Source of the DNA: Blautia sp. SC05B48
Lineage (GTDB): Bacteria; Bacillota; Clostridia; Lachnospirales; Lachnospiraceae
DNA: 64,000 bases
Assembly: GCF_005848555.1 (NCBI RefSeq)
Contig: NZ_CP040518.1
Location: 62,001-126,000 of the forward strand
Reading direction: 5' to 3'
Below are positions 1 to 64,000 of the stretch, piece by piece (within the stretch, counting starts at the first letter, position 1; each line of letters opens with the position of its first letter). The position numbers and the translations under genes were made by a program. A model generated the notes under the pieces. The model had not been told where the DNA came from and did not search any database. It was given only the letters and a program-made list of their open reading frames with translations.

Positions 1-147
1 CTGTGTGCAGGCCTCTGTTGTGATTGTGAAGCCCTGCGGTACAGGAAGACCGAGGTTTGTCATCTCAGCAAGGTTGGCACCTTTGCCGCCCAGAAGATTT
101 CTCATAGTAGCATTACCTTCTGTAAACATGTAAACCCATTTTGCCAT
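1..147 (-). CDS. ppdK: Pyruvate, phosphate dikinase, N-terminal 49 residues (cut by window edge)
   Basis: This is the 5' end of a gene that continues past the left window edge. The 49 visible residues start MAKWVYMF and contain [20 protein letters not shown], the N-terminal ATP-grasp signature of pyruvate, phosphate dikinase. The enzyme interconverts pyruvate, ATP and phosphate with phosphoenolpyruvate, AMP and pyrophosphate in the cytoplasm, and is common in anaerobic Clostridia as a glycolytic or gluconeogenic step. The start at 147 is preceded by an AGGAGG ribosome binding site (158-163). A PEP synthase would share the GGKGAN motif, but the [14 protein letters not shown] context favours PpdK. 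Confidence 0.87.
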
Positions 148-213
148 TTTACATTTTCCTCCTAATTATTGTTCTTTAAAACATAAAAATGTATGTTTTC
201 TACGCACATAATT

Positions 214-242
214 ATTGTATAGATTTCTCCTTCATTAGTCAA
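214..242 (-). promoter_or_regulatory. Sigma-A-type promoter of ppdK
   Basis: On the minus strand TTGACT (237-242) and TACAAT (214-219) are separated by 17 bases. Transcription would start near 207 and give a leader of about 60 nt. That leader carries a small AT hairpin (AAAACATA / TATGTTTT). Confidence 0.65.
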
Positions 243-417
243 GGTTATTCTTCCAAAAAACAGCAATTTCTCTTGGTAAATCTGACAGATTTTCCAGTTA
301 TTTTTTCCATGGATCGTATTTTTCTCGTTATCGTCTGTAAAATGTGCTAAAATAGAAAAAAACATGCAGCAATTCCGGGGTAATATTACCCGAATGCTGT
401 CATACAGGAGGTTTATC

Positions 418-1296
418 ATGACACGAACGATTGAAAACAGCTTTCTTAAGATTTCCGTTTCCGACCACGGTGCTGAACTCACCGGAATCTATGACAAGAC
501 TAATGACAGGGAGATCCTCTGGCAGGCAGATCCGGCTTACTGGAAACGCCATGCGCCTGTACTTTTTCCCAACGTGGGACGTAACTACAAAGATATCTGG
601 CGTCTGAACGGAAAGGAATATCCTTCCAGACAGCACGGCTTTGCAAGGGACAGCGATTTTATCTGCACGGATATTACCGATACTTCCCTTTCCTTTGTCC
701 TTAAGTCCTCCGAAGAAACCCTGAAGGTTTATCCGTTTGCTTTCGCTCTGAAGATCACCTACACTCTGAAGGAGCATGACCTGGACGTATGCTGGGAAGT
801 AGTTAATAATGATTCTGAAACTATGTATTTTACCATCGGCGGCCATCCGGCATTCCGTGTTCCGGTACGTGAAGGAGAATCCCAGAGCGATTACCGTCTT
901 GCTTTTGAAGGCCTGGACGTTCTTACCTATCTCCTCATCGATACGTCTGCAGGAACAGTCATTGCTGACGAGCCACATACACTTTCCCTTGAAAACGGAA
1001 CCTGTTCCATTGCTCCTCATATGTTTGATAAAGACGCTCTTGTTTTTGATAACGGCCAGATCCAAAAGGCCGGTATCCTCTTCCCGGACGGAACTCCATA
1101 TCTGACACTTACCAGTGAGGGCTTCCCGAATTTCGGTATCTGGTCCGTACCCGGTGCTCCCTTTGTATGCCTGGAGCCGTGGATGGGACGCTGTGATGAC
1201 TGTGGTTTTGAAAAATCGCTCTCTGAAAAAAATAATATCAACGTTCTGAAACCGGATGAAGAGTTTATTAAAAGCTATCAGATTACCGTCCACTGA
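418..1296 (+). CDS. Aldose 1-epimerase (mutarotase) family protein
   Basis: A 292-residue protein of the LacX/YeaD-like branch of the galactose mutarotase family, which interconverts alpha and beta anomers of sugars or acts on related hexoses. Visible family features are the N-terminal VSDHGAELTGIYDK, the conserved GGHPAFRVP with the catalytic-type histidine, and CLEPWMGRCD near the C-terminus. The reading frame is open upstream to 364. However, AGGAGG lies 7 bases before the ATG at 418 and nothing usable precedes 364, so 418 is chosen. It faces the alpha-galactosidase across a shared terminator, so a role in galactose metabolism is plausible but unproven. Confidence 0.82.
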   Translation: MTRTIENSFLKISVSDHGAELTGIYDKTNDREILWQADPAYWKRHAPVLFPNVGRNYKDIWRLNGKEYPSRQHGFARDSDFICTDITDTSLSFVLKSSEETLKVYPFAFALKITYTLKEHDLDVCWEVVNNDSETMYFTIGGHPAFRVPVREGESQSDYRLAFEGLDVLTYLLIDTSAGTVIADEPHTLSLENGTCSIAPHMFDKDALVFDNGQIQKAGILFPDGTPYLTLTSEGFPNFGIWSVPGAPFVCLEPWMGRCDDCGFEKSLSEKNNINVLKPDEEFIKSYQITVH

Positions 1297-1342
1297 TCTT
1301 ATAATTCTCAGAATACATAATATTTCATCACAAACGATCAAA

Positions 1343-1398
1343 AAATCCGCCGATCAGACAGTTATCAGAGAACTGTTCGATCCGGCGGATCTTTTATT
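1343..1398. terminator. Bidirectional terminator between mutarotase and alpha-galactosidase genes
   Basis: The arms ATCCGCCGATC and GATCCGGCGGAT (within 1345-1390) form a strong stem with an inner AACTGT/ACAGTT pairing. T-rich tracts follow on the plus side and A-rich ones precede, so it can terminate both converging genes. Confidence 0.8.
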
Positions 1399-1432
1399 TT
1401 ATCTTTATTTCACAGATTAAAAAGGCTCTGTT

Positions 1433-3613
1433 TTATTCTCGCACAAAATGATACTGATAAGCTCTGTACTCCCCAAACTCTGCTGGAAGCGGCATTCCAC
1501 CATGCATCAGAGCAGCTCCGGAATAGATCCTGCCGGTAGCCTGTTCCTTATACAGAGCACTCTCATCAAGTCCGCGAAGCTGCACATAATTCACAGTCAT
1601 GTTTCCATGGATCTCCTCCATGACAACATTGAGCAGAACTTCTTCCTGAGAATTTCCAACGATCTCCCATGCACAGATCTCACTCTTAAACGGATCTGTC
1701 AGGCGATAGTATCGTCCGTTCTGGATCAGTGGCGCATACTTACGGAATTCCCCGATCTGGCTGCGGACCTCGTCTTTTTCTTCCTCAGTCAGCTTCAGAA
1801 GATCCAGCTCGTAGCCGAAGGTTCCGGACATGGCAACCACACCTCTGGTATGTAACGGAGTGATCCTTCCTGTCTGATGGTTCGGCACTGCAGACACATG
1901 TGCTCCCATGGCCGATACCGGATATCCGAAGGAAGTGCCATACTGGATTCGAAGCCTGTCAACAGCATCAGAGTTGTCGCTGCACCAGATCTGCGGTGTG
2001 TAATACAGCATGCCTGCGTCAAATCTTCCGCCACCGCCGCTGCAGCCCTCGATCAGAAGATCCGGATAACGGTTCACCATACGGTCCAGAAAATCGTACA
2101 ATCCCAGGACATAATCATACATTACACGTCCCTGATCCTTGGTCATTACGGAAAATACATCCATCAGGCTTCGATTCATGTCCCATTTAACGTACTCAAT
2201 ATTGGCATTATCCAATACCGCACTGATCTGTCCGAAGATTCCATCTACAACTTCTTTTCTGGAAAAATCAAGTACCAGCTGATTTCTGGACCTCACTGGT
2301 TTTCTTCCCGGAATCGTAAGTGCCCAGTCCGGATGCTCGCGGTAAAGATCACTGTCCTCAGAGATCATCTCCGGCTCGACCCAGATACCGAATTTCACTC
2401 CGAGGTCATTGACTCTTTTTACCAGTCCGCCGAGAGTCTCTCCAAGCTTCTTCTCATTAACATACCAGTCCCCAAGACCACTGTTGTCATCGTCACGTTT
2501 TCCAAACCAACCGTCATCCAGAACCAGCATATCGATACCAAGGCTCTTTGCCTCTTTTGCCAGATTATATAAAGTCTCCCCTGTAAAATCAAAATATGCT
2601 GCCTCCCAGCTGTTTACCAGTACCGGACGAATCGCTGTTTTATATTTGCCGCGGCAGATATGGTGACGGATGCAGCTGTGCAGATTCTGGGAAAGACGGT
2701 TCATTCCCTGATCTGTGTAGCTTAAGATCACCTCAGGCGCATAGAAGGTCTCCCCGGCTTCCAGCGGATACCGGAAGCACTCCTCCTGTACACCAAGGAG
2801 CATTCTTGTCTGATTGTACTGATCCTTCAGAACCTCACCCTGGAAATTTCCACTGTATACAAAGGACATAGCATAGCAACCTCCATGATCCTCTGTAGTG
2901 TCCTTTTCTGCCAGGATCATCATCGGATTATACTGATGGCTGGATGTACCACGGACACTGCCGATCATCTGACTTCCGTGTGCTACCGGAACCCTCTGCA
3001 GATTCCGTTCCATGGCATGTCTTCCGTAAAAAGTAAGCAGGTCATAATCTCCGTAAAGAAAATCCAGTTCTGCGGACATCACCTTATTCACATAGATCTT
3101 CTCACTGCTCTGATTACGGACATAGACGCTTCTCGTAATGATATCCAGTTCCGGAAGTACACCGTAAAGAAGCATGGCCTCCACGCCGGTAGCCGGATCC
3201 TCCAGTACGATCTCCAGAGTCTGTGCCTCATCGTTCTCCGCATAAACAGCCGGAAGCCCCGGAAGGCTGTATTTACCGTCACGGATAGTATAGTTCTTGT
3301 AACGCATATCACAGCTCATGCTTCCGTCACCGTTTTCCAGCATCAGTGATGCACTGCGGAAATCTCCGTTTCCGTAGCAGGAAAGCTCCTGTGGAAGAGA
3401 GTCCATGGAATAGGTTCTGTCTGTTCCCGCATCATAGGGATTTCCGGAAAATCCTCTGTCATAGTAAGTCAGAAGATAATCCATGCAGCCTTCTGCCTTT
3501 TTACCATAATAGAGATGAAGAAGAAATCCGTACTGATCCACCTGCATCTGATATGTAGTTTCTTTTGTCTGCAGGGTAAACGTTCTGTCTTTCTCGCAGT
3601 AGATGATTCCCAT
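1433..3613 (-). CDS. Alpha-galactosidase, glycoside hydrolase family 36
   Basis: A 726-residue enzyme that hydrolyses terminal alpha-1,6-galactosyl residues in raffinose, stachyose or melibiose. Length and motifs fit clan D family 36: DDGWFGKRDDD (about 366-376), the nucleophile motif KWDMNR with Asp 478, and WCSDNSDA with the acid/base Asp near 546. GCSGGGGRFD supplies the substrate-binding loop. No signal peptide is seen, so it should act in the cytoplasm on imported oligosaccharides. An AGGAGG-like site precedes the ATG. It is the last gene of an operon with two permeases and a binding protein, 27 nt after the MalG-type permease. Confidence 0.95.
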   Translation of the reverse strand: MGIIYCEKDRTFTLQTKETTYQMQVDQYGFLLHLYYGKKAEGCMDYLLTYYDRGFSGNPYDAGTDRTYSMDSLPQELSCYGNGDFRSASLMLENGDGSMSCDMRYKNYTIRDGKYSLPGLPAVYAENDEAQTLEIVLEDPATGVEAMLLYGVLPELDIITRSVYVRNQSSEKIYVNKVMSAELDFLYGDYDLLTFYGRHAMERNLQRVPVAHGSQMIGSVRGTSSHQYNPMMILAEKDTTEDHGGCYAMSFVYSGNFQGEVLKDQYNQTRMLLGVQEECFRYPLEAGETFYAPEVILSYTDQGMNRLSQNLHSCIRHHICRGKYKTAIRPVLVNSWEAAYFDFTGETLYNLAKEAKSLGIDMLVLDDGWFGKRDDDNSGLGDWYVNEKKLGETLGGLVKRVNDLGVKFGIWVEPEMISEDSDLYREHPDWALTIPGRKPVRSRNQLVLDFSRKEVVDGIFGQISAVLDNANIEYVKWDMNRSLMDVFSVMTKDQGRVMYDYVLGLYDFLDRMVNRYPDLLIEGCSGGGGRFDAGMLYYTPQIWCSDNSDAVDRLRIQYGTSFGYPVSAMGAHVSAVPNHQTGRITPLHTRGVVAMSGTFGYELDLLKLTEEEKDEVRSQIGEFRKYAPLIQNGRYYRLTDPFKSEICAWEIVGNSQEEVLLNVVMEEIHGNMTVNYVQLRGLDESALYKEQATGRIYSGAALMHGGMPLPAEFGEYRAYQYHFVRE

Positions 3614-3640
3614 ATGTGAATCCTCCTTTTTCTTGTGTTT

Positions 3641-4483
3641 TTATTTTACGGCACCGTTTACAACACCATTTAAAATGTGCTTCTGGCAGATCAGATAAAA
3701 CAGAAGGATCGGAAGCAGTGCCAGCAGATAAGAGGCAAACGCAAGGTTATAGTTTGTTCCGAACTGAGTCTGGAAATTCAGCTGTGCCAGAGGCAATGTG
3801 GTTCCACCTGTAGATCCGGACATGATAACCAGCGGAGTCATAACATCATTCCAAGTTCCAAGCGCTGTCAGAACTGCCACTGTGGCATGCATCGGCTTCA
3901 TGATCGGAAAGATGATCTTCCAGTATGTTTTCCAGGTGCTGGCTCCATCCACACAGGCGGCCTCCTCAAGGGCCATCGGAATGTTTGTCAGATATCCGGA
4001 ATAAAGAAGCACGTTCATAGGCATATAAAATACCGTATAAAGAATGATCACACCGACTTTGTTATCAAGCCCCATCTCAGCAGTCTGCTTTACAAGCGGC
4101 ATCATCAGGATAGCAAACGGAACAAACATACCGCTCACTACATAGAGATAGATAAATTTATAAAATTTACTTCTCTTGTTTCTGGCTATAGCATAACCTA
4201 AAAGTGAATGAATTACAATAGCAAGAACCACTGTGATCACAGTGATCAATACACTGTTTCCAAGAGAATGCCAGAAGTCTGTTACCTCCATAGCTTCCCT
4301 GAAATTGGCAAGACTGAATTTCTGCGGCAGAGACAGGATCCCGGCTACACTGTTGGTCATCTCTGTCGGCTGCTTGAATGCGATCACAATTGTCATATAA
4401 AGCGGAAATACCACTGTGATAAGGCCAAGGATCAGAAGGATCGTTACCGGCCAGTTCGCTTTTTCCCTTACTTTCGTTTTCAT
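3641..4483 (-). CDS. Carbohydrate ABC transporter permease, MalG type
   Basis: A 280-residue membrane protein with about six hydrophobic segments. It carries the EAA loop typical of binding-protein-dependent permeases (EEAACVDGASTWKTYWKIIFP). It pairs with the next MalF-type permease to import an oligosaccharide, presumably the galactoside cut by the adjacent alpha-galactosidase. The start overlaps the stop of the upstream permease by one base, so the two are translationally coupled. No ATPase is encoded here; such importers usually borrow a shared MsmK-like ATPase encoded elsewhere. Confidence 0.92.
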   Translation of the reverse strand: MKTKVREKANWPVTILLILGLITVVFPLYMTIVIAFKQPTEMTNSVAGILSLPQKFSLANFREAMEVTDFWHSLGNSVLITVITVVLAIVIHSLLGYAIARNKRSKFYKFIYLYVVSGMFVPFAILMMPLVKQTAEMGLDNKVGVIILYTVFYMPMNVLLYSGYLTNIPMALEEAACVDGASTWKTYWKIIFPIMKPMHATVAVLTALGTWNDVMTPLVIMSGSTGGTTLPLAQLNFQTQFGTNYNLAFASYLLALLPILLFYLICQKHILNGVVNGAVK

Positions 4484-5361
4484 TACAGCTGCTCCTCCTT
4501 TTTCCCTGTGATAGTCAACTGCATTGCAGAAATGATCACGATCACAATAAAGAATATAACCGCATTGGCACTCTGGAATCCAAACTGACCGCCACTCATA
4601 CCATTGTTATAGATCAGATAGGAAATGGATTCTGTACTCTGTGCAGGACCACCTTTTGTCAAAGCCATGATCTGATCAAATACCATCAGGAAGTTTTTCA
4701 CACAGAGAACCATGTTGATACTGAAAAACGGAACGATCAGTGGGAATGTCAGGTAACGGAACTTACTGAATCCGGTAGCACCATCAATAGCTCCTGCCTC
4801 GTATACATCCTCCGGCACTGTCTGAAGCCCGGAAATATAGATGATCGTATTCATTGCAATGGACTGCCATGCACACACGATCACGATGGCTACCCATGCA
4901 AGGCTCGTACTGGAAAGCATGCTGGAAGACAATGTTTTATTTCCGACCATCTTTCCGAATGCAGGCAGGATATATGTAAAGAAATAATTGAAAATATATC
5001 CTACGACCAGTGCGCCAAGTACATTAGGAATAAAATAAGCTCCACGCAGTGCACTCTTGAAACGGATCTTGCTGTTCAGTCCAAGTGCCAGGATCAGGCT
5101 GAGTACATTCGTTACGATAGTTGCCACGATGGCCAGCTTAAAGGTAAACAGATAGGAACCGCCAACACGGCTGTCTGTAAAAAGATCCTTATAGTTTCGA
5201 AGCCCTACCCAGTCATAGCTTCCATAGCCTTTAAAGTTTGTAAAGCTGTAGATCACACCCTTGATCAGAGGCAGTGTGTTAAAGCAGAAAAATAATGCCA
5301 CGATCGGAATGGTGATCAGAAGAAAGGTCAGCTTTCTTCCACTCATAGATTTTTTTCCCAT
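4483..5361 (-). CDS. Carbohydrate ABC transporter permease, MalF type
   Basis: A 292-residue integral membrane subunit of the same importer. The EAA loop is visible as YEAGAIDGATGFSKFRYLTFPLI. The N-terminus MGKKSMSGRKLTFLL leads into the first membrane span without a signal peptide, as usual for MsmF-like proteins. The gene starts 2 nt after the stop of the binding-protein gene and ends one base inside the next permease, which shows a tight operon. Confidence 0.92.
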   Translation of the reverse strand: MGKKSMSGRKLTFLLITIPIVALFFCFNTLPLIKGVIYSFTNFKGYGSYDWVGLRNYKDLFTDSRVGGSYLFTFKLAIVATIVTNVLSLILALGLNSKIRFKSALRGAYFIPNVLGALVVGYIFNYFFTYILPAFGKMVGNKTLSSSMLSSTSLAWVAIVIVCAWQSIAMNTIIYISGLQTVPEDVYEAGAIDGATGFSKFRYLTFPLIVPFFSINMVLCVKNFLMVFDQIMALTKGGPAQSTESISYLIYNNGMSGGQFGFQSANAVIFFIVIVIISAMQLTITGKKEEQL

Positions 5362-5363
5362 GA

Positions 5364-6659
5364 TCAGTTCTCTCCTTCCCCGTTCTTCTCCTCATAGTCC
5401 TGTACTTTACGGATAATGTCACGGTTATATCTTGTCCAGTCTGTATCAAATTTTTTCAGGAATGCATCTTTATCCTTTTTCATCAGGAAGGTCTGTATCT
5501 GTGCATCCACAGCCATCTCTGTAGGATAATAATGATCCTGGTAGTCGGCCATCCTTCCCTCTTCTATGTATTCCTTCATACCATCCAGAGTAGCGGGAAG
5601 TGTGAAATCACCCTCTTTGCATGGAACTGCCTTCTGGTCATCCAGATATGTCTGTACATTTTCATCCTCAAGGAGAAAATCCAGCACTTCATAGGCAGCT
5701 TCCTTATTCTCACAGTCATTCATCACACAGAACTGAAGGTCAACTCCGGAATTCAGTTTGTTTTCTGACGGATCATTGCTTGCCGGTGTCACAAAAGAAT
5801 CAATATCCATATCCGGGTTTACACTCTGGATCTGCGGGATCGCATAGCTTCCGATGGGATACATGGCAGCTTCCCCTTTTGCAAAAGCGGTGCAGGCTCC
5901 ATTGTAATCATAGGCAAAGGGATCATCCGGTCCATACTGGATAAGCTCCAGCATACGGTCTGCTACTTCCTTATACTCTTTTTCAAAAGTAGTTTTTCCT
6001 TGGTTTACCTGATGGCATACATCAGATGGTGCAAGATCCACCGAAATAGAATTCCACGGTGCAAGACAGGTCCAAGTATCTTTAAATCCGAAATAAAGCG
6101 GCTGGATACCTGCATCCTGGATTTTCTGGCAAAGGCTCATAAATTCATCCCATGTAGTCGGGATCTGCCAGCCATGCTCCTTGAAAAGCTCACGATTGTA
6201 AAGGATCCCGGCGGCATTGGCCACGTAAGGAACCGCATAGACTCCGTCTTCCGGAACGAATTCCAGCGCTTTATCAATTTCTTTATATGCATCTTTGATC
6301 GAATCCAGTCCCTGATAATCGGAAATATCCATCAGCATATCAGAATCAATAAAATTGGAAAAGTTAACATCGCCTCCGATTCCGATGATATCCGGATTGT
6401 CCTCACGGATAAATCTTGTCTTCAACACAGTCATAGCATCGTTTGGGGATTCGATGGTAAGATGGATATCATCATGAGTGGCATTGAATTTTTCTTCCAG
6501 CTTTTCAAATGCCTTGACTGCTTCCGGTTTATACTGCACAAGTTCGATCTCTGTCTTTCCGCTGTCCTTTTTACCTGTGCCGCATCCGCTCAATGTAACG
6601 GAAGCTGCCATGGTAAAAGCAAGTCCCATACAGAGGATCCATTTACTTCTGTTGCGCAT
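5364..6659 (-). CDS. ABC transporter substrate-binding lipoprotein for sugars
   Basis: A 431-residue extracellular solute-binding protein (family 1) anchored as a lipoprotein. The N-terminus MRNRSKWILCMGLAF is followed by the lipobox LSGCG, so Cys is the expected lipidated residue. The frame is open for 23 further codons upstream, but a GGAAGGAG site lies just before the ATG at 6659, so that start is chosen. It should deliver galactosides to the two permeases downstream. The gene is first in the operon and divergent from an AraC-type regulator, which likely activates it. Confidence 0.9.
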   Translation of the reverse strand: MRNRSKWILCMGLAFTMAASVTLSGCGTGKKDSGKTEIELVQYKPEAVKAFEKLEEKFNATHDDIHLTIESPNDAMTVLKTRFIREDNPDIIGIGGDVNFSNFIDSDMLMDISDYQGLDSIKDAYKEIDKALEFVPEDGVYAVPYVANAAGILYNRELFKEHGWQIPTTWDEFMSLCQKIQDAGIQPLYFGFKDTWTCLAPWNSISVDLAPSDVCHQVNQGKTTFEKEYKEVADRMLELIQYGPDDPFAYDYNGACTAFAKGEAAMYPIGSYAIPQIQSVNPDMDIDSFVTPASNDPSENKLNSGVDLQFCVMNDCENKEAAYEVLDFLLEDENVQTYLDDQKAVPCKEGDFTLPATLDGMKEYIEEGRMADYQDHYYPTEMAVDAQIQTFLMKKDKDAFLKKFDTDWTRYNRDIIRKVQDYEEKNGEGEN

Positions 6660-6787
6660 CTTGTAATGCTCCTTCCTTTTCCTTTTATTTGATAAGTCGG
6701 ATATCACCCATTTAACTGATATGGCCATCCGGGTTCTCCAATACTTATTCTCTGGTTTCTTTTTTCTGAAATCTATTTTAACATAGC

Positions 6788-6803
6788 TTTATGCTTGCAT
6801 AAA
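6788..6803. promoter_or_regulatory. Dyad TTTATGC-TT-GCATAAA upstream of the sugar operon
   Basis: A perfect 7-bp inverted repeat with a 2-bp centre in the 460-bp divergent intergenic region, about 130 bp before the binding-protein start. It is a candidate operator for the divergent regulator or for a LacI-type protein. Confidence 0.4.
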
Positions 6804-6933
6804 TAGCAGCGTTTTTCTTGTTTTATATCAAAATGCAATTTTTCTCTGTCTTCATTAAAGTCATCTAGCATTTTGATATATTTTATACCTATATCACTAC
6901 TTTTATCTAAAATTAGTATATTCCAGATTTATC

Positions 6934-6968
6934 GAAAATCAATAGGTTTCTCGAGAAACTTGATTTTC
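6934..6968. promoter_or_regulatory. Nested inverted repeats around a 14-bp palindrome
   Basis: GTTTCTCGAGAAAC at 6946-6959 is a perfect 14-bp palindrome. It is enclosed by GAAAATCAA (6934-6942) and TTGATTTTC (6960-6968). It sits midway between the divergent sugar operon and the AraC-type gene and is a good operator candidate. The remainder of 6660-7047 is AT-rich with nothing else recognised. Confidence 0.45.
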
Positions 6969-7047
6969 TCACAAAGTTTGATCGATTATTTTTCTCTTTT
7001 TTGTATATTTTACAGGCTGTCTTTGTAATTACATTTTTATACATATG

Positions 7048-7077
7048 TTGAAGTTCCCTGCTGTTTTAATGTATAAT
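7048..7077 (+). promoter_or_regulatory. Promoter of the AraC-type regulator gene
   Basis: TTGAAG (7048-7053) and TATAAT (7072-7077) are spaced by 18 bases. The -10 overlaps an upstream in-frame ATG at 7076, so that ATG cannot be the start used from this promoter. Confidence 0.65.
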
Positions 7078-7120
7078 GTTACTGAAACCTGACAAGATCA
7101 TGCGCCTAAAGGATAAAAAT

Positions 7121-7993
7121 ATGAATGACCTTCTCTTCTCCGTTTTTCCAAATGAAAACTTTGTTGATATCGGACTATATCAATACGGCTGGGAGCACTG
7201 CACTCCGGCACATTCATTCGGCCCGGCCGCACGAAACCATTATATTTTTCATTATGTGATCTCCGGTACAGGAACTCTGATGGCAGACAATTCCGCAGGA
7301 GAGACCATCACCTATCAGGTAAAAAGCGGCCAGGGTTTCATGCTTTTTCCCGGTCAGATCAACACCTACATTGCAGATACCGACTTTCCATGGGAGTACA
7401 CCTGGGTGGAATTTGACGGACTCCGGGCAAAAGAGATCGTGGAAACTGCAGGTTTAAGTCAGGACCATCCGGTCTATCACAGCCACTCTGCAGATCTCCG
7501 CCAGAAAATGATGGAGGAAATGCTTTATATCAGCCATAATTCCCAGGAATCACCCTTCCATCTTATCGGACATACCTGGCTTTTTCTGGATTACTTTATG
7601 CGCTCTGCTGAAACTGTCCGCATGAAACAGGATGGAAGTATCCGTGATTTTTATATCAAGGAAGCGCTCTCTTTTATTGAACAGAATTTCCAGAATGATA
7701 TTTCCATTGAGGATATCGCAGCCTGCTGCGGCCTGAACCGAAGCTACTTCGGCAAGATCTTCCACGACACCATCGGACGTTCTCCCCAGGAATTTCTGAT
7801 CAGCTATCGCATGACCAAAGCTGCAGAACTTCTTAAGATCACAGCCCTGTCTATCGCAGATATCGGAAATGCAGTCGGATATCCCAATCAGCTGCATTTT
7901 TCCCGGGCTTTCAAAAATATATACGGAATTTCGCCAAGAAACTGGCGGATGAAAAACAGACTTGTTGAAAAAAAGCCTCCGGCCAGGAAATAG
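7121..7993 (+). CDS. AraC-family transcriptional regulator with N-terminal cupin
   Basis: A 290-residue regulator. Residues about 20-130 form the AraC-type sugar-binding cupin (HSFGPAARNHYIFHYVISG, then GQGFMLFPGQ). The C-terminal 100 residues hold two helix-turn-helix units: IEDIAACCGLNRSYFGKIF, and a second ending in the AraC signature with FSRAFKNIYGISPRNWR. It is divergent from the galactoside importer and alpha-galactosidase, like MsmR/RafR-type activators, so it probably senses a galactoside and activates that operon. The start at 7121 has AAAGGA upstream and lies downstream of the promoter. Confidence 0.9.
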   Translation: MNDLLFSVFPNENFVDIGLYQYGWEHCTPAHSFGPAARNHYIFHYVISGTGTLMADNSAGETITYQVKSGQGFMLFPGQINTYIADTDFPWEYTWVEFDGLRAKEIVETAGLSQDHPVYHSHSADLRQKMMEEMLYISHNSQESPFHLIGHTWLFLDYFMRSAETVRMKQDGSIRDFYIKEALSFIEQNFQNDISIEDIAACCGLNRSYFGKIFHDTIGRSPQEFLISYRMTKAAELLKITALSIADIGNAVGYPNQLHFSRAFKNIYGISPRNWRMKNRLVEKKPPARK

Positions 7994-8006
7994 CCGGAGG
8001 TTTTTT
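7972..8006. terminator. Bidirectional terminator between the AraC-type gene and glyQS
   Basis: The stem CCTCCGGC / GCCGGAGG (7977-7984, 7993-8000) is followed by TTTTTT on the plus strand and preceded by AAAAAAA, which is the U tract for the minus direction. The regulator's own stop codon lies inside the hairpin. Confidence 0.85.
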
Positions 8007-8024
8007 ATTAAAAAATATATTTAC

Positions 8025-9419
8025 TTAAAATGTAAATTTATCAGCAAAGTATGCGTCAAGCTCATCGATCTTCACACGTACCTGCTCCATAGTGTCACGG
8101 TCACGGACTGTAACTGCACCGTCATTTTCAGACTCGAAGTCATAAGTGATACAGAAAGGAGTACCGATCTCATCCTGTCTGCGGTAACGTTTACCGATGT
8201 TTCCACGGTCATCGTACTCACAGTTGTACTTCTTGGAAAGCTGCTGGTAGATCTTCTCAGCACCCTCGTTAAGCTTCTTGGAAAGCGGAAGCACACCGAT
8301 CTTAACCGGTGCAAGTACCGGATGGAAATGAAGGACTGTACGGACATCGTTCTTCTCTGCATCCAGAACTTCCTCATCGTAAGCGCTGCAGAGGAAAGCA
8401 AGTACCATACGGTCTGCTCCAAGTGACGGCTCGATAACGTATGGGATATATTTCTGTTTCTTCTCATCATCAAAGTATGTGAGATCCTGACCGGATACAT
8501 TCTGATGCTGTGTCAGGTCATAATCTGTTCTGTCAGCGATTCCCCAGAGCTCACCCCATCCGAATGGGAAAAGGAATTCCACATCTGTGGTAGCCTTGCT
8601 GTAGAAGCTCAGCTCTTCCTTATCATGGTCACGGTAACGAACCTCATCATCCTTAAGTCCGAGAGCACTCAGCCAGTCAAGGCAGAACTTCTTCCAGTAT
8701 GCAAACCACTCAAGATCTGTATCCGGCTCACAGAAGAACTCAAGCTCCATCTGCTCGAACTCACGGGTACGGAATGTGAAGTTACCCGGTGTGATCTCGT
8801 TACGGAAGGATTTACCGATCTGGCCGATACCAAACGGAATCTTTTTACGGGATGTTCTCTGTACGTTCTTGAAGTTTACGAAAATACCCTGTGCAGTCTC
8901 CGGTCTTAAATATACAGTATTCTTGGCATCCTCGGTAACACCCTGGAATGTCTTGAACATCAGGTTGAACTGACGGATATCTGTGAAGTTGTGTTTACCA
9001 CAGCTCGGACATCCTACCTCGTGTTCCTTGATGAACTCCATCATCTTCTCCTGGGACCATGCATCTACACTTCCCTCAATGGCAATGTCATGCTCTGCAC
9101 AGAAGTCCTCAATGAGCTTATCTGCACGGAAACGCTCGTGGCACTCTTTACAGTCCATAAGAGGATCAGAAAATCCGCCAAGATGTCCGGAAGCGATCCA
9201 TGTCTGCGGGTTCATAAGGATTGCACAGTCAACACCTACATTGTACGGAGACTCCTGAATGAATTTCTGCCACCATGCACGTTTTACGTTATTTTTAAGC
9301 TCTACACCAAGATTTCCATAATCCCATGTGTTTGCCAGGCCGCCGTAGATCTCGGAACCCGGGTAAACAAATCCTCTGGCTTTTGCAAGAGCTACTATCT
9401 TTTCCATTGTCTTTTCCAT
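8025..9419 (-). CDS. glyQS: Glycyl-tRNA synthetase, dimeric class II type
   Basis: A 464-residue enzyme that charges tRNA-Gly with glycine in the cytoplasm. N-terminal motifs [20 protein letters not shown] and the class II core ([18 protein letters not shown]) identify the single-chain alpha2 GlyRS rather than the two-gene bacterial form. A zinc-type cluster ([11 protein letters not shown] and CPSCGKHNF) is present. The C-terminal anticodon-binding domain contains [20 protein letters not shown]. The ATG at 9419 follows AGAGGAG, so the 12 upstream in-frame codons are not used. No T-box leader is recognisable in the short 5' region. Confidence 0.96.
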
Positions 9420-9505
9420 GATTTCTCTCCTCTTGACTTGCAGCTGTTCCGCCAAATGCGTCCGGAAAACCCCGGAAAAGCTGCCTTTTTTACATTTTTG
9501 GTCTT

Positions 9506-9534
9506 ATTATACTAGTATCCTCATGATTTTTCAA
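9506..9534 (-). promoter_or_regulatory. Sigma-A promoter of glyQS
   Basis: TTGAAA (9529-9534) and TATAAT (9506-9511) have a 17-base spacer and would give a leader of about 80 nt. Confidence 0.75.
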
Positions 9535-9612
9535 GGATATTTCCATATGCATTGCATCCTGTCCTGCTTTTGAAAAATAAATCGTTACGGTTATTCCGCA
9601 GCCGGCAGGGAT

Positions 9613-10371
9613 CTATCTCATCATTTCCAGGATCTCCAGACTTTTAAATCGTTTGTCTGTATTCAGCTCCGTATACCGGTAAATGTGGCGTTCCAGTTCC
9701 CGCAGCACATCATCCCGCACAGTAAACGTATACAGTTTTGCTAAGGGGGACACGGCTATGTAGCGCATAGCATACAGGGCAGCCGCTGAGATCCGTTTCC
9801 TGTCCATGGCCATCGTTTTGCAGTCTGCACACAGGATCCCATGCTCGTCCTGGGAGAAAAAAAGTTCTCCTGTTTCTTCCTCCGTAAGCTCTCTTCCGCA
9901 GCCCGCACACTGGAACAGCTGCGGCATCACGCCCTGGATCACCATAGTCCGCAGTTCATAGATACAGCGCACCAGCCGATCTTCTATATGAGGATTCAAA
10001 ATGGCTTTGATGGTCACATAGAGAAGATTCATCATCTCCTTCTCATCGGTTCCCTCTTTGCCAAAATAATCTGCCAGCTCCAGAAAATAATATCCATAAT
10101 AAACCCCCGGCTGCCGGGTAGCCAGCTCCACAAAATGATGCTGCACGCTGACCTGGTTCAGATTATAGCTTGTCCTTCCCTCATAAAGAGTAAAGCTTCC
10201 GAATACAAACGGGTTAGCTGCTGCCATGAACGGACTGTTCTGTCGTCTCGCTCCCTTGGCAAAAGCGGAGATCTTCCCCCTCTCTCTTGTGAGAAGGACG
10301 ATCCGCTTGTCATAATCCCCTACCGGCATGGCAGAAAGTACCACTCCCTGTACGGTAATCAGATCACTCAT
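9613..10371 (-). CDS. recO: DNA repair protein RecO
   Basis: A 252-residue RecFOR-pathway protein that loads RecA onto SSB-coated single-stranded DNA. The N-terminal OB fold contains the conserved VLLTRERGKISAFAKGARR. The central part carries the zinc-type CAGCGRE...CADC pair, and the helical C-terminus ends in the usual SLEILEMM. It starts 2 nt after the era stop codon; the era-recO order is common in Firmicutes. Confidence 0.94.
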   Translation of the reverse strand: MSDLITVQGVVLSAMPVGDYDKRIVLLTRERGKISAFAKGARRQNSPFMAAANPFVFGSFTLYEGRTSYNLNQVSVQHHFVELATRQPGVYYGYYFLELADYFGKEGTDEKEMMNLLYVTIKAILNPHIEDRLVRCIYELRTMVIQGVMPQLFQCAGCGRELTEEETGELFFSQDEHGILCADCKTMAMDRKRISAAALYAMRYIAVSPLAKLYTFTVRDDVLRELERHIYRYTELNTDKRFKSLEILEMMR

Positions 10372-10373
10372 TT

Positions 10374-11282
10374 TCAGATTTCTTTCTTATCATATCCAAA
10401 GTTCTTGATCAGGAAATCACTGTCTCTCCAGTTCTTAGTCACCTTGACCCAGAGCTTTAGGTTTACCTTTGCTTCCAGCATACGCTCCAGCTCATAGCGG
10501 GCATTGCTTCCGATCTTTTTCAGCATGGCACCCTGTTTTCCGATGATGATGCCTTTGTGGGAATTACGCTCGCAGATGATGGTCGCATCAATATCTATGA
10601 TGTTGCTTCTTCCCGGACGTTTCTTCATACGGTCGATGGCAACGGCGATCCCGTGAGGGATTTCCTCATCCAATGCATGCAGAGCCTTCTCACGGATGAT
10701 TTCTGCGGCGATCTGGCGCTGAGGCTGGTCGGTAACTGTATCCTCATCATAGAACATCGGTCCGTACGGAAGATATTTGAAAATACTTGGAATGATATCC
10801 TGTGTGTTTTTTCCGCGGAGGGCAGAGCAGGGAATGATCTCTGCAAAATCACAGATCTTACGGTAGGTATCGATCGCAGGAAGAAGCTCTTCTTTTTTTA
10901 CCGTATCGATCTTGTTGATGATGAGAATCACAGGAACTCCAACCTTCTGCAGCTGCTCGGCAATGTGGCGCTCTCCCGCACCTACGAATGTGGACGGCTC
11001 CACCAGCCACATAATGGCATCTACTTCCTTCAGGGTTCTCTCCGCAACCTGTACCATGTATTCCCCGAGCTTGTTTTTTGCCTTGTGGATACCCGGTGTG
11101 TCCAGAAATACGATCTGTCCCTTATCACAGGTGTACACGGTCTGTATCTTGTTTCTGGTTGTCTGTGGCTTGTTTGATGTGATGGCGATCTTCTGTCCGA
11201 TAAGATGGTTCATCAGCGTGGATTTTCCAACATTCGGTCTTCCAATGATCGCAACAAAGCCTGATCTAAAATTGTTATCCAT
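10374..11282 (-). CDS. era: GTPase Era
   Basis: A 302-residue GTPase that binds 16S rRNA and helps 30S assembly. The G1 motif GRPNVGKST, G3 DTPG and G4 NKID are all present in the first 130 residues. The C-terminal KH domain includes GIIIGKQGAMLKKIG. Length matches the family. It is followed directly by recO. Confidence 0.97.
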   Translation of the reverse strand: MDNNFRSGFVAIIGRPNVGKSTLMNHLIGQKIAITSNKPQTTRNKIQTVYTCDKGQIVFLDTPGIHKAKNKLGEYMVQVAERTLKEVDAIMWLVEPSTFVGAGERHIAEQLQKVGVPVILIINKIDTVKKEELLPAIDTYRKICDFAEIIPCSALRGKNTQDIIPSIFKYLPYGPMFYDEDTVTDQPQRQIAAEIIREKALHALDEEIPHGIAVAIDRMKKRPGRSNIIDIDATIICERNSHKGIIIGKQGAMLKKIGSNARYELERMLEAKVNLKLWVKVTKNWRDSDFLIKNFGYDKKEI

Positions 11283-11309
11283 TCTTTATCCTCTCATAAT
11301 TCTTTCACG

Positions 11310-11339
11310 GCCTGCTATCCCATTTAACGGATAGCAGGC
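11310..11339. terminator. Hairpin between the M16 peptidase gene and era
   Basis: GCCTGCTATCC / GGATAGCAGGC forms an 11-bp stem with an 8-nt loop. There is little poly-U on the minus strand, so it may be a weak terminator or an RNA processing site rather than a full stop. Confidence 0.5.
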
Positions 11340-11347
11340 TTTGTTTC

Positions 11348-14272
11348 TCAGCAGCCGATCAGTGGCTTCACTTCCATGAATACATCTTCTGCATTCTCTA
11401 TTGCAGTCTCACTTCCCACTACGCATATCTGATCATCGGAAAGTACTGCTTCTACAAGAGCTGCCAGTTTCTGGATATCCTCCTTCTGCGCTCCGAGGAT
11501 CTGATTTCTTTCCTTCTGGAGCATATCCTCTGTAACCTTGGAGAAATATGCGGTTTTTGAGATACTTCCCTGCATCTGCGGGGTTCTTGGCACATCCTTG
11601 TTGCTGATCGTTCCGATGATATATTTTGTCATCTCACGCTCATCAGCCTCAAAGGCACGGATATAATCCGGCACGCCCTGGTATACTTCCAGGGTTCTCT
11701 TAAGATGGGGATCACGGTAGGATACCAGGAAGCTCTCCCCGTTTCTCTTAAAGCCGCTCATGCAGCCATACGCTCCACCCTTTACACGAAGGTTGATCCA
11801 GAGATAATCGTAGCTTAAGATCACTTTCAGGATTTCCAGTGCGCCGGTATACTCCAGGCCTTTTTTGCGGAAGTTTCCGTTCTGTGCCACATACTGGACC
11901 TGGCCGGAGGTCTTGAAGGCTTCGTTTTTCTTTATGCAGGGGGCCTGCTTCACAGGCTCCGGCTTCTGTCCGTTAAACAGGACTTTTTTGATCCCGGCAG
12001 CCTGTGTTTTTACTACATCCAGAGATTCTCTCTCTCCGGTATAGCTTACACAGAAATTCTCCGGACGAAGGACCTCTTCCATCACCTTACGGAGATTTTT
12101 CACGATTTCATCCTTGCAGCTGTCAAAATCCTTTTCCAGTTTTTCGATAAACTGATAATATCCGATTCCTGCCATCTCATCCTGGAATGCCGCCATCGGA
12201 GATGCGTAGGAAGCACCACGGAGAACTGCTGTGGAATGGCCTGCACTTGCAAGGCTGGCCTGGGCTCTGGATCTCACTCTGGCAATGATCTCATAGAGAC
12301 GTTTGGTATCATCCAGCTTCGAAGTTGTAAGAACCTCCCGAATCATGGAAAACATGAAATCCATCTCCGGATATAATGCTTTTCCTCTTACGGCAAACAT
12401 GGCACGGAATGCATCGGTATCCTGAGCATCATCAAAAACCTCGATTCCATAGGCAATACCGCCGGTTCTCGCATTCACTTCATTAAACAGCTCGCCATAA
12501 GTGTAATTCTCCGTATCCACTGCACCAAGCACGGATTTCAGAAGTCCCAGATAATGGACTGTGTCAACATCAAAGTCATGGATTTCAAAAAGAAGGTCTG
12601 CATAACCGATACCATTGGTGCACACATCATGATACAGAAACAGGCTGTCAGCTACGTGGTGCTCCTCGTTTGTCAGCCCTGTGATCTCTTTTTTGATGTC
12701 TTCTCTGGAGAGCATAGGGATGCAGGTCAGCGCTTCCGGAGCTTCCTCTGCTTCCTGATAAGCCTCCAGCGCTTTGGTGTGCTCTACCATCCGGGTAAGC
12801 TCTTCATCAGAAAGGCTCTTTCTGTAATTCTCCAGCTTTTCTTCCAGTTCCTTATCTCTCTTTGCCGCAAGGCCCTTCTCCGGTACCAGAGAAAGGATCG
12901 CACCATGAGTATTATCCAGAAGATATTTCCGGATCAGCTCCTCAAAATATCCCTCTTCCAGGGCTTTCTTAAGGAAATCAAAGCCCTCCAGAAGCTGCAC
13001 CTCGCAGAACGGCTTCGTATCATCATAAAGCCAGCTGCTTAAAATATCCAGGCCATACATCAGTCCCTTCGGATAAGAAGAAAAATCTGCTTCGCGAAAA
13101 CGGAATTCGTAGTAATTGATCCCGGCTGTTACTGCCTTTTTATCAATTCCCTCCTCTGCGATCTTTGTGAGAGTGTCACGGATCACCTTTATGAATTCCT
13201 CTTTCTGGTTTAAGTTTGCTCCTTTTGCTACAATGGAAAAATAAGTCTGCTTGATGCCATCCTCAAAGGAGCCGTAAATATCTTTGCCGATCTTTGCATC
13301 CAGAAGTGCCTGCTTCAGTGGTGCACCCGGTGCGCTCAGGAGAGCATAATCCAGAACCTCGAAAGCAAGACTCAGGTTGATATCTGCCGCTTCACCCACA
13401 ACCATATTGTAGGAAAGATAGGTGTTATCCTCTTCTCCCTCATCCTCTGATACCGGATAAGGCTTCTGAATGTCCTTTACCTGAGCAAAGGTTTCCTGAT
13501 CCCGGATCTCAGAATCAATGGCAAGAGAATCAAAGGCAGACAGATAATGGCTGTCAAGAAATTCCAGCTTCTCCTCCATATCCATGTTTCCGTAGAGATA
13601 GATAAAGCTGTTGGACGGATGATAGTACTGTCTGTGGAAATCCAGAAATTCCTCATAGCTGAGATCCGGAATATTTACAGGATCTCCGCCGGACTCACAG
13701 CCATAGGTTGTATCCGGGAACAGCGAATTCATGATCTCTCGCTCCAGAACATCATCCGGTGAGGAAAAAGCACCCTTCATTTCATTGTAAACGACACCGT
13801 TGTATTTCAGCGGGCCTTCTTTTTTCTCCAGATGGTAGTTCCAGCCTTCCTGACGGAAGATCTCTTCTTTTTTGTAAATATTCGGATAGAATACTGCATC
13901 CAGATATACATGCATCAGATTCTGGAAATCCCGGTCATTGCAGCTTGCTACCGGGTAGCAGGTCTTATCCGGATAGGTCATGGCATTAAGGAAGGTATTA
14001 AGAGAACCTTTTACCAGCTCCACAAAAGGATCCTTAAGCGGAAATTCCCTGGAGCCGCACAGTACGCTGTGTTCCAGTATATGAGCAACACCTGTGCTGT
14101 TTTTCGGCGGTGTACGGAATGCAATGTTAAAAACCTTATTCTCATCACTATTCTCGATGAGCATCACTCTGGCTCCTGTTTTTTTGTGTCTCAGAAGCCA
14201 TCCTTTTGAATGAATATCCTGAAGCTCTTCTTCCTTCAGGACTTCATATGCGTTCAGATGATTGGGATTCAT
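11348..14272 (-). CDS. M16C family zinc metallopeptidase (presequence protease-like)
   Basis: A 974-residue protein of the PreP/insulinase type that degrades peptides inside a closed two-half chamber. The inverted zinc motif HILEH (about residues 63-67) and the downstream LNTFLNAMTYPDKTCYPVAS segment with its glutamate ligand region are intact, so activity is expected. The four-domain length is typical of M16C. No signal peptide is seen. An AGGAGG precedes the ATG. It lies upstream of era, with a hairpin between. Its physiological substrates in Clostridia are not known to me. Confidence 0.92.
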   Translation of the reverse strand: MNPNHLNAYEVLKEEELQDIHSKGWLLRHKKTGARVMLIENSDENKVFNIAFRTPPKNSTGVAHILEHSVLCGSREFPLKDPFVELVKGSLNTFLNAMTYPDKTCYPVASCNDRDFQNLMHVYLDAVFYPNIYKKEEIFRQEGWNYHLEKKEGPLKYNGVVYNEMKGAFSSPDDVLEREIMNSLFPDTTYGCESGGDPVNIPDLSYEEFLDFHRQYYHPSNSFIYLYGNMDMEEKLEFLDSHYLSAFDSLAIDSEIRDQETFAQVKDIQKPYPVSEDEGEEDNTYLSYNMVVGEAADINLSLAFEVLDYALLSAPGAPLKQALLDAKIGKDIYGSFEDGIKQTYFSIVAKGANLNQKEEFIKVIRDTLTKIAEEGIDKKAVTAGINYYEFRFREADFSSYPKGLMYGLDILSSWLYDDTKPFCEVQLLEGFDFLKKALEEGYFEELIRKYLLDNTHGAILSLVPEKGLAAKRDKELEEKLENYRKSLSDEELTRMVEHTKALEAYQEAEEAPEALTCIPMLSREDIKKEITGLTNEEHHVADSLFLYHDVCTNGIGYADLLFEIHDFDVDTVHYLGLLKSVLGAVDTENYTYGELFNEVNARTGGIAYGIEVFDDAQDTDAFRAMFAVRGKALYPEMDFMFSMIREVLTTSKLDDTKRLYEIIARVRSRAQASLASAGHSTAVLRGASYASPMAAFQDEMAGIGYYQFIEKLEKDFDSCKDEIVKNLRKVMEEVLRPENFCVSYTGERESLDVVKTQAAGIKKVLFNGQKPEPVKQAPCIKKNEAFKTSGQVQYVAQNGNFRKKGLEYTGALEILKVILSYDYLWINLRVKGGAYGCMSGFKRNGESFLVSYRDPHLKRTLEVYQGVPDYIRAFEADEREMTKYIIGTISNKDVPRTPQMQGSISKTAYFSKVTEDMLQKERNQILGAQKEDIQKLAALVEAVLSDDQICVVGSETAIENAEDVFMEVKPLIGC

Positions 14273-14360
14273 AAAATAGTAACCTCCTGAATGTTTCTCT
14301 TCACACCCGATATGACTCTTCGTTCAAACAGTCTCAGAATATTTTATCGGATGCATGGCA

Positions 14361-14394
14361 ACAAAAGGCTGCCTGAGTATTCAGACAGCCTGAA
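14361..14394 (-). terminator. Terminator after the uncharacterised 14.4-15.0 kb gene
   Basis: The arms AGGCTG and CAGCCT, with an inner CTGA/TCAG pairing (14366-14391), are followed on the minus strand by TTTTGTT. Confidence 0.65.
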
Positions 14395-14413
14395 ACGGAA
14401 GCGCTCCGGCCTC

Positions 14414-14992
14414 CTAAATGTTTCCTTCGTTGGGATAATACTGCCTATAGATCTCTCTGGCAGCTCTTGTGATGATTCCAAGCTCAGCTTCCATTCCAAG
14501 ATTAGCCGGAAGCTCCACAGCTGTTTCCCTGATGTCTCTCTGGACCTTTGCCTTCGCACTGTCCTCCTTGATGTGGATCAGGCCGAAAATCATTGTGTTA
14601 TAGGATTTATCTGTCTGACAGAGATCCATGTAGACCAGAACCAGATGACAGCATTCCCGGTAAAGAAGCTCCTCATAAAGGCCGCCCCTTTCCTGGAGTT
14701 CCTGAAATTTCAGCTTCTTAAGATACTTGCCTATCTCTTTCTTCGCACTTCTTGTACCAAAGAATCTGGAAGCGGAATTCCGGTTAAACTCCATGGTCAT
14801 CCAGAGTCCGAGATAACCGTCTGCCCTGGTATCACCAGTCTCAGCTTTATCGCTGTAACGGATCTCCCAGAGTTCCTTGCGGATCCTGTTTTCTTCCGGT
14901 TCTTCTCCTGCTGCAATGGACTGCTCCAGAAGCTTCAGACGCTCCATGGGATCTTTCTCTCTATAGTATTTCGCAATTGTTGGTGTATCCAT
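14414..14992 (-). CDS. Uncharacterised protein, 192 residues
   Basis: I do not recognise a function. The product is soluble, charged and mainly helical, without signal peptide or membrane segment. It contains GYLGLWMTMEFNRNSASRFF and a tail with QRDIRETAVELPANLGMEAEL. A good ribosome binding site (AGGAGG) lies before the ATG, and it has its own terminator. It follows the DUF5662-like gene by about 60 nt. Lachnospiraceae genomes often carry such short conserved unknowns. Coding is supported by codon periodicity and regulatory signals only. Confidence 0.7.
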   Translation of the reverse strand: MDTPTIAKYYREKDPMERLKLLEQSIAAGEEPEENRIRKELWEIRYSDKAETGDTRADGYLGLWMTMEFNRNSASRFFGTRSAKKEIGKYLKKLKFQELQERGGLYEELLYRECCHLVLVYMDLCQTDKSYNTMIFGLIHIKEDSAKAKVQRDIRETAVELPANLGMEAELGIITRAAREIYRQYYPNEGNI

Positions 14993-15049
14993 TCATTCTT
15001 CCTCCTGATATCTGAATATTATATCAGACAACCTGCCAAAAATACACCC

Positions 15050-15643
15050 CTATCTGTGATTTCGAAGCTTTTTCCTGGGGCTTTTCACTCTTTTTCCACG
15101 GTTATCACATAGATATACATTGCGGATATACCATAGGGTCTTATCCTCTCCGTATTTATCCAGGATCCGGAGAAGTCCCTCCAGTTCTTTCTTTGTCTGT
15201 GGGTGGATAAACCACAGCTTCTCCTTGCTTTTCAGAAAATACTGTAATGGTTCATGATAGGTATATTCCTCTCCCAGATAATTTCTGGATGCACTGATCC
15301 GGTCCATGACCATTTCCGCCACATATTTTCTGGGCATTCTGGCTCCCATGATCACATGCTCACCGTCAAGGGAATAGTCTACCCAATGTTCAAAATGGTG
15401 TCTGTTTCTTCCCTTATGGTGCAGCCAGGACATGGATACGCCGGTTGCCTCACGTTCTGCGTTATTAGGACTTCTTGTCCCCTGATAATATTTACAGCCT
15501 ACCAGAAATTCCGTCGGGGAATATTTGGACAGGTCATGAAGCAACCCCTGCTTATATAACCCGATACGAAAACAATATTTCATCACCAGAAGCTTATGCC
15601 TCGTGATGGTCCTGAAGTGCAGCCACGGGTGCCATGATCGCAT
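15050..15643 (-). CDS. DUF5662-like protein
   Basis: A 197-residue protein that resembles proteins annotated as DUF5662. Histidine-rich features stand out: HKLLVMKYCFRIGLYKQGLLHDLSKYS near the N-terminus, and HHKGRNRHHFEHW in the middle. The HD and HH pairs suggest a metal site like that of HD-type hydrolases, but this is inference. The ATG at 15643 has GGAGGCGG upstream and lies 50 nt inside the preceding glycosidase gene, so the two are translationally coupled. The frame is open 12 codons further upstream without a usable site. Confidence 0.65.
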   Translation of the reverse strand: MRSWHPWLHFRTITRHKLLVMKYCFRIGLYKQGLLHDLSKYSPTEFLVGCKYYQGTRSPNNAEREATGVSMSWLHHKGRNRHHFEHWVDYSLDGEHVIMGARMPRKYVAEMVMDRISASRNYLGEEYTYHEPLQYFLKSKEKLWFIHPQTKKELEGLLRILDKYGEDKTLWYIRNVYLCDNRGKRVKSPRKKLRNHR

Positions 15644-17558
15644 CTTTCTCCGCCTCCTGTCTGCCCAGCAATACCACAATGGCGCGGGGACCTATTTCGA
15701 TTGATTTTTTATATTCTTCTTCCTCCTCCAGACAGAATCCTGTTCCGTGAAGAGAGGTATCTGCGATTTTTTTCCAGCACATACCTTCCGGGAGATTGGG
15801 CAGAGCAAGGCTTCGGTTTTCCCAGTGGAAATTATAGCCGATGTAAATAAAATCATCCTCTGCAGCCTCCAGATCCTCTTTTTCCCTTGCATAGGCTCCG
15901 TAATACATCATACCGAGAAGCCTGCTGGTATTCTCATAGCTCAGATACCAGGCACGTTCCCCGTGAAGAGACACATCCGGGAACCCCTTGGTCAGATAAT
16001 CTACCCCTTTCAGTTCCACCGGCATATGAAGAACGGGATGGACCTTACGAAAAGCAATGGCATCCTTTACAAATTCCCTCAGTCCCTGGTTTCTGGAAAA
16101 GCCCTTCCAGTCTGTCCATCCGGTAGCATTATCCTGACAGTAGGCATTATTGTTTCCGCTCTGGGAATTGCCGAATTCATCACCGTGATAGATCATGGGA
16201 ACACCCTGACTCAACAGCATCATCAGAAAGGCATTTTTGATCTGGCGCTCCCTCATCTGACGGACGGAAACCTTACGGGTAGGACCTTCCACACCGCAGT
16301 TCCAGGAATAATTATAGCTGCTTCCGTCCAGATTGCCCTCGCCATTGGCCTCATTATGCTTATAATTGTAGCTCACCAGGTCATTCATGGTAAATCCATC
16401 CTGGCAGACCATGTAATTGATCACTCCATGATTCTCGCTGTTATGACGGATATGCCATGCTGCAGCCTCCACCATACCTTCATCGCTTTTCAGGAAACGG
16501 CGCATATCCTGGAGAAAATTCATATTGCTCTCCGCTCCGCAACGTCTGGCCGGAAGCTTTCCTCTGTAAAAATGATCAAAATCAAAGCCCTGGAAGATCA
16601 GTTTTGCTCCGGAAAGGATTCCGTCCCGAAGAAGCATCTCCCGGTTAAATCCCTCTCCCAGCACATGAAATCCATCTACATGGTAAAAATCTCTCCAGAA
16701 CTGCAGGGCTCGAAGAGCCATCAGGCTATCTGTTTCCTCTGGAAAATAGAATTCCATGATACAGGCAATGCCGTTCTTGTGCAGTTCCCGGATCATATAC
16801 CGAAATTCCTGCTCCGGTTCTCTGGTACTGCAGTAAGCACTCTTCGGGCTGAAATAAAAGCCGGATGCATAGCCCCAGTAATTCACTACATTTTCCTTTC
16901 GGCGAGTCTTGATGTGTTCACTACTTTCCTTCGGTTTACTGATCGGAACCTCACAAAATTCATAGGCAGGCATCAGTTCAATGGCATTGATCCCTAGTTC
17001 TTTCCAGTAAGGGATCATCTCTGTCAGGCCAAGAAAGGTCCCCTTATGGGAAACCATCTTTCTGGCAAGCTTCGTATAACCACGGACATGAAGCTTGTAC
17101 AGGATCATATTTTCATATTCTACTGCCGGTGCAGTTTCATTTTCCCAGCCGGAAACATTCTCATTAAGGAAGCGACAGCGGACATCCTTTTCCGGATCGT
17201 AAGGTACTCCGAAATGCTCTCTCCCGTGAAGTCCGTATGCATACGGATCCTGCACGATCTCACCGTCTATTTTATAATTATATTCAAAATCCTTCAGAGA
17301 AGCACTGCACAGCTTCAGTGCCCACACTCGTCCTGTATGGAAATCCTTTGGAAAAACAATCTCCACCGGTGAGGCAGCTCCTCTTTTTTTATATAAAAGC
17401 AGGGACACTTCGGAATCTTCCGATGCCTCCACTGCAAAATTATAACCGCCCTCCATTTTGTTGGCTCCAAGTATCAGCGGCTGACCTTTCTCCACTCGAC
17501 CTAATCTGCGGCTTGCCAAAGCAACTCCTCCTTTTCCCTTTTTATTATTCAAATCCAT
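15594..17558 (-). CDS. GlgX/isoamylase-like GH13 protein with degenerate active site
   Basis: A 654-residue protein with an N-terminal CBM48-like domain (about 25-130) and a GH13 barrel of the glycogen-debranching type, recognisable from YKLHVRGYTKL, GINAIELMPAYEF and the segment DGFTMNDLVSYNYKHNEANG. All four catalytic regions deviate. Region II reads VDGFHVLGE instead of VDGFRFD. Region III has LIFQGFDFD in place of the IAEPWD type. Region IV has CQDG instead of AHDG, and region I has MEFYFPEE instead of DVVYNH. The nucleophile Asp and acid/base Glu therefore look lost. It may be a glucan-binding or regulatory pseudoenzyme. The ATG at 17558 has AAAAGGA, so the upstream GTG is rejected. Confidence 0.8.
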   Translation of the reverse strand: MDLNNKKGKGGVALASRRLGRVEKGQPLILGANKMEGGYNFAVEASEDSEVSLLLYKKRGAASPVEIVFPKDFHTGRVWALKLCSASLKDFEYNYKIDGEIVQDPYAYGLHGREHFGVPYDPEKDVRCRFLNENVSGWENETAPAVEYENMILYKLHVRGYTKLARKMVSHKGTFLGLTEMIPYWKELGINAIELMPAYEFCEVPISKPKESSEHIKTRRKENVVNYWGYASGFYFSPKSAYCSTREPEQEFRYMIRELHKNGIACIMEFYFPEETDSLMALRALQFWRDFYHVDGFHVLGEGFNREMLLRDGILSGAKLIFQGFDFDHFYRGKLPARRCGAESNMNFLQDMRRFLKSDEGMVEAAAWHIRHNSENHGVINYMVCQDGFTMNDLVSYNYKHNEANGEGNLDGSSYNYSWNCGVEGPTRKVSVRQMRERQIKNAFLMMLLSQGVPMIYHGDEFGNSQSGNNNAYCQDNATGWTDWKGFSRNQGLREFVKDAIAFRKVHPVLHMPVELKGVDYLTKGFPDVSLHGERAWYLSYENTSRLLGMMYYGAYAREKEDLEAAEDDFIYIGYNFHWENRSLALPNLPEGMCWKKIADTSLHGTGFCLEEEEEYKKSIEIGPRAIVVLLGRQEAEKDAIMAPVAALQDHHEA

Positions 17559-17581
17559 AGAAATCCTTTTCGCCGAATCCG

Positions 17582-18337
17582 TCACAGATCAATATCCAGC
17601 TCAACCGGGCAATGATCGGATCCCATGATTTCTCCGTGGATCTTCGCATCCTGAAGCTTTTCTTTCAGGGAAGGGGAAACAAGGAAATAGTCAATACGCC
17701 AGCCGGCATTCTTCTCTCGTGCACGGAAGCGATAGGACCACCAGGAGTAAACACCCTCTTTATCCGGATAAAAATATCGGAATGTATCAATAAAGCCGCT
17801 CTCGAGAGCTCTGGTAAAGCAGGCTCTCTCTTCATCAGTAAAGCCTGCATTTTTGCGGTTGGTCTTCGGATTCTTGAGATCGATCTCCTGATGTGCCACA
17901 TTAAGGTCGCCACAGCAGATCACCGGTTTCTTCTCCTGCAGTTTCAGGAGATAAGCCAGGAAATCCTCTTCCCATTTCATACGGTATTCCAGACGGCGGA
18001 GCTCGCTCTGGGAGTTGGGAGTATATACAGTCACAAAATAATACTCTTCGAATTCCAGCGTGATGACACGTCCTTCTTTATCATGTTCCTCTATCCCAAT
18101 CCCGTAAACTGCAGACAATGGCTCCCTCTTTGTAAAAATGGCTGTACCTGAATAGCCTCTGCGGTTTGCGTAGTTCCAGTACTGATGATATCCGGGAAGT
18201 TCCAGTTTCACCTGTCCCTGCTGGCATTTCGTCTCCTGCAGGCAGAAAATATCCGCATCCAGCTCATGAAAGCGTTCCTCAAAGCCCTTGGTGATACAGG
18301 CCCGGATCCCATTTACATTCCAGGAAATAAATTTCAT
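17582..18337 (-). CDS. xth: Exodeoxyribonuclease III
   Basis: A 251-residue AP endonuclease / 3'-5' exonuclease of base excision repair. All active-site motifs are present: [33 protein letters not shown] and the final [16 protein letters not shown] lies 14 nt before the ATG at 18337. The frame is open seven codons upstream without a ribosome site. It ends 23 nt before the glycosidase start. Confidence 0.95.
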
Positions 18338-18375
18338 ATTTTTATATTTTCTCCTCATTTTTTCGTCATATTTTT

Positions 18376-18404
18376 ATTATATCTCACATTGTCGGATTAA
18401 GCAA
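18376..18404 (-). promoter_or_regulatory. Promoter of xth and the downstream glycosidase genes
   Basis: TTGCTT (18399-18404) and TATAAT (18376-18381) have a 17-base spacer. Confidence 0.7.
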
Positions 18405-18449
18405 AAATATTTTGAAAGTTTTCTCAGGCTCTCAAATATTTTGTATTAC

Positions 18450-18499
18450 TGTTCACTCCGTTCTCAGTAACACGCTTTGCGGAATACTACAAGTGAACA
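18450..18499. repeat. 8-bp inverted repeat in the divergent xth/DUF1292 region
   Basis: TGTTCACT (18450-18457) and AGTGAACA (18492-18499) are perfect inverted copies 34 bp apart, just upstream of the plus-strand promoter. This could be a pair of operator half-sites. Confidence 0.35.
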
Positions 18500-18511
18500 A
18501 TAACTATTTTG

Positions 18512-18540
18512 TTGCTGTTCTACGTCATATATGTTAAAAT
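18512..18540 (+). promoter_or_regulatory. Promoter of the DUF1292 gene
   Basis: TTGCTG (18512-18517) and TAAAAT (18535-18540) have a 17-base spacer. Confidence 0.6.
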
Positions 18541-18605
18541 GTTCTCTATATCATGCAGAGCTGCACTCTTATTTACAGGCAGCAGCAGAACGGAGGATTT
18601 CTTTT

Positions 18606-18980
18606 ATGAGTGATGAATTTAACAAAAGCGGATGTGCACCAAGTGACTGCGCTTCCTGCACAGCTAACTGTGAAAGCAGGGTAGATGAGGCACATCATAC
18701 CATCACCCTGACTATGGATGATGATACTGAGGTAGAATGTGCCATCCTTACTATTTTCCCTGTAGAGAACAAAGAATATATCGCACTTCTCCCACTGGAT
18801 GAAAACGGCCAGAATGAGACCGGCGAGGTTTATCTCTACAGCTTCTCCCGCACAGCAGACGGCGATCCGATGCTGGCAAACATTGAAGATGATGAAGAGT
18901 ACGACGCTGCCGCAAATGCCTTTAACGCAGTCGTTGAAAAAGCACGTGCAGACGAGGAAGCCGACACACTTCTCAGCTAA
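18606..18980 (+). CDS. DUF1292 domain protein with an N-terminal cysteine cluster
   Basis: A 124-residue acidic protein. The core HTITLTMDDDTEVECAILTIF...YIALLPLDE...EVYLYSF matches DUF1292 (YrzB-type), a small Firmicutes domain of unknown function. Ahead of it sits CAPSDCASCTANC, four cysteines spaced as for a zinc or iron-sulfur site, which standard short DUF1292 proteins lack as far as I know. GGAGG precedes the ATG at 18606; the longer frame from 18531 begins inside the -10 region and is rejected. Confidence 0.82.
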   Translation: MSDEFNKSGCAPSDCASCTANCESRVDEAHHTITLTMDDDTEVECAILTIFPVENKEYIALLPLDENGQNETGEVYLYSFSRTADGDPMLANIEDDEEYDAAANAFNAVVEKARADEEADTLLS

Positions 18981-19016
18981 ACAAGGCATTTACCAGAGAT
19001 AGTAATTACACAAAAC

Positions 19017-19067
19017 AAGCCCGGAAATCGGATGTGTGTAGTCATCACACCTCTACCTTCCGGGCTT
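19017..19067. terminator. Bidirectional terminator between the DUF1292 gene and dut
   Basis: AAGCCCGGAA (19017-19026) pairs with TTCCGGGCTT (19058-19067), a perfect 10-bp stem, with T-rich sequence on both outer sides. Confidence 0.75.
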
Positions 19068-19072
19068 TCGTT

Positions 19073-19585
19073 TTATTTTGTGGTACTTCCGAAGCCACCG
19101 TTTCTTACTGCGTCCGCATCGTCATCCACGGTGATTCCGTATTCTACAAAGATTCCCTGCATGAAACCGGTTCCTGCCGGGATCTGGATAGTTTTATCTT
19201 CTCTTGTATCGTTGGTCAGTTTGGAAAAAATATGGCCTTCGTTGTCAGAAAAGAAATAATCGCTGTCAATGATTCCCACTGTGTTATTCAACTGCAGCCG
19301 GAATTTAAATCCCAGTCCGCTTCTCGGATAACATTTCAGGACCCAGCCCTCTTCCATCTCTACACGGATACCGGTCGGTATCTTTACGATCTCACCTGGC
19401 TTCATGGTCACATCCACAGGTGCATAAAAATCATATCCTGCACTTCCGGTCGTAGCTCTCTTCGGAAGCTTCAGACTGTCGTAGATATTTCGGATTTCCT
19501 CTTCTGAATACTGTTCAAAGGTATCTTTCCAGTCCTTTGCAAACTGTTCAAAACTTACCTTGTGAAATTTCGCAATTCTTTTCAT
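19073..19585 (-). CDS. dut: dUTP diphosphatase
   Basis: A 170-residue trimeric-type dUTPase that converts dUTP to dUMP and keeps uracil out of DNA. The five motifs can be traced: SAGYDFYAP, PRSGLGFKF, GIIDSDYFF, a region with AGTGFMQGIF, and the C-terminal RNGGFGSTTK arm. Compared with the usual 145-150 residues it has an N-terminal helical extension of about 30 residues. The ATG at 19585 follows GGGAGTGG; the in-frame TTG upstream lies within that site and is rejected. Confidence 0.93.
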   Translation of the reverse strand: MKRIAKFHKVSFEQFAKDWKDTFEQYSEEEIRNIYDSLKLPKRATTGSAGYDFYAPVDVTMKPGEIVKIPTGIRVEMEEGWVLKCYPRSGLGFKFRLQLNNTVGIIDSDYFFSDNEGHIFSKLTNDTREDKTIQIPAGTGFMQGIFVEYGITVDDDADAVRNGGFGSTTK

Positions 19586-19629
19586 TTTTCGTTCCACTCC
19601 CAATAGGTAATTTCAGAAAAAACCTCTGA

Positions 19630-20124
19630 TCACTCCGCATACAGAACCACACGGTTCTCACGAAGTGACGCCTGTACATCGATCACCCTCTGATTTGAGG
19701 AGCCTTTCCATTTCAGAAGAACTTCTTTCTTATCCACCTGAAATTCCCCGTCCACACACACATCCAGATAATGGATGATCTCATACTGCTGGATTTCTTC
19801 CCAGAGAGAACCCGTATACAGCCAGATCGTCTTATCCGGATACTTCTCTCTGATCTCTCGTGCAAGAGCTGTTACCTCAGCGATATTGGAAGGATGCAGC
19901 GGATCGCCTCCTGAGAAGGTGATCCCGCTGATATAATCCTTGTCCAGCTCTGCAAATATCTCAGCTCGCTCGCTGTCCGTAAAGGGCAGACCTCCATTCG
20001 GATCCCAGGTAATGGGATTCTGACACTCCCGGCAGCCGTGTGAACAGCCGGCTACCCAGAGCACTACACGAAGTCCGTCTCCGTTTAACATATCGTCCTT
20101 GGTAATATTGTGGTATCTCATCAT
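19630..20124 (-). CDS. nrdG: Anaerobic ribonucleotide reductase activating protein
   Basis: A 164-residue radical-SAM activase that installs the glycyl radical on NrdD for dNTP synthesis without oxygen. The cluster motif CSHGCRECQNP (CX3CX2C) and FSGGDPLHP are intact. It begins directly after the pnp stop codon (tandem ATGATG). No nrdD lies nearby in the window. Confidence 0.94.
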   Translation of the reverse strand: MMRYHNITKDDMLNGDGLRVVLWVAGCSHGCRECQNPITWDPNGGLPFTDSERAEIFAELDKDYISGITFSGGDPLHPSNIAEVTALAREIREKYPDKTIWLYTGSLWEEIQQYEIIHYLDVCVDGEFQVDKKEVLLKWKGSSNQRVIDVQASLRENRVVLYAE

Positions 20125-22218
20125 TTATGCTTCTTCCGGTACATCCTTCATGCTGAAGCTGATTCTTCCCATCTTGTCCTTGCCAAGGCAGATAACCTTA
20201 ACTTTGTCGCCAAGTGTGAGAACATCTTCAACACGGTTGATCCTCTGTTTGGAGATCTTGGAAATGTGTACCATTCCCTCCTTGCCCGGTGCAAACTCAA
20301 GGAATGCGCCAAACTCTTTGATGCTGACTACGCGTCCTGTAAAGATCTGTCCTGCCTCAAACTCGGTAGTGATGATCTCGATCATACGTTTTGCTTCATC
20401 CATACCCTTCTGGTCTGTTCCGCAAATGGAAACTGCGCCGTCATCTGTGATGTCGATCTTCACACCTGTACGCTCGATGATCGTATTGATAGTCTTTCCT
20501 CTCTGTCCGACTACATCACCGATCTTCTGCGGGTCGATCTGGATCTGGATGATCTTCGGAGCAAACTCACCAACAGTTGTACGAGGCTTGTCGATACATT
20601 TCTCCATAACTTCTGTCAAAATATATTCCCTTGCCTCTTTTGTTCTGCGGATCGCTTCCTCAACGATCGGTCTTGTAAGACCATGGATCTTGATATCCAT
20701 CTGGATCGCTGTGATTCCGTCATGTGTTCCGGCTACCTTGAAGTCCATATCTCCGAAGAAGTCCTCAAGGCCCTGGATATCTGTAAGAACGATGTAATCA
20801 TCGTCTGTTTCACCTGTAACAAGTCCGCAGGAAATACCTGCAACCGGTTTTCTGATCGGTACACCGGCAGCCATCAGTGACATGGTAGATGCACAGATAC
20901 TTGCCTGGGATGTGGAGCCGTTGGACTCAAATGTCTCAGATACGGTACGGATCGCATATGGGAATTCTTCCTCTGTAGGAAGTACCGGTACCAGTGCTCT
21001 CTCAGCAAGTGCTCCGTGACCGATCTCACGACGTCCCGGTCCTCTGGAAGGCTTGGTCTCACCTACAGAGTAGGACGGGAAATTGTAGTGGTGCATATAT
21101 CTCTTGGATGTCTCAAACTCATCCAGTCCGTCAAGACGCTGTGCCTCTGTAAGAGGAGCAAGTGTAGTAACGGTACAGATCTGAGTCTGTCCTCTTGTGA
21201 ACATGGCAGAACCATGAACCCTCGGGATGATATCTGTCTCTGCAGCCAGCGGACGGATCTGTCTGATCTCACGTCCATCCGGACGTTTATGATCTTTGAG
21301 GATCATCTTACGGACAGTCTTCTTCTGGTACTGATATACAGCCTCACCGAGAACGGCAAGCCATTCCTCATTGTCTGCAAAAGCTTCTTTCAGCTTATCA
21401 GTGATCTCGCTGATGTTATTCTCACGTGTCTGCTTGTCATCAGAGAATACAGCCACCTCCATCTCTTCCGGAGGAACGATCTTCTTGATCTCATCAAAAA
21501 GCTCCTGAGGTACTGCACAGGACTCGTAGGAATGTTTCTCTTTTCCGCACTCTGCTACGATCTGGTCAATGAATCTGATGATCTCCTGGTTCACTTCATG
21601 GGCCTTGTAGATAGCCTCGATCATCTTATCTTCCGGGATCTCATTAGCTCCGGCCTCGATCATGATAACCTTCTCTCTTGTAGAAGCAACAGTAAGCTGA
21701 AGATCAGAAACTGCCTTCTGTGCAAGTGTTGGGTTGATGATAAACTCGCCGTCGATCATACCAACCTGTGTGGTTGCGCATGGACCGTCAAATGGGATAT
21801 CAGAAATACAGGTTGCAATGGAAGAACCAAGCATAGCCGGGATCTCCGGATTGCATTCCGGATCAACAGACATAACCATATCTACCAGAGTTACGTCATT
21901 TCTGTAATCCTTTGGAAACAGCGGACGCATCGGACGGTCGATAACACGGGATGTAAGGATCGCATGCTCGCTTGCCTTACCCTCTCTCTTGTTGAAGCCT
22001 CCCGGGATCTTTCCTACTGCATACATCTTCTCCTCATACTCAACACTTAAAGGAAAGAAATCGATTCCTTCTCTCGGCTCTTTGGATGCGGTAGCAGTAG
22101 CAAGAACTGTAGTATCACCGTAGTGCATAAGAGCAGCACCATTGGCCTGTTTCGCTACACGTCCGATATCTACAGTCAGTGTTCTTCCTGCAAGTTCCAT
22201 GGAATAACTTTTGTACAT
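20125..22218 (-). CDS. pnp: Polyribonucleotide nucleotidyltransferase (PNPase)
   Basis: A 697-residue phosphorolytic 3'-5' exoribonuclease. Two RNase PH domains are separated by a helical region. The C-terminus carries a KH domain (IGDVVGQRGKTINTI) and an S1 domain (IFTGRVVSIKEFGAFLE). GRREIGHGALAERAL and the second-core GTHDGITAIQMDIK support activity. The start at 22218 has AAAAGGAG; 50 further upstream in-frame codons are ignored because they span the leader hairpin. Confidence 0.97.
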   Translation of the reverse strand: MYKSYSMELAGRTLTVDIGRVAKQANGAALMHYGDTTVLATATASKEPREGIDFFPLSVEYEEKMYAVGKIPGGFNKREGKASEHAILTSRVIDRPMRPLFPKDYRNDVTLVDMVMSVDPECNPEIPAMLGSSIATCISDIPFDGPCATTQVGMIDGEFIINPTLAQKAVSDLQLTVASTREKVIMIEAGANEIPEDKMIEAIYKAHEVNQEIIRFIDQIVAECGKEKHSYESCAVPQELFDEIKKIVPPEEMEVAVFSDDKQTRENNISEITDKLKEAFADNEEWLAVLGEAVYQYQKKTVRKMILKDHKRPDGREIRQIRPLAAETDIIPRVHGSAMFTRGQTQICTVTTLAPLTEAQRLDGLDEFETSKRYMHHYNFPSYSVGETKPSRGPGRREIGHGALAERALVPVLPTEEEFPYAIRTVSETFESNGSTSQASICASTMSLMAAGVPIRKPVAGISCGLVTGETDDDYIVLTDIQGLEDFFGDMDFKVAGTHDGITAIQMDIKIHGLTRPIVEEAIRRTKEAREYILTEVMEKCIDKPRTTVGEFAPKIIQIQIDPQKIGDVVGQRGKTINTIIERTGVKIDITDDGAVSICGTDQKGMDEAKRMIEIITTEFEAGQIFTGRVVSIKEFGAFLEFAPGKEGMVHISKISKQRINRVEDVLTLGDKVKVICLGKDKMGRISFSMKDVPEEA

Positions 22219-22268
22219 ATTCGTTCTCCTTTTCTTATTATAATAATATCTGACAGGAGCCCGAAACA

Positions 22269-22323
22269 ACTGAAAAGACCACTTCCTTTGAAAAAGATCT
22301 CGACCGGAAATGGGCTTTTCAGT
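22269..22323 (-). promoter_or_regulatory. pnp leader hairpin
   Basis: ACTGAAAAG (22269-22277) and CTTTTCAGT (22315-22323) form a long hairpin with inner pairing, about 50 nt before the pnp start. In other bacteria pnp is autoregulated through a leader stem cut by RNase III; the same role here is inference. Confidence 0.5.
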
Positions 22324-22378
22324 AGTCTCGGAAATCACTCCTGCGGTAATTCCGTCTGTGTTTATCACACATGTTAAA

Positions 22379-22406
22379 ATGGGGCGGATGGAATCATCCG
22401 CCCCTC
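22379..22406 (-). terminator. Hairpin between rpsO and pnp
   Basis: GGGGCGGATG / CATCCGCCCC (22381-22404) is a 10-bp GC-rich stem followed on the minus strand by ATTTTAAC. It looks like a partial terminator that would lower pnp expression relative to rpsO. Confidence 0.6.
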
Positions 22407-22415
22407 CCGTAGCAA

Positions 22416-22682
22416 TTATTTTCTTAAACCTAATTTCTCAATCAGTGCACGGTATCTTTCGATGTCTGTTTTCTTAAGATAAGCAAGAAGGCCACGTCTC
22501 TGACCTACCATTTTCAGAAGACCTCTTCTGGAATGATGATCTTTGTGGTGTGTTTTAAGATGCTCTGTGAGCTCCTGGATTCTTGCTGTAAGAACTGCAA
22601 CCTGAACCTCCGGTGAACCTGTGTCACCCTCTGTTCTTGCATACTCTTTCATGATCGCTGTTTTCTTCTCTTTAGAAATCAT
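22416..22682 (-). CDS. rpsO: 30S ribosomal protein S15
   Basis: An 88-residue primary 16S rRNA-binding protein. The conserved [33 protein letters not shown] and [21 protein letters not shown] make the call secure. It is upstream of pnp, the classic rpsO-pnp order. Confidence 0.98.
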
Positions 22683-22776
22683 TGTTGTTTCCTCCTTGAA
22701 ATTTTAATCAAACGCCGGGTATTAAGAAGTGGTCGGAGTCTCCGGCTTCTGAATACTGGCTTTTTTCACCTCGAAC

Positions 22777-22805
22777 AGTATAGCACACGGTTTCTGACCT
22801 GTAAA
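22777..22805 (-). promoter_or_regulatory. Promoter of rpsO-pnp
   Basis: TTTACA (22800-22805) and TATACT (22777-22782) have a 17-base spacer. The leader of about 85 nt contains a GC hairpin (GCCGGAGACTCCG region), a possible S15 autoregulatory site. Confidence 0.65.
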
Positions 22806-22838
22806 CTGTTTTTTTCGAAAAGTTTTTCCCGAAAGTTT

Positions 22839-23738
22839 TTATTTTTCGAGACTGCGGAAATAAGCCTTTCCCTTTTCTGCATCCTTCAGGAGCTGCTGCT
22901 TTAGTGCTTCTATGGACGAAAAGCGCTTCTCCGGTCTGGAATAATGAAAGAATTCCACTCTGCAGGGCTCTCCGTACAGATCCTCCTCACAGTCAAAAAG
23001 ATAGGTCTCAACACCCAGGAATTTCTCTCCGATGGTTGGCTTATATCCTACGTTTGTGATCCCGCAAAGGGTTCTGTCCTTAAAATGGGACACTGTATCA
23101 TAAACGCCATTTGGCGGCATCAGCTTTTCTTTTGCAGGAACGATATTAGTAGTGGGAAGAAGGACCTTATGTCCCATTCCTCTTCCATGTTCGATCACAC
23201 CGTCCACAAAAAAGGGGATTCCCAGCAGATCATTAACCTTTTCCATATTTCCCTTTTTCAGTTCCTCACGGATAAATGTACTGCTGATCTTTCTGCGGCC
23301 TTCCATTTCTTTCGGAACAACATCCACAGTAAAGCCAAGCTTCCTTCCCATAGTCTCCAGAAGCTGTGGTGTTCCCTTGCGTTCATACCCGAACCTGAAA
23401 TCTTCTCCCACTGCAACATGCTCCGCCTGAAGATCTCCCACCAGGATCTCTTTAATAAAGGTTTCCGCCTTCATATGACGGATCCGGTTATCCAGCGGAC
23501 ATTCGATCAGCACATCCACGCCTGCTTTCTCAAGAAGCTGACATCGTTCCTCTTTTGTAAAGATCATCTGACTGCCGATGCCAAGAGAAAAAAGGACTGT
23601 CTGCAGACCTTTTTCTTTCTGTTCCAGGATCTTCTCCACCAGTTTCTGGTGTCCACGGTGTATGCCATCAAATTTTCCAAGTGTCACCGCACTCTTTGAA
23701 AGGCGCGGAAATTCTCCGTCGATCTTCAAGTATTCCAT
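22839..23738 (-). CDS. ribF: Bifunctional riboflavin kinase / FAD synthetase
   Basis: A 299-residue enzyme that makes FMN and FAD from riboflavin. The N-terminal nucleotidyltransferase half has TLGKFDGIHRGHQKLV and EHVAVGEDFRFGYERKG. The C-terminal kinase half has GRGMGHKVLLPTTNI and NGVYDT. It ends the rimP-to-ribF gene cluster. FMN supply is of interest given the FMN-binding NEAT protein at 49-52 kb, though no direct link is shown. Confidence 0.95.
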   Translation of the reverse strand: MEYLKIDGEFPRLSKSAVTLGKFDGIHRGHQKLVEKILEQKEKGLQTVLFSLGIGSQMIFTKEERCQLLEKAGVDVLIECPLDNRIRHMKAETFIKEILVGDLQAEHVAVGEDFRFGYERKGTPQLLETMGRKLGFTVDVVPKEMEGRRKISSTFIREELKKGNMEKVNDLLGIPFFVDGVIEHGRGMGHKVLLPTTNIVPAKEKLMPPNGVYDTVSHFKDRTLCGITNVGYKPTIGEKFLGVETYLFDCEEDLYGEPCRVEFFHYSRPEKRFSSIEALKQQLLKDAEKGKAYFRSLEK

Positions 23739-23772
23739 ATCTTCTGCTGCTCCTGCAAGTTTTTATAAAGTG

Positions 23773-24660
23773 TCATACAAAAAACATGCGGATGGGTACG
23801 TATTTCTGTTTTCTTTCATCCCAGCCGTATATTCCTGTGAAATTTCCGCTGCTTTTATACATCCGGACTTTTTCTTCCCTGCTGCCTCCCTGTACCAGTT
23901 CTTCCGGAAGCGGGTTTCCGTTATTGAGAAGTCTGTCTCCCTCCGGTGTACAGGTAAGGACCGGATACTTGGAAAGTACATCCTCGATGGAAACAAGCTT
24001 TTCCCCGATGGTCCCATCGGCAACCGCCTCCTCCACCTGGGAAAGTGTCATGCTCTCTTCCAGAGTGAAATTTCCGGACCTGGTCCGAAGCAGCTCTTCC
24101 ATGGCTCCGCCGCAGCCTAATTTTTCTCCGATGTCATTGCAAAGTGTACGGATATAGGTGCCCTTGCTGCAGGTAACGCTTATGCGTACCAGCGGAAGCT
24201 CCATATCCAGTATCCTTATCTCATAAAAAACCACAGGGCGCGGCTTACGCTCTATGGTTTTTCCTTCTCTGGCCAGTTCGTAAAGCTTCTTTCCGTTTAC
24301 CTTCAGGGCCGAATACATAGGAGGGACCTGCTGCTGTTCTCCCACAAAGGATCCCACTGCCTCACGGACTTCCTCTTCCGTGACGGTCACAGGTTTCTCA
24401 GAAAGAACAGCTCCGGTCATGTCCTGGGTATCTGTGGAAACTCCCAGCCTTAAAACCGCCTCATATGTTTTTTCTTTTTCTGTAAGAAGTTCCACCAGCC
24501 GGGTCCCCTTGCCCAGTGCAACAGGAAGTACTCCCTCTGCTGCCGGATCCAGAGTCCCGGTATGGCCGATCTTTTTCATGTGGAGAATCCCACGCAGCTT
24601 TGCAACAACATCATGAGAGGTATAACCTTTTTCCTTTCGGATCACAAGTATTCCGTCCAT
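23773..24660 (-). CDS. truB: tRNA pseudouridine-55 synthase
   Basis: A 295-residue enzyme that forms pseudouridine 55 in the T loop of tRNAs. The catalytic motif GHTGTLDPAAEGVLPVALG holds the essential Asp; PPMYSALKVNGKKLYELAREG and CSKGTYIRTLCNDIG follow. The ATG at 24660 is chosen over an upstream codon because GAGGAG lies about 10 nt before it. It starts 10 nt after the nrnA stop. Confidence 0.96.
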   Translation of the reverse strand: MDGILVIRKEKGYTSHDVVAKLRGILHMKKIGHTGTLDPAAEGVLPVALGKGTRLVELLTEKEKTYEAVLRLGVSTDTQDMTGAVLSEKPVTVTEEEVREAVGSFVGEQQQVPPMYSALKVNGKKLYELAREGKTIERKPRPVVFYEIRILDMELPLVRISVTCSKGTYIRTLCNDIGEKLGCGGAMEELLRTRSGNFTLEESMTLSQVEEAVADGTIGEKLVSIEDVLSKYPVLTCTPEGDRLLNNGNPLPEELVQGGSREEKVRMYKSSGNFTGIYGWDERKQKYVPIRMFFV

Positions 24661-24670
24661 GATCTTATCT

Positions 24671-25627
24671 TTACTCCTCTGCAAGCTGTTTTTCAATTTC
24701 AGCGGTAAGGTTGTTGATCACATCGTACATGGAGCCCTGCATATCACAGCCGGCCGCACGCACATGTCCGCCGCCTCCGAAAAATACGGCAATCTTGCTT
24801 ACATCCACCTTACCATTGGAACGGAGAGATACTTTAAAGAGTTGCGTCTGCATCTCATAGATAAAGATCGCAACCTCCACACCAGCAGTCAGACGGAGCT
24901 GGCTCACGATTCCCTCCAGATCCTTTCCTTCCACACTGTAGAAATCCATCTCCCGTTTTTTCAGATATCCGACCACACACTTACCGCCCTGAAGGAGAAT
25001 ACTCTCTGCCAGGACACGTCCCATGACCTGATTCTGAAGATATGTTTTCTGGTAAAAGGACTCATCGATGATCCTGCTGAAATCAAATCCTGTTTTCATC
25101 AGTTCTCCGGCGATCCTCATGGTTTCCGGTGTTGTGGAAGAATACTGGAACACGCCGGTATCATGTGCCATTCCCGTATAAATAGGAACCGCAATGGAAC
25201 GATCGATCTTGTCTGAATCCAGAAGTCCGTAAAGAACTTCACTGGCAGAGCTGATTTCGCCTCTTACATGATTGACATCCGCAAATCCGTTATTGCTCAC
25301 ATGATGGTCAATGCAGGCTGTCTTTTTTGCTGCATCAAAATATTTCCGGGCAACTGCAAGCCTGTCCAGTGCGCTGACATCACAGGTGATAAAAAGATCA
25401 TACACCTTATCTTCTTCTGCTTCTGTCTTAACCTCATCCATTCTGTCAATGTAATCAAATACAGGTTTTCGGTCTTCCAGATAAACATCTGCTTCTATAT
25501 CAGGAAAATATTTCCGGATATAGAGATACAGAGCCATACAGGAACCAATGCAGTCCCCATCCGGACGGATGTGACCGCCAATGCCAACGGTTTTTACATT
25601 TTCCAGTATTTCTGAAATGTTTTTCAT
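24671..25627 (-). CDS. nrnA: DHH-family phosphoesterase (NrnA-like)
   Basis: A 318-residue bifunctional oligoribonuclease / pAp phosphatase type protein. The DHH domain has GGHIRPDGDCIGS and the DHH triad in CIDHHVSN. The DHHA1 domain ends with FFGGGGHVRAAGC. It degrades nanoRNAs and recycles 3'-phosphoadenosine phosphate in Firmicutes. AGGTGG lies 6 nt before the ATG at 25627, favoured over the GTG nine bases upstream. It sits between rbfA and truB as usual. Confidence 0.93.
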   Translation of the reverse strand: MKNISEILENVKTVGIGGHIRPDGDCIGSCMALYLYIRKYFPDIEADVYLEDRKPVFDYIDRMDEVKTEAEEDKVYDLFITCDVSALDRLAVARKYFDAAKKTACIDHHVSNNGFADVNHVRGEISSASEVLYGLLDSDKIDRSIAVPIYTGMAHDTGVFQYSSTTPETMRIAGELMKTGFDFSRIIDESFYQKTYLQNQVMGRVLAESILLQGGKCVVGYLKKREMDFYSVEGKDLEGIVSQLRLTAGVEVAIFIYEMQTQLFKVSLRSNGKVDVSKIAVFFGGGGHVRAAGCDMQGSMYDVINNLTAEIEKQLAEE

Positions 25628-25636
25628 TTTTTCCAC

Positions 25637-26005
25637 CTATTCCTCTGTTTCCATCCCACTCATTACGTCATTGATCTTCTTTGACATATTTACACCATAT
25701 TCAATAGACTCATCCAGAACAAAACGGATCTCCGGTGTATTGCGGAGATTCAGTCTTCTGGCCAGTTCTCTCCGAACATAGCCCTCTGCATTCTTCAAGC
25801 CCCGGAGGGTGGAATCCTTGGCCTGTTTCTCGCCCAGCACACTGATGTAGGCTTTGCAGGTCTTAAGATCCGGTGCCACCTCAACAGCTGTCACAGAGGT
25901 CATCGGATGAATTCTGGGATCCTTGATCTCGCTGTGTATGATGGTGCTGAGTTCTTTTTGAACTGCACCATTCACACGTGTATTTTTAATGCTGTTTTTT
26001 CTCAT
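25637..26005 (-). CDS. rbfA: Ribosome-binding factor A
   Basis: A 122-residue 30S maturation factor with a KH-like fold. Conserved features include IKDPRIHPMTSVTAVEVAPDL and KTCKAYISVLG, plus RLNLRNTPEIRFVLDESIEYG. It starts 12 nt after infB. Confidence 0.95.
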   Translation of the reverse strand: MRKNSIKNTRVNGAVQKELSTIIHSEIKDPRIHPMTSVTAVEVAPDLKTCKAYISVLGEKQAKDSTLRGLKNAEGYVRRELARRLNLRNTPEIRFVLDESIEYGVNMSKKINDVMSGMETEE

Positions 26006-26017
26006 TACGAATCACTC

Positions 26018-28711
26018 CTATCTTGGTACCTCTACCATGATATATGCTTCGACTTTATCTTCTTCTTTGACATCATTAAAGTCATTAAATACAAGGCCGC
26101 ACTCATAGCCGGCACGAACTTCCTTGACATCATCCTTAAATCTCTTCAGGGATGCAAGCTCACCCTCGAAGATCTGGTCCTCACCTCGTGTGATACGAAC
26201 CTTACAGTTACGCTGGAATGTACCATCCAGCACATAGCTTCCTGCGATGGTTCCGACACCGGATGCCTTGAACAGCTGACGAACCTCTGCGTGACCGATA
26301 ACCTTCTCCTCGAATACAGGATCCAGCATACCCTTCATGGCTGCCTCTACATCCTCGATTGCCTGATAAATGACTTTATAAAGTCGAAGGTCAACACCCT
26401 CCTGCTCAGCAAGCTGTTTTGCTGTGGTATCAGGACGTACGTTAAAGCCAATGATGATAGCATTGGATGTTGCAGCAAGGCTAACATCAGACTCATTGAT
26501 GGCACCTACGCCACCATGGATCACCTTAACGATAACTTCCTCGTTGGAAAGCTTGGTAAGACTCTGTTTTACAGCCTCAACAGATCCCTGTACATCGGCC
26601 TTGACGATGATCGGAAGCTCCTTAAGATCGCTGGCCTGGATCTGGTCAAACAGGTTATCCAGAGAAAGCTTGCCTTTGGTCTCCTCGAGAAGACGGCTCT
26701 TGTTCTCTGTAACGAATGCGCCTGCAAAGTTCTTGGCTTCTTTATCGCTCTCGAAGGACATCAGGATCTCACCTGCATTGGGAACATCGCCAAGTCCGAG
26801 GATCTCAACCGGAGTAGACGGACCTGCCTCTTTTACACGACGTCCTTTATCATCCATCATTGCACGTACCTTACCGTTGCATGCACCTGCAGCAATAAAA
26901 TCTCCCACATGAAGAGTACCCTTCTGAACAAGAATAGTAGCAACCGGTCCTTTACCCTTATCAAGCTGAGCCTCAATAACAAGACCTCTTGCCTCACGGT
27001 TCGGATTGGCTTTGAGCTCGGAAACCTCAGCAGTAAGAAGGATCATCTCAAGAAGATTCTCAATTCCTTCTCCTGTATGTGCGGACACCGGAACAAAGAT
27101 GGTGCTTCCGCCCCAGTCCTCAGGAATCAGTTCATACTCGGAAAGTTCCTGTTTTACACGCTCAACATTTGCACTTGGTTTATCGATCTTATTGATGGCA
27201 ACGATGATCTCAACACCTGCTGCCTTTGCATGACTGATCGCCTCTACTGTCTGCGGCATTACACCATCGTCTGCGGCAACGACCAGAACTGCGATATCTG
27301 TAGCGTTGGCACCACGCATACGCATAGCTGTGAACGCCTCATGTCCCGGTGTATCCAGGAATGTGATCTTCTGGCCCTTGATATTTACCACGTAAGCACC
27401 GATGTGCTGTGTGATTCCGCCGGCCTCGCCTCTGGTTACGTTTGTATTACGGATAGCATCCAGAAGAGATGTTTTACCATGGTCAACGTGACCCATAACA
27501 CAGACTACCGGAGGTCTCGGAACCATATCATCCTCGTCCTCTTCGTCCTCTTTGAGGAGCTCTGCGATCACATCCACCTTTTCTTCCTTCTCAGCAATGA
27601 TATCAAAGCCAAGTGCGATCTCCTCTGCCTTTTCAAAGTCGATTTCCTGGTTTACGGTTACCATGACCCCTTCCATGAAAAGCTTCTTAACGATCACTGA
27701 CGGCTGCATCTTCATCGCATCCGCAAGCTCACGGATAGTAAGCTTCTCCGGAATGGTGATCTCCTTGATCTCCGGTTTCTTCTCTTCCTGCTTCGGCTGT
27801 GGATTCGGTTTCTGAAGTGCTTTCGGAATTCTGGAATTCGGTCTGCGTCCGCCCTGATTTGGTCTGCGTCCGCCCTGGGTACCTTTCTCGAATTCTTTCT
27901 TCTTGTTCTTATTCTCTCTGTCACGCTCACGCTTGCTGTCCTTGGATGTCTTGGTCAGCTCCGGGGTGAATACAGCATCTGAAGAGCCACCGCTTCTTCT
28001 CTGTCCCGGACGCTGTCCGCCGCCCTGGCCACCACGGTTTGCTCCGCCGAAACGGTTATCTCCGCCTCTTCCGCCTTCGGAACGTCCGCCCTGGCCTCCC
28101 TGGCCACGGTTTGCTCCGCCGCCGAAACGGCTTCCTCCGTCTCTTCTTCCTTCAAAGCTTCCGCCCTGACCACCCTGGCCACGGTTTGCTCCACCGCTGA
28201 AACGGCTTCCGCCTCTTCCGTCATTCTGGCGTGGGCCTCTGTTTCCCTCGCCCTGTCTTGCCGGACGTCCCTCGCCATTCTGGGAACGGTTTCCGCCAAA
28301 ACGATTTCCACCGTCTCTTCTTCCTTCGAAGGTTCTTCCGTCACGATTTCCGTCTCTTCTTCCTTCCGGACGGTTGCCCTGCGTTCTTCCGCCCTGAGTG
28401 CGATTCTGTCCACTCTGACCGTTTCTCTGCTCACCGGCCTCACCGTTTCTTGTGTTTGCTCCTGTGCTTCTCTGACCGCCGTTCTGTGGACGTGCCGGTC
28501 CCTTTCTCTCGCCCGCTGCCGGTTTTCTTCTTCCTTTACCGCCATCGCTGGCATTCTGTGCATGAAATACACGGATGATATTTTTTTTCTTTTTCGGTGC
28601 TTCAGACTTGTTACCCTCTGTATTCACCGTTGTTGTCTTTTCTTCTGTTTTTGGAGTATCCAATTGTCTATATTGCTCCTTTCCCGATCTGTTGAATTTA
28701 TCTTTTATCAT
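26018..28711 (-). CDS. infB: Translation initiation factor IF-2
   Basis: An 897-residue GTPase that places fMet-tRNA on the ribosome. The G domain has [23 protein letters not shown] and NKID. The first 270 residues are a low-complexity Arg/Gly region with repeated [13 protein letters not shown] units, expanded relative to many Firmicutes IF-2 proteins. The ATG at 28711 is preceded by AGGAGG at about 13 nt; the in-frame TTG 12 nt upstream is too close to it. Confidence 0.97.
27990..28400 (-). repeat. Arg/Gly-encoding tandem repeats within infB
   Basis: The stretch encodes at least three imperfect units of the type [19 protein letters not shown]. These are recurring DNA motifs, such as the plus-strand CGGTTTGCTCCGCCG near 28035 and 28110. 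They are likely to vary in copy number among strains. Confidence 0.7.
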
Positions 28712-28753
28712 TTCTAACGTCAAACCTCCTTACAGACGCCTGTATCATGCAGG

Positions 28754-29071
28754 TTATCTGCCGGATTCTTTTTCCAGCGCCTTCATGATCGCCTTTGCAA
28801 AATTTTCGTCCTGCACGGCAAGGCTGGCACGGAATTCTTTGCCCATTGCTCTGCCCAGGCTCTCTTTGTCTGAAAGGAAATATAACGGAACTTCATAATA
28901 GGTACACATATTCCGAAATTTCTTTTTTGTGTTTTCGGAGGCATCATCTGCCACCAGTGCCAGGAAACCTTTTCCTGTTTTTACGGATTTTTCTGTGGAA
29001 AATTCTCCGCTCACTGTTTTTCCTGCTTTTGTCGCAAGTCCGATGAGTGATAAAACCTTATTGTTTTTCAA
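28754..29071 (-). CDS. L7Ae-family RNA-binding protein (YlxQ)
   Basis: A protein of about 105 residues with the L7Ae/L30e fold: VLSLIGLATKAGKTVSG, FLALVADDASENTKKKF and VPLYFLSDKESLGRAMGKE. It probably binds kink-turn RNA and lies in the nusA-infB operon as in other Firmicutes. The best start is TTG at 29071, with AAAAGGAG about 10 nt upstream, overlapping the end of ylxR by 14 nt. Starting at the ATG at 29110 would add 13 atypical residues and has no ribosome site. Confidence 0.88.
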   Translation of the reverse strand: MKNNKVLSLIGLATKAGKTVSGEFSTEKSVKTGKGFLALVADDASENTKKKFRNMCTYYEVPLYFLSDKESLGRAMGKEFRASLAVQDENFAKAIMKALEKESGR

Positions 29072-29336
29072 TTGATCCAAACTCCTTTTTGAGGTTCTGA
29101 TACACTTCATCCGGAACTGCCATTTTCAAGGAACGCTCCAGGCCATGGTTTTTGATAGCCTTTTCCAGGCATTCCTCTGAGAAACAAAGGTATGCGCCGC
29201 GTCCGTTTTTCTTACCTGTAGCGTCCAGGATGATCTCATTCTCTGCTGTCCTGAGAACTCGTATCATTTCCTTTTTGCTTTTCATTTCCCTGCAGCCGGT
29301 ACACTGACGCATGGGAATCTTGGTTCTCGTTTTCAT
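29058..29336 (-). CDS. rnpM: YlxR / RNase P modulator RnpM
   Basis: A 92-residue basic protein. PMRQCTGCREMKSKKEMIRV and GRGAYLCFSEECLEKA are the YlxR signatures. The family binds RNase P RNA and modulates its activity in Bacillus. It starts at the last base of the nusA stop codon. Confidence 0.93.
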   Translation of the reverse strand: MKTRTKIPMRQCTGCREMKSKKEMIRVLRTAENEIILDATGKKNGRGAYLCFSEECLEKAIKNHGLERSLKMAVPDEVYQNLKKEFGSIEKQ

Positions 29337-30529
29337 TATTCTTCGGCATCTCCATCTGCTGTTTCTTCAGCTTCTGTTTCTGTCTCTTCTGTATCTTCCT
29401 CTGCTTCTTCAATCTCTTCGGAAACAGCCTCTTCTGTCATTTCTTCCTCTGCTTCCTCGTGTTCCTCATCGTAATCATCGTAGAAGTCACCGGACTCTCT
29501 TGCCTGTGTCTCGCTCTTGATGTCGATCTTGAAGCCTGTAAGTCTTGCAGCAAGACGTGCGTTCTGTCCTTCCTTGCCGATAGCAAGGGAAAGCTGGTAA
29601 TCCGGAACTACGACCAGTGCGGTCTTCTCATCCGGGTCAGCCATAACTGCGATAACTTTTGCAGGGCTTAATGCGTTCTCGATAAGGATCGCCGGGTTCT
29701 CATCCCAGTTGATGATATCGATCTTCTCACCGTGAAGCTCGTTGACAACCGCACCTACACGGGCGCCGTTCATACCAACACATGCTCCCACAGCATCTAC
29801 ATCCGGATCGTTGCTCCATACGGCGATCTTGGTACGGGACCCTGCCTCACGGGCAATGCTCTTGATCTCAACGGTACCATCTCTCACCTCTGCAACCTCG
29901 GACTCGAAAAGTCTCTTTACAAGACCAGGATGTGTTCTGGAAACCAGGATACGTGGTCCCTTCGGTGTGTCCTTTACCTCAAGGATGTAAACTTTTACTC
30001 GCTCAGTCGGCTGGAATGTCTCGCCTTTTACCTGCTCGTTCTCTGTGAGGACTGCGTCTGCCTTACCGAGGTTGATGCTGACATTTTTGCCCATTACTCT
30101 CTGAACAATACCGGTTACTACTTCTTTTTCGATTCCGTAGTACTGATCGTAGAGAACTTTGCGCTCTTCCTCACGGATCTTCTGAAGAATGACGTTCTTT
30201 GCGTTCTGAGTTGCGATACGTCCGAATTCCTTGGACTGGATCTCAACTTTCATAACATCGCCGATCTCTGCGTTGGTGTTTGTTTTCTGTGCATCCACCA
30301 GAGAAATCTCAAGAGCTGGATCCTCCACATGCTCTACAACAGTTCTGTCAGCGTAAACACTGAAGTCACAGGTCTCCGGATCGATCATAACGTGAACGTT
30401 ATCTGCCTTTCCGAAATGGTTTTTACATGCCTGGATCAGTGACTGCTCAATTGCCTCCAGCAGTGTATCCTTACTGATGTTTTTCTCTTTTTCGAGAACA
30501 TCCAGCGCATCTCTTAAATCTCTGCTCAT
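29336..30529 (-). CDS. nusA: Transcription termination/antitermination factor NusA
   Basis: A 397-residue protein with the N-terminal RNA polymerase-binding domain (1-125), an S1 domain, and two KH domains ([36 protein letters not shown]). After the KH region comes a run of about 50 mostly Glu/Asp residues, an acidic tail instead of the folded AR domains of enterobacteria. Confidence 0.97.
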
Positions 30530-30570
30530 TTTCCTTTTTTCCTCCTGAATTTTACAGATTCGATTCTCTT

Positions 30571-31035
30571 TTAGAATTCGATCGCGAGACGAATCAGGGC
30601 AATATCTTTTTTATCAAAGGTACGTTCTGTGCCGTCTTCATCGATTGTCACACTGTTACTATCATATGCATTTAAAATACCGCAGAATTCTTTCTGTTTC
30701 TCGATGGGCCGGTAGGTACGGATCTCCACCAGCTTGCCAAGGCTTCTCTTAAAGTCTTTTTCTTTTTTAAGAGGCCGGTCAAGTCCCGGAGAACTGATCT
30801 CCATAATGTAGCTGTCCTCGATGAAATCCTGCTCATCCAGTATATCGCTGAATGCACGGCTTACGTCCTCGCAGTCATTGACTGTGATTCCGCCCGGCTT
30901 GTCGATATAGCCTCTGAGATACCAGGTTCCGGCTTCCTTGACATACTCCACGTCTACCAGCTCAAAGCCCCTGGACTCCACGATCGGTGTAAGGATTGCC
31001 TCTGTCTTCTGTTCATATTCTTCCCGTCTGCTCAT
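30571..31035 (-). CDS. rimP: Ribosome maturation factor RimP
   Basis: A 154-residue protein for 30S assembly. Motifs include GFELVDVEYVKE, LRGYIDKPGGITVNDCEDVSRA and EISSPGLDRPLKKEKDF. The ATG at 31035 follows AGGTGGGAAGC; a GTG nine bases upstream overlaps that site. First gene of the nusA-infB operon. Confidence 0.96.
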   Translation of the reverse strand: MSRREEYEQKTEAILTPIVESRGFELVDVEYVKEAGTWYLRGYIDKPGGITVNDCEDVSRAFSDILDEQDFIEDSYIMEISSPGLDRPLKKEKDFKRSLGKLVEIRTYRPIEKQKEFCGILNAYDSNSVTIDEDGTERTFDKKDIALIRLAIEF

Positions 31036-31090
31036 GCTTCCCACCTGCCTTTCCTATTTCTGCCTATTTCTGAACAAATTCCTTCTCAGC

Positions 31091-31120
31091 AAATAGGAGC
31101 GGGCTCTCGCCCACTCCTAT
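31091..31120 (-). promoter_or_regulatory. Leader hairpin of the rimP operon
   Basis: ATAGGAG / CTCCTAT with inner GGGC / GCCC forms a strong stem about 60 nt before rimP, downstream of its promoter. It could be an attenuator acted on by NusA; this is inference. Confidence 0.5.
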
Positions 31121-31144
31121 GCCAACAAGTTCTTAGTTTCGTTC

Positions 31145-31173
31145 ATTGTAACACCAATGTCTGTTAAATGCAA
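31145..31173 (-). promoter_or_regulatory. Promoter of the rimP-nusA-infB operon
   Basis: TTGCAT (31168-31173) and TACAAT (31145-31150) have a 17-base spacer. Confidence 0.7.
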
Positions 31174-31206
31174 GTATTAATTGTGATTTGAATTTCTGTT
31201 TATCTT

Positions 31207-31647
31207 TTACAGGATTTCTCCCGCTTTATAGCATGCTGCTATATAATCTCTCGGCTGATAATAAAAATCTGTATTATAGTCCGAAATATGTGCATCAATC
31301 CAGGAATGATAAATATCCCATATTCCTTTTTCGATTTCCGCATCATCATATATGTCTTCTATTAATCGCTCATATACTTCTCCAATATCCCAGTAATCCG
31401 GAACCGTATATCTGCACATGGATACATTGTCAAATTCCCCTTCCGGAATATTGCATTGCTCCATAAACTCTGCTGCAACTTTTTGTATTGGCTCACAGTG
31501 AAATACATCCGCATAATCGTATATTCTCTTTATGTTTTCCCTGCCAAGATAATCTGTGATTTCCCGCCGATGTTGTTTTCTGTTTCGTCCTATATACTCA
31601 ATCAGGCTACAGGTAAAAAATAAATTGTTATTATTTTTTTTCGCCAT
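31207..31647 (-). CDS. Uncharacterised partner of the DUF3990 protein (possible antitoxin)
   Basis: A 146-residue acidic protein. I do not recognise a named family with certainty. The N-terminal part has SLIEYIGRNRKQHRREITDY followed by IKRIYDYADVFHCEPIQKV, a helical pattern seen in small proteins encoded beside DUF3990 genes. The C-terminal half is Tyr/Asp-rich. The ATG at 31647 has GAGG at about 7 nt and lies 17 nt inside the upstream DUF3990 gene, so the pair is translationally coupled. Coupling, size and acidity suggest an antitoxin, but this is inferred from context only. Confidence 0.6.
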   Translation of the reverse strand: MAKKNNNNLFFTCSLIEYIGRNRKQHRREITDYLGRENIKRIYDYADVFHCEPIQKVAAEFMEQCNIPEGEFDNVSMCRYTVPDYWDIGEVYERLIEDIYDDAEIEKGIWDIYHSWIDAHISDYNTDFYYQPRDYIAACYKAGEIL

Positions 31648-32098
31648 ATATGACCTCACTTCCTGCAAATTCCAAAGTATCCAATGCCGAAATTGTATGA
31701 AAACTGATCTGATGTGTGGGGTATTTAAATTTTACCAGTTCCCAGAAAGCAGCTCTTGAGATCTTACCATCCAGATAGTTTTGCAGATAATTGTAGATCG
31801 TATCATCTGCCATTGGTCCTTCCACAATATCATACTGATGTGCTTGTCCACTTCGACAGGAAATAATAAAGTCCAGCCATTCTTCTGTCATTTTCTCAAA
31901 TTTAAGAATTTTTAATTCTGTATTTTCTGTATACTCGTACCTATTGATGTATCCCTTTTCTCCGTACCTTGTTGCCCACCGTTCTGCCTGTTTTTCGATG
32001 TTCGTACAATAGAAGCCAAAATAGAAATCTTTGTTAAATCGGGCTTTTCTGATTTCCGGATACTCTACTATATCTTTACTTCCATGATATAAGGTCAT
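31631..32098 (-). CDS. DUF3990 family protein (predicted ADP-ribosyltransferase-like toxin)
   Basis: A 155-residue protein. MTLYHGSKDIVEYPEI, the block FGFYCTNIEKQAERWATRYG and the C-terminal DIVEGPMADDTIYNYL are the DUF3990 signature. These recall the ADP-ribosyltransferase fold: His in YHGS and the Y-containing second strand followed by A-x-x-WA. The family is often found in mobile two-gene modules. Its target is unknown. The gene has its own promoter and a clear AAGGAG site. Confidence 0.78.
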   Translation of the reverse strand: MTLYHGSKDIVEYPEIRKARFNKDFYFGFYCTNIEKQAERWATRYGEKGYINRYEYTENTELKILKFEKMTEEWLDFIISCRSGQAHQYDIVEGPMADDTIYNYLQNYLDGKISRAAFWELVKFKYPTHQISFHTISALDTLEFAGSEVIYGEKK

Positions 32099-32145
32099 AT
32101 GCGCTCCTTTTCAGATCGGACTTAACACAATAGTCTCCTGGAGCT

Positions 32146-32175
32146 ATTATAGCAAATGTGTATCGGAAATCGCAA
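32146..32175 (-). promoter_or_regulatory. Promoter of the DUF3990 module
   Basis: TTGCGA (32170-32175) and TATAAT (32146-32151) have an 18-base spacer, placed between the ABC transporter operon and the DUF3990 gene. Confidence 0.65.
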
Positions 32176-32204
32176 TATATTTTACTCTCACAAGAGCATC
32201 CATA

Positions 32205-34064
32205 TCATGACACTCTCCCATTCTCCATCTCATACACCACATCTGCAACATTCATTGTAGAAGTTCTGTGTGACACCAGCACGACGGTACGGTTGGCATT
32301 ATCTTCTTTCAGGGACTTCAGGATGATGCCTTCGTTCAGGGAATCCAGATTGGAGGTTGGCTCGTCCAGAAGAAGGAGCGGGCTGTCGTGAAGGAAGGCT
32401 CTTGCAATACCGATTCTCTGCTTTTCGCCGCCGGAGAGTGTGTCTCCCAGTTCTCCGACTTCTGTGTCATATCCTTTTGGAAGGGTCATGATGAATTCAT
32501 GGATGGAAGCTTTTTTTGCGGCCTCCATGATTTCCTCACGGGTTGCGCCTGGTTTTGCGATGGCGATATTGTTTGCGATGGAATCGTGGAACAGGTGGGT
32601 TTCCTGTGTCACATAGCTTTCCAGATCCCGCAGCCTGCGTGTCGGGATCTCTTTTACATTTCTGTTATCTACGAAAATGCTGCCTGCACTTACATCCCAA
32701 AAACGCATCAGAAGCTTTAAAAGTGTGGATTTTCCGGAACCGCTGGCTCCATGGATACCGGTGATCTTACCCGGTGCAAGTTTCAGGGAGTAGTCGTCCA
32801 GGATGGTTTCATCTTCATATGCGAATGTCACATGAGAGGCTTCTGCACCTGTAAATCCATCACCGGATTCATCTTGTTTCTCCACATCATTAAACCTTCC
32901 AACTGCGTGAAACTCGATTCCATCCGGAATCTCCTCCACCAGTGGTTTCTCCTCCAGGAGCGAAAGCACACGCTCACCACTTGCCAGAGTCTGATTCAGG
33001 TTATTGGAAAGGCTGGACAGTGCCACAACCGGGCCAAAAGATCCCATCATGGCAATGGTACAGGTCAGGATTCCGTCAAAACCGATCTTACCTTTTCCAT
33101 AAAGATGGATCGTCAGCGCCAGCATTCCAAAGGACGCAAGCAGGATCATAAGATTGGTAAATGATCTCTGGGAACCTTCCATCCGGCTTAAGTCTTCCTG
33201 CATTCCTGCAAGTTTCCGGGAGCGGTCAGACATCTGGCCTTTTCTCTTTTCACCCTGATTGTACTGGATGGTTTCATCAAGGCCGCGGAGAGAATCCAGC
33301 ACAAAACTGTTCAGCTCACCAAACTCCGTACGGAATTCCATACCCTTCTGACTTCCATGCTTTCCATTCCACAGGGGAATCACCACACCTACGATCAGAT
33401 AGGCGGCCAGAGCCAGAACTCCGGCAAGCACATGATATCTTCCGATAAAAACTACCATGATCACAGAAGTCAGTGTTGCAATCGCAATGGGGGAAATGGT
33501 ATGCGCATAAAAAACTTCCAGAAGTTCAATATCCGTGGTGATAATGGAGATCAGGTTCCCTTTGTCACGACCTTCCAGCTTCGCAGGGCAGAGCTTACGC
33601 AAAACCGCAAATACCTTATGGCGGATGATCGCCAGAAGTTTAAACGCGATAAAATGGTTACAATACTGCTCCACATAATGAAGGATACCACGGAGCACCG
33701 CAATCAGGATCATAACGGCAATGATCCCTTTCACAGAAGTTCCGGCAAGCCAGGTACTCTTTATAACAACCTCCGGAATACCAGGAATCCCGGCACCTGC
33801 TGCACTTCCTGCCAGGCCATGGAGGATCACCTGCCCTGCCAGGATGGTCAGGAAAATAGCACATAAGTATCCCACGGTTCCCAAAAGAATAGCCGCCAGC
33901 ATAATATGGAGAAGGGGTTTCACCAGACCAATAAGACTTCTCATGATAGCAATGGCACTTCTTCGCTTTTTCGCTGTATCTGTTCCCGCCATGGCCATAT
34001 CTGTCTTCTGCCTGTATATATTTTTCTGAGTTTCAGCCATTTCACGTGCGTTATTGTCACTCAT
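32205..34064 (-). CDS. ABC exporter subunit (membrane + ATPase), second half of a heterodimer
   Basis: A 619-residue fused transporter subunit. Six membrane segments lie in about 45-330. The ATPase follows with Walker A GASGSGKST, signature LSGGEKQRIGIARAF and Walker B LLLLDEPTS. It resembles CydC-type and related heterodimeric exporters. The ATG at 34064 shares one base with the stop of the partner gene. Last gene of the heme-uptake operon; the streptococcal sia heme operon also carries ABC exporter genes downstream. Substrate is unknown: heme, porphyrin or a thiol are possible. Confidence 0.87.
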   Translation of the reverse strand: MSDNNAREMAETQKNIYRQKTDMAMAGTDTAKKRRSAIAIMRSLIGLVKPLLHIMLAAILLGTVGYLCAIFLTILAGQVILHGLAGSAAGAGIPGIPEVVIKSTWLAGTSVKGIIAVMILIAVLRGILHYVEQYCNHFIAFKLLAIIRHKVFAVLRKLCPAKLEGRDKGNLISIITTDIELLEVFYAHTISPIAIATLTSVIMVVFIGRYHVLAGVLALAAYLIVGVVIPLWNGKHGSQKGMEFRTEFGELNSFVLDSLRGLDETIQYNQGEKRKGQMSDRSRKLAGMQEDLSRMEGSQRSFTNLMILLASFGMLALTIHLYGKGKIGFDGILTCTIAMMGSFGPVVALSSLSNNLNQTLASGERVLSLLEEKPLVEEIPDGIEFHAVGRFNDVEKQDESGDGFTGAEASHVTFAYEDETILDDYSLKLAPGKITGIHGASGSGKSTLLKLLMRFWDVSAGSIFVDNRNVKEIPTRRLRDLESYVTQETHLFHDSIANNIAIAKPGATREEIMEAAKKASIHEFIMTLPKGYDTEVGELGDTLSGGEKQRIGIARAFLHDSPLLLLDEPTSNLDSLNEGIILKSLKEDNANRTVVLVSHRTSTMNVADVVYEMENGRVS

Positions 34065-35800
34065 CACACATTTCCCTCCTTCCCATAATTTTCCAGCGCA
34101 CTCTGGCTCTCATACAGATGACAGTAATCGCCACCCAGGGCCATCAGTTCCTCATGCTTTCCGCATTCTCTGATCTCACCGTTCTTCAGGAAGTAGATCT
34201 GATCGGACTGTACCACATTGGCAAGTCTGTGGGAGATCAGAAGTACAGTCCTGGTTTTTGCCATCTCATGAATAACATCCATGATCAGCTCTTCACTTTC
34301 CACATCAATGTTGGAGGTGGCTTCATCCATAATGTACACAGGGGCATCCGCAAGAAGTGCCCTGGCGATCACAAGGCGCTGGCACTGTCCGCCTGAAAGA
34401 TTTCCCGCCTTTTCCAGAAGGACCGTATCCAGCCCGTTCTGGGTATCCAGAAATCCAAGGAGATTGACCTTCTTAAGGACCTCACGCATTTCCTGATCCG
34501 TGGCATCCGTTTTTGCCATCTGAAGATTTTCACGGACTGTTCCCTTAAAGAGATAACTGTTGTGGCGCACCAGAACCACATGTTCCATCAGCTCATCTTC
34601 GCGAACGTCCCCGAGGGCAACTCCTCCGATACGGATATCACCGGAAAACTCCCGGTTCTTTCCGGAGAGGATTCCCGCAATGGTACTCTTACCACAGCCG
34701 GACTCTCCAACCAGGGAAACAAAGCTTCCCGCAGGAACCTGAAGATCGATCCCGCCAAGGATCTCACGGTCCTTCTCATAGGAAAAATGCACATCCCGAA
34801 AAGAAATATCCAGACCGCCCTCCGGCAGAGTTTTCTCTCCGGCTTTCGGCTCCGAAATATCCAATATCCGGAAAATCTTATCACTGGCAGCCATACCGTT
34901 CATGGCAATATGAAAAAAGGATCCAAGCAGCCGCAACGGCAGAAAAAACTCACTGGACAGAAGCACAATGCAGAGGGTTCCGGAAAGGTTTAAATTCCCA
35001 TGTAGAAACTCCGTCACCGCCACCGCCATACCAATGGCCGCACCGCCGTAAGCCACAATATCCATCACACTGGTGGAATTCAGCTGCATGGTTAAAACCT
35101 TCATGGTGATCTGGCGGAACCGCTGGGACTCCGCATCCATCTCGTCTGCTTTCTGCTGGTCTGCCTGATAGATCTTTAGGGTAGTCAGACCTTGAAGATT
35201 TTCCAGGAAGGAATCTCCAAGTCCTGTATAAATGCTCCAGTATTTGTTAAGAAGCTTCCTGGCGATCTTCTGTACCACCACAATGGAAATGGGAATCAGC
35301 GGCACACAGATCAGAAGTACCACGCTGGCTTTTAAGCTCACCCGGCAGAGGATCACAAAGAGTGTTACCGGTGCGATCAGGCTGTAAAACAGCTGGGGGA
35401 GATATTTTCCGAAATAGGTTTCCAGCTGCTCCACACCTTCTGTGGAAACCTGCACCACCTCAGAGGAGGAAACCTGCTCTCTGTAGGAAGCACCCAGCTT
35501 CAGCATTTTTTCATAAATTTTTTCTCTGAGGATCCGCTTTACATCCACGCAGGCCAGATAGGACGACCTTGCGCCCATCCGCTCACAGAAGAAGCGGATT
35601 ACAACAACCAGGATCAGCGTAAGAACTGTCCGTTTTACACTTTCTGAAGTAACGGAACCGTAAATCACTTTTTCCAGCAGCCCTGCAATGGAAAAAACGG
35701 CGATCACCTGGGACAGCAGGGCAAGCCACTGCCACAGGATCGTATACACGATATATTTTTTTGCGTGGGACAAAAGTCCCACCAGTCTTGTCTTGATCAT
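34064..35800 (-). CDS. ABC exporter subunit (membrane + ATPase), first half of a heterodimer
   Basis: A 578-residue partner of the next subunit. Six membrane spans occupy about 15-310. Walker A GESGCGKST, signature NLSGGQCQRLVIARAL and Walker B PVYIMDEATSNID are intact, so it should hydrolyse ATP. It follows the DUF454 gene by 7 nt. Placement at the end of the SiaABC-like heme cluster suggests a role in handling heme or its demetallated product, for example export of excess porphyrin, but this is inferred only from position. Confidence 0.87.
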   Translation of the reverse strand: MIKTRLVGLLSHAKKYIVYTILWQWLALLSQVIAVFSIAGLLEKVIYGSVTSESVKRTVLTLILVVVIRFFCERMGARSSYLACVDVKRILREKIYEKMLKLGASYREQVSSSEVVQVSTEGVEQLETYFGKYLPQLFYSLIAPVTLFVILCRVSLKASVVLLICVPLIPISIVVVQKIARKLLNKYWSIYTGLGDSFLENLQGLTTLKIYQADQQKADEMDAESQRFRQITMKVLTMQLNSTSVMDIVAYGGAAIGMAVAVTEFLHGNLNLSGTLCIVLLSSEFFLPLRLLGSFFHIAMNGMAASDKIFRILDISEPKAGEKTLPEGGLDISFRDVHFSYEKDREILGGIDLQVPAGSFVSLVGESGCGKSTIAGILSGKNREFSGDIRIGGVALGDVREDELMEHVVLVRHNSYLFKGTVRENLQMAKTDATDQEMREVLKKVNLLGFLDTQNGLDTVLLEKAGNLSGGQCQRLVIARALLADAPVYIMDEATSNIDVESEELIMDVIHEMAKTRTVLLISHRLANVVQSDQIYFLKNGEIRECGKHEELMALGGDYCHLYESQSALENYGKEGNV

Positions 35801-35807
35801 TGGCTGT

Positions 35808-36212
<405 letters not shown>

Positions 36213-36228
36213 TTATCCCGATGGTATC

Positions 36229-37029
36229 TCATACTGTCAGTACAAATTTCCGGCCGTCCACCCGGGCCACCTTTAGATCAATACCATAAAGTTCATGAAT
36301 GCTTTCCTCCGTGATCACTTCTTCCGGCTCACCTTCCACGATGACTTTTCCACCGGCGAGACCGATGATCTTGTCGGAAAAATAGATCGACTGGTTGATG
36401 TCATGAAGGACCATAACGATGGTCATGCCAAATTCCCGGTTCAGCTTCCGCACAAGCTCCAGAATCTCGATCTGATATCGGATATCCAGATATGTAGTCG
36501 GCTCATCCAGAAAAAGGATCTCGGTTCCCTGTGCAAGCGCCATGGCGATCCACACACGCTGGCGCTGTCCGCCGGAAAGTCTGGATAATTCCCTCTCACG
36601 GAACTGGGAAACATTGGTCACTTCCATGGCCCAGTTCACATACCGCTCATCCTCTTCTCCACGGATCCCCATCATACCAAGATGAGGCGTTCTTCCGAAA
36701 GAAACCAGACGCTCCACGGTGATGTCATCCGCCGCCGTATTGTACTGATGTACAATGGCCACTTTTCTGGCAAATTCATTCAGACGCAACCTTGCGATGT
36801 TTTTTCCTCCCAGAAGGACTTTTCCCTTTGCAGGGTCCAGGTTTTTGGTCATCAGGGAAAAAAGTGTGGATTTACCGCATCCGTTGGCTCCCATAATGGT
36901 CGTCACCTTGCCTTTTTCGATCTTAAGGGACGCGCCTTTTAATATCTCGTTTTTACCATAGGAAAAGCATACATTCTTTACCTCCATGGCAGGTCGTTTT
37001 TTTTCCGTATTCTGTGTATCAGTCACCAT
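36229..37029 (-). CDS. Heme/iron ABC importer ATPase (SiaC/HtsC, FecE type)
   Basis: A 266-residue ATPase that powers a FecCD-type importer. Walker A GANGCGKST, Q-loop, signature LSGGQRQRVWIAMAL and Walker B ILFLDEPTTYLDI are complete. An AGGAGG site lies about 10 nt before the ATG, and the start overlaps the permease stop by 11 nt. Together with the permease and lipoprotein it forms a complete importer next to a Shp homologue, so heme is the likely substrate rather than a siderophore. Confidence 0.93.
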   Translation of the reverse strand: MVTDTQNTEKKRPAMEVKNVCFSYGKNEILKGASLKIEKGKVTTIMGANGCGKSTLFSLMTKNLDPAKGKVLLGGKNIARLRLNEFARKVAIVHQYNTAADDITVERLVSFGRTPHLGMMGIRGEEDERYVNWAMEVTNVSQFRERELSRLSGGQRQRVWIAMALAQGTEILFLDEPTTYLDIRYQIEILELVRKLNREFGMTIVMVLHDINQSIYFSDKIIGLAGGKVIVEGEPEEVITEESIHELYGIDLKVARVDGRKFVLTV

Positions 37030-38026
37030 ATTTTTTTGACCTCCTTAAGAGAATGATAAAGAACGGACCACCTACCACGCTCATCACAACTGCCGCACTG
37101 ATCTCATAGGGAGCTGCAATGGTCCTTCCGATGGTATCTGCCAGAAGGAAGGTAAAGGCTCCCGCAAGTGCGGAAAACGGAACCAGTGCCCTGTGGTCAC
37201 TTCCCACCAGGATCCTTCCGATATGTGGCACGATCAGCCCAAGGAAACTGATGGCACCTGCGATGGCTGTGGAAATACTTGCCAGAAGTACCGCGATCAG
37301 GGAGATCACGATTCGTGTGGCATTGACGTTCAGTCCCAGGCTTCGTGCTGTCTTATCTTCCAGAGACATCAGGTTGCACTCTCCGATAAACAGGCATGCC
37401 AGGAAAAGCCCTGCCACAACATAAGGAACCAGTGTTGTCACATCATCCCAGGTTTTCTGGGTGATATTGGCTTCTACGATGGAAGCCACGCCGGACATAT
37501 TTCCACCGCTCATGCTGTTAAAAGCGCTGGAAAGTCCGGCAAACAATGCATCTACTGCCACACCGGTGAGGATGATACGAAGAGGACTTAAGCCGCCCTT
37601 CCAGGACAGACAGTAAACCATCAAAAAGGCGACCACGCCGCCAAAAAACGCCACCAGCGGGGTAAAGAAATACAGTCCCGGTGCAAAAGCTGTGATCAGA
37701 ACTGCCGCAAAGCTGGCACCGCTGGAAATACCAATGATACCAGGGTCTGCCAGTGGGTTTTTAAGGACCGCCTGGAACAGAACACCGGAAACCGCAATGG
37801 CGGCTCCTGCCAGCATGGAAATGATGATACGCGGAAAACGAAGGTCATAGATGGTTGCCACTTCGTCAATACGCTCCACAAAAAGTCCTCTCATCAGCTC
37901 TTCGAAGGAAACCTTCAGGCTTCCGATATTGATGGCTGCAAAAAACAATACCATCAGAAGCACCGCCATGAGCACAAAGGAGAGCACTGCACGGAGCCGC
38001 TTTCTTTTTTCTCTGTTTTCATCCAT
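37019..38026 (-). CDS. Heme/iron ABC importer permease (SiaB/HtsB, FecCD type)
   Basis: A 335-residue membrane protein with about nine to ten hydrophobic segments. AGAAIAVSGVLFQAVLKNPLADPGIIGIS is the FecCD hallmark (start of the conserved block near residue 75), followed later by FLGLIVPHIGRILVGSDHR. The ATG at 38026 has AAGGAG at 11 nt, so it is preferred over the GTG at 38035. It starts 5 nt after the lipoprotein stop. Confidence 0.93.
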   Translation of the reverse strand: MDENREKRKRLRAVLSFVLMAVLLMVLFFAAINIGSLKVSFEELMRGLFVERIDEVATIYDLRFPRIIISMLAGAAIAVSGVLFQAVLKNPLADPGIIGISSGASFAAVLITAFAPGLYFFTPLVAFFGGVVAFLMVYCLSWKGGLSPLRIILTGVAVDALFAGLSSAFNSMSGGNMSGVASIVEANITQKTWDDVTTLVPYVVAGLFLACLFIGECNLMSLEDKTARSLGLNVNATRIVISLIAVLLASISTAIAGAISFLGLIVPHIGRILVGSDHRALVPFSALAGAFTFLLADTIGRTIAAPYEISAAVVMSVVGGPFFIILLRRSKKYGD

Positions 38027-38031
38027 TTTTG

Positions 38032-39180
38032 TCACTTCTCCTTTTCTGTGGTCTTTTGGGAATCTTCGGCTGCAGTTTTTCCGGATGTGCCGGATTTCTG
38101 CGCGTCTTCATATTTCTGGGTCGCATTGGATTTCTCTGCATTTTTCTGCGCGTTTTCACTGTTCTTTTTCGCTTTTTCCAGATCCTCGTCACTTTCCGGA
38201 TAAAGGATCGGCTGCAGCTCATCCAGTGCTTTCGGATAACGGAAAGTTGCGCTCATTCCGAAATTTTCATAAGTCAGGTCATACACCCTGCCATTTTTTA
38301 CCGCGTCGAAATGTTTCCAGATATCGTTGGTCTTGAAATCTTCGTTAAACATCTCCACGACCTGATCCGGAAGTGCGTGAGCCGCACGGAGGATGATATC
38401 CGGTTCTTTGGTCTTCATATCTTCGGTGTTTACCGTAAGAAATTCCTGATCTGTATCTGTATAAACATTTTCACCGCCAGCCAGAGCCACAAGACTTCCC
38501 ACGTAGGAATTTTCGGTAGCAATGATATAGCTGCCCGGAAGTCCCATCAGGATCAGCACCTTGGGATGGTCTTTTCCCTCGTTCTTCTTTTTGTATTCTT
38601 CGTAGAAATCCCGGAACTCTTTTACAAGCGTGCCTGCCTGCTCTTCCCTGTCAAAAATCTCTCCCAGTTCCTGAATGGAACGGTACATCCCCTGTACACT
38701 GCGAAGATTTAAAAACGCCCAGTCCACGCCGATATTTTCGTACTTGGGTTCAAGGTCTGACTGAAGAGAGATCGGGCTTAAAATCCAGTCCGGTTTCAGG
38801 GAAGCCACGATCTCCATATCCGGGCTCATGGCTGTACCCACGGTGGTTACAGCTTTATAACGCTCCGGAATGGTGGAAATGCTGCTGGAGCATACCCCAA
38901 CCAGATCCAGTTCCAGTTTGTCACAGATATCCGCAACTGCCGGAGAAGTAGCTACGATCTTCGGGGATCCCTCCATGGATCGTACCTTGGCTTTTGCCAC
39001 TTCCACTGCCTGTTTTTCCACAGGGTCCGTGATCTCCAGCATGGACTCCACCGTCTCTGTCTGTGTGGTTGTTTTCGTGCCTTCCGGGTGCTGATCCACA
39101 CAGCCGGTGAGAAGAAGGGACGCTGCCGCCAGGACTGTGACAAGAATTCCTCTGCTGATGCAGGATTTAATATTCATCAT
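38032..39180 (-). CDS. Heme-binding ABC lipoprotein (SiaA/HtsA type)
   Basis: A substrate-binding lipoprotein of about 382 residues. The N-terminus ends in the lipobox LLLTGC. The periplasmic-binding fold of FecB type is seen in PKIVATSPAVADICDKLEL, GTAMSPDMEIVASLKPDWIL and the C-terminal PKALDELQPILYPE. A charged Lys/Gln/Ser tail of about 55 residues follows the fold, longer than in typical family members. Upstream are four clustered ATGs; 39180 has GAGG at 9 nt. It should accept heme from the Shp-like protein encoded just before it. The specific heme ligand cannot be assigned by eye. Confidence 0.88.
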   Translation of the reverse strand: MMNIKSCISRGILVTVLAAASLLLTGCVDQHPEGTKTTTQTETVESMLEITDPVEKQAVEVAKAKVRSMEGSPKIVATSPAVADICDKLELDLVGVCSSSISTIPERYKAVTTVGTAMSPDMEIVASLKPDWILSPISLQSDLEPKYENIGVDWAFLNLRSVQGMYRSIQELGEIFDREEQAGTLVKEFRDFYEEYKKKNEGKDHPKVLILMGLPGSYIIATENSYVGSLVALAGGENVYTDTDQEFLTVNTEDMKTKEPDIILRAAHALPDQVVEMFNEDFKTNDIWKHFDAVKNGRVYDLTYENFGMSATFRYPKALDELQPILYPESDEDLEKAKKNSENAQKNAEKSNATQKYEDAQKSGTSGKTAAEDSQKTTEKEK

Positions 39181-40252
39181 CGTCATCATCCTCTCCGCCC
39201 CATCTGTGCCAGTTCTTACGGAAGTACCAGATGATCAGTGCAGTTACCAGGATCAGAACCAGACCGGAGCCTGTCACTGCCAGAGCAATGGCAAAGACCG
39301 TATTGATCTTTACGCTGCTTTCGCCGTCAGATTTCTTTTCCCCGGAAGTGATGCTGTCCTCTTCCGCTGTGGAAAAATTTAGTCCCTGGGCGCTGTTCAG
39401 TTCCTTGTCTGTATCGGACTCGTCAGAGCTTTTGGAAGCTGCTGCCTGTTTCTGTGCTGCCGCTACGGTGTTCCCGGAATTCATGGCATCCGCATTTCCT
39501 GTGGAGCCGCTTTCTGCAGTGCTCTGTGCAGCTGCTGCCTGGGTGGCCGCCGCATCATTCTGAGTTTCCTTCTCATTGTCCTGCGCAGCCTCATCCGTAC
39601 TTTCTGTTCCGTCCGTTTCCTGGGCACTTCCCGTATCCAGGGTACTGTTGGCAACTGCCTCGCCGCTTCCGGAAGCCTCGGCAGATGCTGCTTCTTCTGT
39701 TACAAAAGCAGGATTCATACCCACACTGTTTCCCTCGGAATAATCGCTTGGATACAGATAAAATGTAACGTTTCTTCCCATCGGGGTTACATACATGCTG
39801 ACCCGGACGATGCAGTTCTCGCTTGGAACCTGGATACAGATATCGGAGGTGGTTCCGTTGCTGTCTGAACCATTTGCGGTTACCGCGACGCCTGTGCCGG
39901 ACCAGCCGGAATCTCCTACATTCTGTACGCTGAAACTGTGACCGGACGTATAATCGATCAGGCTCATGCGGATCGTCAGATAATAATTGCCGGAGTCCGT
40001 CACTTCCATCAGACCACTTGCATAAACCGCACCTTCTACCATACCCTGTCCGGTGGCGTAGGATGCCTCACCGCCGGAGTCTTCGATCTCTCCTGTCACC
40101 GGATGGGAATAACACCGGTTAATGGTACAGGAATACACACTTCCCGACTCCGCGTGGACGGAAGTTACCGGAAATCCCAGAGTTGCCGCCACGAAGAGTA
40201 CTGCCGCTCCAAAACAGGTCAGTAGATTTTTTTTCCAATTTTTCTCTCTCAT
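39167..40252 (-). CDS. shp: Shp-like cell-surface heme-binding protein
   Basis: A 361-residue surface protein. A signal peptide (1-34) is followed by the Shp heme-binding domain (about 38-180): RCYSHPVTGEIEDSGGEASY, then GQGMVEGAVYASGLMEV, TIRMSLIDYTSG and SMYVTPMGRNVTFYLYPS. These match Streptococcus pyogenes Shp closely, including the methionines in the GQGMVEG and RMSL/PMGR regions that could ligate heme. A long acidic Ala/Ser linker leads to a C-terminal membrane span (about 318-342) and a HRWGGEDDDDDEY tail. In streptococci Shp hands heme to HtsA/SiaA, encoded immediately downstream here with overlap. Confidence 0.9.
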   Translation of the reverse strand: MREKNWKKNLLTCFGAAVLFVAATLGFPVTSVHAESGSVYSCTINRCYSHPVTGEIEDSGGEASYATGQGMVEGAVYASGLMEVTDSGNYYLTIRMSLIDYTSGHSFSVQNVGDSGWSGTGVAVTANGSDSNGTTSDICIQVPSENCIVRVSMYVTPMGRNVTFYLYPSDYSEGNSVGMNPAFVTEEAASAEASGSGEAVANSTLDTGSAQETDGTESTDEAAQDNEKETQNDAAATQAAAAQSTAESGSTGNADAMNSGNTVAAAQKQAAASKSSDESDTDKELNSAQGLNFSTAEEDSITSGEKKSDGESSVKINTVFAIALAVTGSGLVLILVTALIIWYFRKNWHRWGGEDDDDDEY

Positions 40253-43200
40253 TTCTTCTTTCCTGCCTTCTTTCTCAGGCTTCCCCCTCTGCTCTTGATC
40301 TTATAGAAAACACCTGCCAGTGCCGCCAGCGCGCTGACGGATACCGGAACTGCCACTTTTCTCATATTTCCGGAAGATTCCCCGGTACCAGTCTCGGTAT
40401 CTGCATAAGCTTCGCCGGAAGTGGTTGTCTCCTGATCCTGATCTGACGCATCGGAAAGGCCGCTGCTGGTAAGCTTTGTGGTTCCCGTATCTTTGGAATC
40501 CGATTTGCTGCCGATGCTCTTTCCGGATTTCAGCGCAGTAGTTCCTGCTGATTTCTTTGTGGATGTGGATTTGGTGGTGGTTCCGGAAGATTTCAGGGAA
40601 CCGCTGCTCTTTAAGGAGCTTCCTCCAGACTTGGAAGTACTACCGCTTAAGGAACCGTTGCTGCCGAGTTTGGAACCGCTTCCGCTTAAGGAACCGTTGC
40701 TGTTGGTACTTAAGCTGCCATTATTTCCGCTGAGAGAACCGTTTCCGGTGCTGTTATTTCCGCTGTTGCTTCCATCGCCATTGTTGTTATCGCCTTCGAA
40801 ACCAGGATCCTTGCTGTCCGTCTTTTTCAGGGTGCTCCAGTCCAGTTTCAGGAAGGCAGGCTGGGTTCCGGTGCCTTTGGTAATGGAATCCATAATGGGA
40901 ACAAAAACCTGAAGCGGCACATAACCGTCATTTTTTGCCTCATCGATCAGCGGGAATGTGACCACATCCGGATAATTGGTTCCGAAATTGTCCGTAACCA
41001 GCTTGCCGTTGGTGTATTTCTGATAGGAATCCACCGTTACATTGCCAAGAGAACCGGATGGTGCGCCATATTTATCCAGCTTGTAGCCGGTCTTAAAATA
41101 TTTCAGGGTACCTAAGTATCCAAGCTGTCCGTTAATGGTCAGCCCCTTGAAGTCCATGGTAATGGAATATTTTCCTTTCTTTACCGTCAGCTTGATGGTG
41201 TGATTGATGGCTTCGTTGGACATGGATGCAGATGTTTTGTCAATCTTTACCATGGAGCCTGTGACGGAATACACACCGTCCGCCAGGTTCTTCACATCCA
41301 GGCTGCTGTTGCTGCCGTTATTATTGCTGTTGTTGTTATTGTTGCTGCTGTTATTACCATTATTATTACTGCTGTTCGAACTGCTGCCGGAAGACTTCTT
41401 CTTCAGTCCGCTGACTGCCTTGGAAAGCTTTTTGATCTGTGTATTGACCTGGCTCTGGGTGGCACTGCTGTTATCATAAACCGTCTTTGCGGCAGTGATC
41501 GCAGAGTTTAATGTCTTCAGTGTGTCGGCCGTATAGGTATCTTCCCTGCCTGCCATATTGGAAGCCGTGAGAAGCATCTCATGAAGTCCGGTCTTATCCA
41601 CCTTTGTCTGGGAAGCCTTCTTCATGTTTTTCATCACATAATCCAGGATACCGGTCTGGGCATCGGTCTCTTCCTGACTGGACTCTTTGTTCCCGTAAAC
41701 CGCCTTTGCCGTTTCATAAACAGAACGGAGCACATCCATATCTGCGGCTGTATAATGGGCTGTATCTTTCAGATAAGTTTCCGCCTTTGTCAGCGCTTTT
41801 TTGATCTCACGGCGGTCCGTTCCCTGGATGATCAGTCCCTGGATGGCATTGTCTATGGCAGTGACACACTTGTTGACTTCTGTCTGAGAAGCCTCCTCAT
41901 TGTCATAGACCTGACTGGCCTTATCTCTTGCCCGCTGTAACGCCTCACGGGTCGATGTTTCATACTCTACATCCGTCTCATTCAGATAACTGTCGGCGGT
42001 CTCGATGGCTTTCTTAAGCTCACTCTTATCAGAATCTACCTTGACCTTGGTCACCGCATTTACCGCCATGGTAAGGGCTTTTACCTCATTGTCCACAACA
42101 GTCTGGTCGATGTTCATGTTTTTATAAACTGCCTGAGCTGCCGCAATGGCATCTGCAAGCATGGCAAGCTGCTCACCGGCATAGCCCTGGCTGTCCTGTT
42201 TAAGGGATTTCTGGACATTCTGCGCGTTTGTGACCTGTTTTTTCAGGGCCGCCTTGTCCGTTTCCGTTCCGCTGATCTGTTTCAGGTCATTCCAGTCCAG
42301 ATACATTTTCGCATACTGCTTTCCGCCACCTGCATTGATGGCTTCCATGACCGGAACATAGATCCTGGTCCATACGATGCTCTGGTTCAGCTCTACCGGA
42401 ATGGTTATGTAATGGGGATATTTTTTCCCTTTTACTGTGGCATCGGTGCCTTTTTTCGGATCGTTGTAGGAATCATAAATGTCATAGTAGGATTCCACAC
42501 CCACTGCTTTTGCTGTGGCAGCCTCTGCCGCCGGAACTTCATTCTCATCCAGAGACTGTGTTTCTTCCTGAGCCGCAGAAGCCTCTTCTCCAGTCGCTGC
42601 ACCATCGCTGTCCCCGGAAGCTTCCTCTCCATCCATAAAAAGTTCGTCTTCTGCTGCATCCTCTGTCTGTGCCTGAGAACTCTCTTCCGCAGCTTCCGTC
42701 TCTGCACTCTGCGCCTCTTCTGGATCTTCAGCTTCTGTCTCCGCCGCATTCTGCGTCTCACCGGTATCTACAGCCTGGCCTTCCTCTGCGGCCGCATAAG
42801 GCAGGGTATCTTCACTGGTAAATCCCGGAAAATACCACATGCTTGCCAGATAGCCGGTAAAATTCTGCTTGCCAAGCTTGGTAGTCAGGGACGTACATTC
42901 GATCCGCAGATGGATATCATTTCCTTTTTTTATCAGCTGGAAGGGTTTTACCAGCGCTGAGTTTCCCATGGAAACCTGATCTGCGGTAGCATGGTGGAGC
43001 AGTCCGCCGATCTGGTATACCCCGTCATAAACCGTATTGGAGTCCGTCTTCTGATAAAGTGCCTCCGCAGCCGCCTGAAGAAGCTGGATATGCTTATCCA
43101 CCAGGCTCTGTGTGGCAGACGGGTTTGCAGCCACCTGTTTTGCAGACGCAATGGCAGACTTTAACTGCTGTACGGAAGCGTCATCTGAGCCGGAAGTATC

Positions 43201-43731
43201 CACCGCTTCCGCCTGGGTGATCAGGTCACTTAACACAGTCTTGTCGATACCGCCCCCAAGGTTCTCCTCTGCCTGGGCCACTGCGGATGCCACGCCGTCG
43301 GTCTCTGTCTGGGTGGCATTACCATCCTCAAGCACAGCCTGAGCCTGGGCACGTACCTGATCCAGTACTTCATATCCATCCTGTGTGTCGTCTGTGTATG
43401 CAGCCACCTCCGAAAGAACCGCCGTCAGAGAAGACTTGTCCGCCTGAGCCACCAGACCATTTTCCAGGATTGCCTGAAGCATCATTCCGCCTGCCCCAAG
43501 CTCTTCCTCTGTTACATTTTCTTTTGAAAGAAGGTTCTCCGCTCCTTCAAGAGCAGCCTGAAGGCTCTCACAGCTCTCCGGTGTATACCCGGAAGTATCT
43601 GTGTTCTTCGCCTCTTCGATGATCCTGGAAAGTTCACTCGCATCCATGGCATAAACACCGGATGTGCTCCCCAGGCACAGTGCAGCCGCCATAAAAAAAG
43701 CACTGCTTCGCTTAAATTTTTTTATCTTCAT
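40249..43731 (-). CDS. Membrane-anchored NEAT-domain heme-binding surface protein
   Basis: A 1160-residue protein. After a signal peptide come helical FIVAR-type repeats (about 35-225), then a NEAT-like domain (237-490) interrupted by a Glu/Ala-rich insert of about 105 residues (307-412). More FIVAR repeats follow (495-775), then an Asn/Ser linker, a second uninterrupted NEAT domain (819-973: DGVYSVTGSMVKIDK, SMSNEAINHTIKL, VPLQVFVPIMDSI), a Ser/Gly/Lys-rich stalk, and a C-terminal span (VAVPVSVSALAALAGVFY) with a basic tail. No LPXTG motif is seen. AGGAGG precedes the ATG at 43731. It is first in the Shp-SiaABC operon and has a candidate metalloregulator operator in its promoter. Confidence 0.88.
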   Translation of the reverse strand: MKIKKFKRSSAFFMAAALCLGSTSGVYAMDASELSRIIEEAKNTDTSGYTPESCESLQAALEGAENLLSKENVTEEELGAGGMMLQAILENGLVAQADKSSLTAVLSEVAAYTDDTQDGYEVLDQVRAQAQAVLEDGNATQTETDGVASAVAQAEENLGGGIDKTVLSDLITQAEAVDTSGSDDASVQQLKSAIASAKQVAANPSATQSLVDKHIQLLQAAAEALYQKTDSNTVYDGVYQIGGLLHHATADQVSMGNSALVKPFQLIKKGNDIHLRIECTSLTTKLGKQNFTGYLASMWYFPGFTSEDTLPYAAAEEGQAVDTGETQNAAETEAEDPEEAQSAETEAAEESSQAQTEDAAEDELFMDGEEASGDSDGAATGEEASAAQEETQSLDENEVPAAEAATAKAVGVESYYDIYDSYNDPKKGTDATVKGKKYPHYITIPVELNQSIVWTRIYVPVMEAINAGGGKQYAKMYLDWNDLKQISGTETDKAALKKQVTNAQNVQKSLKQDSQGYAGEQLAMLADAIAAAQAVYKNMNIDQTVVDNEVKALTMAVNAVTKVKVDSDKSELKKAIETADSYLNETDVEYETSTREALQRARDKASQVYDNEEASQTEVNKCVTAIDNAIQGLIIQGTDRREIKKALTKAETYLKDTAHYTAADMDVLRSVYETAKAVYGNKESSQEETDAQTGILDYVMKNMKKASQTKVDKTGLHEMLLTASNMAGREDTYTADTLKTLNSAITAAKTVYDNSSATQSQVNTQIKKLSKAVSGLKKKSSGSSSNSSNNNGNNSSNNNNNSNNNGSNSSLDVKNLADGVYSVTGSMVKIDKTSASMSNEAINHTIKLTVKKGKYSITMDFKGLTINGQLGYLGTLKYFKTGYKLDKYGAPSGSLGNVTVDSYQKYTNGKLVTDNFGTNYPDVVTFPLIDEAKNDGYVPLQVFVPIMDSITKGTGTQPAFLKLDWSTLKKTDSKDPGFEGDNNNGDGSNSGNNSTGNGSLSGNNGSLSTNSNGSLSGSGSKLGSNGSLSGSTSKSGGSSLKSSGSLKSSGTTTKSTSTKKSAGTTALKSGKSIGSKSDSKDTGTTKLTSSGLSDASDQDQETTTSGEAYADTETGTGESSGNMRKVAVPVSVSALAALAGVFYKIKSRGGSLRKKAGKKK

Positions 43732-43756
43732 ACCCATCATCCTCCTATGAGCACTT

Positions 43757-43772
43757 GTTAGCCATGATTAAC
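43757..43772. promoter_or_regulatory. 16-bp operator at the NEAT-Shp-SiaABC operon
   Basis: GTTAGCCATGATTAAC, a dyad of the GTTA-N8-TAAC type. It matches five other copies in the heme island (52192, 52234, 56997, 57038, 60928). Confidence 0.6.
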
Positions 43773-43799
43773 CGTATCATGAGGAAAAGTTAATGTCAA
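43771..43799 (-). promoter_or_regulatory. Promoter of the NEAT-Shp-SiaABC operon
   Basis: TTGACA (43794-43799) with a weak -10, TACGGT (43771-43776), at 17 bases. The operator overlaps the -10 end. A degenerate second site (GTTAATGTCAAC) covers the -35. Confidence 0.5.
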
Positions 43800-43882
43800 C
43801 ATACTATCGTCCAAACCGTGCTCACAGGGAACGGTTCGATGATCTCAAAAATCCTTTAAATCCGCCATGTTCCCGATTTTTC

Positions 43883-43922
43883 GACAAAAAAAAGACCGAA
43901 ATTTTTTCATTTCGGTCTTTAA
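43883..43922 (-). terminator. Terminator of the cobN-chlI-VWA operon (module copy A)
   Basis: AAGACCGAAAT (43892-43902) pairs with ATTTCGGTCTT (43909-43919), followed on the minus strand by eight T residues. It is nearly the same as terminators at 52.3 and 57.1 kb. Confidence 0.88.
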
Positions 43923-43975
43923 TCAAGATCCCGGATACACCTGGATATCCGGCTTTTTTCACACAGAGCTTCCGG

Positions 43976-44716
43976 TCAGAGCTTCACATATTTCCCGCCT
44001 GCCGCATCGGATAACTGTCTGGCCAGCCCCATGCCGAACACGGAATTTTCCGTATTGATCACCAACACCGGCACGCCTTTTCGTTTCAGCTCCTCAGCCG
44101 CCTTAAGGGCAAGAGACCAGGGCTTTCCCTCCCGGGTGTCAAAATTGGCCTTGCCGTCAGTGAGCATCACCAGAATCCCGGTCTCTTCCGGATTCTTCCG
44201 TTTTTCCGCCTCCAGAACTTTCAGAGCCTTTCGGATTCCCATGGCAAGAGGGGTATTCCCTCTGGCTTTCAGCTCTTCCATAGGCCTTGCCGCAAAATCC
44301 ACACTTCTGGTAAAAGGCAGGATCAGTTCTGCTTTTCGGTTCCCGAAAACCACCATTCCTGCCCGGTCCCTGTCACTGTACGCCCGCCGCAGGATGGAAA
44401 GTACCGCACTTTTCGCAAAAGAAAGCCTCTCTTTTGCCCCCTGGGAACGACTGGCATCCACCAGAAATAAAATAGACACCTTATTTTTTCTCCGGAAGCG
44501 TTTCAGCCGGAGGTCACACGCTCTGATCTCCCGGTCCTCTCCCCCGATCCTGCCGCTCTCCAGCGCCGCCCGGACAGACGCCGGAAGATCCACCTCTCCG
44601 GCTCGCAAAATCTCTTCCTGACCGGAGGAGATCACCAGAGAACCACTGTGCTTCCCACCCGGCAGCCATTCTTTCCGGGGCTGCTGCTCTCTTTTCAGAA
44701 AGATCTCCTGTTTCAT
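43976..44716 (-). CDS. VWA-domain chelatase subunit (ChlD/CobT C-terminal type)
   Basis: A 246-residue protein whose C-terminal 180 residues are a von Willebrand A domain with a MIDAS motif: DASRSQ (DxSxS), T in GNTPLAMG and D in LTDGKANF. In Mg- and Co-chelatases this subunit links the AAA ATPase to the large catalytic subunit. Gene order is CobN-like, ChlI-like, VWA, a full three-part set. It lacks the AAA half of ChlD. The coding pattern continues upstream of the ATG into the region up to 44815 in the same frame without a standard start codon, and GGAGGGG abuts the ATG, so the true N-terminus is uncertain. Confidence 0.83.
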   Translation of the reverse strand: MKQEIFLKREQQPRKEWLPGGKHSGSLVISSGQEEILRAGEVDLPASVRAALESGRIGGEDREIRACDLRLKRFRRKNKVSILFLVDASRSQGAKERLSFAKSAVLSILRRAYSDRDRAGMVVFGNRKAELILPFTRSVDFAARPMEELKARGNTPLAMGIRKALKVLEAEKRKNPEETGILVMLTDGKANFDTREGKPWSLALKAAEELKRKGVPVLVINTENSVFGMGLARQLSDAAGGKYVKL

Positions 44717-44811
44717 CCCCTCCAGAACTTCCAGTACCGAATACTCTCTTCCGCTCTGTTTTACCGGAAGGAATACTTCCTCAGAATCTGCCCGTCTTCC
44801 TTTTCCCGGAT

Positions 44812-45771
44812 CTAGTCACCCTCCCCGGAAGCTTCCGGCTCCCTGGAGCTCTTTTTCCCGGCGGAAAGAATTTCTTCCATCACCTGAGGATCCATCTGTC
44901 CGTCTTCCAGAGGATTTTTCCGCATCCGGTGAGGCAGAACATACCGGGCAGCCCGCTCAAGATCCTCCCGGGAAGCCTTTTTCCGGCCTTCCAGTGCGGC
45001 AATGGTCTGTGCAGTCCGGATCATTCCGATATCCGCCCGGTGGCCGTCAGTGCCGTAGGCAACACAGATCTGTGCCGCCAGCCTTAACAGCTCCTTTGGG
45101 ACACGCACCGTCGGCAGAAACTCTCTGGCACTGCGGATCCTCTCGGAAAGCTCTTCCTGAGACTCTTTGTACTTCCGGCAGAAATACCCCGGATTTTTCT
45201 CATAGGCCATCCGGTTCTCAATGATCTGCACCCGCTTATCCACGTCTGTCTCTGCTTCCACATCCACCACCATGCCAAAACGGTCCAGAAGCTGCGGCCG
45301 CAGGTTTCCCTCCTCCGGGTTCATGGAACCGATCAGTACAAACCGGGCAGAATGGGTACAGGAAATCCCTTCCCTCTCCACGGTATTGCGCCCCGTTGCC
45401 GCCGCATCCAGTAACAGATCCACGATATGGTCGTCCAGAAGATTGATCTCATCCACATAGAGGATATTTCCGTCTGCCTCTTTCAGAAGACCTGGCTGGA
45501 ACTGTTTTTCCCCGTCTTTCAGTGCGGCTTCGATGTCGATGGTTCCTGCCACACGGTCTTCTGTGGCATTGGCAGGGATCTCCACCACCCGGCAGTCCTT
45601 CATAAGTCCCGGGATGGCACGCACCGCAGTGGTCTTGGCCGTTCCCTTCTGTCCACGGATCAGCACCCCGCCTGCAGACGGGTTCACCAGATTGATAAGG
45701 ATGGCCTCCTTCATAGGTTCCTGGCCTACAATGGCCGTAAATGGATAATCATAAGTTTTTTCCCGCATCAT
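44812..45771 (-). CDS. ChlI/BchI-type AAA+ ATPase subunit of a chelatase
   Basis: A 319-residue AAA+ ATPase. Walker [10 protein letters not shown], Walker [14 protein letters not shown], sensor 1 [10 protein letters not shown] and the arginine-finger/sensor 2 region ([20 protein letters not shown]) match the MgCl-chelatase I family. ATP hydrolysis by the hexamer drives remodelling of the large subunit. Its ATG overlaps the CobN stop by 4 nt (ATGA), which indicates fixed stoichiometry through coupled translation. Confidence 0.93.
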
Positions 45772-48700
45772 TCTTCCGCCTCTCCTTCTGCCTCCAGATA
45801 TGCCTCACGGATCTGGGACAGTTCTTCTTCCGTTGCATCAAAATAGCCTCGGTTTCTGGCCTCCATCAGCCGCTCCATCATCTTCATGTATGCCCATTTG
45901 TTGCTTTGCTGCATCTGTTTCCGGAGTTTTTCATCCCCGGCATAGCACCGGGTCATCCGGGAAAAGGTCTCGCCTGTCACCGCATCGGTGGAGGCTGCAA
46001 ACCCCATCACATTCTCAAACCGTTTCGCGATCTGCTGCACACCGTGATAATCATGGCGCATCATCCCCTGAATCCATTCAGGGTTTAGAAGCCTTGTGGC
46101 GATCCCACGCTCCAGAGAACTCTTAAGATCCTGCACCTTCACCGCCTCACCGGTGGTATCAGCCACCAGCATGACCGGTTTGCTGCCTTTTTTGTTCTCC
46201 ACGGCTCTGGCAAGTCCGCCGTAAAATTCATAATAGTGATCCAGATCTGTCAGCTCATACTCCACATTGTTGCGCACCTGGGAAATAAAATCCACATGGT
46301 CATACTGTCCGGCCAGCACTTCTTCGGCTTTCACCCCTCGCCTCCGGAAGGAATACCCGTAAGAGAGATCCTCGGTAAAAGAACTTCCGATCTCTGCCGC
46401 ATCCTTCCAGCTGCCTTTTCGCACAACATCCGTAAGCCGGGTTCCATACTCCCCTTCTTTTGGGCCAAAGATCCTGCAGGATGCCAGATCCCAGACCTCC
46501 CGTTCCTCCATTTCGGGATGAGATCTTTGGATCTCTTCTGCCATCTTTCTGGTATTTGCCGTAAAATAACTCTTTTCCGGTCCTTCCTCAAGCCGGAGGA
46601 TCTGCCGGAGCATGGCATTTAAGTTATTGATCAGGTTGGGATACATGTCCCGGAAAAATCCGCAGATGTGGATCACCACGTCCATACGTGGCCGGTCCAG
46701 CTCCTCGGTGGGGATCACCTCCAGCCGGTCATCGTAACTGCTCTTTTCCGTTTTCAGACGGATGCCCAGATAATACAGGATCTGTCCGATAGTCTCACCC
46801 TGGCTTCTGGAAGTCTCCAGTCCCCAGAGGATCAGCGCCGTAGTGTCCGGATACGTCCCCGTCTTCTCATGATAAGCCTCCACCGAAAGCTGCGCCGCCT
46901 TCATTCCCCGCTCACAGGCCGTTCTGGTGGGCACCAGCCTTGGGTCAAACTGCACCAGATTCCGTCCGGAAGGCAGGATCGACGGATTCTTTACCACATC
47001 TCCTGCCGTTCCCACCGGAACATAGCCGCCGTCCAGTCCATGTACCAGCCCGTTAAGTTCTGTCTCGTTGATCTCGTGAAGACCATCGGTGATCAGACTG
47101 TTTTCATATTCATAAAGCCTCTCTTCCAGAAGATCCAGATCTTTTTCCGAGCAGTTTTCTCCGGAATCTCCTTCCAGAAATCCGCAGCTCTTCCCTGCTT
47201 TTGCGATGTTCAAAAGAAGATCCCCGCACCGCTCCGGTGCACTCTGGATGCTCTCCCGGTACTCTCCGATCATTTCCCTGAGTTCCTGATAATCTCCATA
47301 CAGACCGCTCTTTTTAAGCTCCGGTGCCTGATAGCTTACAAGCGTTGCCAGGGAACGGCGCTTGGCGATCATGGCCTCCGAAGGATTTCCTATATAATAG
47401 TAATAGAAATGTGGGATCTCTCCCACCAGCTGATCCGGCCAGCAGCTTCCGGTCATGCCGTTATCTTTTCCGGGCAGAAATTCCAGTGTGCCGTGGGTGC
47501 CGAAGTGGATCATGGCGTCCGCCTGAAATCTCTCACGGATCCAGTGATAAAAGGCCTGATATTCCCCGGAAGGCTTCCGGTTCCGGTCGTGATATCTTCC
47601 CGGATCCCCGCTTTCTCCCTCCGGGTCGCGAAGGGGCTGCAGTCCCAGAAAAACATTTCCCACACAGATCCCCCGGATGGGATATTCTTCTCCCTCAAAC
47701 TCCCAGGTGATCCCTCCTTCCCCTTCCTCGCACCATTGGGGCAGGTTGCAGTGTCCGCCTGTGACAAACACTTCCTGAAGCTCTTCGGGAGAGCGTCCCT
47801 CTGTATCATAGCCGGCCTCTTTCAGCCCCTCAAGCAATCTGAATGCCGAGGCAAAGGTATCCAGAAATGCTCCTCCGAACACATTGCTCTCCCCCGGGGG
47901 ATAATTATAGAAGATCACCGCCAGCCGCTTCTCTTCCCGTTTTTTCTTTCTAAGTTCCAGCATCCGGGAAAGGCGCGCCACAAAGATATCGACTCGCTCC
48001 GCTATGGGTTCCAGCTGTGGAAAGACCGGTTCTTCTCCCTCTGTGCTTCCACTTCCCATGACCCCCACCGGAAACGTAAGGATCCCGCCGTCCAGCTCCG
48101 GAAGCAGGATGCTGATAAGAAACTCTCCGGGATTCACGGCATCTGCCCGCTCCCATTCCTCCCCGGAAACTCTGGTCAGGCAGAAGGGTTTAAAATAGGG
48201 AACATCCAGTTCTTTCAGGATTTCCACCGCCTGATCCGCATCTCCACCCATGGGCCCTGCACCCAGGCGGAAGGGCATCAGATTGACCACTGCCGAAACC
48301 GGTGTTTTCTTCTGCGTGAGAAATGCCCGCAGTTTCTTCAGATCCCCGTCCTCATTCTGGGAAAATGCAATGGGAAGCAGATTGTACCTCTCTCCCAGTT
48401 TCTCTGCCAGAGCCTGTACTACCGGCAGAAAATCATTGGGATAGGAATGTCCGTAAAAAAGCAGGGCCACGGTTTCCCGCTGACTGTCAAAAGCCGCCTT
48501 CTTCCAGAATTTCGCCGGTGTATCCCAGGTTTCCATGGAAAAAGGATCTTTCAGATAGACGCCGTACTCCATGGTACAGGGTTTCTCCTTCGGGAGAAGT
48601 TTTCGTCCGCCGTACTGCCGGAGGATAAGATGCATAAAAGATTCCATATCTGTCCTGGTGGCCTGCTGCCAGTAATCGATCAGAAGAAACACGTTCTTCA

Positions 48701-49223
48701 TATCCCGGGTGACACCAAAAGGCAGCACATTTCCCATCATCATTGCCATCCGCCGCATCCGGTGCATTTTTGTAAGTGCACCGGCGGAGGATTTTTTCTC
48801 ACCGTTGCCGGATACCTCTGCGCCATCGGTGCCGGACGTCCCGGACACATTCCCGGAATCTTTTTTCCCGCCGGAACCTTTCATCATTTTTCCCATGGCA
48901 CCCATGGAAAAAGAACCCAGGCGGATATAGTCCCGAAGTGCGTTTCCAATGACGATCCGATGGCCCTTACAGGCTTCGAGGCCTTTTACCACGATCTCCT
49001 GAAGCTCTTCGGAAGCCCCCATGGTATCCACCACCGCCACATCTGCCGTAGCGATATCAGTTATAATCTTTTCCGGTTCCAGAACGTATCGCTGTTCCTG
49101 TCCCGCAACATAGAAACAGACGATGGTCAGATCATCCTCCGGGTACTGCTGTTCATAGCGTTTCCGGAATGCCTGGATCTGCCGGAGGGCAGGTACGGAA
49201 ACCGCTGTTATCGTAATCTTCAT
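45768..49223 (-). CDS. CobN/BchH-like large chelatase subunit, candidate heme-iron chelatase
   Basis: A 1151-residue protein of the CobN/Mg-chelatase H family, the subunit that binds the tetrapyrrole. The hallmark [16 protein letters not shown] lies at about 571-586, and [23 protein letters not shown] follows near 820. A Gly/Ser linker (115-150) interrupts the N-terminal domain. No cobalamin or chlorophyll genes are nearby; instead it lies between NEAT heme-binding genes and a heme importer. CobN-like HmuS proteins occupy the same kind of place in Bacteroidetes heme loci. The inferred role is iron removal from imported heme. Start supported by GGAGAAGGG. Base composition looks more GC-rich than the flanks. 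Confidence 0.9.
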
Positions 49224-49275
49224 AAAAACCCTTCTCCTGTCTGTATCGATCTGTAAAAACTCCTCCGCTGTATCA

Positions 49276-49281
49276 AGTATA
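49276..49281 (-). promoter_or_regulatory. Extended -10 promoter of the chelatase operon
   Basis: On the minus strand TGTTATACT gives an extended -10 (TATACT at 49276-49281); no good -35 is seen. No copy of the 16-bp operator is found here. Confidence 0.45.
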
Positions 49282-49294
49282 ACATACCCTCTGC

Positions 49295-49358
49295 AAAAAA
49301 TCCCCCTCTGTCCTGCCGCATGCCAGGGGAAGCATCGGAGCCGGATGAGGGGGAATTT
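49295..49358 (-). terminator. Terminator after the FMN-NEAT gene
   Basis: TCCCCCTC (49301-49308) pairs with GAGGGGGA (49347-49354); the intervening 38 nt hold a smaller hairpin, and six T residues follow on the minus strand. It separates the FMN-NEAT gene from the chelatase operon. Confidence 0.65.
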
Positions 49359-49383
49359 TATCAGGTTACTGATTTTTCAGAGC

Positions 49384-52137
49384 TTATTTCACTCTTACTG
49401 TAACAAGAACTGTCTTTGTTCCTGCATTGTATTTTGCAGTTGCTTTTGCGGAAATCTTCACTTTGATCTTGTAGGTACCTTTCTTCAGGCCCTTCTTTAC
49501 CGTGATCTTTCCGTTTGTCTTATTTACGGTAAATGCAGAGCTTCCTGCTGTTTTTGCATAGGTCATTTTTCCCTTACTGCTCACGGAAGCACCAAGGGTA
49601 AATACCTGTGCTTTCTTACGAAGTGCATTGTAAGAAATATTTCTGGATGAGATCTTTGTCTTCAGGACCGGTGCTGCCTTGGCAACTTTGACAGTCAGGG
49701 TCTTTGTGGCAGCTTTGTAACTGCTGGTCGCTTTTGCAGTGATGGTGATCTTTGCAGTTCCGGCAGCTTTGATAGTCACTTTACCTTTTCTGTCTACAGT
49801 GGCAACTTTTGTATTGGAAGACTTGTAAGTCATGGCTGTCTTTGCCTTTGCTCCAAGGGAGAATGCCTTGTCACCGTATTTTTTGGAAACCACATTTTTG
49901 GTGTTCTTTACTGCAACTGTGATGCTCTGTGCTGCCTGTTTCTTGATGGTGGAAGGATCTGTCGGAGCCTTCTCAGTCTCAGCGAAATCTGCATCTGCAT
50001 CTGTGGTCTCTTTCAGTGTGGAATAATCCAGGCGCAGATAAACGTTCTGTTTTCCGGAACCAGGAGTGATGGCATCCATGATCGGAACGAATACCTGAAG
50101 CGGGATCTCATTGTTTCCTTCCAGAGCCTCTTCACACAGCGGGAACGTAATATCATTCGGATAATCCGTTCCGAAATCATCCTTCAGAGTCTTTCCGTTA
50201 GAGAACTTCTGAAGAGAATTTACAGTTACCGGAACCAGAGTTCCGCTTGGCTCTCCGGTCTTGGAAACCTCATAGCCACTTGCATAGTAGCTCAGGTTCT
50301 TCAGATATCCCTTCAGGGAAGTGATGGTCAGGCTGTTAAAGTTCATGTTCACATATGGAACACCGTTCTTTACTACCAGTTTGATGTTGTGGTTGATGGC
50401 ATTGTTGCTCATGGACATGTCCACTTTGTTCACTTTTACCATCTCACCTGTTAATTTGTATACACCATCGGAAAGCTTTGCAAGCTCTGCTGCGCTGGAA
50501 TCCTCAGAAAGATTATACAGGGTATCCCAGTACAGAGTGATGGTGGAATTGATGTTGAACTTACCTGCGTCAAAGTTTACGCCGGAAACCTCGCCGTTCA
50601 GGTTCTTCATGGCATCCACATAGAGATATACGTTGTTCACATAGGTCTGGCTGATACCGTCAAGAGGAACTGTGATATCCGTAACAACCGTACAGTCACC
50701 GATGGTCGGAGCTGTTGCGCTCTCTGTGGAATATGTTACGCCTTCTTTTGTAAGAGGCTGTGTAGTATCACCGTTTGGATAATATCCGTTATAGCCCAGA
50801 ACATACAGCGGCTCTCCGGTCGTTCCGGAAACCATCTTATAGGTCAGCCACATTTTTCCGTCATTGTCTACACGAAGGTATGCGCCAGCTTTTTTGCTCT
50901 CGCCAACCAGTCCGTGGTCAACCACATCTGTACGGTCTTTCATCTCGATGTAGTAAAGTCCTGGTGCCGGTTTTTCTGTCGGGGCATCCGGGATCACCTC
51001 CTGCTCGATCTTTACGCCAAGGGCATTCATGGTGGCGTTCTTTATGGCGTTGGAAGAATAGGTTGCTCCGGAAACAGTATCCAGATCGTTGAGCTTCTGG
51101 GCATCGTTCATATAGAGACCGGTAAGCTTTTCCTTCATACCCTTTGTGCTGCCAAGACCATTGATGGCCTTGTTCAGGTACATCTGGTTATCGTCCGCAT
51201 GGGTTCCCTTGAAATCATTTCCTGCAAGGGCAACATCGGTAATACGGCCATCCTTTACCGTCACCTGGGAGGTAACGTTGTAATTACCAAACTGCTCCAC
51301 CTCGGCTGTGCTGATCTCTGTAGTAAAATTCAGAGACGGATCCCCGGATTCCTTTGCGCCTGCATAGTCGATCTGAAGATAAGCATCCGGCGCATAGCCC
51401 ATGGCATCTACATACATGCTTAAGTATACGCCTGTTGTGTTGTACGCATCTTTCGGAATGGCAAAGGAGATGGTTTCCGGAACTTCATGGTTTCCGTTTC
51501 CGTCTGCCTTGCCTACCGTCTGTGCTGCCACGATATCCGCAGCCACCGTCTCCCCAGACGGCTTTGTTCCCTGATAGATCTTGAAATCATAGGCATAATC
51601 GGTAAGCGTTCCCACGGTTACGCTTCGAAGGTTTGTGGAAATCTTCGGAGTTCCGTCTGCGTCAAATGTCAGGGTTCCGAATTTACCCGGGCATGCAACT
51701 GCCGCACTGTCCTGCTCCAGATTGTGGGCATTTTTCAGAGTCAGCGGAACGATGTAGGTTTTTGCAGTATCAAAAGCAACTCCGTTAAGAGTCACTGTTC
51801 CGGCTGCTTCTGCTGCCGGTGCGGTTCCATCGGTAAGGCCGAAAGGATCTGCCTCATCAGAATCGCTCTCTAACGTATCCTGGGAAAGATCCAGAGAATC
51901 TGCATCTTCGCTCTTCTCCAGCTCTACAGCGTCACGGGAATCTTCTTCTTGGGATTCCTCTTCTGCCGGAGCTTTTGTCTCCGCTTCCTGCACATCGGTT
52001 TCTTCTTCAAAAAATCCCTGGTCCTGTGTCTCTTCTGCGCTCACTACGTCAGGCTGATCCTCTGCCATGGCCGTTACCGGAACCATGGAAGTTGCCATCA
52101 TGGAGGCAAGAAGAACTGCGATTACTTTCTTTTTCAT
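49384..52137 (-). CDS. Secreted NEAT-like protein with an embedded FMN-binding domain
   Basis: A 917-residue secreted protein. Order: signal peptide (1-25), acidic linker, NEAT-like domain 1 (113-262), FMN-binding domain (about 278-378) with DTVSGATYSSN at 353-363, NEAT-like domain 2 (392-540), canonical NEAT domain 3 (556-712: SMSNNAINHNIKL, IPLQVFVPIMDAI), then two Ig-like repeats (738-917). DxxSGAT fits the ApbE flavinylation motif of RnfG/NqrC-type domains, so covalent FMN on Thr 359 is likely. No LPXTG motif or C-terminal span is seen. It may reduce heme iron or methemoglobin outside the cell; this is inference. It has its own operator-bearing promoter. Confidence 0.85.
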   Translation of the reverse strand: MKKKVIAVLLASMMATSMVPVTAMAEDQPDVVSAEETQDQGFFEEETDVQEAETKAPAEEESQEEDSRDAVELEKSEDADSLDLSQDTLESDSDEADPFGLTDGTAPAAEAAGTVTLNGVAFDTAKTYIVPLTLKNAHNLEQDSAAVACPGKFGTLTFDADGTPKISTNLRSVTVGTLTDYAYDFKIYQGTKPSGETVAADIVAAQTVGKADGNGNHEVPETISFAIPKDAYNTTGVYLSMYVDAMGYAPDAYLQIDYAGAKESGDPSLNFTTEISTAEVEQFGNYNVTSQVTVKDGRITDVALAGNDFKGTHADDNQMYLNKAINGLGSTKGMKEKLTGLYMNDAQKLNDLDTVSGATYSSNAIKNATMNALGVKIEQEVIPDAPTEKPAPGLYYIEMKDRTDVVDHGLVGESKKAGAYLRVDNDGKMWLTYKMVSGTTGEPLYVLGYNGYYPNGDTTQPLTKEGVTYSTESATAPTIGDCTVVTDITVPLDGISQTYVNNVYLYVDAMKNLNGEVSGVNFDAGKFNINSTITLYWDTLYNLSEDSSAAELAKLSDGVYKLTGEMVKVNKVDMSMSNNAINHNIKLVVKNGVPYVNMNFNSLTITSLKGYLKNLSYYASGYEVSKTGEPSGTLVPVTVNSLQKFSNGKTLKDDFGTDYPNDITFPLCEEALEGNNEIPLQVFVPIMDAITPGSGKQNVYLRLDYSTLKETTDADADFAETEKAPTDPSTIKKQAAQSITVAVKNTKNVVSKKYGDKAFSLGAKAKTAMTYKSSNTKVATVDRKGKVTIKAAGTAKITITAKATSSYKAATKTLTVKVAKAAPVLKTKISSRNISYNALRKKAQVFTLGASVSSKGKMTYAKTAGSSAFTVNKTNGKITVKKGLKKGTYKIKVKISAKATAKYNAGTKTVLVTVRVK
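49780..49920. repeat. Direct repeat, copy 1 (3' parts of the two secreted NEAT genes)
   Basis: This stretch encodes part of the Ig-like domain and is nearly the same at DNA level as 52858-52998, with runs of more than 30 identical bases around the codons for [19 protein letters not shown]. Confidence 0.75.
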
Positions 52138-52191
52138 TCTTTCTCTGCCTTTCTGTTATTTGTGCTTTTGTGCCCGGACAAATAGCCGCTT

Positions 52192-52207
52192 GTTGTCTCA
52201 GGCTAAC
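52192..52207. promoter_or_regulatory. 16-bp operator, downstream copy, at the FMN-NEAT gene
   Basis: GTTGTCTCAGGCTAAC; 42 bp from the partner site at 52234 (four helical turns), on the transcribed side of the -10. Confidence 0.6.
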
Positions 52208-52218
52208 TCTATACTGGC

Positions 52219-52248
52219 ATTGTAACCACGATTGTTAGTCTCAGTCAA
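52219..52248 (-). promoter_or_regulatory. Promoter of the FMN-NEAT gene
   Basis: TTGACT (52243-52248) and TACAAT (52219-52224) at 18 bases; the -35 is inside the 52234 operator. Confidence 0.7.
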
Positions 52249-52249
52249 C
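52234..52249. promoter_or_regulatory. 16-bp operator overlapping the -35 of the FMN-NEAT gene
   Basis: GTTAGTCTCAGTCAAC covers the whole -35 hexamer; a bound repressor would block RNA polymerase. Confidence 0.65.
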
Positions 52250-52327
52250 TGTTTTTTCGCCTTTGGTTCCTTACGGGAACGGTTTTAAAATTTTAAAAAT
52301 GCTTTAAATACAGGCTTTTCCGGACTT

Positions 52328-52375
52328 TCGGCACAAAAAAAGGCCGATTTTTTTTCATTTCGGCCTTTAATCGAT
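52328..52375 (-). terminator. Terminator (module copy B) upstream of the FMN-NEAT gene
   Basis: AAGGCCGA / TCGGCCTT with a T-rich loop, followed by seven T residues on the minus strand. It is the second of two tandem terminators after the 52.5-56.9 kb gene. The span 52138-52457 also contains the promoter and operators listed separately. Confidence 0.85.
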
Positions 52376-52382
52376 ATTGACA

Positions 52383-52423
52383 AAATCCCCCGGCTTTCAG
52401 GAGAAAAAGCCGGGGGATTTCAC
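52383..52423 (-). terminator. Terminator of the large beta-helix NEAT gene
   Basis: AAATCCCCCGGCTTT pairs with AAAGCCGGGGGATTT around a short loop, with T residues after the stem on the minus strand. Confidence 0.88.
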
Positions 52424-52457
52424 ATAAGTGGAATCTGTTGATCCGAAGATCCGTAAA

Positions 52458-57052
<4,595 letters not shown>

Positions 57053-57133
57053 CTATTTTTTCGTTTTCCGTTCCCTGCGGGAACCATTTATATTTTTCAA
57101 AAATCCCGTAAACATGGGCATTTCCGGATTTTT

Positions 57134-57178
57134 GGCACAAAAAAAAGCCGATTTTTTTTCATTTCGGCTTTTAATCGG
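57134..57178 (-). terminator. Terminator of the second regulator gene (module copy C)
   Basis: AAAAGCCGA / TCGGCTTTT around a T-rich loop, followed by eight T residues on the minus strand; close relative of the terminators at 43.9 and 52.35 kb. Confidence 0.87.
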
Positions 57179-57190
57179 TCTGATTATTTT

Positions 57191-58024
57191 CTACAGCCAG
57201 AACATCAGAAGTGCGGTGCTCTCCGGCATATGGGCTTTGCCTACGCTGCAGGTAACGGTGATGGAGACCATTCCCTTTACGTTTCCCAGGTGGGTCTTCA
57301 TGAAGCGGCAGGCACTTAGGGGAATGCGAACTTTGCCCTCCCGGATGGCGGCTTCGTAGAGCTGGCCCTGGTCTACGTATTTCAGGGATGAGAGCCTTCC
57401 CCGCATATCTGCCCCGTCGATCCGGGAATGGGCGTGCATCTCACGGGTGGTCAATTCCAGCCAGCTTCCTCGGGTATTGTTCCGGATGCAGGCCAGATGC
57501 TCGAACCCGTTGTTTGCCATGGAAAGCTTCGTTGTGCCTTCTGTGTTCAGCTGATAAATGGCAATTCCTACTTCGAAGCGGCCTTTTTCCAGCACATGAT
57601 CCAGATAATAGAGGCTTCCTTTTTCTGCATTTGTCTGGTTTCGGGATTCCTTTACCTGGCCGGAATTTCTGGTCATTGTCATGAGAAGGCTGTAATCTAC
57701 GTTCTCAATGAGCTGTCTTGTTTTTTCGGGGATCTCGGATGCCGCGATCCCGATCCGTTCCAGATAGGCGCCGACTTCTTTCAGGATCCTCTGGTATGTT
57801 TTCAGTGCGCGGGTACCCTTTTCGGTAAATTCATAGCCTTCACTCAGGTATCCTGCACCAATGCATTCTTTAAAAAAGCGGCTTACCGGGCCATGGCTGA
57901 CTCCGCAGGTATCGGCGATCAGCGCCACGCTGCCTCGTTTTTTGCCTATTTTTGCCAGTTCTGTCAGATAGCGAATCTGCAGCATGGATGGATGGAGCAG
58001 TCCTTCAGTGTTTTCTTTTTCCAT
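57191..58024 (-). CDS. DtxR-related winged-helix regulator lacking key metal ligands
   Basis: A 277-residue protein. The N-terminal 75 residues form a winged helix (SVALIADTCGVSHGPVSRFF, then FTEKG). The dimerisation helix region reads RQLIENVDYSLL where the paralogue at 60 kb has ACRMEHV, so the Cys and His ligands are lost. The C-terminal 130 residues align weakly with the paralogue's C-terminus; both end in M-x-x-S-x-x-L-x4-W. It may sense something other than metal, such as heme. AGGAAG precedes the ATG at 58024, but the frame stays open to the edge of the adjacent IS607 element, so the original start may have been lost. Confidence 0.72.
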   Translation of the reverse strand: MEKENTEGLLHPSMLQIRYLTELAKIGKKRGSVALIADTCGVSHGPVSRFFKECIGAGYLSEGYEFTEKGTRALKTYQRILKEVGAYLERIGIAASEIPEKTRQLIENVDYSLLMTMTRNSGQVKESRNQTNAEKGSLYYLDHVLEKGRFEVGIAIYQLNTEGTTKLSMANNGFEHLACIRNNTRGSWLELTTREMHAHSRIDGADMRGRLSSLKYVDQGQLYEAAIREGKVRIPLSACRFMKTHLGNVKGMVSITVTCSVGKAHMPESTALLMFWL

Positions 58025-58120
58025 AAGCTTCCTGCCACTCAAAATGTGATTAAACATACTCACATCGAGATAATGCAGATTCTCACGAATACCGCTTACT
58101 GTTTCTTTGTGTATGCTTTT

Positions 58121-58215
58121 GAGTAACCGGAGTTATCTCTACTCACAGATCCTAAGTACACTCCACAGTCGTTAATTCCCGAAATAGCCTTCGGTACATA
58201 CTTACGTTTGCGGGA
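58121..58215 (-). ncRNA. Putative omega RNA (HEARO-like) at the 3' end of tnpB
   Basis: Downstream of tnpB on the minus strand is a structured stretch with a CCGAA/TTCGG stem, GAATTAACGACTGTGGAGTG, and a final GAGTA / TACTC stem ending at 58121. Such scaffolds follow tnpB genes and carry the guide in the bases just past the element end, here from 58120 downward. The assignment is by pattern; the 5' end probably lies within tnpB. Confidence 0.62.
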
Positions 58216-59379
58216 TCATGCAACTTCGTAAGTCTCTGCATCTCTCAGATTCAGTGCTGCATTGAGATCTCTGTCCTCAATATATCCACATGTGCATCTG
58301 TAGATCCTGTCTGAAAGTTTCAGATCTTTTTTTATACAGCTGCAGCAGTGGCAGATCCTGGAAGATGGATACCATCGGTCAACTACCCTCAGTTCGATTC
58401 CATTTTCAGCACATTTTGTTTTCAATTTTGTCCGGAATTCATAGAATTTCTGGGACGCAACTGCTTTTGAGAGATGCCGGTTCTTCATCATCCCGGATAT
58501 GTTCAGATCCTCAATCGTTATATGAGACGGCTTGGTTTTCACTATCTCAGATATTACCTTGTTGATATGATCTGTACGGATATTTTCTATCCGATGATGA
58601 AGTTTCTGTACTTTAAGCTTTTGTTTGCATATATTTGCTCTTTGAGTGAACTCTCCTTTCTTTAAATCCTCATATTTGCGGGAAAGCTTTCGCTGTGCCC
58701 GTCTTAATTGTTTCTCAAGTTTTCTGATCCGTGCTGTTTTATTGATATTTCTGTATACAGTTCCATTTGACACAACTGCAAAGTCTTTCAGCCCCAGATC
58801 GATTCCGATCCCATCAGTGAGATTTCCATCTGCTTCCGGAGCAGGTATATCGACAAGTGCAGACACATAATATCTGCCTGCTTTCATGGAAACTGCCCCG
58901 CTTCGGATCACATATCCATCCTTAGAGGTCGGAATGTAACCTTTTTCTTTCAGCCTTACCCAGCCAAGTGTTGGGATCTTGATCCTGTGACGTTCACAGA
59001 GACAGTCTTTGGGATTATTCTTTACAAAATACATTTTTACATCAGATCTTCCTTTTTTCTTATATCTCGGGAAACTACTCTGATGATGAAAAAATCTTGA
59101 AAAAGCGGTACAGGCATTTTCGATTGCATTCTTTACCGATTTGGAACTGACTTCTCTGATCCAGAAATATTCCGGATGCCTTGGAAGGTATTCATTGTTC
59201 AGCCATACACTGAACGACTTGCCGCTCATAAATCTTTCACCGGCATCATAACGTTCTTTATTATGAAACAGGTAGAAATTATAAATATATCTGCATGTGC
59301 TGATTGTCTTATGTATTTTGATCTTCTGCTCTTCTGTAGGATCGATCTCTGTCTTGAAGCTCTTCAGCAATCTCCTCAT
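58216..59379 (-). CDS. tnpB: TnpB RNA-guided endonuclease-type protein
   Basis: A 387-residue OrfB/TnpB protein. The split RuvC residues are Asp 194 (GIDLGLKDFAVV), Glu 290 (ITIEDLNISGMM) and Asp near 371 (DRDLNAALNL). The zinc-ribbon cysteines are in ICHCCSCIKKDL and YRCTCG. All catalytic residues are present, so the nuclease looks functional. The start overlaps the end of tnpA by 71 nt. Confidence 0.95.
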   Translation of the reverse strand: MRRLLKSFKTEIDPTEEQKIKIHKTISTCRYIYNFYLFHNKERYDAGERFMSGKSFSVWLNNEYLPRHPEYFWIREVSSKSVKNAIENACTAFSRFFHHQSSFPRYKKKGRSDVKMYFVKNNPKDCLCERHRIKIPTLGWVRLKEKGYIPTSKDGYVIRSGAVSMKAGRYYVSALVDIPAPEADGNLTDGIGIDLGLKDFAVVSNGTVYRNINKTARIRKLEKQLRRAQRKLSRKYEDLKKGEFTQRANICKQKLKVQKLHHRIENIRTDHINKVISEIVKTKPSHITIEDLNISGMMKNRHLSKAVASQKFYEFRTKLKTKCAENGIELRVVDRWYPSSRICHCCSCIKKDLKLSDRIYRCTCGYIEDRDLNAALNLRDAETYEVA

Positions 59380-59980
59380 CCTTTTCTATCTGTTTTTTAT
59401 ACTTACGAAGTCCATATAATCTACAGGAAAACACATGAAGGATGGAAATAATATCCTGTACAAGTTCTTCCTGTGGTGACAGTTCTTCATTGTTCACCAC
59501 CAGTATCGTTGTGTGGAATCTCATGCAGAATCTTTCAAACCAGTCGTATCCAAAACGGATAAATCTGTCTTTATGCGTGATCACTATGGTTTTGACCTTC
59601 TGCTCCATGACTTCGTCCAGTAATCCATTCCATTTCTTGCGGTTATAATTAAGTCCGCTTCCATAGTCTTCAATGCACTGGTCTACGATCATTCCTCTGG
59701 CATTACAGAACTGACGCAGAAATGCTGTCTGATCTTGAAGATCATCCTTTTGGTTTTTGGTAGATACTCTTGCATAAATAACAACTTTTCGTTTATCATG
59801 TTCTATATTTATACCTTTAAATTGAAGATACTGGTCATATGTGTAATAACGCCTGTCTGTTGGAGTTCGGTTTGCTTTTAAGATTCCCTCTCTGTCCCAT
59901 CTCTGAAGCGTTTTTACAGAAACACCTAATAATCCAGCAAAATCTTTTGGTTTATAATTTGTGATATTTGATGTGTTCAT
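59309..59980 (-). CDS. tnpA: IS607-type serine recombinase TnpA
   Basis: A 223-residue transposase. The N-terminal 60 residues are a MerR-like DNA-binding domain (FAGLLGVSVKTLQRWDREG). The resolvase domain follows with VVIYARVSTKNQKDDLQDQT, where Ser is the nucleophile, and ITHKDRFIRFG. Length and layout match intact IS607 TnpA. The ATG at 59980 has GGAGG just upstream. Confidence 0.95.
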   Translation of the reverse strand: MNTSNITNYKPKDFAGLLGVSVKTLQRWDREGILKANRTPTDRRYYTYDQYLQFKGINIEHDKRKVVIYARVSTKNQKDDLQDQTAFLRQFCNARGMIVDQCIEDYGSGLNYNRKKWNGLLDEVMEQKVKTIVITHKDRFIRFGYDWFERFCMRFHTTILVVNNEELSPQEELVQDIISILHVFSCRLYGLRKYKKQIEKDEEIAEELQDRDRSYRRAEDQNT

Positions 59981-60054
59981 AATATACCTCCATAAGTATA
60001 TTTAAACACATTTAATATCTTTTTACAATATATTTAGTTACTTATATCATCCTC

Positions 60055-60888
60055 CTACCAGATATGTACATCCAGCTCCCGGCTGTTCCACTCCATGGGG
60101 TTCTCTCCTTCTCTGGCAAATGCCACCAGGGCGGTTCCTTCTATGACCGGATCGTGATGCCGGAGAAAATATTGAAATACGCCAGTAGGGATCAGCGGGT
60201 TGCCGTCTTTTTCGGCAGCTTTCATCCAGCCGGTCTCCGGATCCCGGTACCAGAGATCCAGACGGTTCTTGGTCTGGTCTGTGCGGAGGAGTTCGAAGCA
60301 GCTGTCTTCTTCTTTTACGTGGAGGCTGATCTGTTCCCGGTAGTCTTTAAATTCTGTGGTCAGTCTTCTCGGGCAGGTTTTTTCCATGTAGTAGATGCCC
60401 ATCATGAAGGTGTAGTCTCCCGGTTCGTAGTAATACCGGAGGTCTGTTTTTTTCATGACACGCTCAAAGGTGCTTCCGTAGTTGATGAAATTATGGATCT
60501 GCTGCACGGTCTCTTCGCTTGCCACATGTTCCATGCGGCAGGCGTCTTCTTCTGCAGTTTCGCTGTTTACGCCTACATACTCCAGAAACTGGGTGAAGGT
60601 TTCATGACGGTGGCGGCATTCTTCTCCGCGGATGCATCCCAGCTCTGTAAGACGGACGTAGGATTTGTTTTCTTCTGTTTTTACATAGCCCCGTGCGGAG
60701 AGCTGTTTCAGATAGGCCAGCACTTCCCGCCGGGTCATCTCCATCCGCCCGCAGATCTCCGGAATGGTGATCCGGGCGTCCTTTTTTGCAAGAGAACAGA
60801 GCTCTTCCAGCATGTCTTCCTCGGTTTCTCTTTTGGAAGAAGGCATGCTGTGGCCCAGTTCTTCTGTGAAATCCTGATCATTTTTCAT
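60055..60888 (-). CDS. DtxR-family metalloregulator with a C-terminal extension
   Basis: A 277-residue regulator. The winged helix (ITIPEICGRMEMTRREVLAYL to YVRLTELG, about 40-84) is followed by the metal-binding dimerisation domain with RHRHETF (His 95) and DACRMEHVAS (Cys 117, Glu 120, His 121), the classical DtxR ligands. Instead of a short SH3-like domain, a C-terminal part of about 140 residues of unknown function follows. It likely senses iron or manganese and represses the heme island. Its own promoter carries the shared operator at +1, so it should be autoregulated. The ribosome site before the ATG is weak. Confidence 0.87.
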   Translation of the reverse strand: MKNDQDFTEELGHSMPSSKRETEEDMLEELCSLAKKDARITIPEICGRMEMTRREVLAYLKQLSARGYVKTEENKSYVRLTELGCIRGEECRHRHETFTQFLEYVGVNSETAEEDACRMEHVASEETVQQIHNFINYGSTFERVMKKTDLRYYYEPGDYTFMMGIYYMEKTCPRRLTTEFKDYREQISLHVKEEDSCFELLRTDQTKNRLDLWYRDPETGWMKAAEKDGNPLIPTGVFQYFLRHHDPVIEGTALVAFAREGENPMEWNSRELDVHIW

Positions 60889-60927
60889 GGTTTTTCTGTA
60901 CTGAACTTTATTTGTATTTGCGGCTAT

Positions 60928-60943
60928 GTTAGTTCAGGCTAAT
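60928..60943. promoter_or_regulatory. 16-bp operator at the DtxR-family gene
   Basis: GTTAGTTCAGGCTAAT lies just downstream of the -10, covering the expected transcription start. Confidence 0.65.
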
Positions 60944-60947
60944 TGTT

Positions 60948-60977
60948 ATTATAGGAGATGGGGAGGTTTTCTGTCAA
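60948..60977 (-). promoter_or_regulatory. Promoter of the DtxR-family gene
   Basis: A consensus TTGACA (60972-60977) and TATAAT (60948-60953) at 18 bases; strong promoter expected when derepressed. Confidence 0.82.
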
Positions 60978-60982
60978 GAGGG

Positions 60983-61031
60983 CAAAAAAATCCCCACCGC
61001 CCGGGGTTGGTTTGTACCTGGTCGGTGGGAA
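60983..61031 (-). terminator. Terminator of the AAA-ATPase/PD-(D/E)XK gene
   Basis: TCCCCACCG (60991-60999) pairs with CGGTGGGA (61023-61030), followed on the minus strand by seven T residues. Confidence 0.85.
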
Positions 61032-61041
61032 TATATATTGC

Positions 61042-62745
61042 TTAATTATCTGTATCAACATCAGCAAGCATTACCCGGCATCTTTTTTTATAAAATGCAA
61101 TCCCATATTTTAAAATATGTTCAACGCCTTCATCGAGAAGTTCTTCTTCGTACCGCCGCAGATTTATCTGCCGTAACGCTTCTCGGCAGGATTCATCCAG
61201 TTTTCCATCTTCCGCATATTTCAGTTCCAGAATAATGCCGGTTTCTCCATCATCCGTTTCTACCAGAATGTCACTGTAACCATCACCGGACTCTTTGTTA
61301 GAAGAAACGCTCCATGTATCCGCAAATCCCAGGATGCCAATCAGAATACCATGATAAAAATTCTCCTTCATCTGCCTTTTTACAAAGGTGTCACGAATAC
61401 TGATGGTCTTTCTCAAATATTCTCCCAGCAGACGTTCCACACTCTTTGCGTCCCCGTTTCTCAGGGCCTGGCAAAAATTCCTCAGGGCTTCTCCGTTTTT
61501 GGGAACACTTTCTTTGAACAACTCCATGATCTGTGAAGTGAAGATTTTTCTGATCTCAACATTCGGGATCACCAACCGGAAGTTATCTCCGTCTGGCTTT
61601 CCCCTCTGGGTAAGATATCCCGTTGTGAACAGGACACTCCACAAATTATCAATGGAATCATACATATCTTTATATGTCAGTTCCTGATGGATTTCCTTCG
61701 TGATCGCCTCTCCTGCCACAAGATTTTCGATTTCCCGTCTGGTGGCTGCATGATCTGACTCCCGGATAAATCTTCGAACCGCCTCGTTACTGCTGGTGTT
61801 CAGCCAGTAATTCCTCGGCTGTGCATCCGGATCTGCTTTCAGAGTGTCACAGTAATTGATCACATCCCACGGGCAGTACACTCCGACATTTCCAAACTGA
61901 TAACCATCATACCATTCTTTTACCTCATCATACCTGTCAGAAAAGCCGTAATAATCCAGCATATCCTTTACTTCCTGATCTGTGAAACCAAAGTATTCAT
62001 CAAACTGTACGTCTGCCACAGACAGAACTTTAATATTGTTCAATCCTGTAAAAATACTTTCTTTTGAAATGCGCATACACCCGGTCAGTACCGCAAATTT
62101 CAGACTGTCATTTGTTTTCAGGGCATACTCAAACATATTTCGGATGAATATGACCATCTGATCATAATAGCCTCGCTCAAAAGCTTTTGCCAATGGCACA
62201 TCGTACTCATCGATCAGCAGAATCACTTTGCATCCATGATGTTTTTCAAGAAGCTCAGACATAATTTTCAGGCTGCTGCATAAAAGATCCTCTCCCATAT
62301 CTGCCTGCAGCAGAGAAGCAAACACTTTCTTTTCATAAGCGGTCAGACGTTCGCTTTCCAGAAGGTACTGAAAACGCCTCGCTTCACTCTGAATCACCTG
62401 CACCGCCATTGCACATGCCTTCTCGTAAGATTCCCCATTTATTCCTTTCAACGAAATTGACACTACCGGAAACTTTCCCATGTACTTCTCACAAATTTCC
62501 GTTTCCCCTGAGATTGCAAGTTTTTTAAATATTTCCTTATCTCCACCCGGTTCAAAGAAATATTTCAGCATACTCATATTCAAAGATTTTCCAAATCTGC
62601 GCGGGCGCGTAAAAAGATTTACTTTTGACCACTGCATCAGTAAATCCCTGATCAGATTCGTCTTATCCACATAATAAAACTCCTCTTTCTGCAGCTCTTC
62701 AAAATTTTCAATTCCTATAGGCAGCTTCTTTTTTTTCATTGTCAT
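61042..62745 (-). CDS. AAA-ATPase-like protein with C-terminal PD-(D/E)XK nuclease domain
   Basis: A 567-residue protein of the AAA_ATPase-like/PDDEXK_9 family (formerly DUF1703). The N-terminus has FYYVDKTNLIRDLL and a P-loop variant FTRPRRFGKSLNMSML; Walker B-like VILLIDEYDVPLAKA follows. The C-terminus has the nuclease-type D...GIILELKYAEDG. These genes are numerous and variable in gut Clostridia and Bacteroidetes; a defence or mobile-element role has been suggested, but function is unknown. The GGAG site and ATG at 62745 are clear. Confidence 0.9.
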   Translation of the reverse strand: MTMKKKKLPIGIENFEELQKEEFYYVDKTNLIRDLLMQWSKVNLFTRPRRFGKSLNMSMLKYFFEPGGDKEIFKKLAISGETEICEKYMGKFPVVSISLKGINGESYEKACAMAVQVIQSEARRFQYLLESERLTAYEKKVFASLLQADMGEDLLCSSLKIMSELLEKHHGCKVILLIDEYDVPLAKAFERGYYDQMVIFIRNMFEYALKTNDSLKFAVLTGCMRISKESIFTGLNNIKVLSVADVQFDEYFGFTDQEVKDMLDYYGFSDRYDEVKEWYDGYQFGNVGVYCPWDVINYCDTLKADPDAQPRNYWLNTSSNEAVRRFIRESDHAATRREIENLVAGEAITKEIHQELTYKDMYDSIDNLWSVLFTTGYLTQRGKPDGDNFRLVIPNVEIRKIFTSQIMELFKESVPKNGEALRNFCQALRNGDAKSVERLLGEYLRKTISIRDTFVKRQMKENFYHGILIGILGFADTWSVSSNKESGDGYSDILVETDDGETGIILELKYAEDGKLDESCREALRQINLRRYEEELLDEGVEHILKYGIAFYKKRCRVMLADVDTDN

Positions 62746-62790
62746 ATGATCACGCTCCTGTTTGTCCTGTATCTTTCAGGATCACTGCTT

Positions 62791-63201
62791 TTACGTCCAG
62801 TCGCTCTCTGCTTCTGCCAGCTTCTCCTTCAATGTTTTCTCAAGAGCCACAAATGCCGGAATGAAGCTGTCACGGATGAGAAGGATCATCTCATCTACTT
62901 CCTGCTCATTATATATATGGACAGATGTGTTACGCTTTTTCAGCATGAGCAGCCACACTGCTGAATCGTTTACGAAGCCCAGCTTATAGCCAAGCTGCAG
63001 GATTTCTCTCGGTGAACCGGTGTCTGCTTCTTCTGCCCCGTGGAGCCGCAGGATCTCCTGAAGTGCTTTCCAGGCAAGGAAAAACGTCTGGTCAAACAGT
63101 CTCATCACACCCATTCTGTAAATATCATCGTAATCTGTCAGTCTGAAATCTGCATTTTTCAGTATCCTAAGGCGGGCAGAAAAATTATCAAGCTGTTTCA
63201 T
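62791..63201 (-). CDS. HepT-like HEPN protein without a MNT partner
   Basis: A 136-residue helical protein of the nucleotidyltransferase substrate-binding (HI0074/HepT) group. The HEPN RNase motif R-x4-H is present as RNTSVH, preceded by GFVNDSAVWLLMLKK. HepT toxins are normally paired with a MntA nucleotidyltransferase that AMPylates them, but no such gene lies on either side. GGAG precedes the ATG by about 9 nt. It ends 45 nt before the AAA-ATPase gene. Confidence 0.8.
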   Translation of the reverse strand: MKQLDNFSARLRILKNADFRLTDYDDIYRMGVMRLFDQTFFLAWKALQEILRLHGAEEADTGSPREILQLGYKLGFVNDSAVWLLMLKKRNTSVHIYNEQEVDEMILLIRDSFIPAFVALEKTLKEKLAEAESDWT

Positions 63202-63221
63202 AAATCATCACTCCATATAAG

Positions 63222-63258
63222 CAAAACGCACCCGGATGCTGCTATAATTCCGGGTGTG
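63222..63258 (-). terminator. Terminator after the putative small RNA / topoisomerase gene
   Basis: CACCCGGA (63229-63236) pairs with TCCGGGTG (63249-63256); on the minus strand the stem is followed by CGTTTTGC. Confidence 0.65.
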
Positions 63259-63269
63259 CTCATATTTCT

Positions 63270-63394
63270 CAATATATCTGCTAAACCAAAGAATTATTGG
63301 TGGGTGTGCCCTTTCCCACATTTCTTTTGACCGCGAGGGTGTGTAGCAGCACAATCTCTACTTCAATAATTCTTTGGGTAAAGCCTTTATTGTC
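63270..63394 (-). ncRNA. Putative structured small RNA of unknown class
   Basis: A perfect 14-bp stem (CCAAAGAATTATTG at 63286-63299 with CAATAATTCTTTGG at 63363-63376) is extended outward by short pairings to 63270 and 63391. It encloses a 63-nt apical region with a GTGGG/CCCAC stem. A promoter lies directly upstream on the minus strand and a terminator hairpin at 63222-63258 follows, giving a transcript of about 170 nt. No coding frame fits. A small inverted-repeat element is the main alternative. Confidence 0.5.
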
Positions 63395-63400
63395 TATGCT

Positions 63401-63429
63401 AAGTATAACCTAATTATTCTTTTTTGTAA
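63401..63429 (-). promoter_or_regulatory. Promoter of the putative small RNA
   Basis: TTTACA (63424-63429) and TATACT (63401-63406) at 17 bases, placed after the topoisomerase gene. Confidence 0.6.
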
Positions 63430-63496
63430 AGGCAATCTGCATCTGTTATCCTTCCGGAGCATATCAAAAATTATTTAACATCCGTATAAGCTTACA

Positions 63497-64000
63497 TCAG
63501 ATCCTCGGCTTCACGCCCTTCGTATCTCTCTTGGCCAGCTTCACTTTATTCAGTACATACGGCTTATCATGATACTCAATGGCATATTCCTGGCGGCTTT
63601 CCAGGAGATAGGCGTGGTGGATACGGTCTTCGCCGGTAAGCTTCATGCCTCGGACACCCAGGGCGTTTTTCTTGGTGACGGAGATCTCGGTTTTCAGGAT
63701 ACGGAGGAAGTAACCTTTCTCAGACTGGAACACAACCTGATCCATCTCGTCGGCTGCTCCTACGAATACAAGGCGGTCATCCTCCGCAAGCTTGGTGGAA
63801 ACAATGGTACGCTTGGAAGCACGGAACTCTTCTCCTTTTACCAGCTTGCACATGCCGTTCTCTGTAACAAAGAGTACCGTGGAGGCTACTACCTGACTCA
63901 GCGGTGCCACATAGAGGATCTGCTCGGAAGTACTGTCATAATTACCCAGATTATCTGCCGGAACACCTTTATCACGGAAACGCACCAGCGGAATATCCTC
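63497..64000 (-). CDS. parC: DNA topoisomerase IV/gyrase subunit A, C-terminal part (cut by window edge)
   Basis: The 3' end of a type IIA topoisomerase A subunit; the frame is open to the right window edge. The visible 167 residues belong to the C-terminal beta-pinwheel: repeats with FVTENGMCKLVKGEEF, VVFQSEKGYFLRI and ALGVRGMKL. The GyrA-box is not in view. The short basic ending KRDTKGVKPRI and weak repeat pattern look more like a ParC-type subunit of Clostridia than GyrA, but gyrA cannot be excluded. Confidence 0.78.
   Translation of the reverse strand, partial: EDIPLVRFRDKGVPADNLGNYDSTSEQILYVAPLSQVVASTVLFVTENGMCKLVKGEEFRASKRTIVSTKLAEDDRLVFVGAADEMDQVVFQSEKGYFLRILKTEISVTKKNALGVRGMKLTGEDRIHHAYLLESRQEYAIEYHDKPYVLNKVKLAKRDTKGVKPRI

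Follow-up and report, generated by a model that had tools for sequence, protein, structure and literature searches.

A BchH-related three-subunit chelatase within a heme-uptake island of Blautia sp. SC05B48: a candidate oxygen-free route to heme iron

Introduction

How strictly anaerobic Gram-positive gut bacteria release iron from heme is a question that is still largely open, and heme oxygenases need oxygen. The oxygen-free dechelatase HmuS has been described from Bacteroidota (available part of PMC12583661), and only one Gram-positive oxygen-free route, the anaerobilin synthase of Enterococcus (PMC12077173), was found in the literature searched. The same literature yielded no published description of a NEAT/Shp heme-capture system paired with a chelatase, the combination that is encoded in the stretch of 64,000 nucleotides of Blautia sp. 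SC05B48 analysed here (NZ_CP040518.1, positions 62,001 to 126,000; hereafter the window). A sequence-only reading had proposed that a CobN-type chelatase works in reverse on imported heme in this locus. If a chelatase indeed removes the iron, this would be a third oxygen-free route to heme iron, one that is unrelated to anaerobilin synthase and branches separately from HmuS, and a known biosynthetic machine would be running the other way for nutrition, with ATPase partners that HmuS dispenses with. It would also bear on the origin of protoporphyrin in the gut and provide a function for the genes that carry a cobN or magnesium chelatase annotation in chlorophyll-free bacteria.

Organization of the heme-uptake island

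All genes listed in Table 1 lie on the same strand, with the chelatase genes H, I and D among those of three NEAT surface proteins and, downstream in this Blautia-group genome, the genes for Shp and an IsdE-type heme importer. Searches with Pfam and NCBIfam profiles recovered the named parts where the sequence-only reading had placed them, including an importer that it called SiaABC-type.

Table 1. Features of the island, in order of decreasing position in the window.
Feature	Position	Strand	Profile matches
DtxR-type metal-dependent regulator	60055..60888	-	PF02742 47.6 bits
IS607-type element (TnpA resolvase, TnpB) between two regulators	58216..59980	-	PF00239, PF01385, PF07282
Winged-helix regulator adjoining the island	57191..58063	-	PF24409 21 bits, under cut-off
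Secreted protein, NEAT-like domains, FIVAR and Big_2	52458..57005	-	NEAT 31.9 bits, narrowly under cut-off
NEAT protein with FMN_bind	49384..52137	-	PF05031 36.2 bits, PF04205 33.1 bits
H subunit, BchH-side class I chelatase (1151 aa)	45768..49223	-	PF02514 888 bits
I subunit, ChlI/CobS-like AAA+ ATPase	44812..45771	-	TIGR02442 421 bits, BchI-ChlI 355 bits, both under cut-off
D subunit, VWA domain only, MIDAS-type motif	43976..44716	-	PF13519, PF00092
FIVAR-repeat NEAT protein immediately upstream of Shp	40249..43740	-	PF05031 40.7 bits, PF07554 78 bits
Shp-type heme-binding surface protein	39167..40252	-	PF11545 196 bits
Importer binding protein, IsdE/HtsA/SiaA type	38032..39189	-	TIGR03659 411.5 bits, cut-off 298.65
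FecCD-type importer permease	37019..38035	-	PF01032 289 bits
Importer ATPase	36229..37029	-	PF00005; FecE and heme ATPase families under cut-off
DUF454 protein	35808..36191	-	PF04304 126 bits
CydD-like ABC half transporter	34064..35800	-	TIGR02857 401 bits, cut-off 435
CydC-like ABC half transporter	32205..34067	-	TIGR02868 304.5 bits, cut-off 329

Shp, NEAT and IsdE are heme families, and both the Shp domain and the IsdE/HtsA-type binding protein exceed their curated cut-offs. The NEAT proteins directly flanking the chelatase genes on either side exceed the Pfam cut-off for NEAT (32.8 bits). In the more distant third protein, which scores narrowly below it, FIVAR is above and Big_2 below its own cut-off; an AlphaFold model of residues 135-274 has a mean pLDDT of 82.9, and NEAT or Shp entries, alone or complexed, occupy ranks 1-46 among the 50 PDB matches listed for it. 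The NEAT protein with FMN_bind carries the motif DTVSGATYSS at residue 353.

The gene of the I subunit, which has a Walker A (GQKGTAKT) and a Walker B motif (ILYVDE), overlaps that of H, as had been noticed from the sequence, the overlap being 4 bp. The VWA subunit reported there is likewise present; it contains DASRS and TDG motifs and matches the C-terminal part of TIGR02442 (183 bits), and no match to an AAA domain was obtained in D.

The large subunit belongs to the BchH side

The assignment of H to the chelatase family stands, but its earlier name, CobN, does not. H scores 723.5 bits with the NCBIfam BchH model and 521 bits with that of CobN, in both cases under the cut-off (829 and 822, respectively), and two relatives (L053, 861.5 bits; L055, 851.4 bits) exceed the cut-off of the BchH model. 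For phylogenetic analysis, 68 frames with a match were listed; a first tree comprised 43 of these and the window, and a second tree and the residue comparison were based on 31 of the 68, six new frames and the window (38 rows), six of which (L113, L114, L059, L022, L023, L081) were left out of the final tree. H falls in a small clade that is sister to BchH and apart from CobN and HmuS (bootstrap 100). The grouping of the window clade with BchH is supported by 100/99, which places H outside the CobN clade (99/98), and the BchH-side rows form a group of their own (100/100) to which the clade of H is sister, rather than nested within it. A tree in which the tight clade is forced together with HmuS was rejected (p-AU 0.0008; one test, on a quick tree).

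The putative active-site residues of H are H577 in HFGTHG and H996 and E999 in DLDHYYEF. Among the 38 chosen rows, His occurs at the position of H996 in all eight rows of the clade, in five of six BchH-side and in all four HmuS rows, and in none of the 20 others. The hydropathy maxima at the N- and C-terminal ends of H (0.87 and -0.67) give no sign of a membrane anchor, and H is therefore predicted to be cytosolic, behind the importer. About 95 residues present in three relatives are missing from the middle part of H. A structure model of H made from a two-row alignment (mean pLDDT 34.6) was disregarded.

A role of H as CobN in B12 synthesis was rejected on the basis of the tree, the family scores, the residues and the anaerobic route of the genome itself. 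None of the island proteins scanned belongs to a cobalamin or chlorophyll pathway, as the sequence-only reading had noted; elsewhere in the genome, however, its translations reveal an anaerobic cbi cluster, together with a CbiK-like gene (258.6 bits, best family, under the cut-off of 400). With this cluster and this gene the genome needs no CobN.

Relatives of the chelatase and their genomic context

A FecCD-type importer lies within 10 kb of the chelatase gene in all eight clade loci (window included), compared to only 2 of the 15 other PF02514 loci examined, a count that leaves aside 30 loci (L007-L036) with flanks of about 1.5 kb or less and in which several loci of both sets end at contig ends. 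Such an importer is also found near two CobN- or ExbB-type genes (L061, L116). Of the eight binding proteins encoded next to the remaining clade members, six match IsdE best and all score higher for IsdE than for the B12-binding BtuF, by a narrow margin in G595 (91.8 vs. 89.1 bits); all eight stay below the IsdE cut-off, which that of the window exceeds.

The co-occurrence with heme-capture genes extends to another family of Clostridia. Genome G964 contains a collinear run of genes for a NEAT protein, a binding protein, FecCD, an ATPase, H, a lipoprotein, a class B sortase (251.8 bits, over cut-off), an IsdC-like NEAT protein, I and a longer, I-like (ID-type) protein. The clade of H is, therefore, found in the same gene run as NEAT or Shp heme-capture genes in two lineages, and the run in G964 makes the question of the substrate directly testable. 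In the family of G964, three of six genomes gave a match, i.e., G964 and two with CobN-level scores, and no further clade member was found. NEAT occurs in three of the eight clade carriers and in none of nine other carriers, a difference that is not significant alone (one-sided Fisher approximately 0.08, calculated by hand); it was not found in three of the six tight-clade genomes nor in the two outer ones.

The chelatase is rare in the family of the host, where PF02514 was detected in only 1 out of 299 genomes, and two genomes of the genus with Shp and the importer (G693 and G701) gave no match to it. Blautia luti possesses the same island, with H in pieces, D only in parts and no room for I between them. 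Over the 505 codons shared with the pieces of B. luti, H has a dN/dS of 0.12. A search of plasmids for clade members gave no record with at least 60% identity, the listed rows being BchH, CobN, ExbB-type or unannotated.

Proposed function and alternative explanations

We consider heme or a close porphyrin the best candidate for the substrate and cytosolic, ATP-driven removal of iron the best candidate for the function, with a probability of roughly 0.6; heme as the substrate, iron as the metal, removal as the direction and ATP as the driver are what we infer from the genes and their neighbors. NEAT proteins and Shp would capture heme at the cell surface and pass it to the IsdE/HtsA-type importer, which would bring it whole into the cytosol. 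Heme would then be bound in the central cleft of H, its metal surrounded by H577, H996 and E999, and the I-D ATPase pair would drive a change in the shape of H by which ferrous iron is released and protoporphyrin or a derivative is left. One might guess that the FMN-bearing NEAT protein supplies electrons for the reduction of ferric heme outside the cell. The pairing of chelatase and uptake genes elsewhere in the phylum suggests an oxygen-free removal of iron from captured heme by the Blautia complex. Several observations speak against this function: the rarity of the clade, the broken copy in B. luti, the two Shp loci of the genus without the chelatase, the five of eight clade carriers in which no NEAT protein was found, the cobalamin-type genes at the G624 and G964 loci, the importers near L061 and L116, the segment missing from H and the ATP-independence of HmuS. 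That several lineages of Clostridia and related Bacillota recruited Mg-chelatase-type H-I-D complexes as cytosolic, ATP-driven heme dechelatases, coupled to NEAT/Isd or Shp/Hts uptake, seems to us about an even bet. The outcome that the sequence-only reading had named as refuting it, a large subunit inside the cobalamin-synthesis clade next to a cob operon lacking its own cobN, did not occur: H falls outside the CobN clade, and the anaerobic cbi cluster is accompanied by a CbiK-like gene. The idea that a Gram-positive anaerobe uses a chelatase in heme uptake has gained strength, apart from the name CobN.

Characterised H-I-D complexes insert metal, and BchH is the nearest family of H, so that the complex may instead work in the forward direction and insert iron, or zinc or magnesium, into imported porphyrin, by which scavenged protoporphyrin would be turned into heme or another metalloporphyrin. 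Such a reading would fit the ATP-driven chelation catalysed by CobN and ChlH (available part of PMC12583661) and the formation of protoporphyrin from heme by a gut Bacteroides (available part of PMC10100974). It seems, nevertheless, rather unlikely, since the surface and importer genes belong to heme-binding families. FecCD importers also carry B12, and the chelatase could handle cobalt in a corrin that is imported or salvaged in this way; one clade locus (G624) adjoins frames best matching CbiD, CbiG, CbiF, CbiL, CbiT, CbiC and CobJ, and CbiJ precedes the run in G964. We regard this as improbable, given the position of H with BchH rather than CobN in both tree and scores, the lack of His at the position of H996 in all six CobN reference rows, the preference of all eight neighboring binding proteins for IsdE over BtuF, with that of the window above the IsdE cut-off, and the CbiK-like gene and anaerobic cluster of the genome itself.

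BchH is a magnesium chelatase family, and a role in the use of other porphyrins from food or soil, e.g., the removal of magnesium from chlorophyll derivatives, would also be conceivable. It has been mentioned that NEAT-bearing soil bacteria might use chlorophyll as a nutrient (available part of PMC4143258), but the Shp, NEAT and IsdE proteins are of heme families and the island yielded no feature that points to chlorophyll specifically, which renders this explanation very improbable. There is equally little chance that the cassette was acquired, has no present function and is decaying in the genus: the broken copy in B. luti, the two other Shp-bearing genomes of the genus in which PF02514 gave no match and the missing segment of H would agree with this, but the reading frames of all three subunits are open and retain their motifs, and the low dN/dS of H argues against it.

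Comparison with known systems

HmuS of the hmu operons of Bacteroidota (available part of PMC12583661; PDB 9d26) shares with H the class I chelatase superfamily, the setting in a heme-uptake locus and the motif HFGTHG plus LDH..E; its active-site residues H538, H1209 and E1212 correspond to H577, H996 and E999. Membership of H in HmuS was, nonetheless, rejected on the basis of the tree and the absent anchors. HmuS is anchored in the membrane at both ends (hydropathy maxima of 1.51-2.76 and 2.74-3.20 in four HmuS rows), whereas H is unanchored, shares its locus with I and D and belongs to the BchH side. HmuS needs no ATP according to the available part of the same paper and, consequently, the ATPase subunits are not needed for the removal of iron as such. 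The Met-rich insertion of HmuS lies in domain IV; H has a Met-rich stretch (11 Met in 76 residues) near the N-terminus instead, and the roughly 95 residues that it lacks in its middle part may or may not correspond to that domain.

Magnesium chelatase (BchH/ChlH), the nearest family by score and tree, has the same three-subunit H-I-D make-up; H differs in its sister position, in the heme-uptake rather than chlorophyll genes among the island proteins scanned, and in having Glu at position 999, where the four proteobacterial BchH rows have Asp. CobNST is of the same superfamily and has the same subunit types, but the 996/999 pair is His/Glu in H and Asp/Gln in four of the six CobN reference rows, H lies outside the CobN clade and its genome has a CbiK-like gene. 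The streptococcal Shr-Shp-SiaABC (HtsABC) system resembles the island in its Shp, IsdE/HtsA-type binding protein, permease and ATPase, with a NEAT/FIVAR surface protein just upstream; the island adds H-I-D and the FMN-bearing NEAT protein, and the word chelatase does not occur in the one streptococcal Shr paper searched for it (PMC12796733). Anaerobilin synthase (ChuW/HutW and the Enterococcus homologue; PMC12077173) also releases iron from heme in bacteria without oxygen, but it does so as a ring-opening radical SAM enzyme and is unrelated to the chelatase.

Adjoining genes

The ABC exporter pair at the downstream end of the island, which had been suggested to expel porphyrin, is nearest to CydD/CydC. 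In G693 and G701, both without a PF02514 match, a CydCD-like pair likewise follows the importer, and porphyrin export by this pair was rejected as a function specific to the chelatase. The DtxR-type regulator and the IS607-type element are, like the FMN_bind domain and the gap in H, additions to the sequence-only reading. In B. luti and G701, the interval separating the two regulators gave no match to TnpA or TnpB. Two copies of the heptamer AACTAAC lie in the window, upstream of 57005 and 60888, with approximately four occurrences expected by chance, and is a lead only. Relatives of the winged-helix regulator occur in G701 and B. luti, and those of the DtxR-type regulator adjoin the loci in the same two genomes.

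A Class I Chelatase Probably Coupled to Gram-Positive Heme Uptake

The island holds an apparently new combination: a class I chelatase that is encoded among Gram-positive heme-uptake genes and stands on a branch other than HmuS, the heme dechelatase of Bacteroidota. Both are class I chelatases, but the large subunit encoded here (H; BchH/CobN family) lies on a separate branch. Its substrate is probably heme or a close porphyrin (probability ca. 0.75), and ATP-dependent iron removal is the somewhat favored function. The sequence-only reading had remarked that a NEAT/Shp system joined to a full chelatase appeared undescribed. In the open-access literature, among the matches listed for chelatase/NEAT, CobN/heme, and anaerobic heme breakdown, no description of a chelatase joined to Gram-positive heme uptake was found, nor any such system among those listed for BchH of Clostridia that lack photosynthesis or for Blautia heme uptake. 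In the available portions of the related papers, HmuS in gut data is almost restricted to Bacteroidetes, although a table also names Methanomicrobia (PMC10100974); Bacteroides proteins are treated in PMC6460266; and anaerobilin synthase, including a Gram-positive case, in PMC12670364 and PMC12077173. The streptococcal heme-uptake system (PMC9331361; PMC12796733, likewise in part) served as basis of comparison. The available text of PMC12583661 never contains “NEAT” or “Bacillota” and contains “Firmicutes” once; it states that most remaining superfamily clusters could not be reliably annotated.

Organization of the Island

All island genes lie on the minus strand of the single-contig, 3.73 Mb genome. 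A DtxR-type regulator, an IS607-type element, a winged-helix regulator, and a NEAT-like protein form the 5′ part, followed by a NEAT+FMN_bind protein, H, the ChlI-type ATPase (I), the VWA subunit (D), a NEAT+FIVAR protein, and Shp, and, at the 3′ end, an IsdE-type binding protein, a FecCD permease, an ATPase, DUF454, and CydD- and CydC-like genes. Overlaps of a few bases occur between H and I, successively from NEAT-FIVAR through Shp, binding protein, and FecCD to the ATPase, and between CydD and CydC. An AAA-ATPase_like/PDDEXK_9 protein adjoins the island.

Positions of the features discussed
Feature	Sequence	Position	Strand
Island	window	32205..60888	
H	window	45768..49223	-
NEAT+FMN_bind protein	window	49384-52137	-
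NEAT-like protein	window	52458-57005	-
AACTAAC upstream of NEAT-like gene	window	57038-57044	
AACTAAC upstream of DtxR-type gene	window	60928-60934	
AAA-ATPase_like/PDDEXK_9 protein	window	61042-62745	
cbi cluster	genome	3.162-3.167 Mb	
Split BchH-like protein	L057 (G598)	7579-11516	
Small lipoprotein	L109 (G964)	11749-12249	
Small lipoprotein	L054 (G575)	14074-14604	
Binding protein with RnfG/FMN-type match	L110 (G964)	4410-5930	
Nitrogenase-like set	L122 (G928:C8:86000-105900)	2318-5982	-
IS607-type TnpB pieces	L090 (B. luti)	19211-19940	
Tandem CobN-type genes	L044 (G750:C99)		

At 31.9 bits against a cut-off of 32.8, sequence alone leaves the assignment of the NEAT-like protein doubtful. 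When its residues 135-274 were modeled with AlphaFold (mean pLDDT 82.9), NEAT or Shp protein entries occupied ranks 1-46 of the best 50 PDB matches (best E 1.6e-5). The NEAT+FMN_bind protein carries DTVSGATYSS, which we take to be a flavinylation-type motif, and judged from its sequence it is possibly a surface heme reductase; NEAT is absent from the available text of the eLife flavinylation survey (PMC8238504). The word AACTAAC also occurs upstream in B. luti, a relative of the same genus with the same island, and in G693 and G701; its frequency in the window shows no excess over chance.

Affiliation and Active Site of the Large Subunit

H was earlier named CobN, a name that has to be given up. 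NCBIfam ranks BchH first (723.5 bits) and CobN second (521), both under cut-off, and among solved structures ChlH scores highest (445 bits), followed by CobN (358 and 322) and HmuS (313). In maximum-likelihood trees with references from named BchH, CobN, and HmuS loci (L006 included) and rows from the phylum search, H falls outside CobN and forms its own clade with relatives from other Bacillota families, sister to the BchH group (SH-aLRT 99 with 44 rows and 98 with 38; bootstrap/SH-aLRT 100/99 with 32). That group includes G387, apparently Heliobacteria-like, where H adjoins bchLNB-like genes. The outer clade members, L053 and L055, exceed the NCBIfam BchH cut-off. Joining the tight clade to HmuS costs 75.6 log-likelihood units in a quick tree (p-AU 0.0008) and was rejected. 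In G598, a BchH-like protein beside bchLNB-like genes is split into two overlapping frames.

Cobalamin synthesis as the reason for H was likewise rejected. The early-cobalt B12 route does without CobN, and the genome has this route: four of its six TP-methylase matches cluster in a locus with, as read from translations, CbiD, CbiL, CbiF, CbiG, CbiH, CbiJ/ET, CbiA, CbiB, CobD, and CbiP, and a CbiK-like gene (258.6 bits, best family, below the 400 cut-off) adjoins genes read as hemA-, hemC-, hemB-, and hemL-like. There is no second PF02514 (class I chelatase large subunit) copy in the genome. Thus, the case raised against the heme proposal, i.e., a protein of the CobN clade serving a cob operon without its own cobN, does not apply.

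In HmuS, H538 (HFGTHG) and H1209/E1212 lie at the demetallation site and H538A abolishes heme conversion, according to the available text of PMC12583661. In an alignment of 38 chosen rows (clade row L113 partial), the H996 position is His in 8/8 clade, 5/6 BchH-side (L069 has Gln), and 4/4 HmuS rows, and in none of the 20 others (CobN, CobN-like, ExbB-type); porphyrin-handling families thus share a residue missing from the corrin-handling references. Glu occupies the E999 position in all eight clade and all four HmuS rows. Whereas HmuS has hydrophobic anchors, H has none at either end. A Met-rich stretch near the N-terminus is found in H and the four other tight-clade rows covering the region (L113 does not), with 7-11 Met in 30-76 residues; four proteobacterial BchH rows have 4-6 in 57-61, and L053/L055 2-3 in 48. 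As a lead only, it may parallel the Met-rich insertion in domain IV of HmuS (PMC12583661, in part).

Related Loci in Other Bacillota

PF02514 occurs in 1/299 family, 3/64 genus, and 47/398 phylum genomes. The clade profile A1 matched 10 of 391 class genomes, five (own genome included) above 1050 bits and five at or below 692. The tight clade (window, G575, G964, G928, G1029, G1098) and outer members (G595, G624) span seven families by their family codes. Binding protein, FecCD, and ATPase genes precede H in three loci. G575 has two such sets, followed by H, I, another I-like gene, and VWA; in G928, one set leads to H, I, and an ID-type protein of greater length (710 bits for TIGR02442); and in G1029 the contig breaks off after codon 80 of H. 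In G1098, H is accompanied by a binding protein and FecCD. G595 and G624 have H, I, a longer I-like protein, and ABC-2-type genes (by reading), with FecCD 6-8 kb off; B12-type genes lie on the other side in G624. IsdE is the best-scoring family for the binding proteins of G575 (both), G595, G624, G964, and G1098, and second to TIGR04281 in G928 and G1029; none of these passes the IsdE cut-off.

A FecCD gene lies within 10 kb of all eight clade loci versus 2/15 others (L061, L116; BLASTP with the window FecCD, E 1e-6), and NEAT recurs within the G964 run. NEAT is present in 3/6 tight-clade and 0/2 outer genomes, and in 0/9 other PF02514 carriers tested, a count not significant by itself (one-sided Fisher ca. 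0.08, by hand). Of the three tight-clade genomes without NEAT, two have a completeness of just 77% and 86%, and G575 one of 99%.

G964, of another family in the same class, provides a second link to heme, with heme and chelatase genes in one same-strand run. It opens with a NEAT gene (50.4 bits) and the importer genes for binding protein, FecCD, and ATPase, continues with H, a gene judged by eye to encode a lipoprotein, a class B sortase that scores 251.8 bits against a cut-off of 153.75, and an IsdC-like NEAT protein (PF05031 47.7 bits; IsdC model 52.2, below its 155.85 cut-off), and closes with I and a longer I-like protein. Sortase B anchors IsdC in Isd systems. The first NEAT gene is preceded by CbiJ and, farther upstream, by purine genes. 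Small lipoproteins, similar by eye and without Pfam match, occur in the G964 and G575 chelatase runs. In another G964 binding protein, the N-terminus matches an RnfG/FMN-type domain below cut-off (31 bits), a further case of a flavin-type domain coupled to an importer.

G928 has a locus of NEAT, IsdE (357.7 bits, above cut-off), FecCD, ATPase, and sortase ca. 70 kb from the chelatase on the same contig. Directly behind it lies a nitrogenase-like set: a NifH/CfbC-like protein whose 358-361 bits stay below both cut-offs, and a pair of NifDK/BchNB-like proteins that score 105-125 bits, one of them Met-rich in its tail. By sequence, the set could be a reductive porphyrin enzyme linked to heme uptake; no such set with heme uptake is described among the literature matches listed.

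History within the Genus

Shp occurs in 4/64 genus genomes. G693 and G701 have no PF02514 match; their loci hold Shp, DUF454, the importer, and the CydDC-like pair. The importer module thus looks like the shared core, to which H-I-D and the NEAT proteins appear to have been added; in G701, Shp directly follows the winged-helix gene. In B. luti, NEAT proteins and importer are retained, H is in pieces, D is fragmentary, and the gap between them is too small for I. Rough dN/dS estimates for window versus B. luti (dS 0.6-1.2) are 0.12 for the H pieces (505 codons), compared with 0.11-0.24 for NEAT genes and 0.02-0.06 for the importer; the value for H fits selection on H through most of the period since the two lineages diverged. 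IS607-type TnpB pieces lie beside the B. luti NEAT-FIVAR gene, next to the chelatase breakage. No Shp match occurs in G750, which carries two CobN-type genes in tandem on a 12 kb contig; one of them lacks both active-site histidines.
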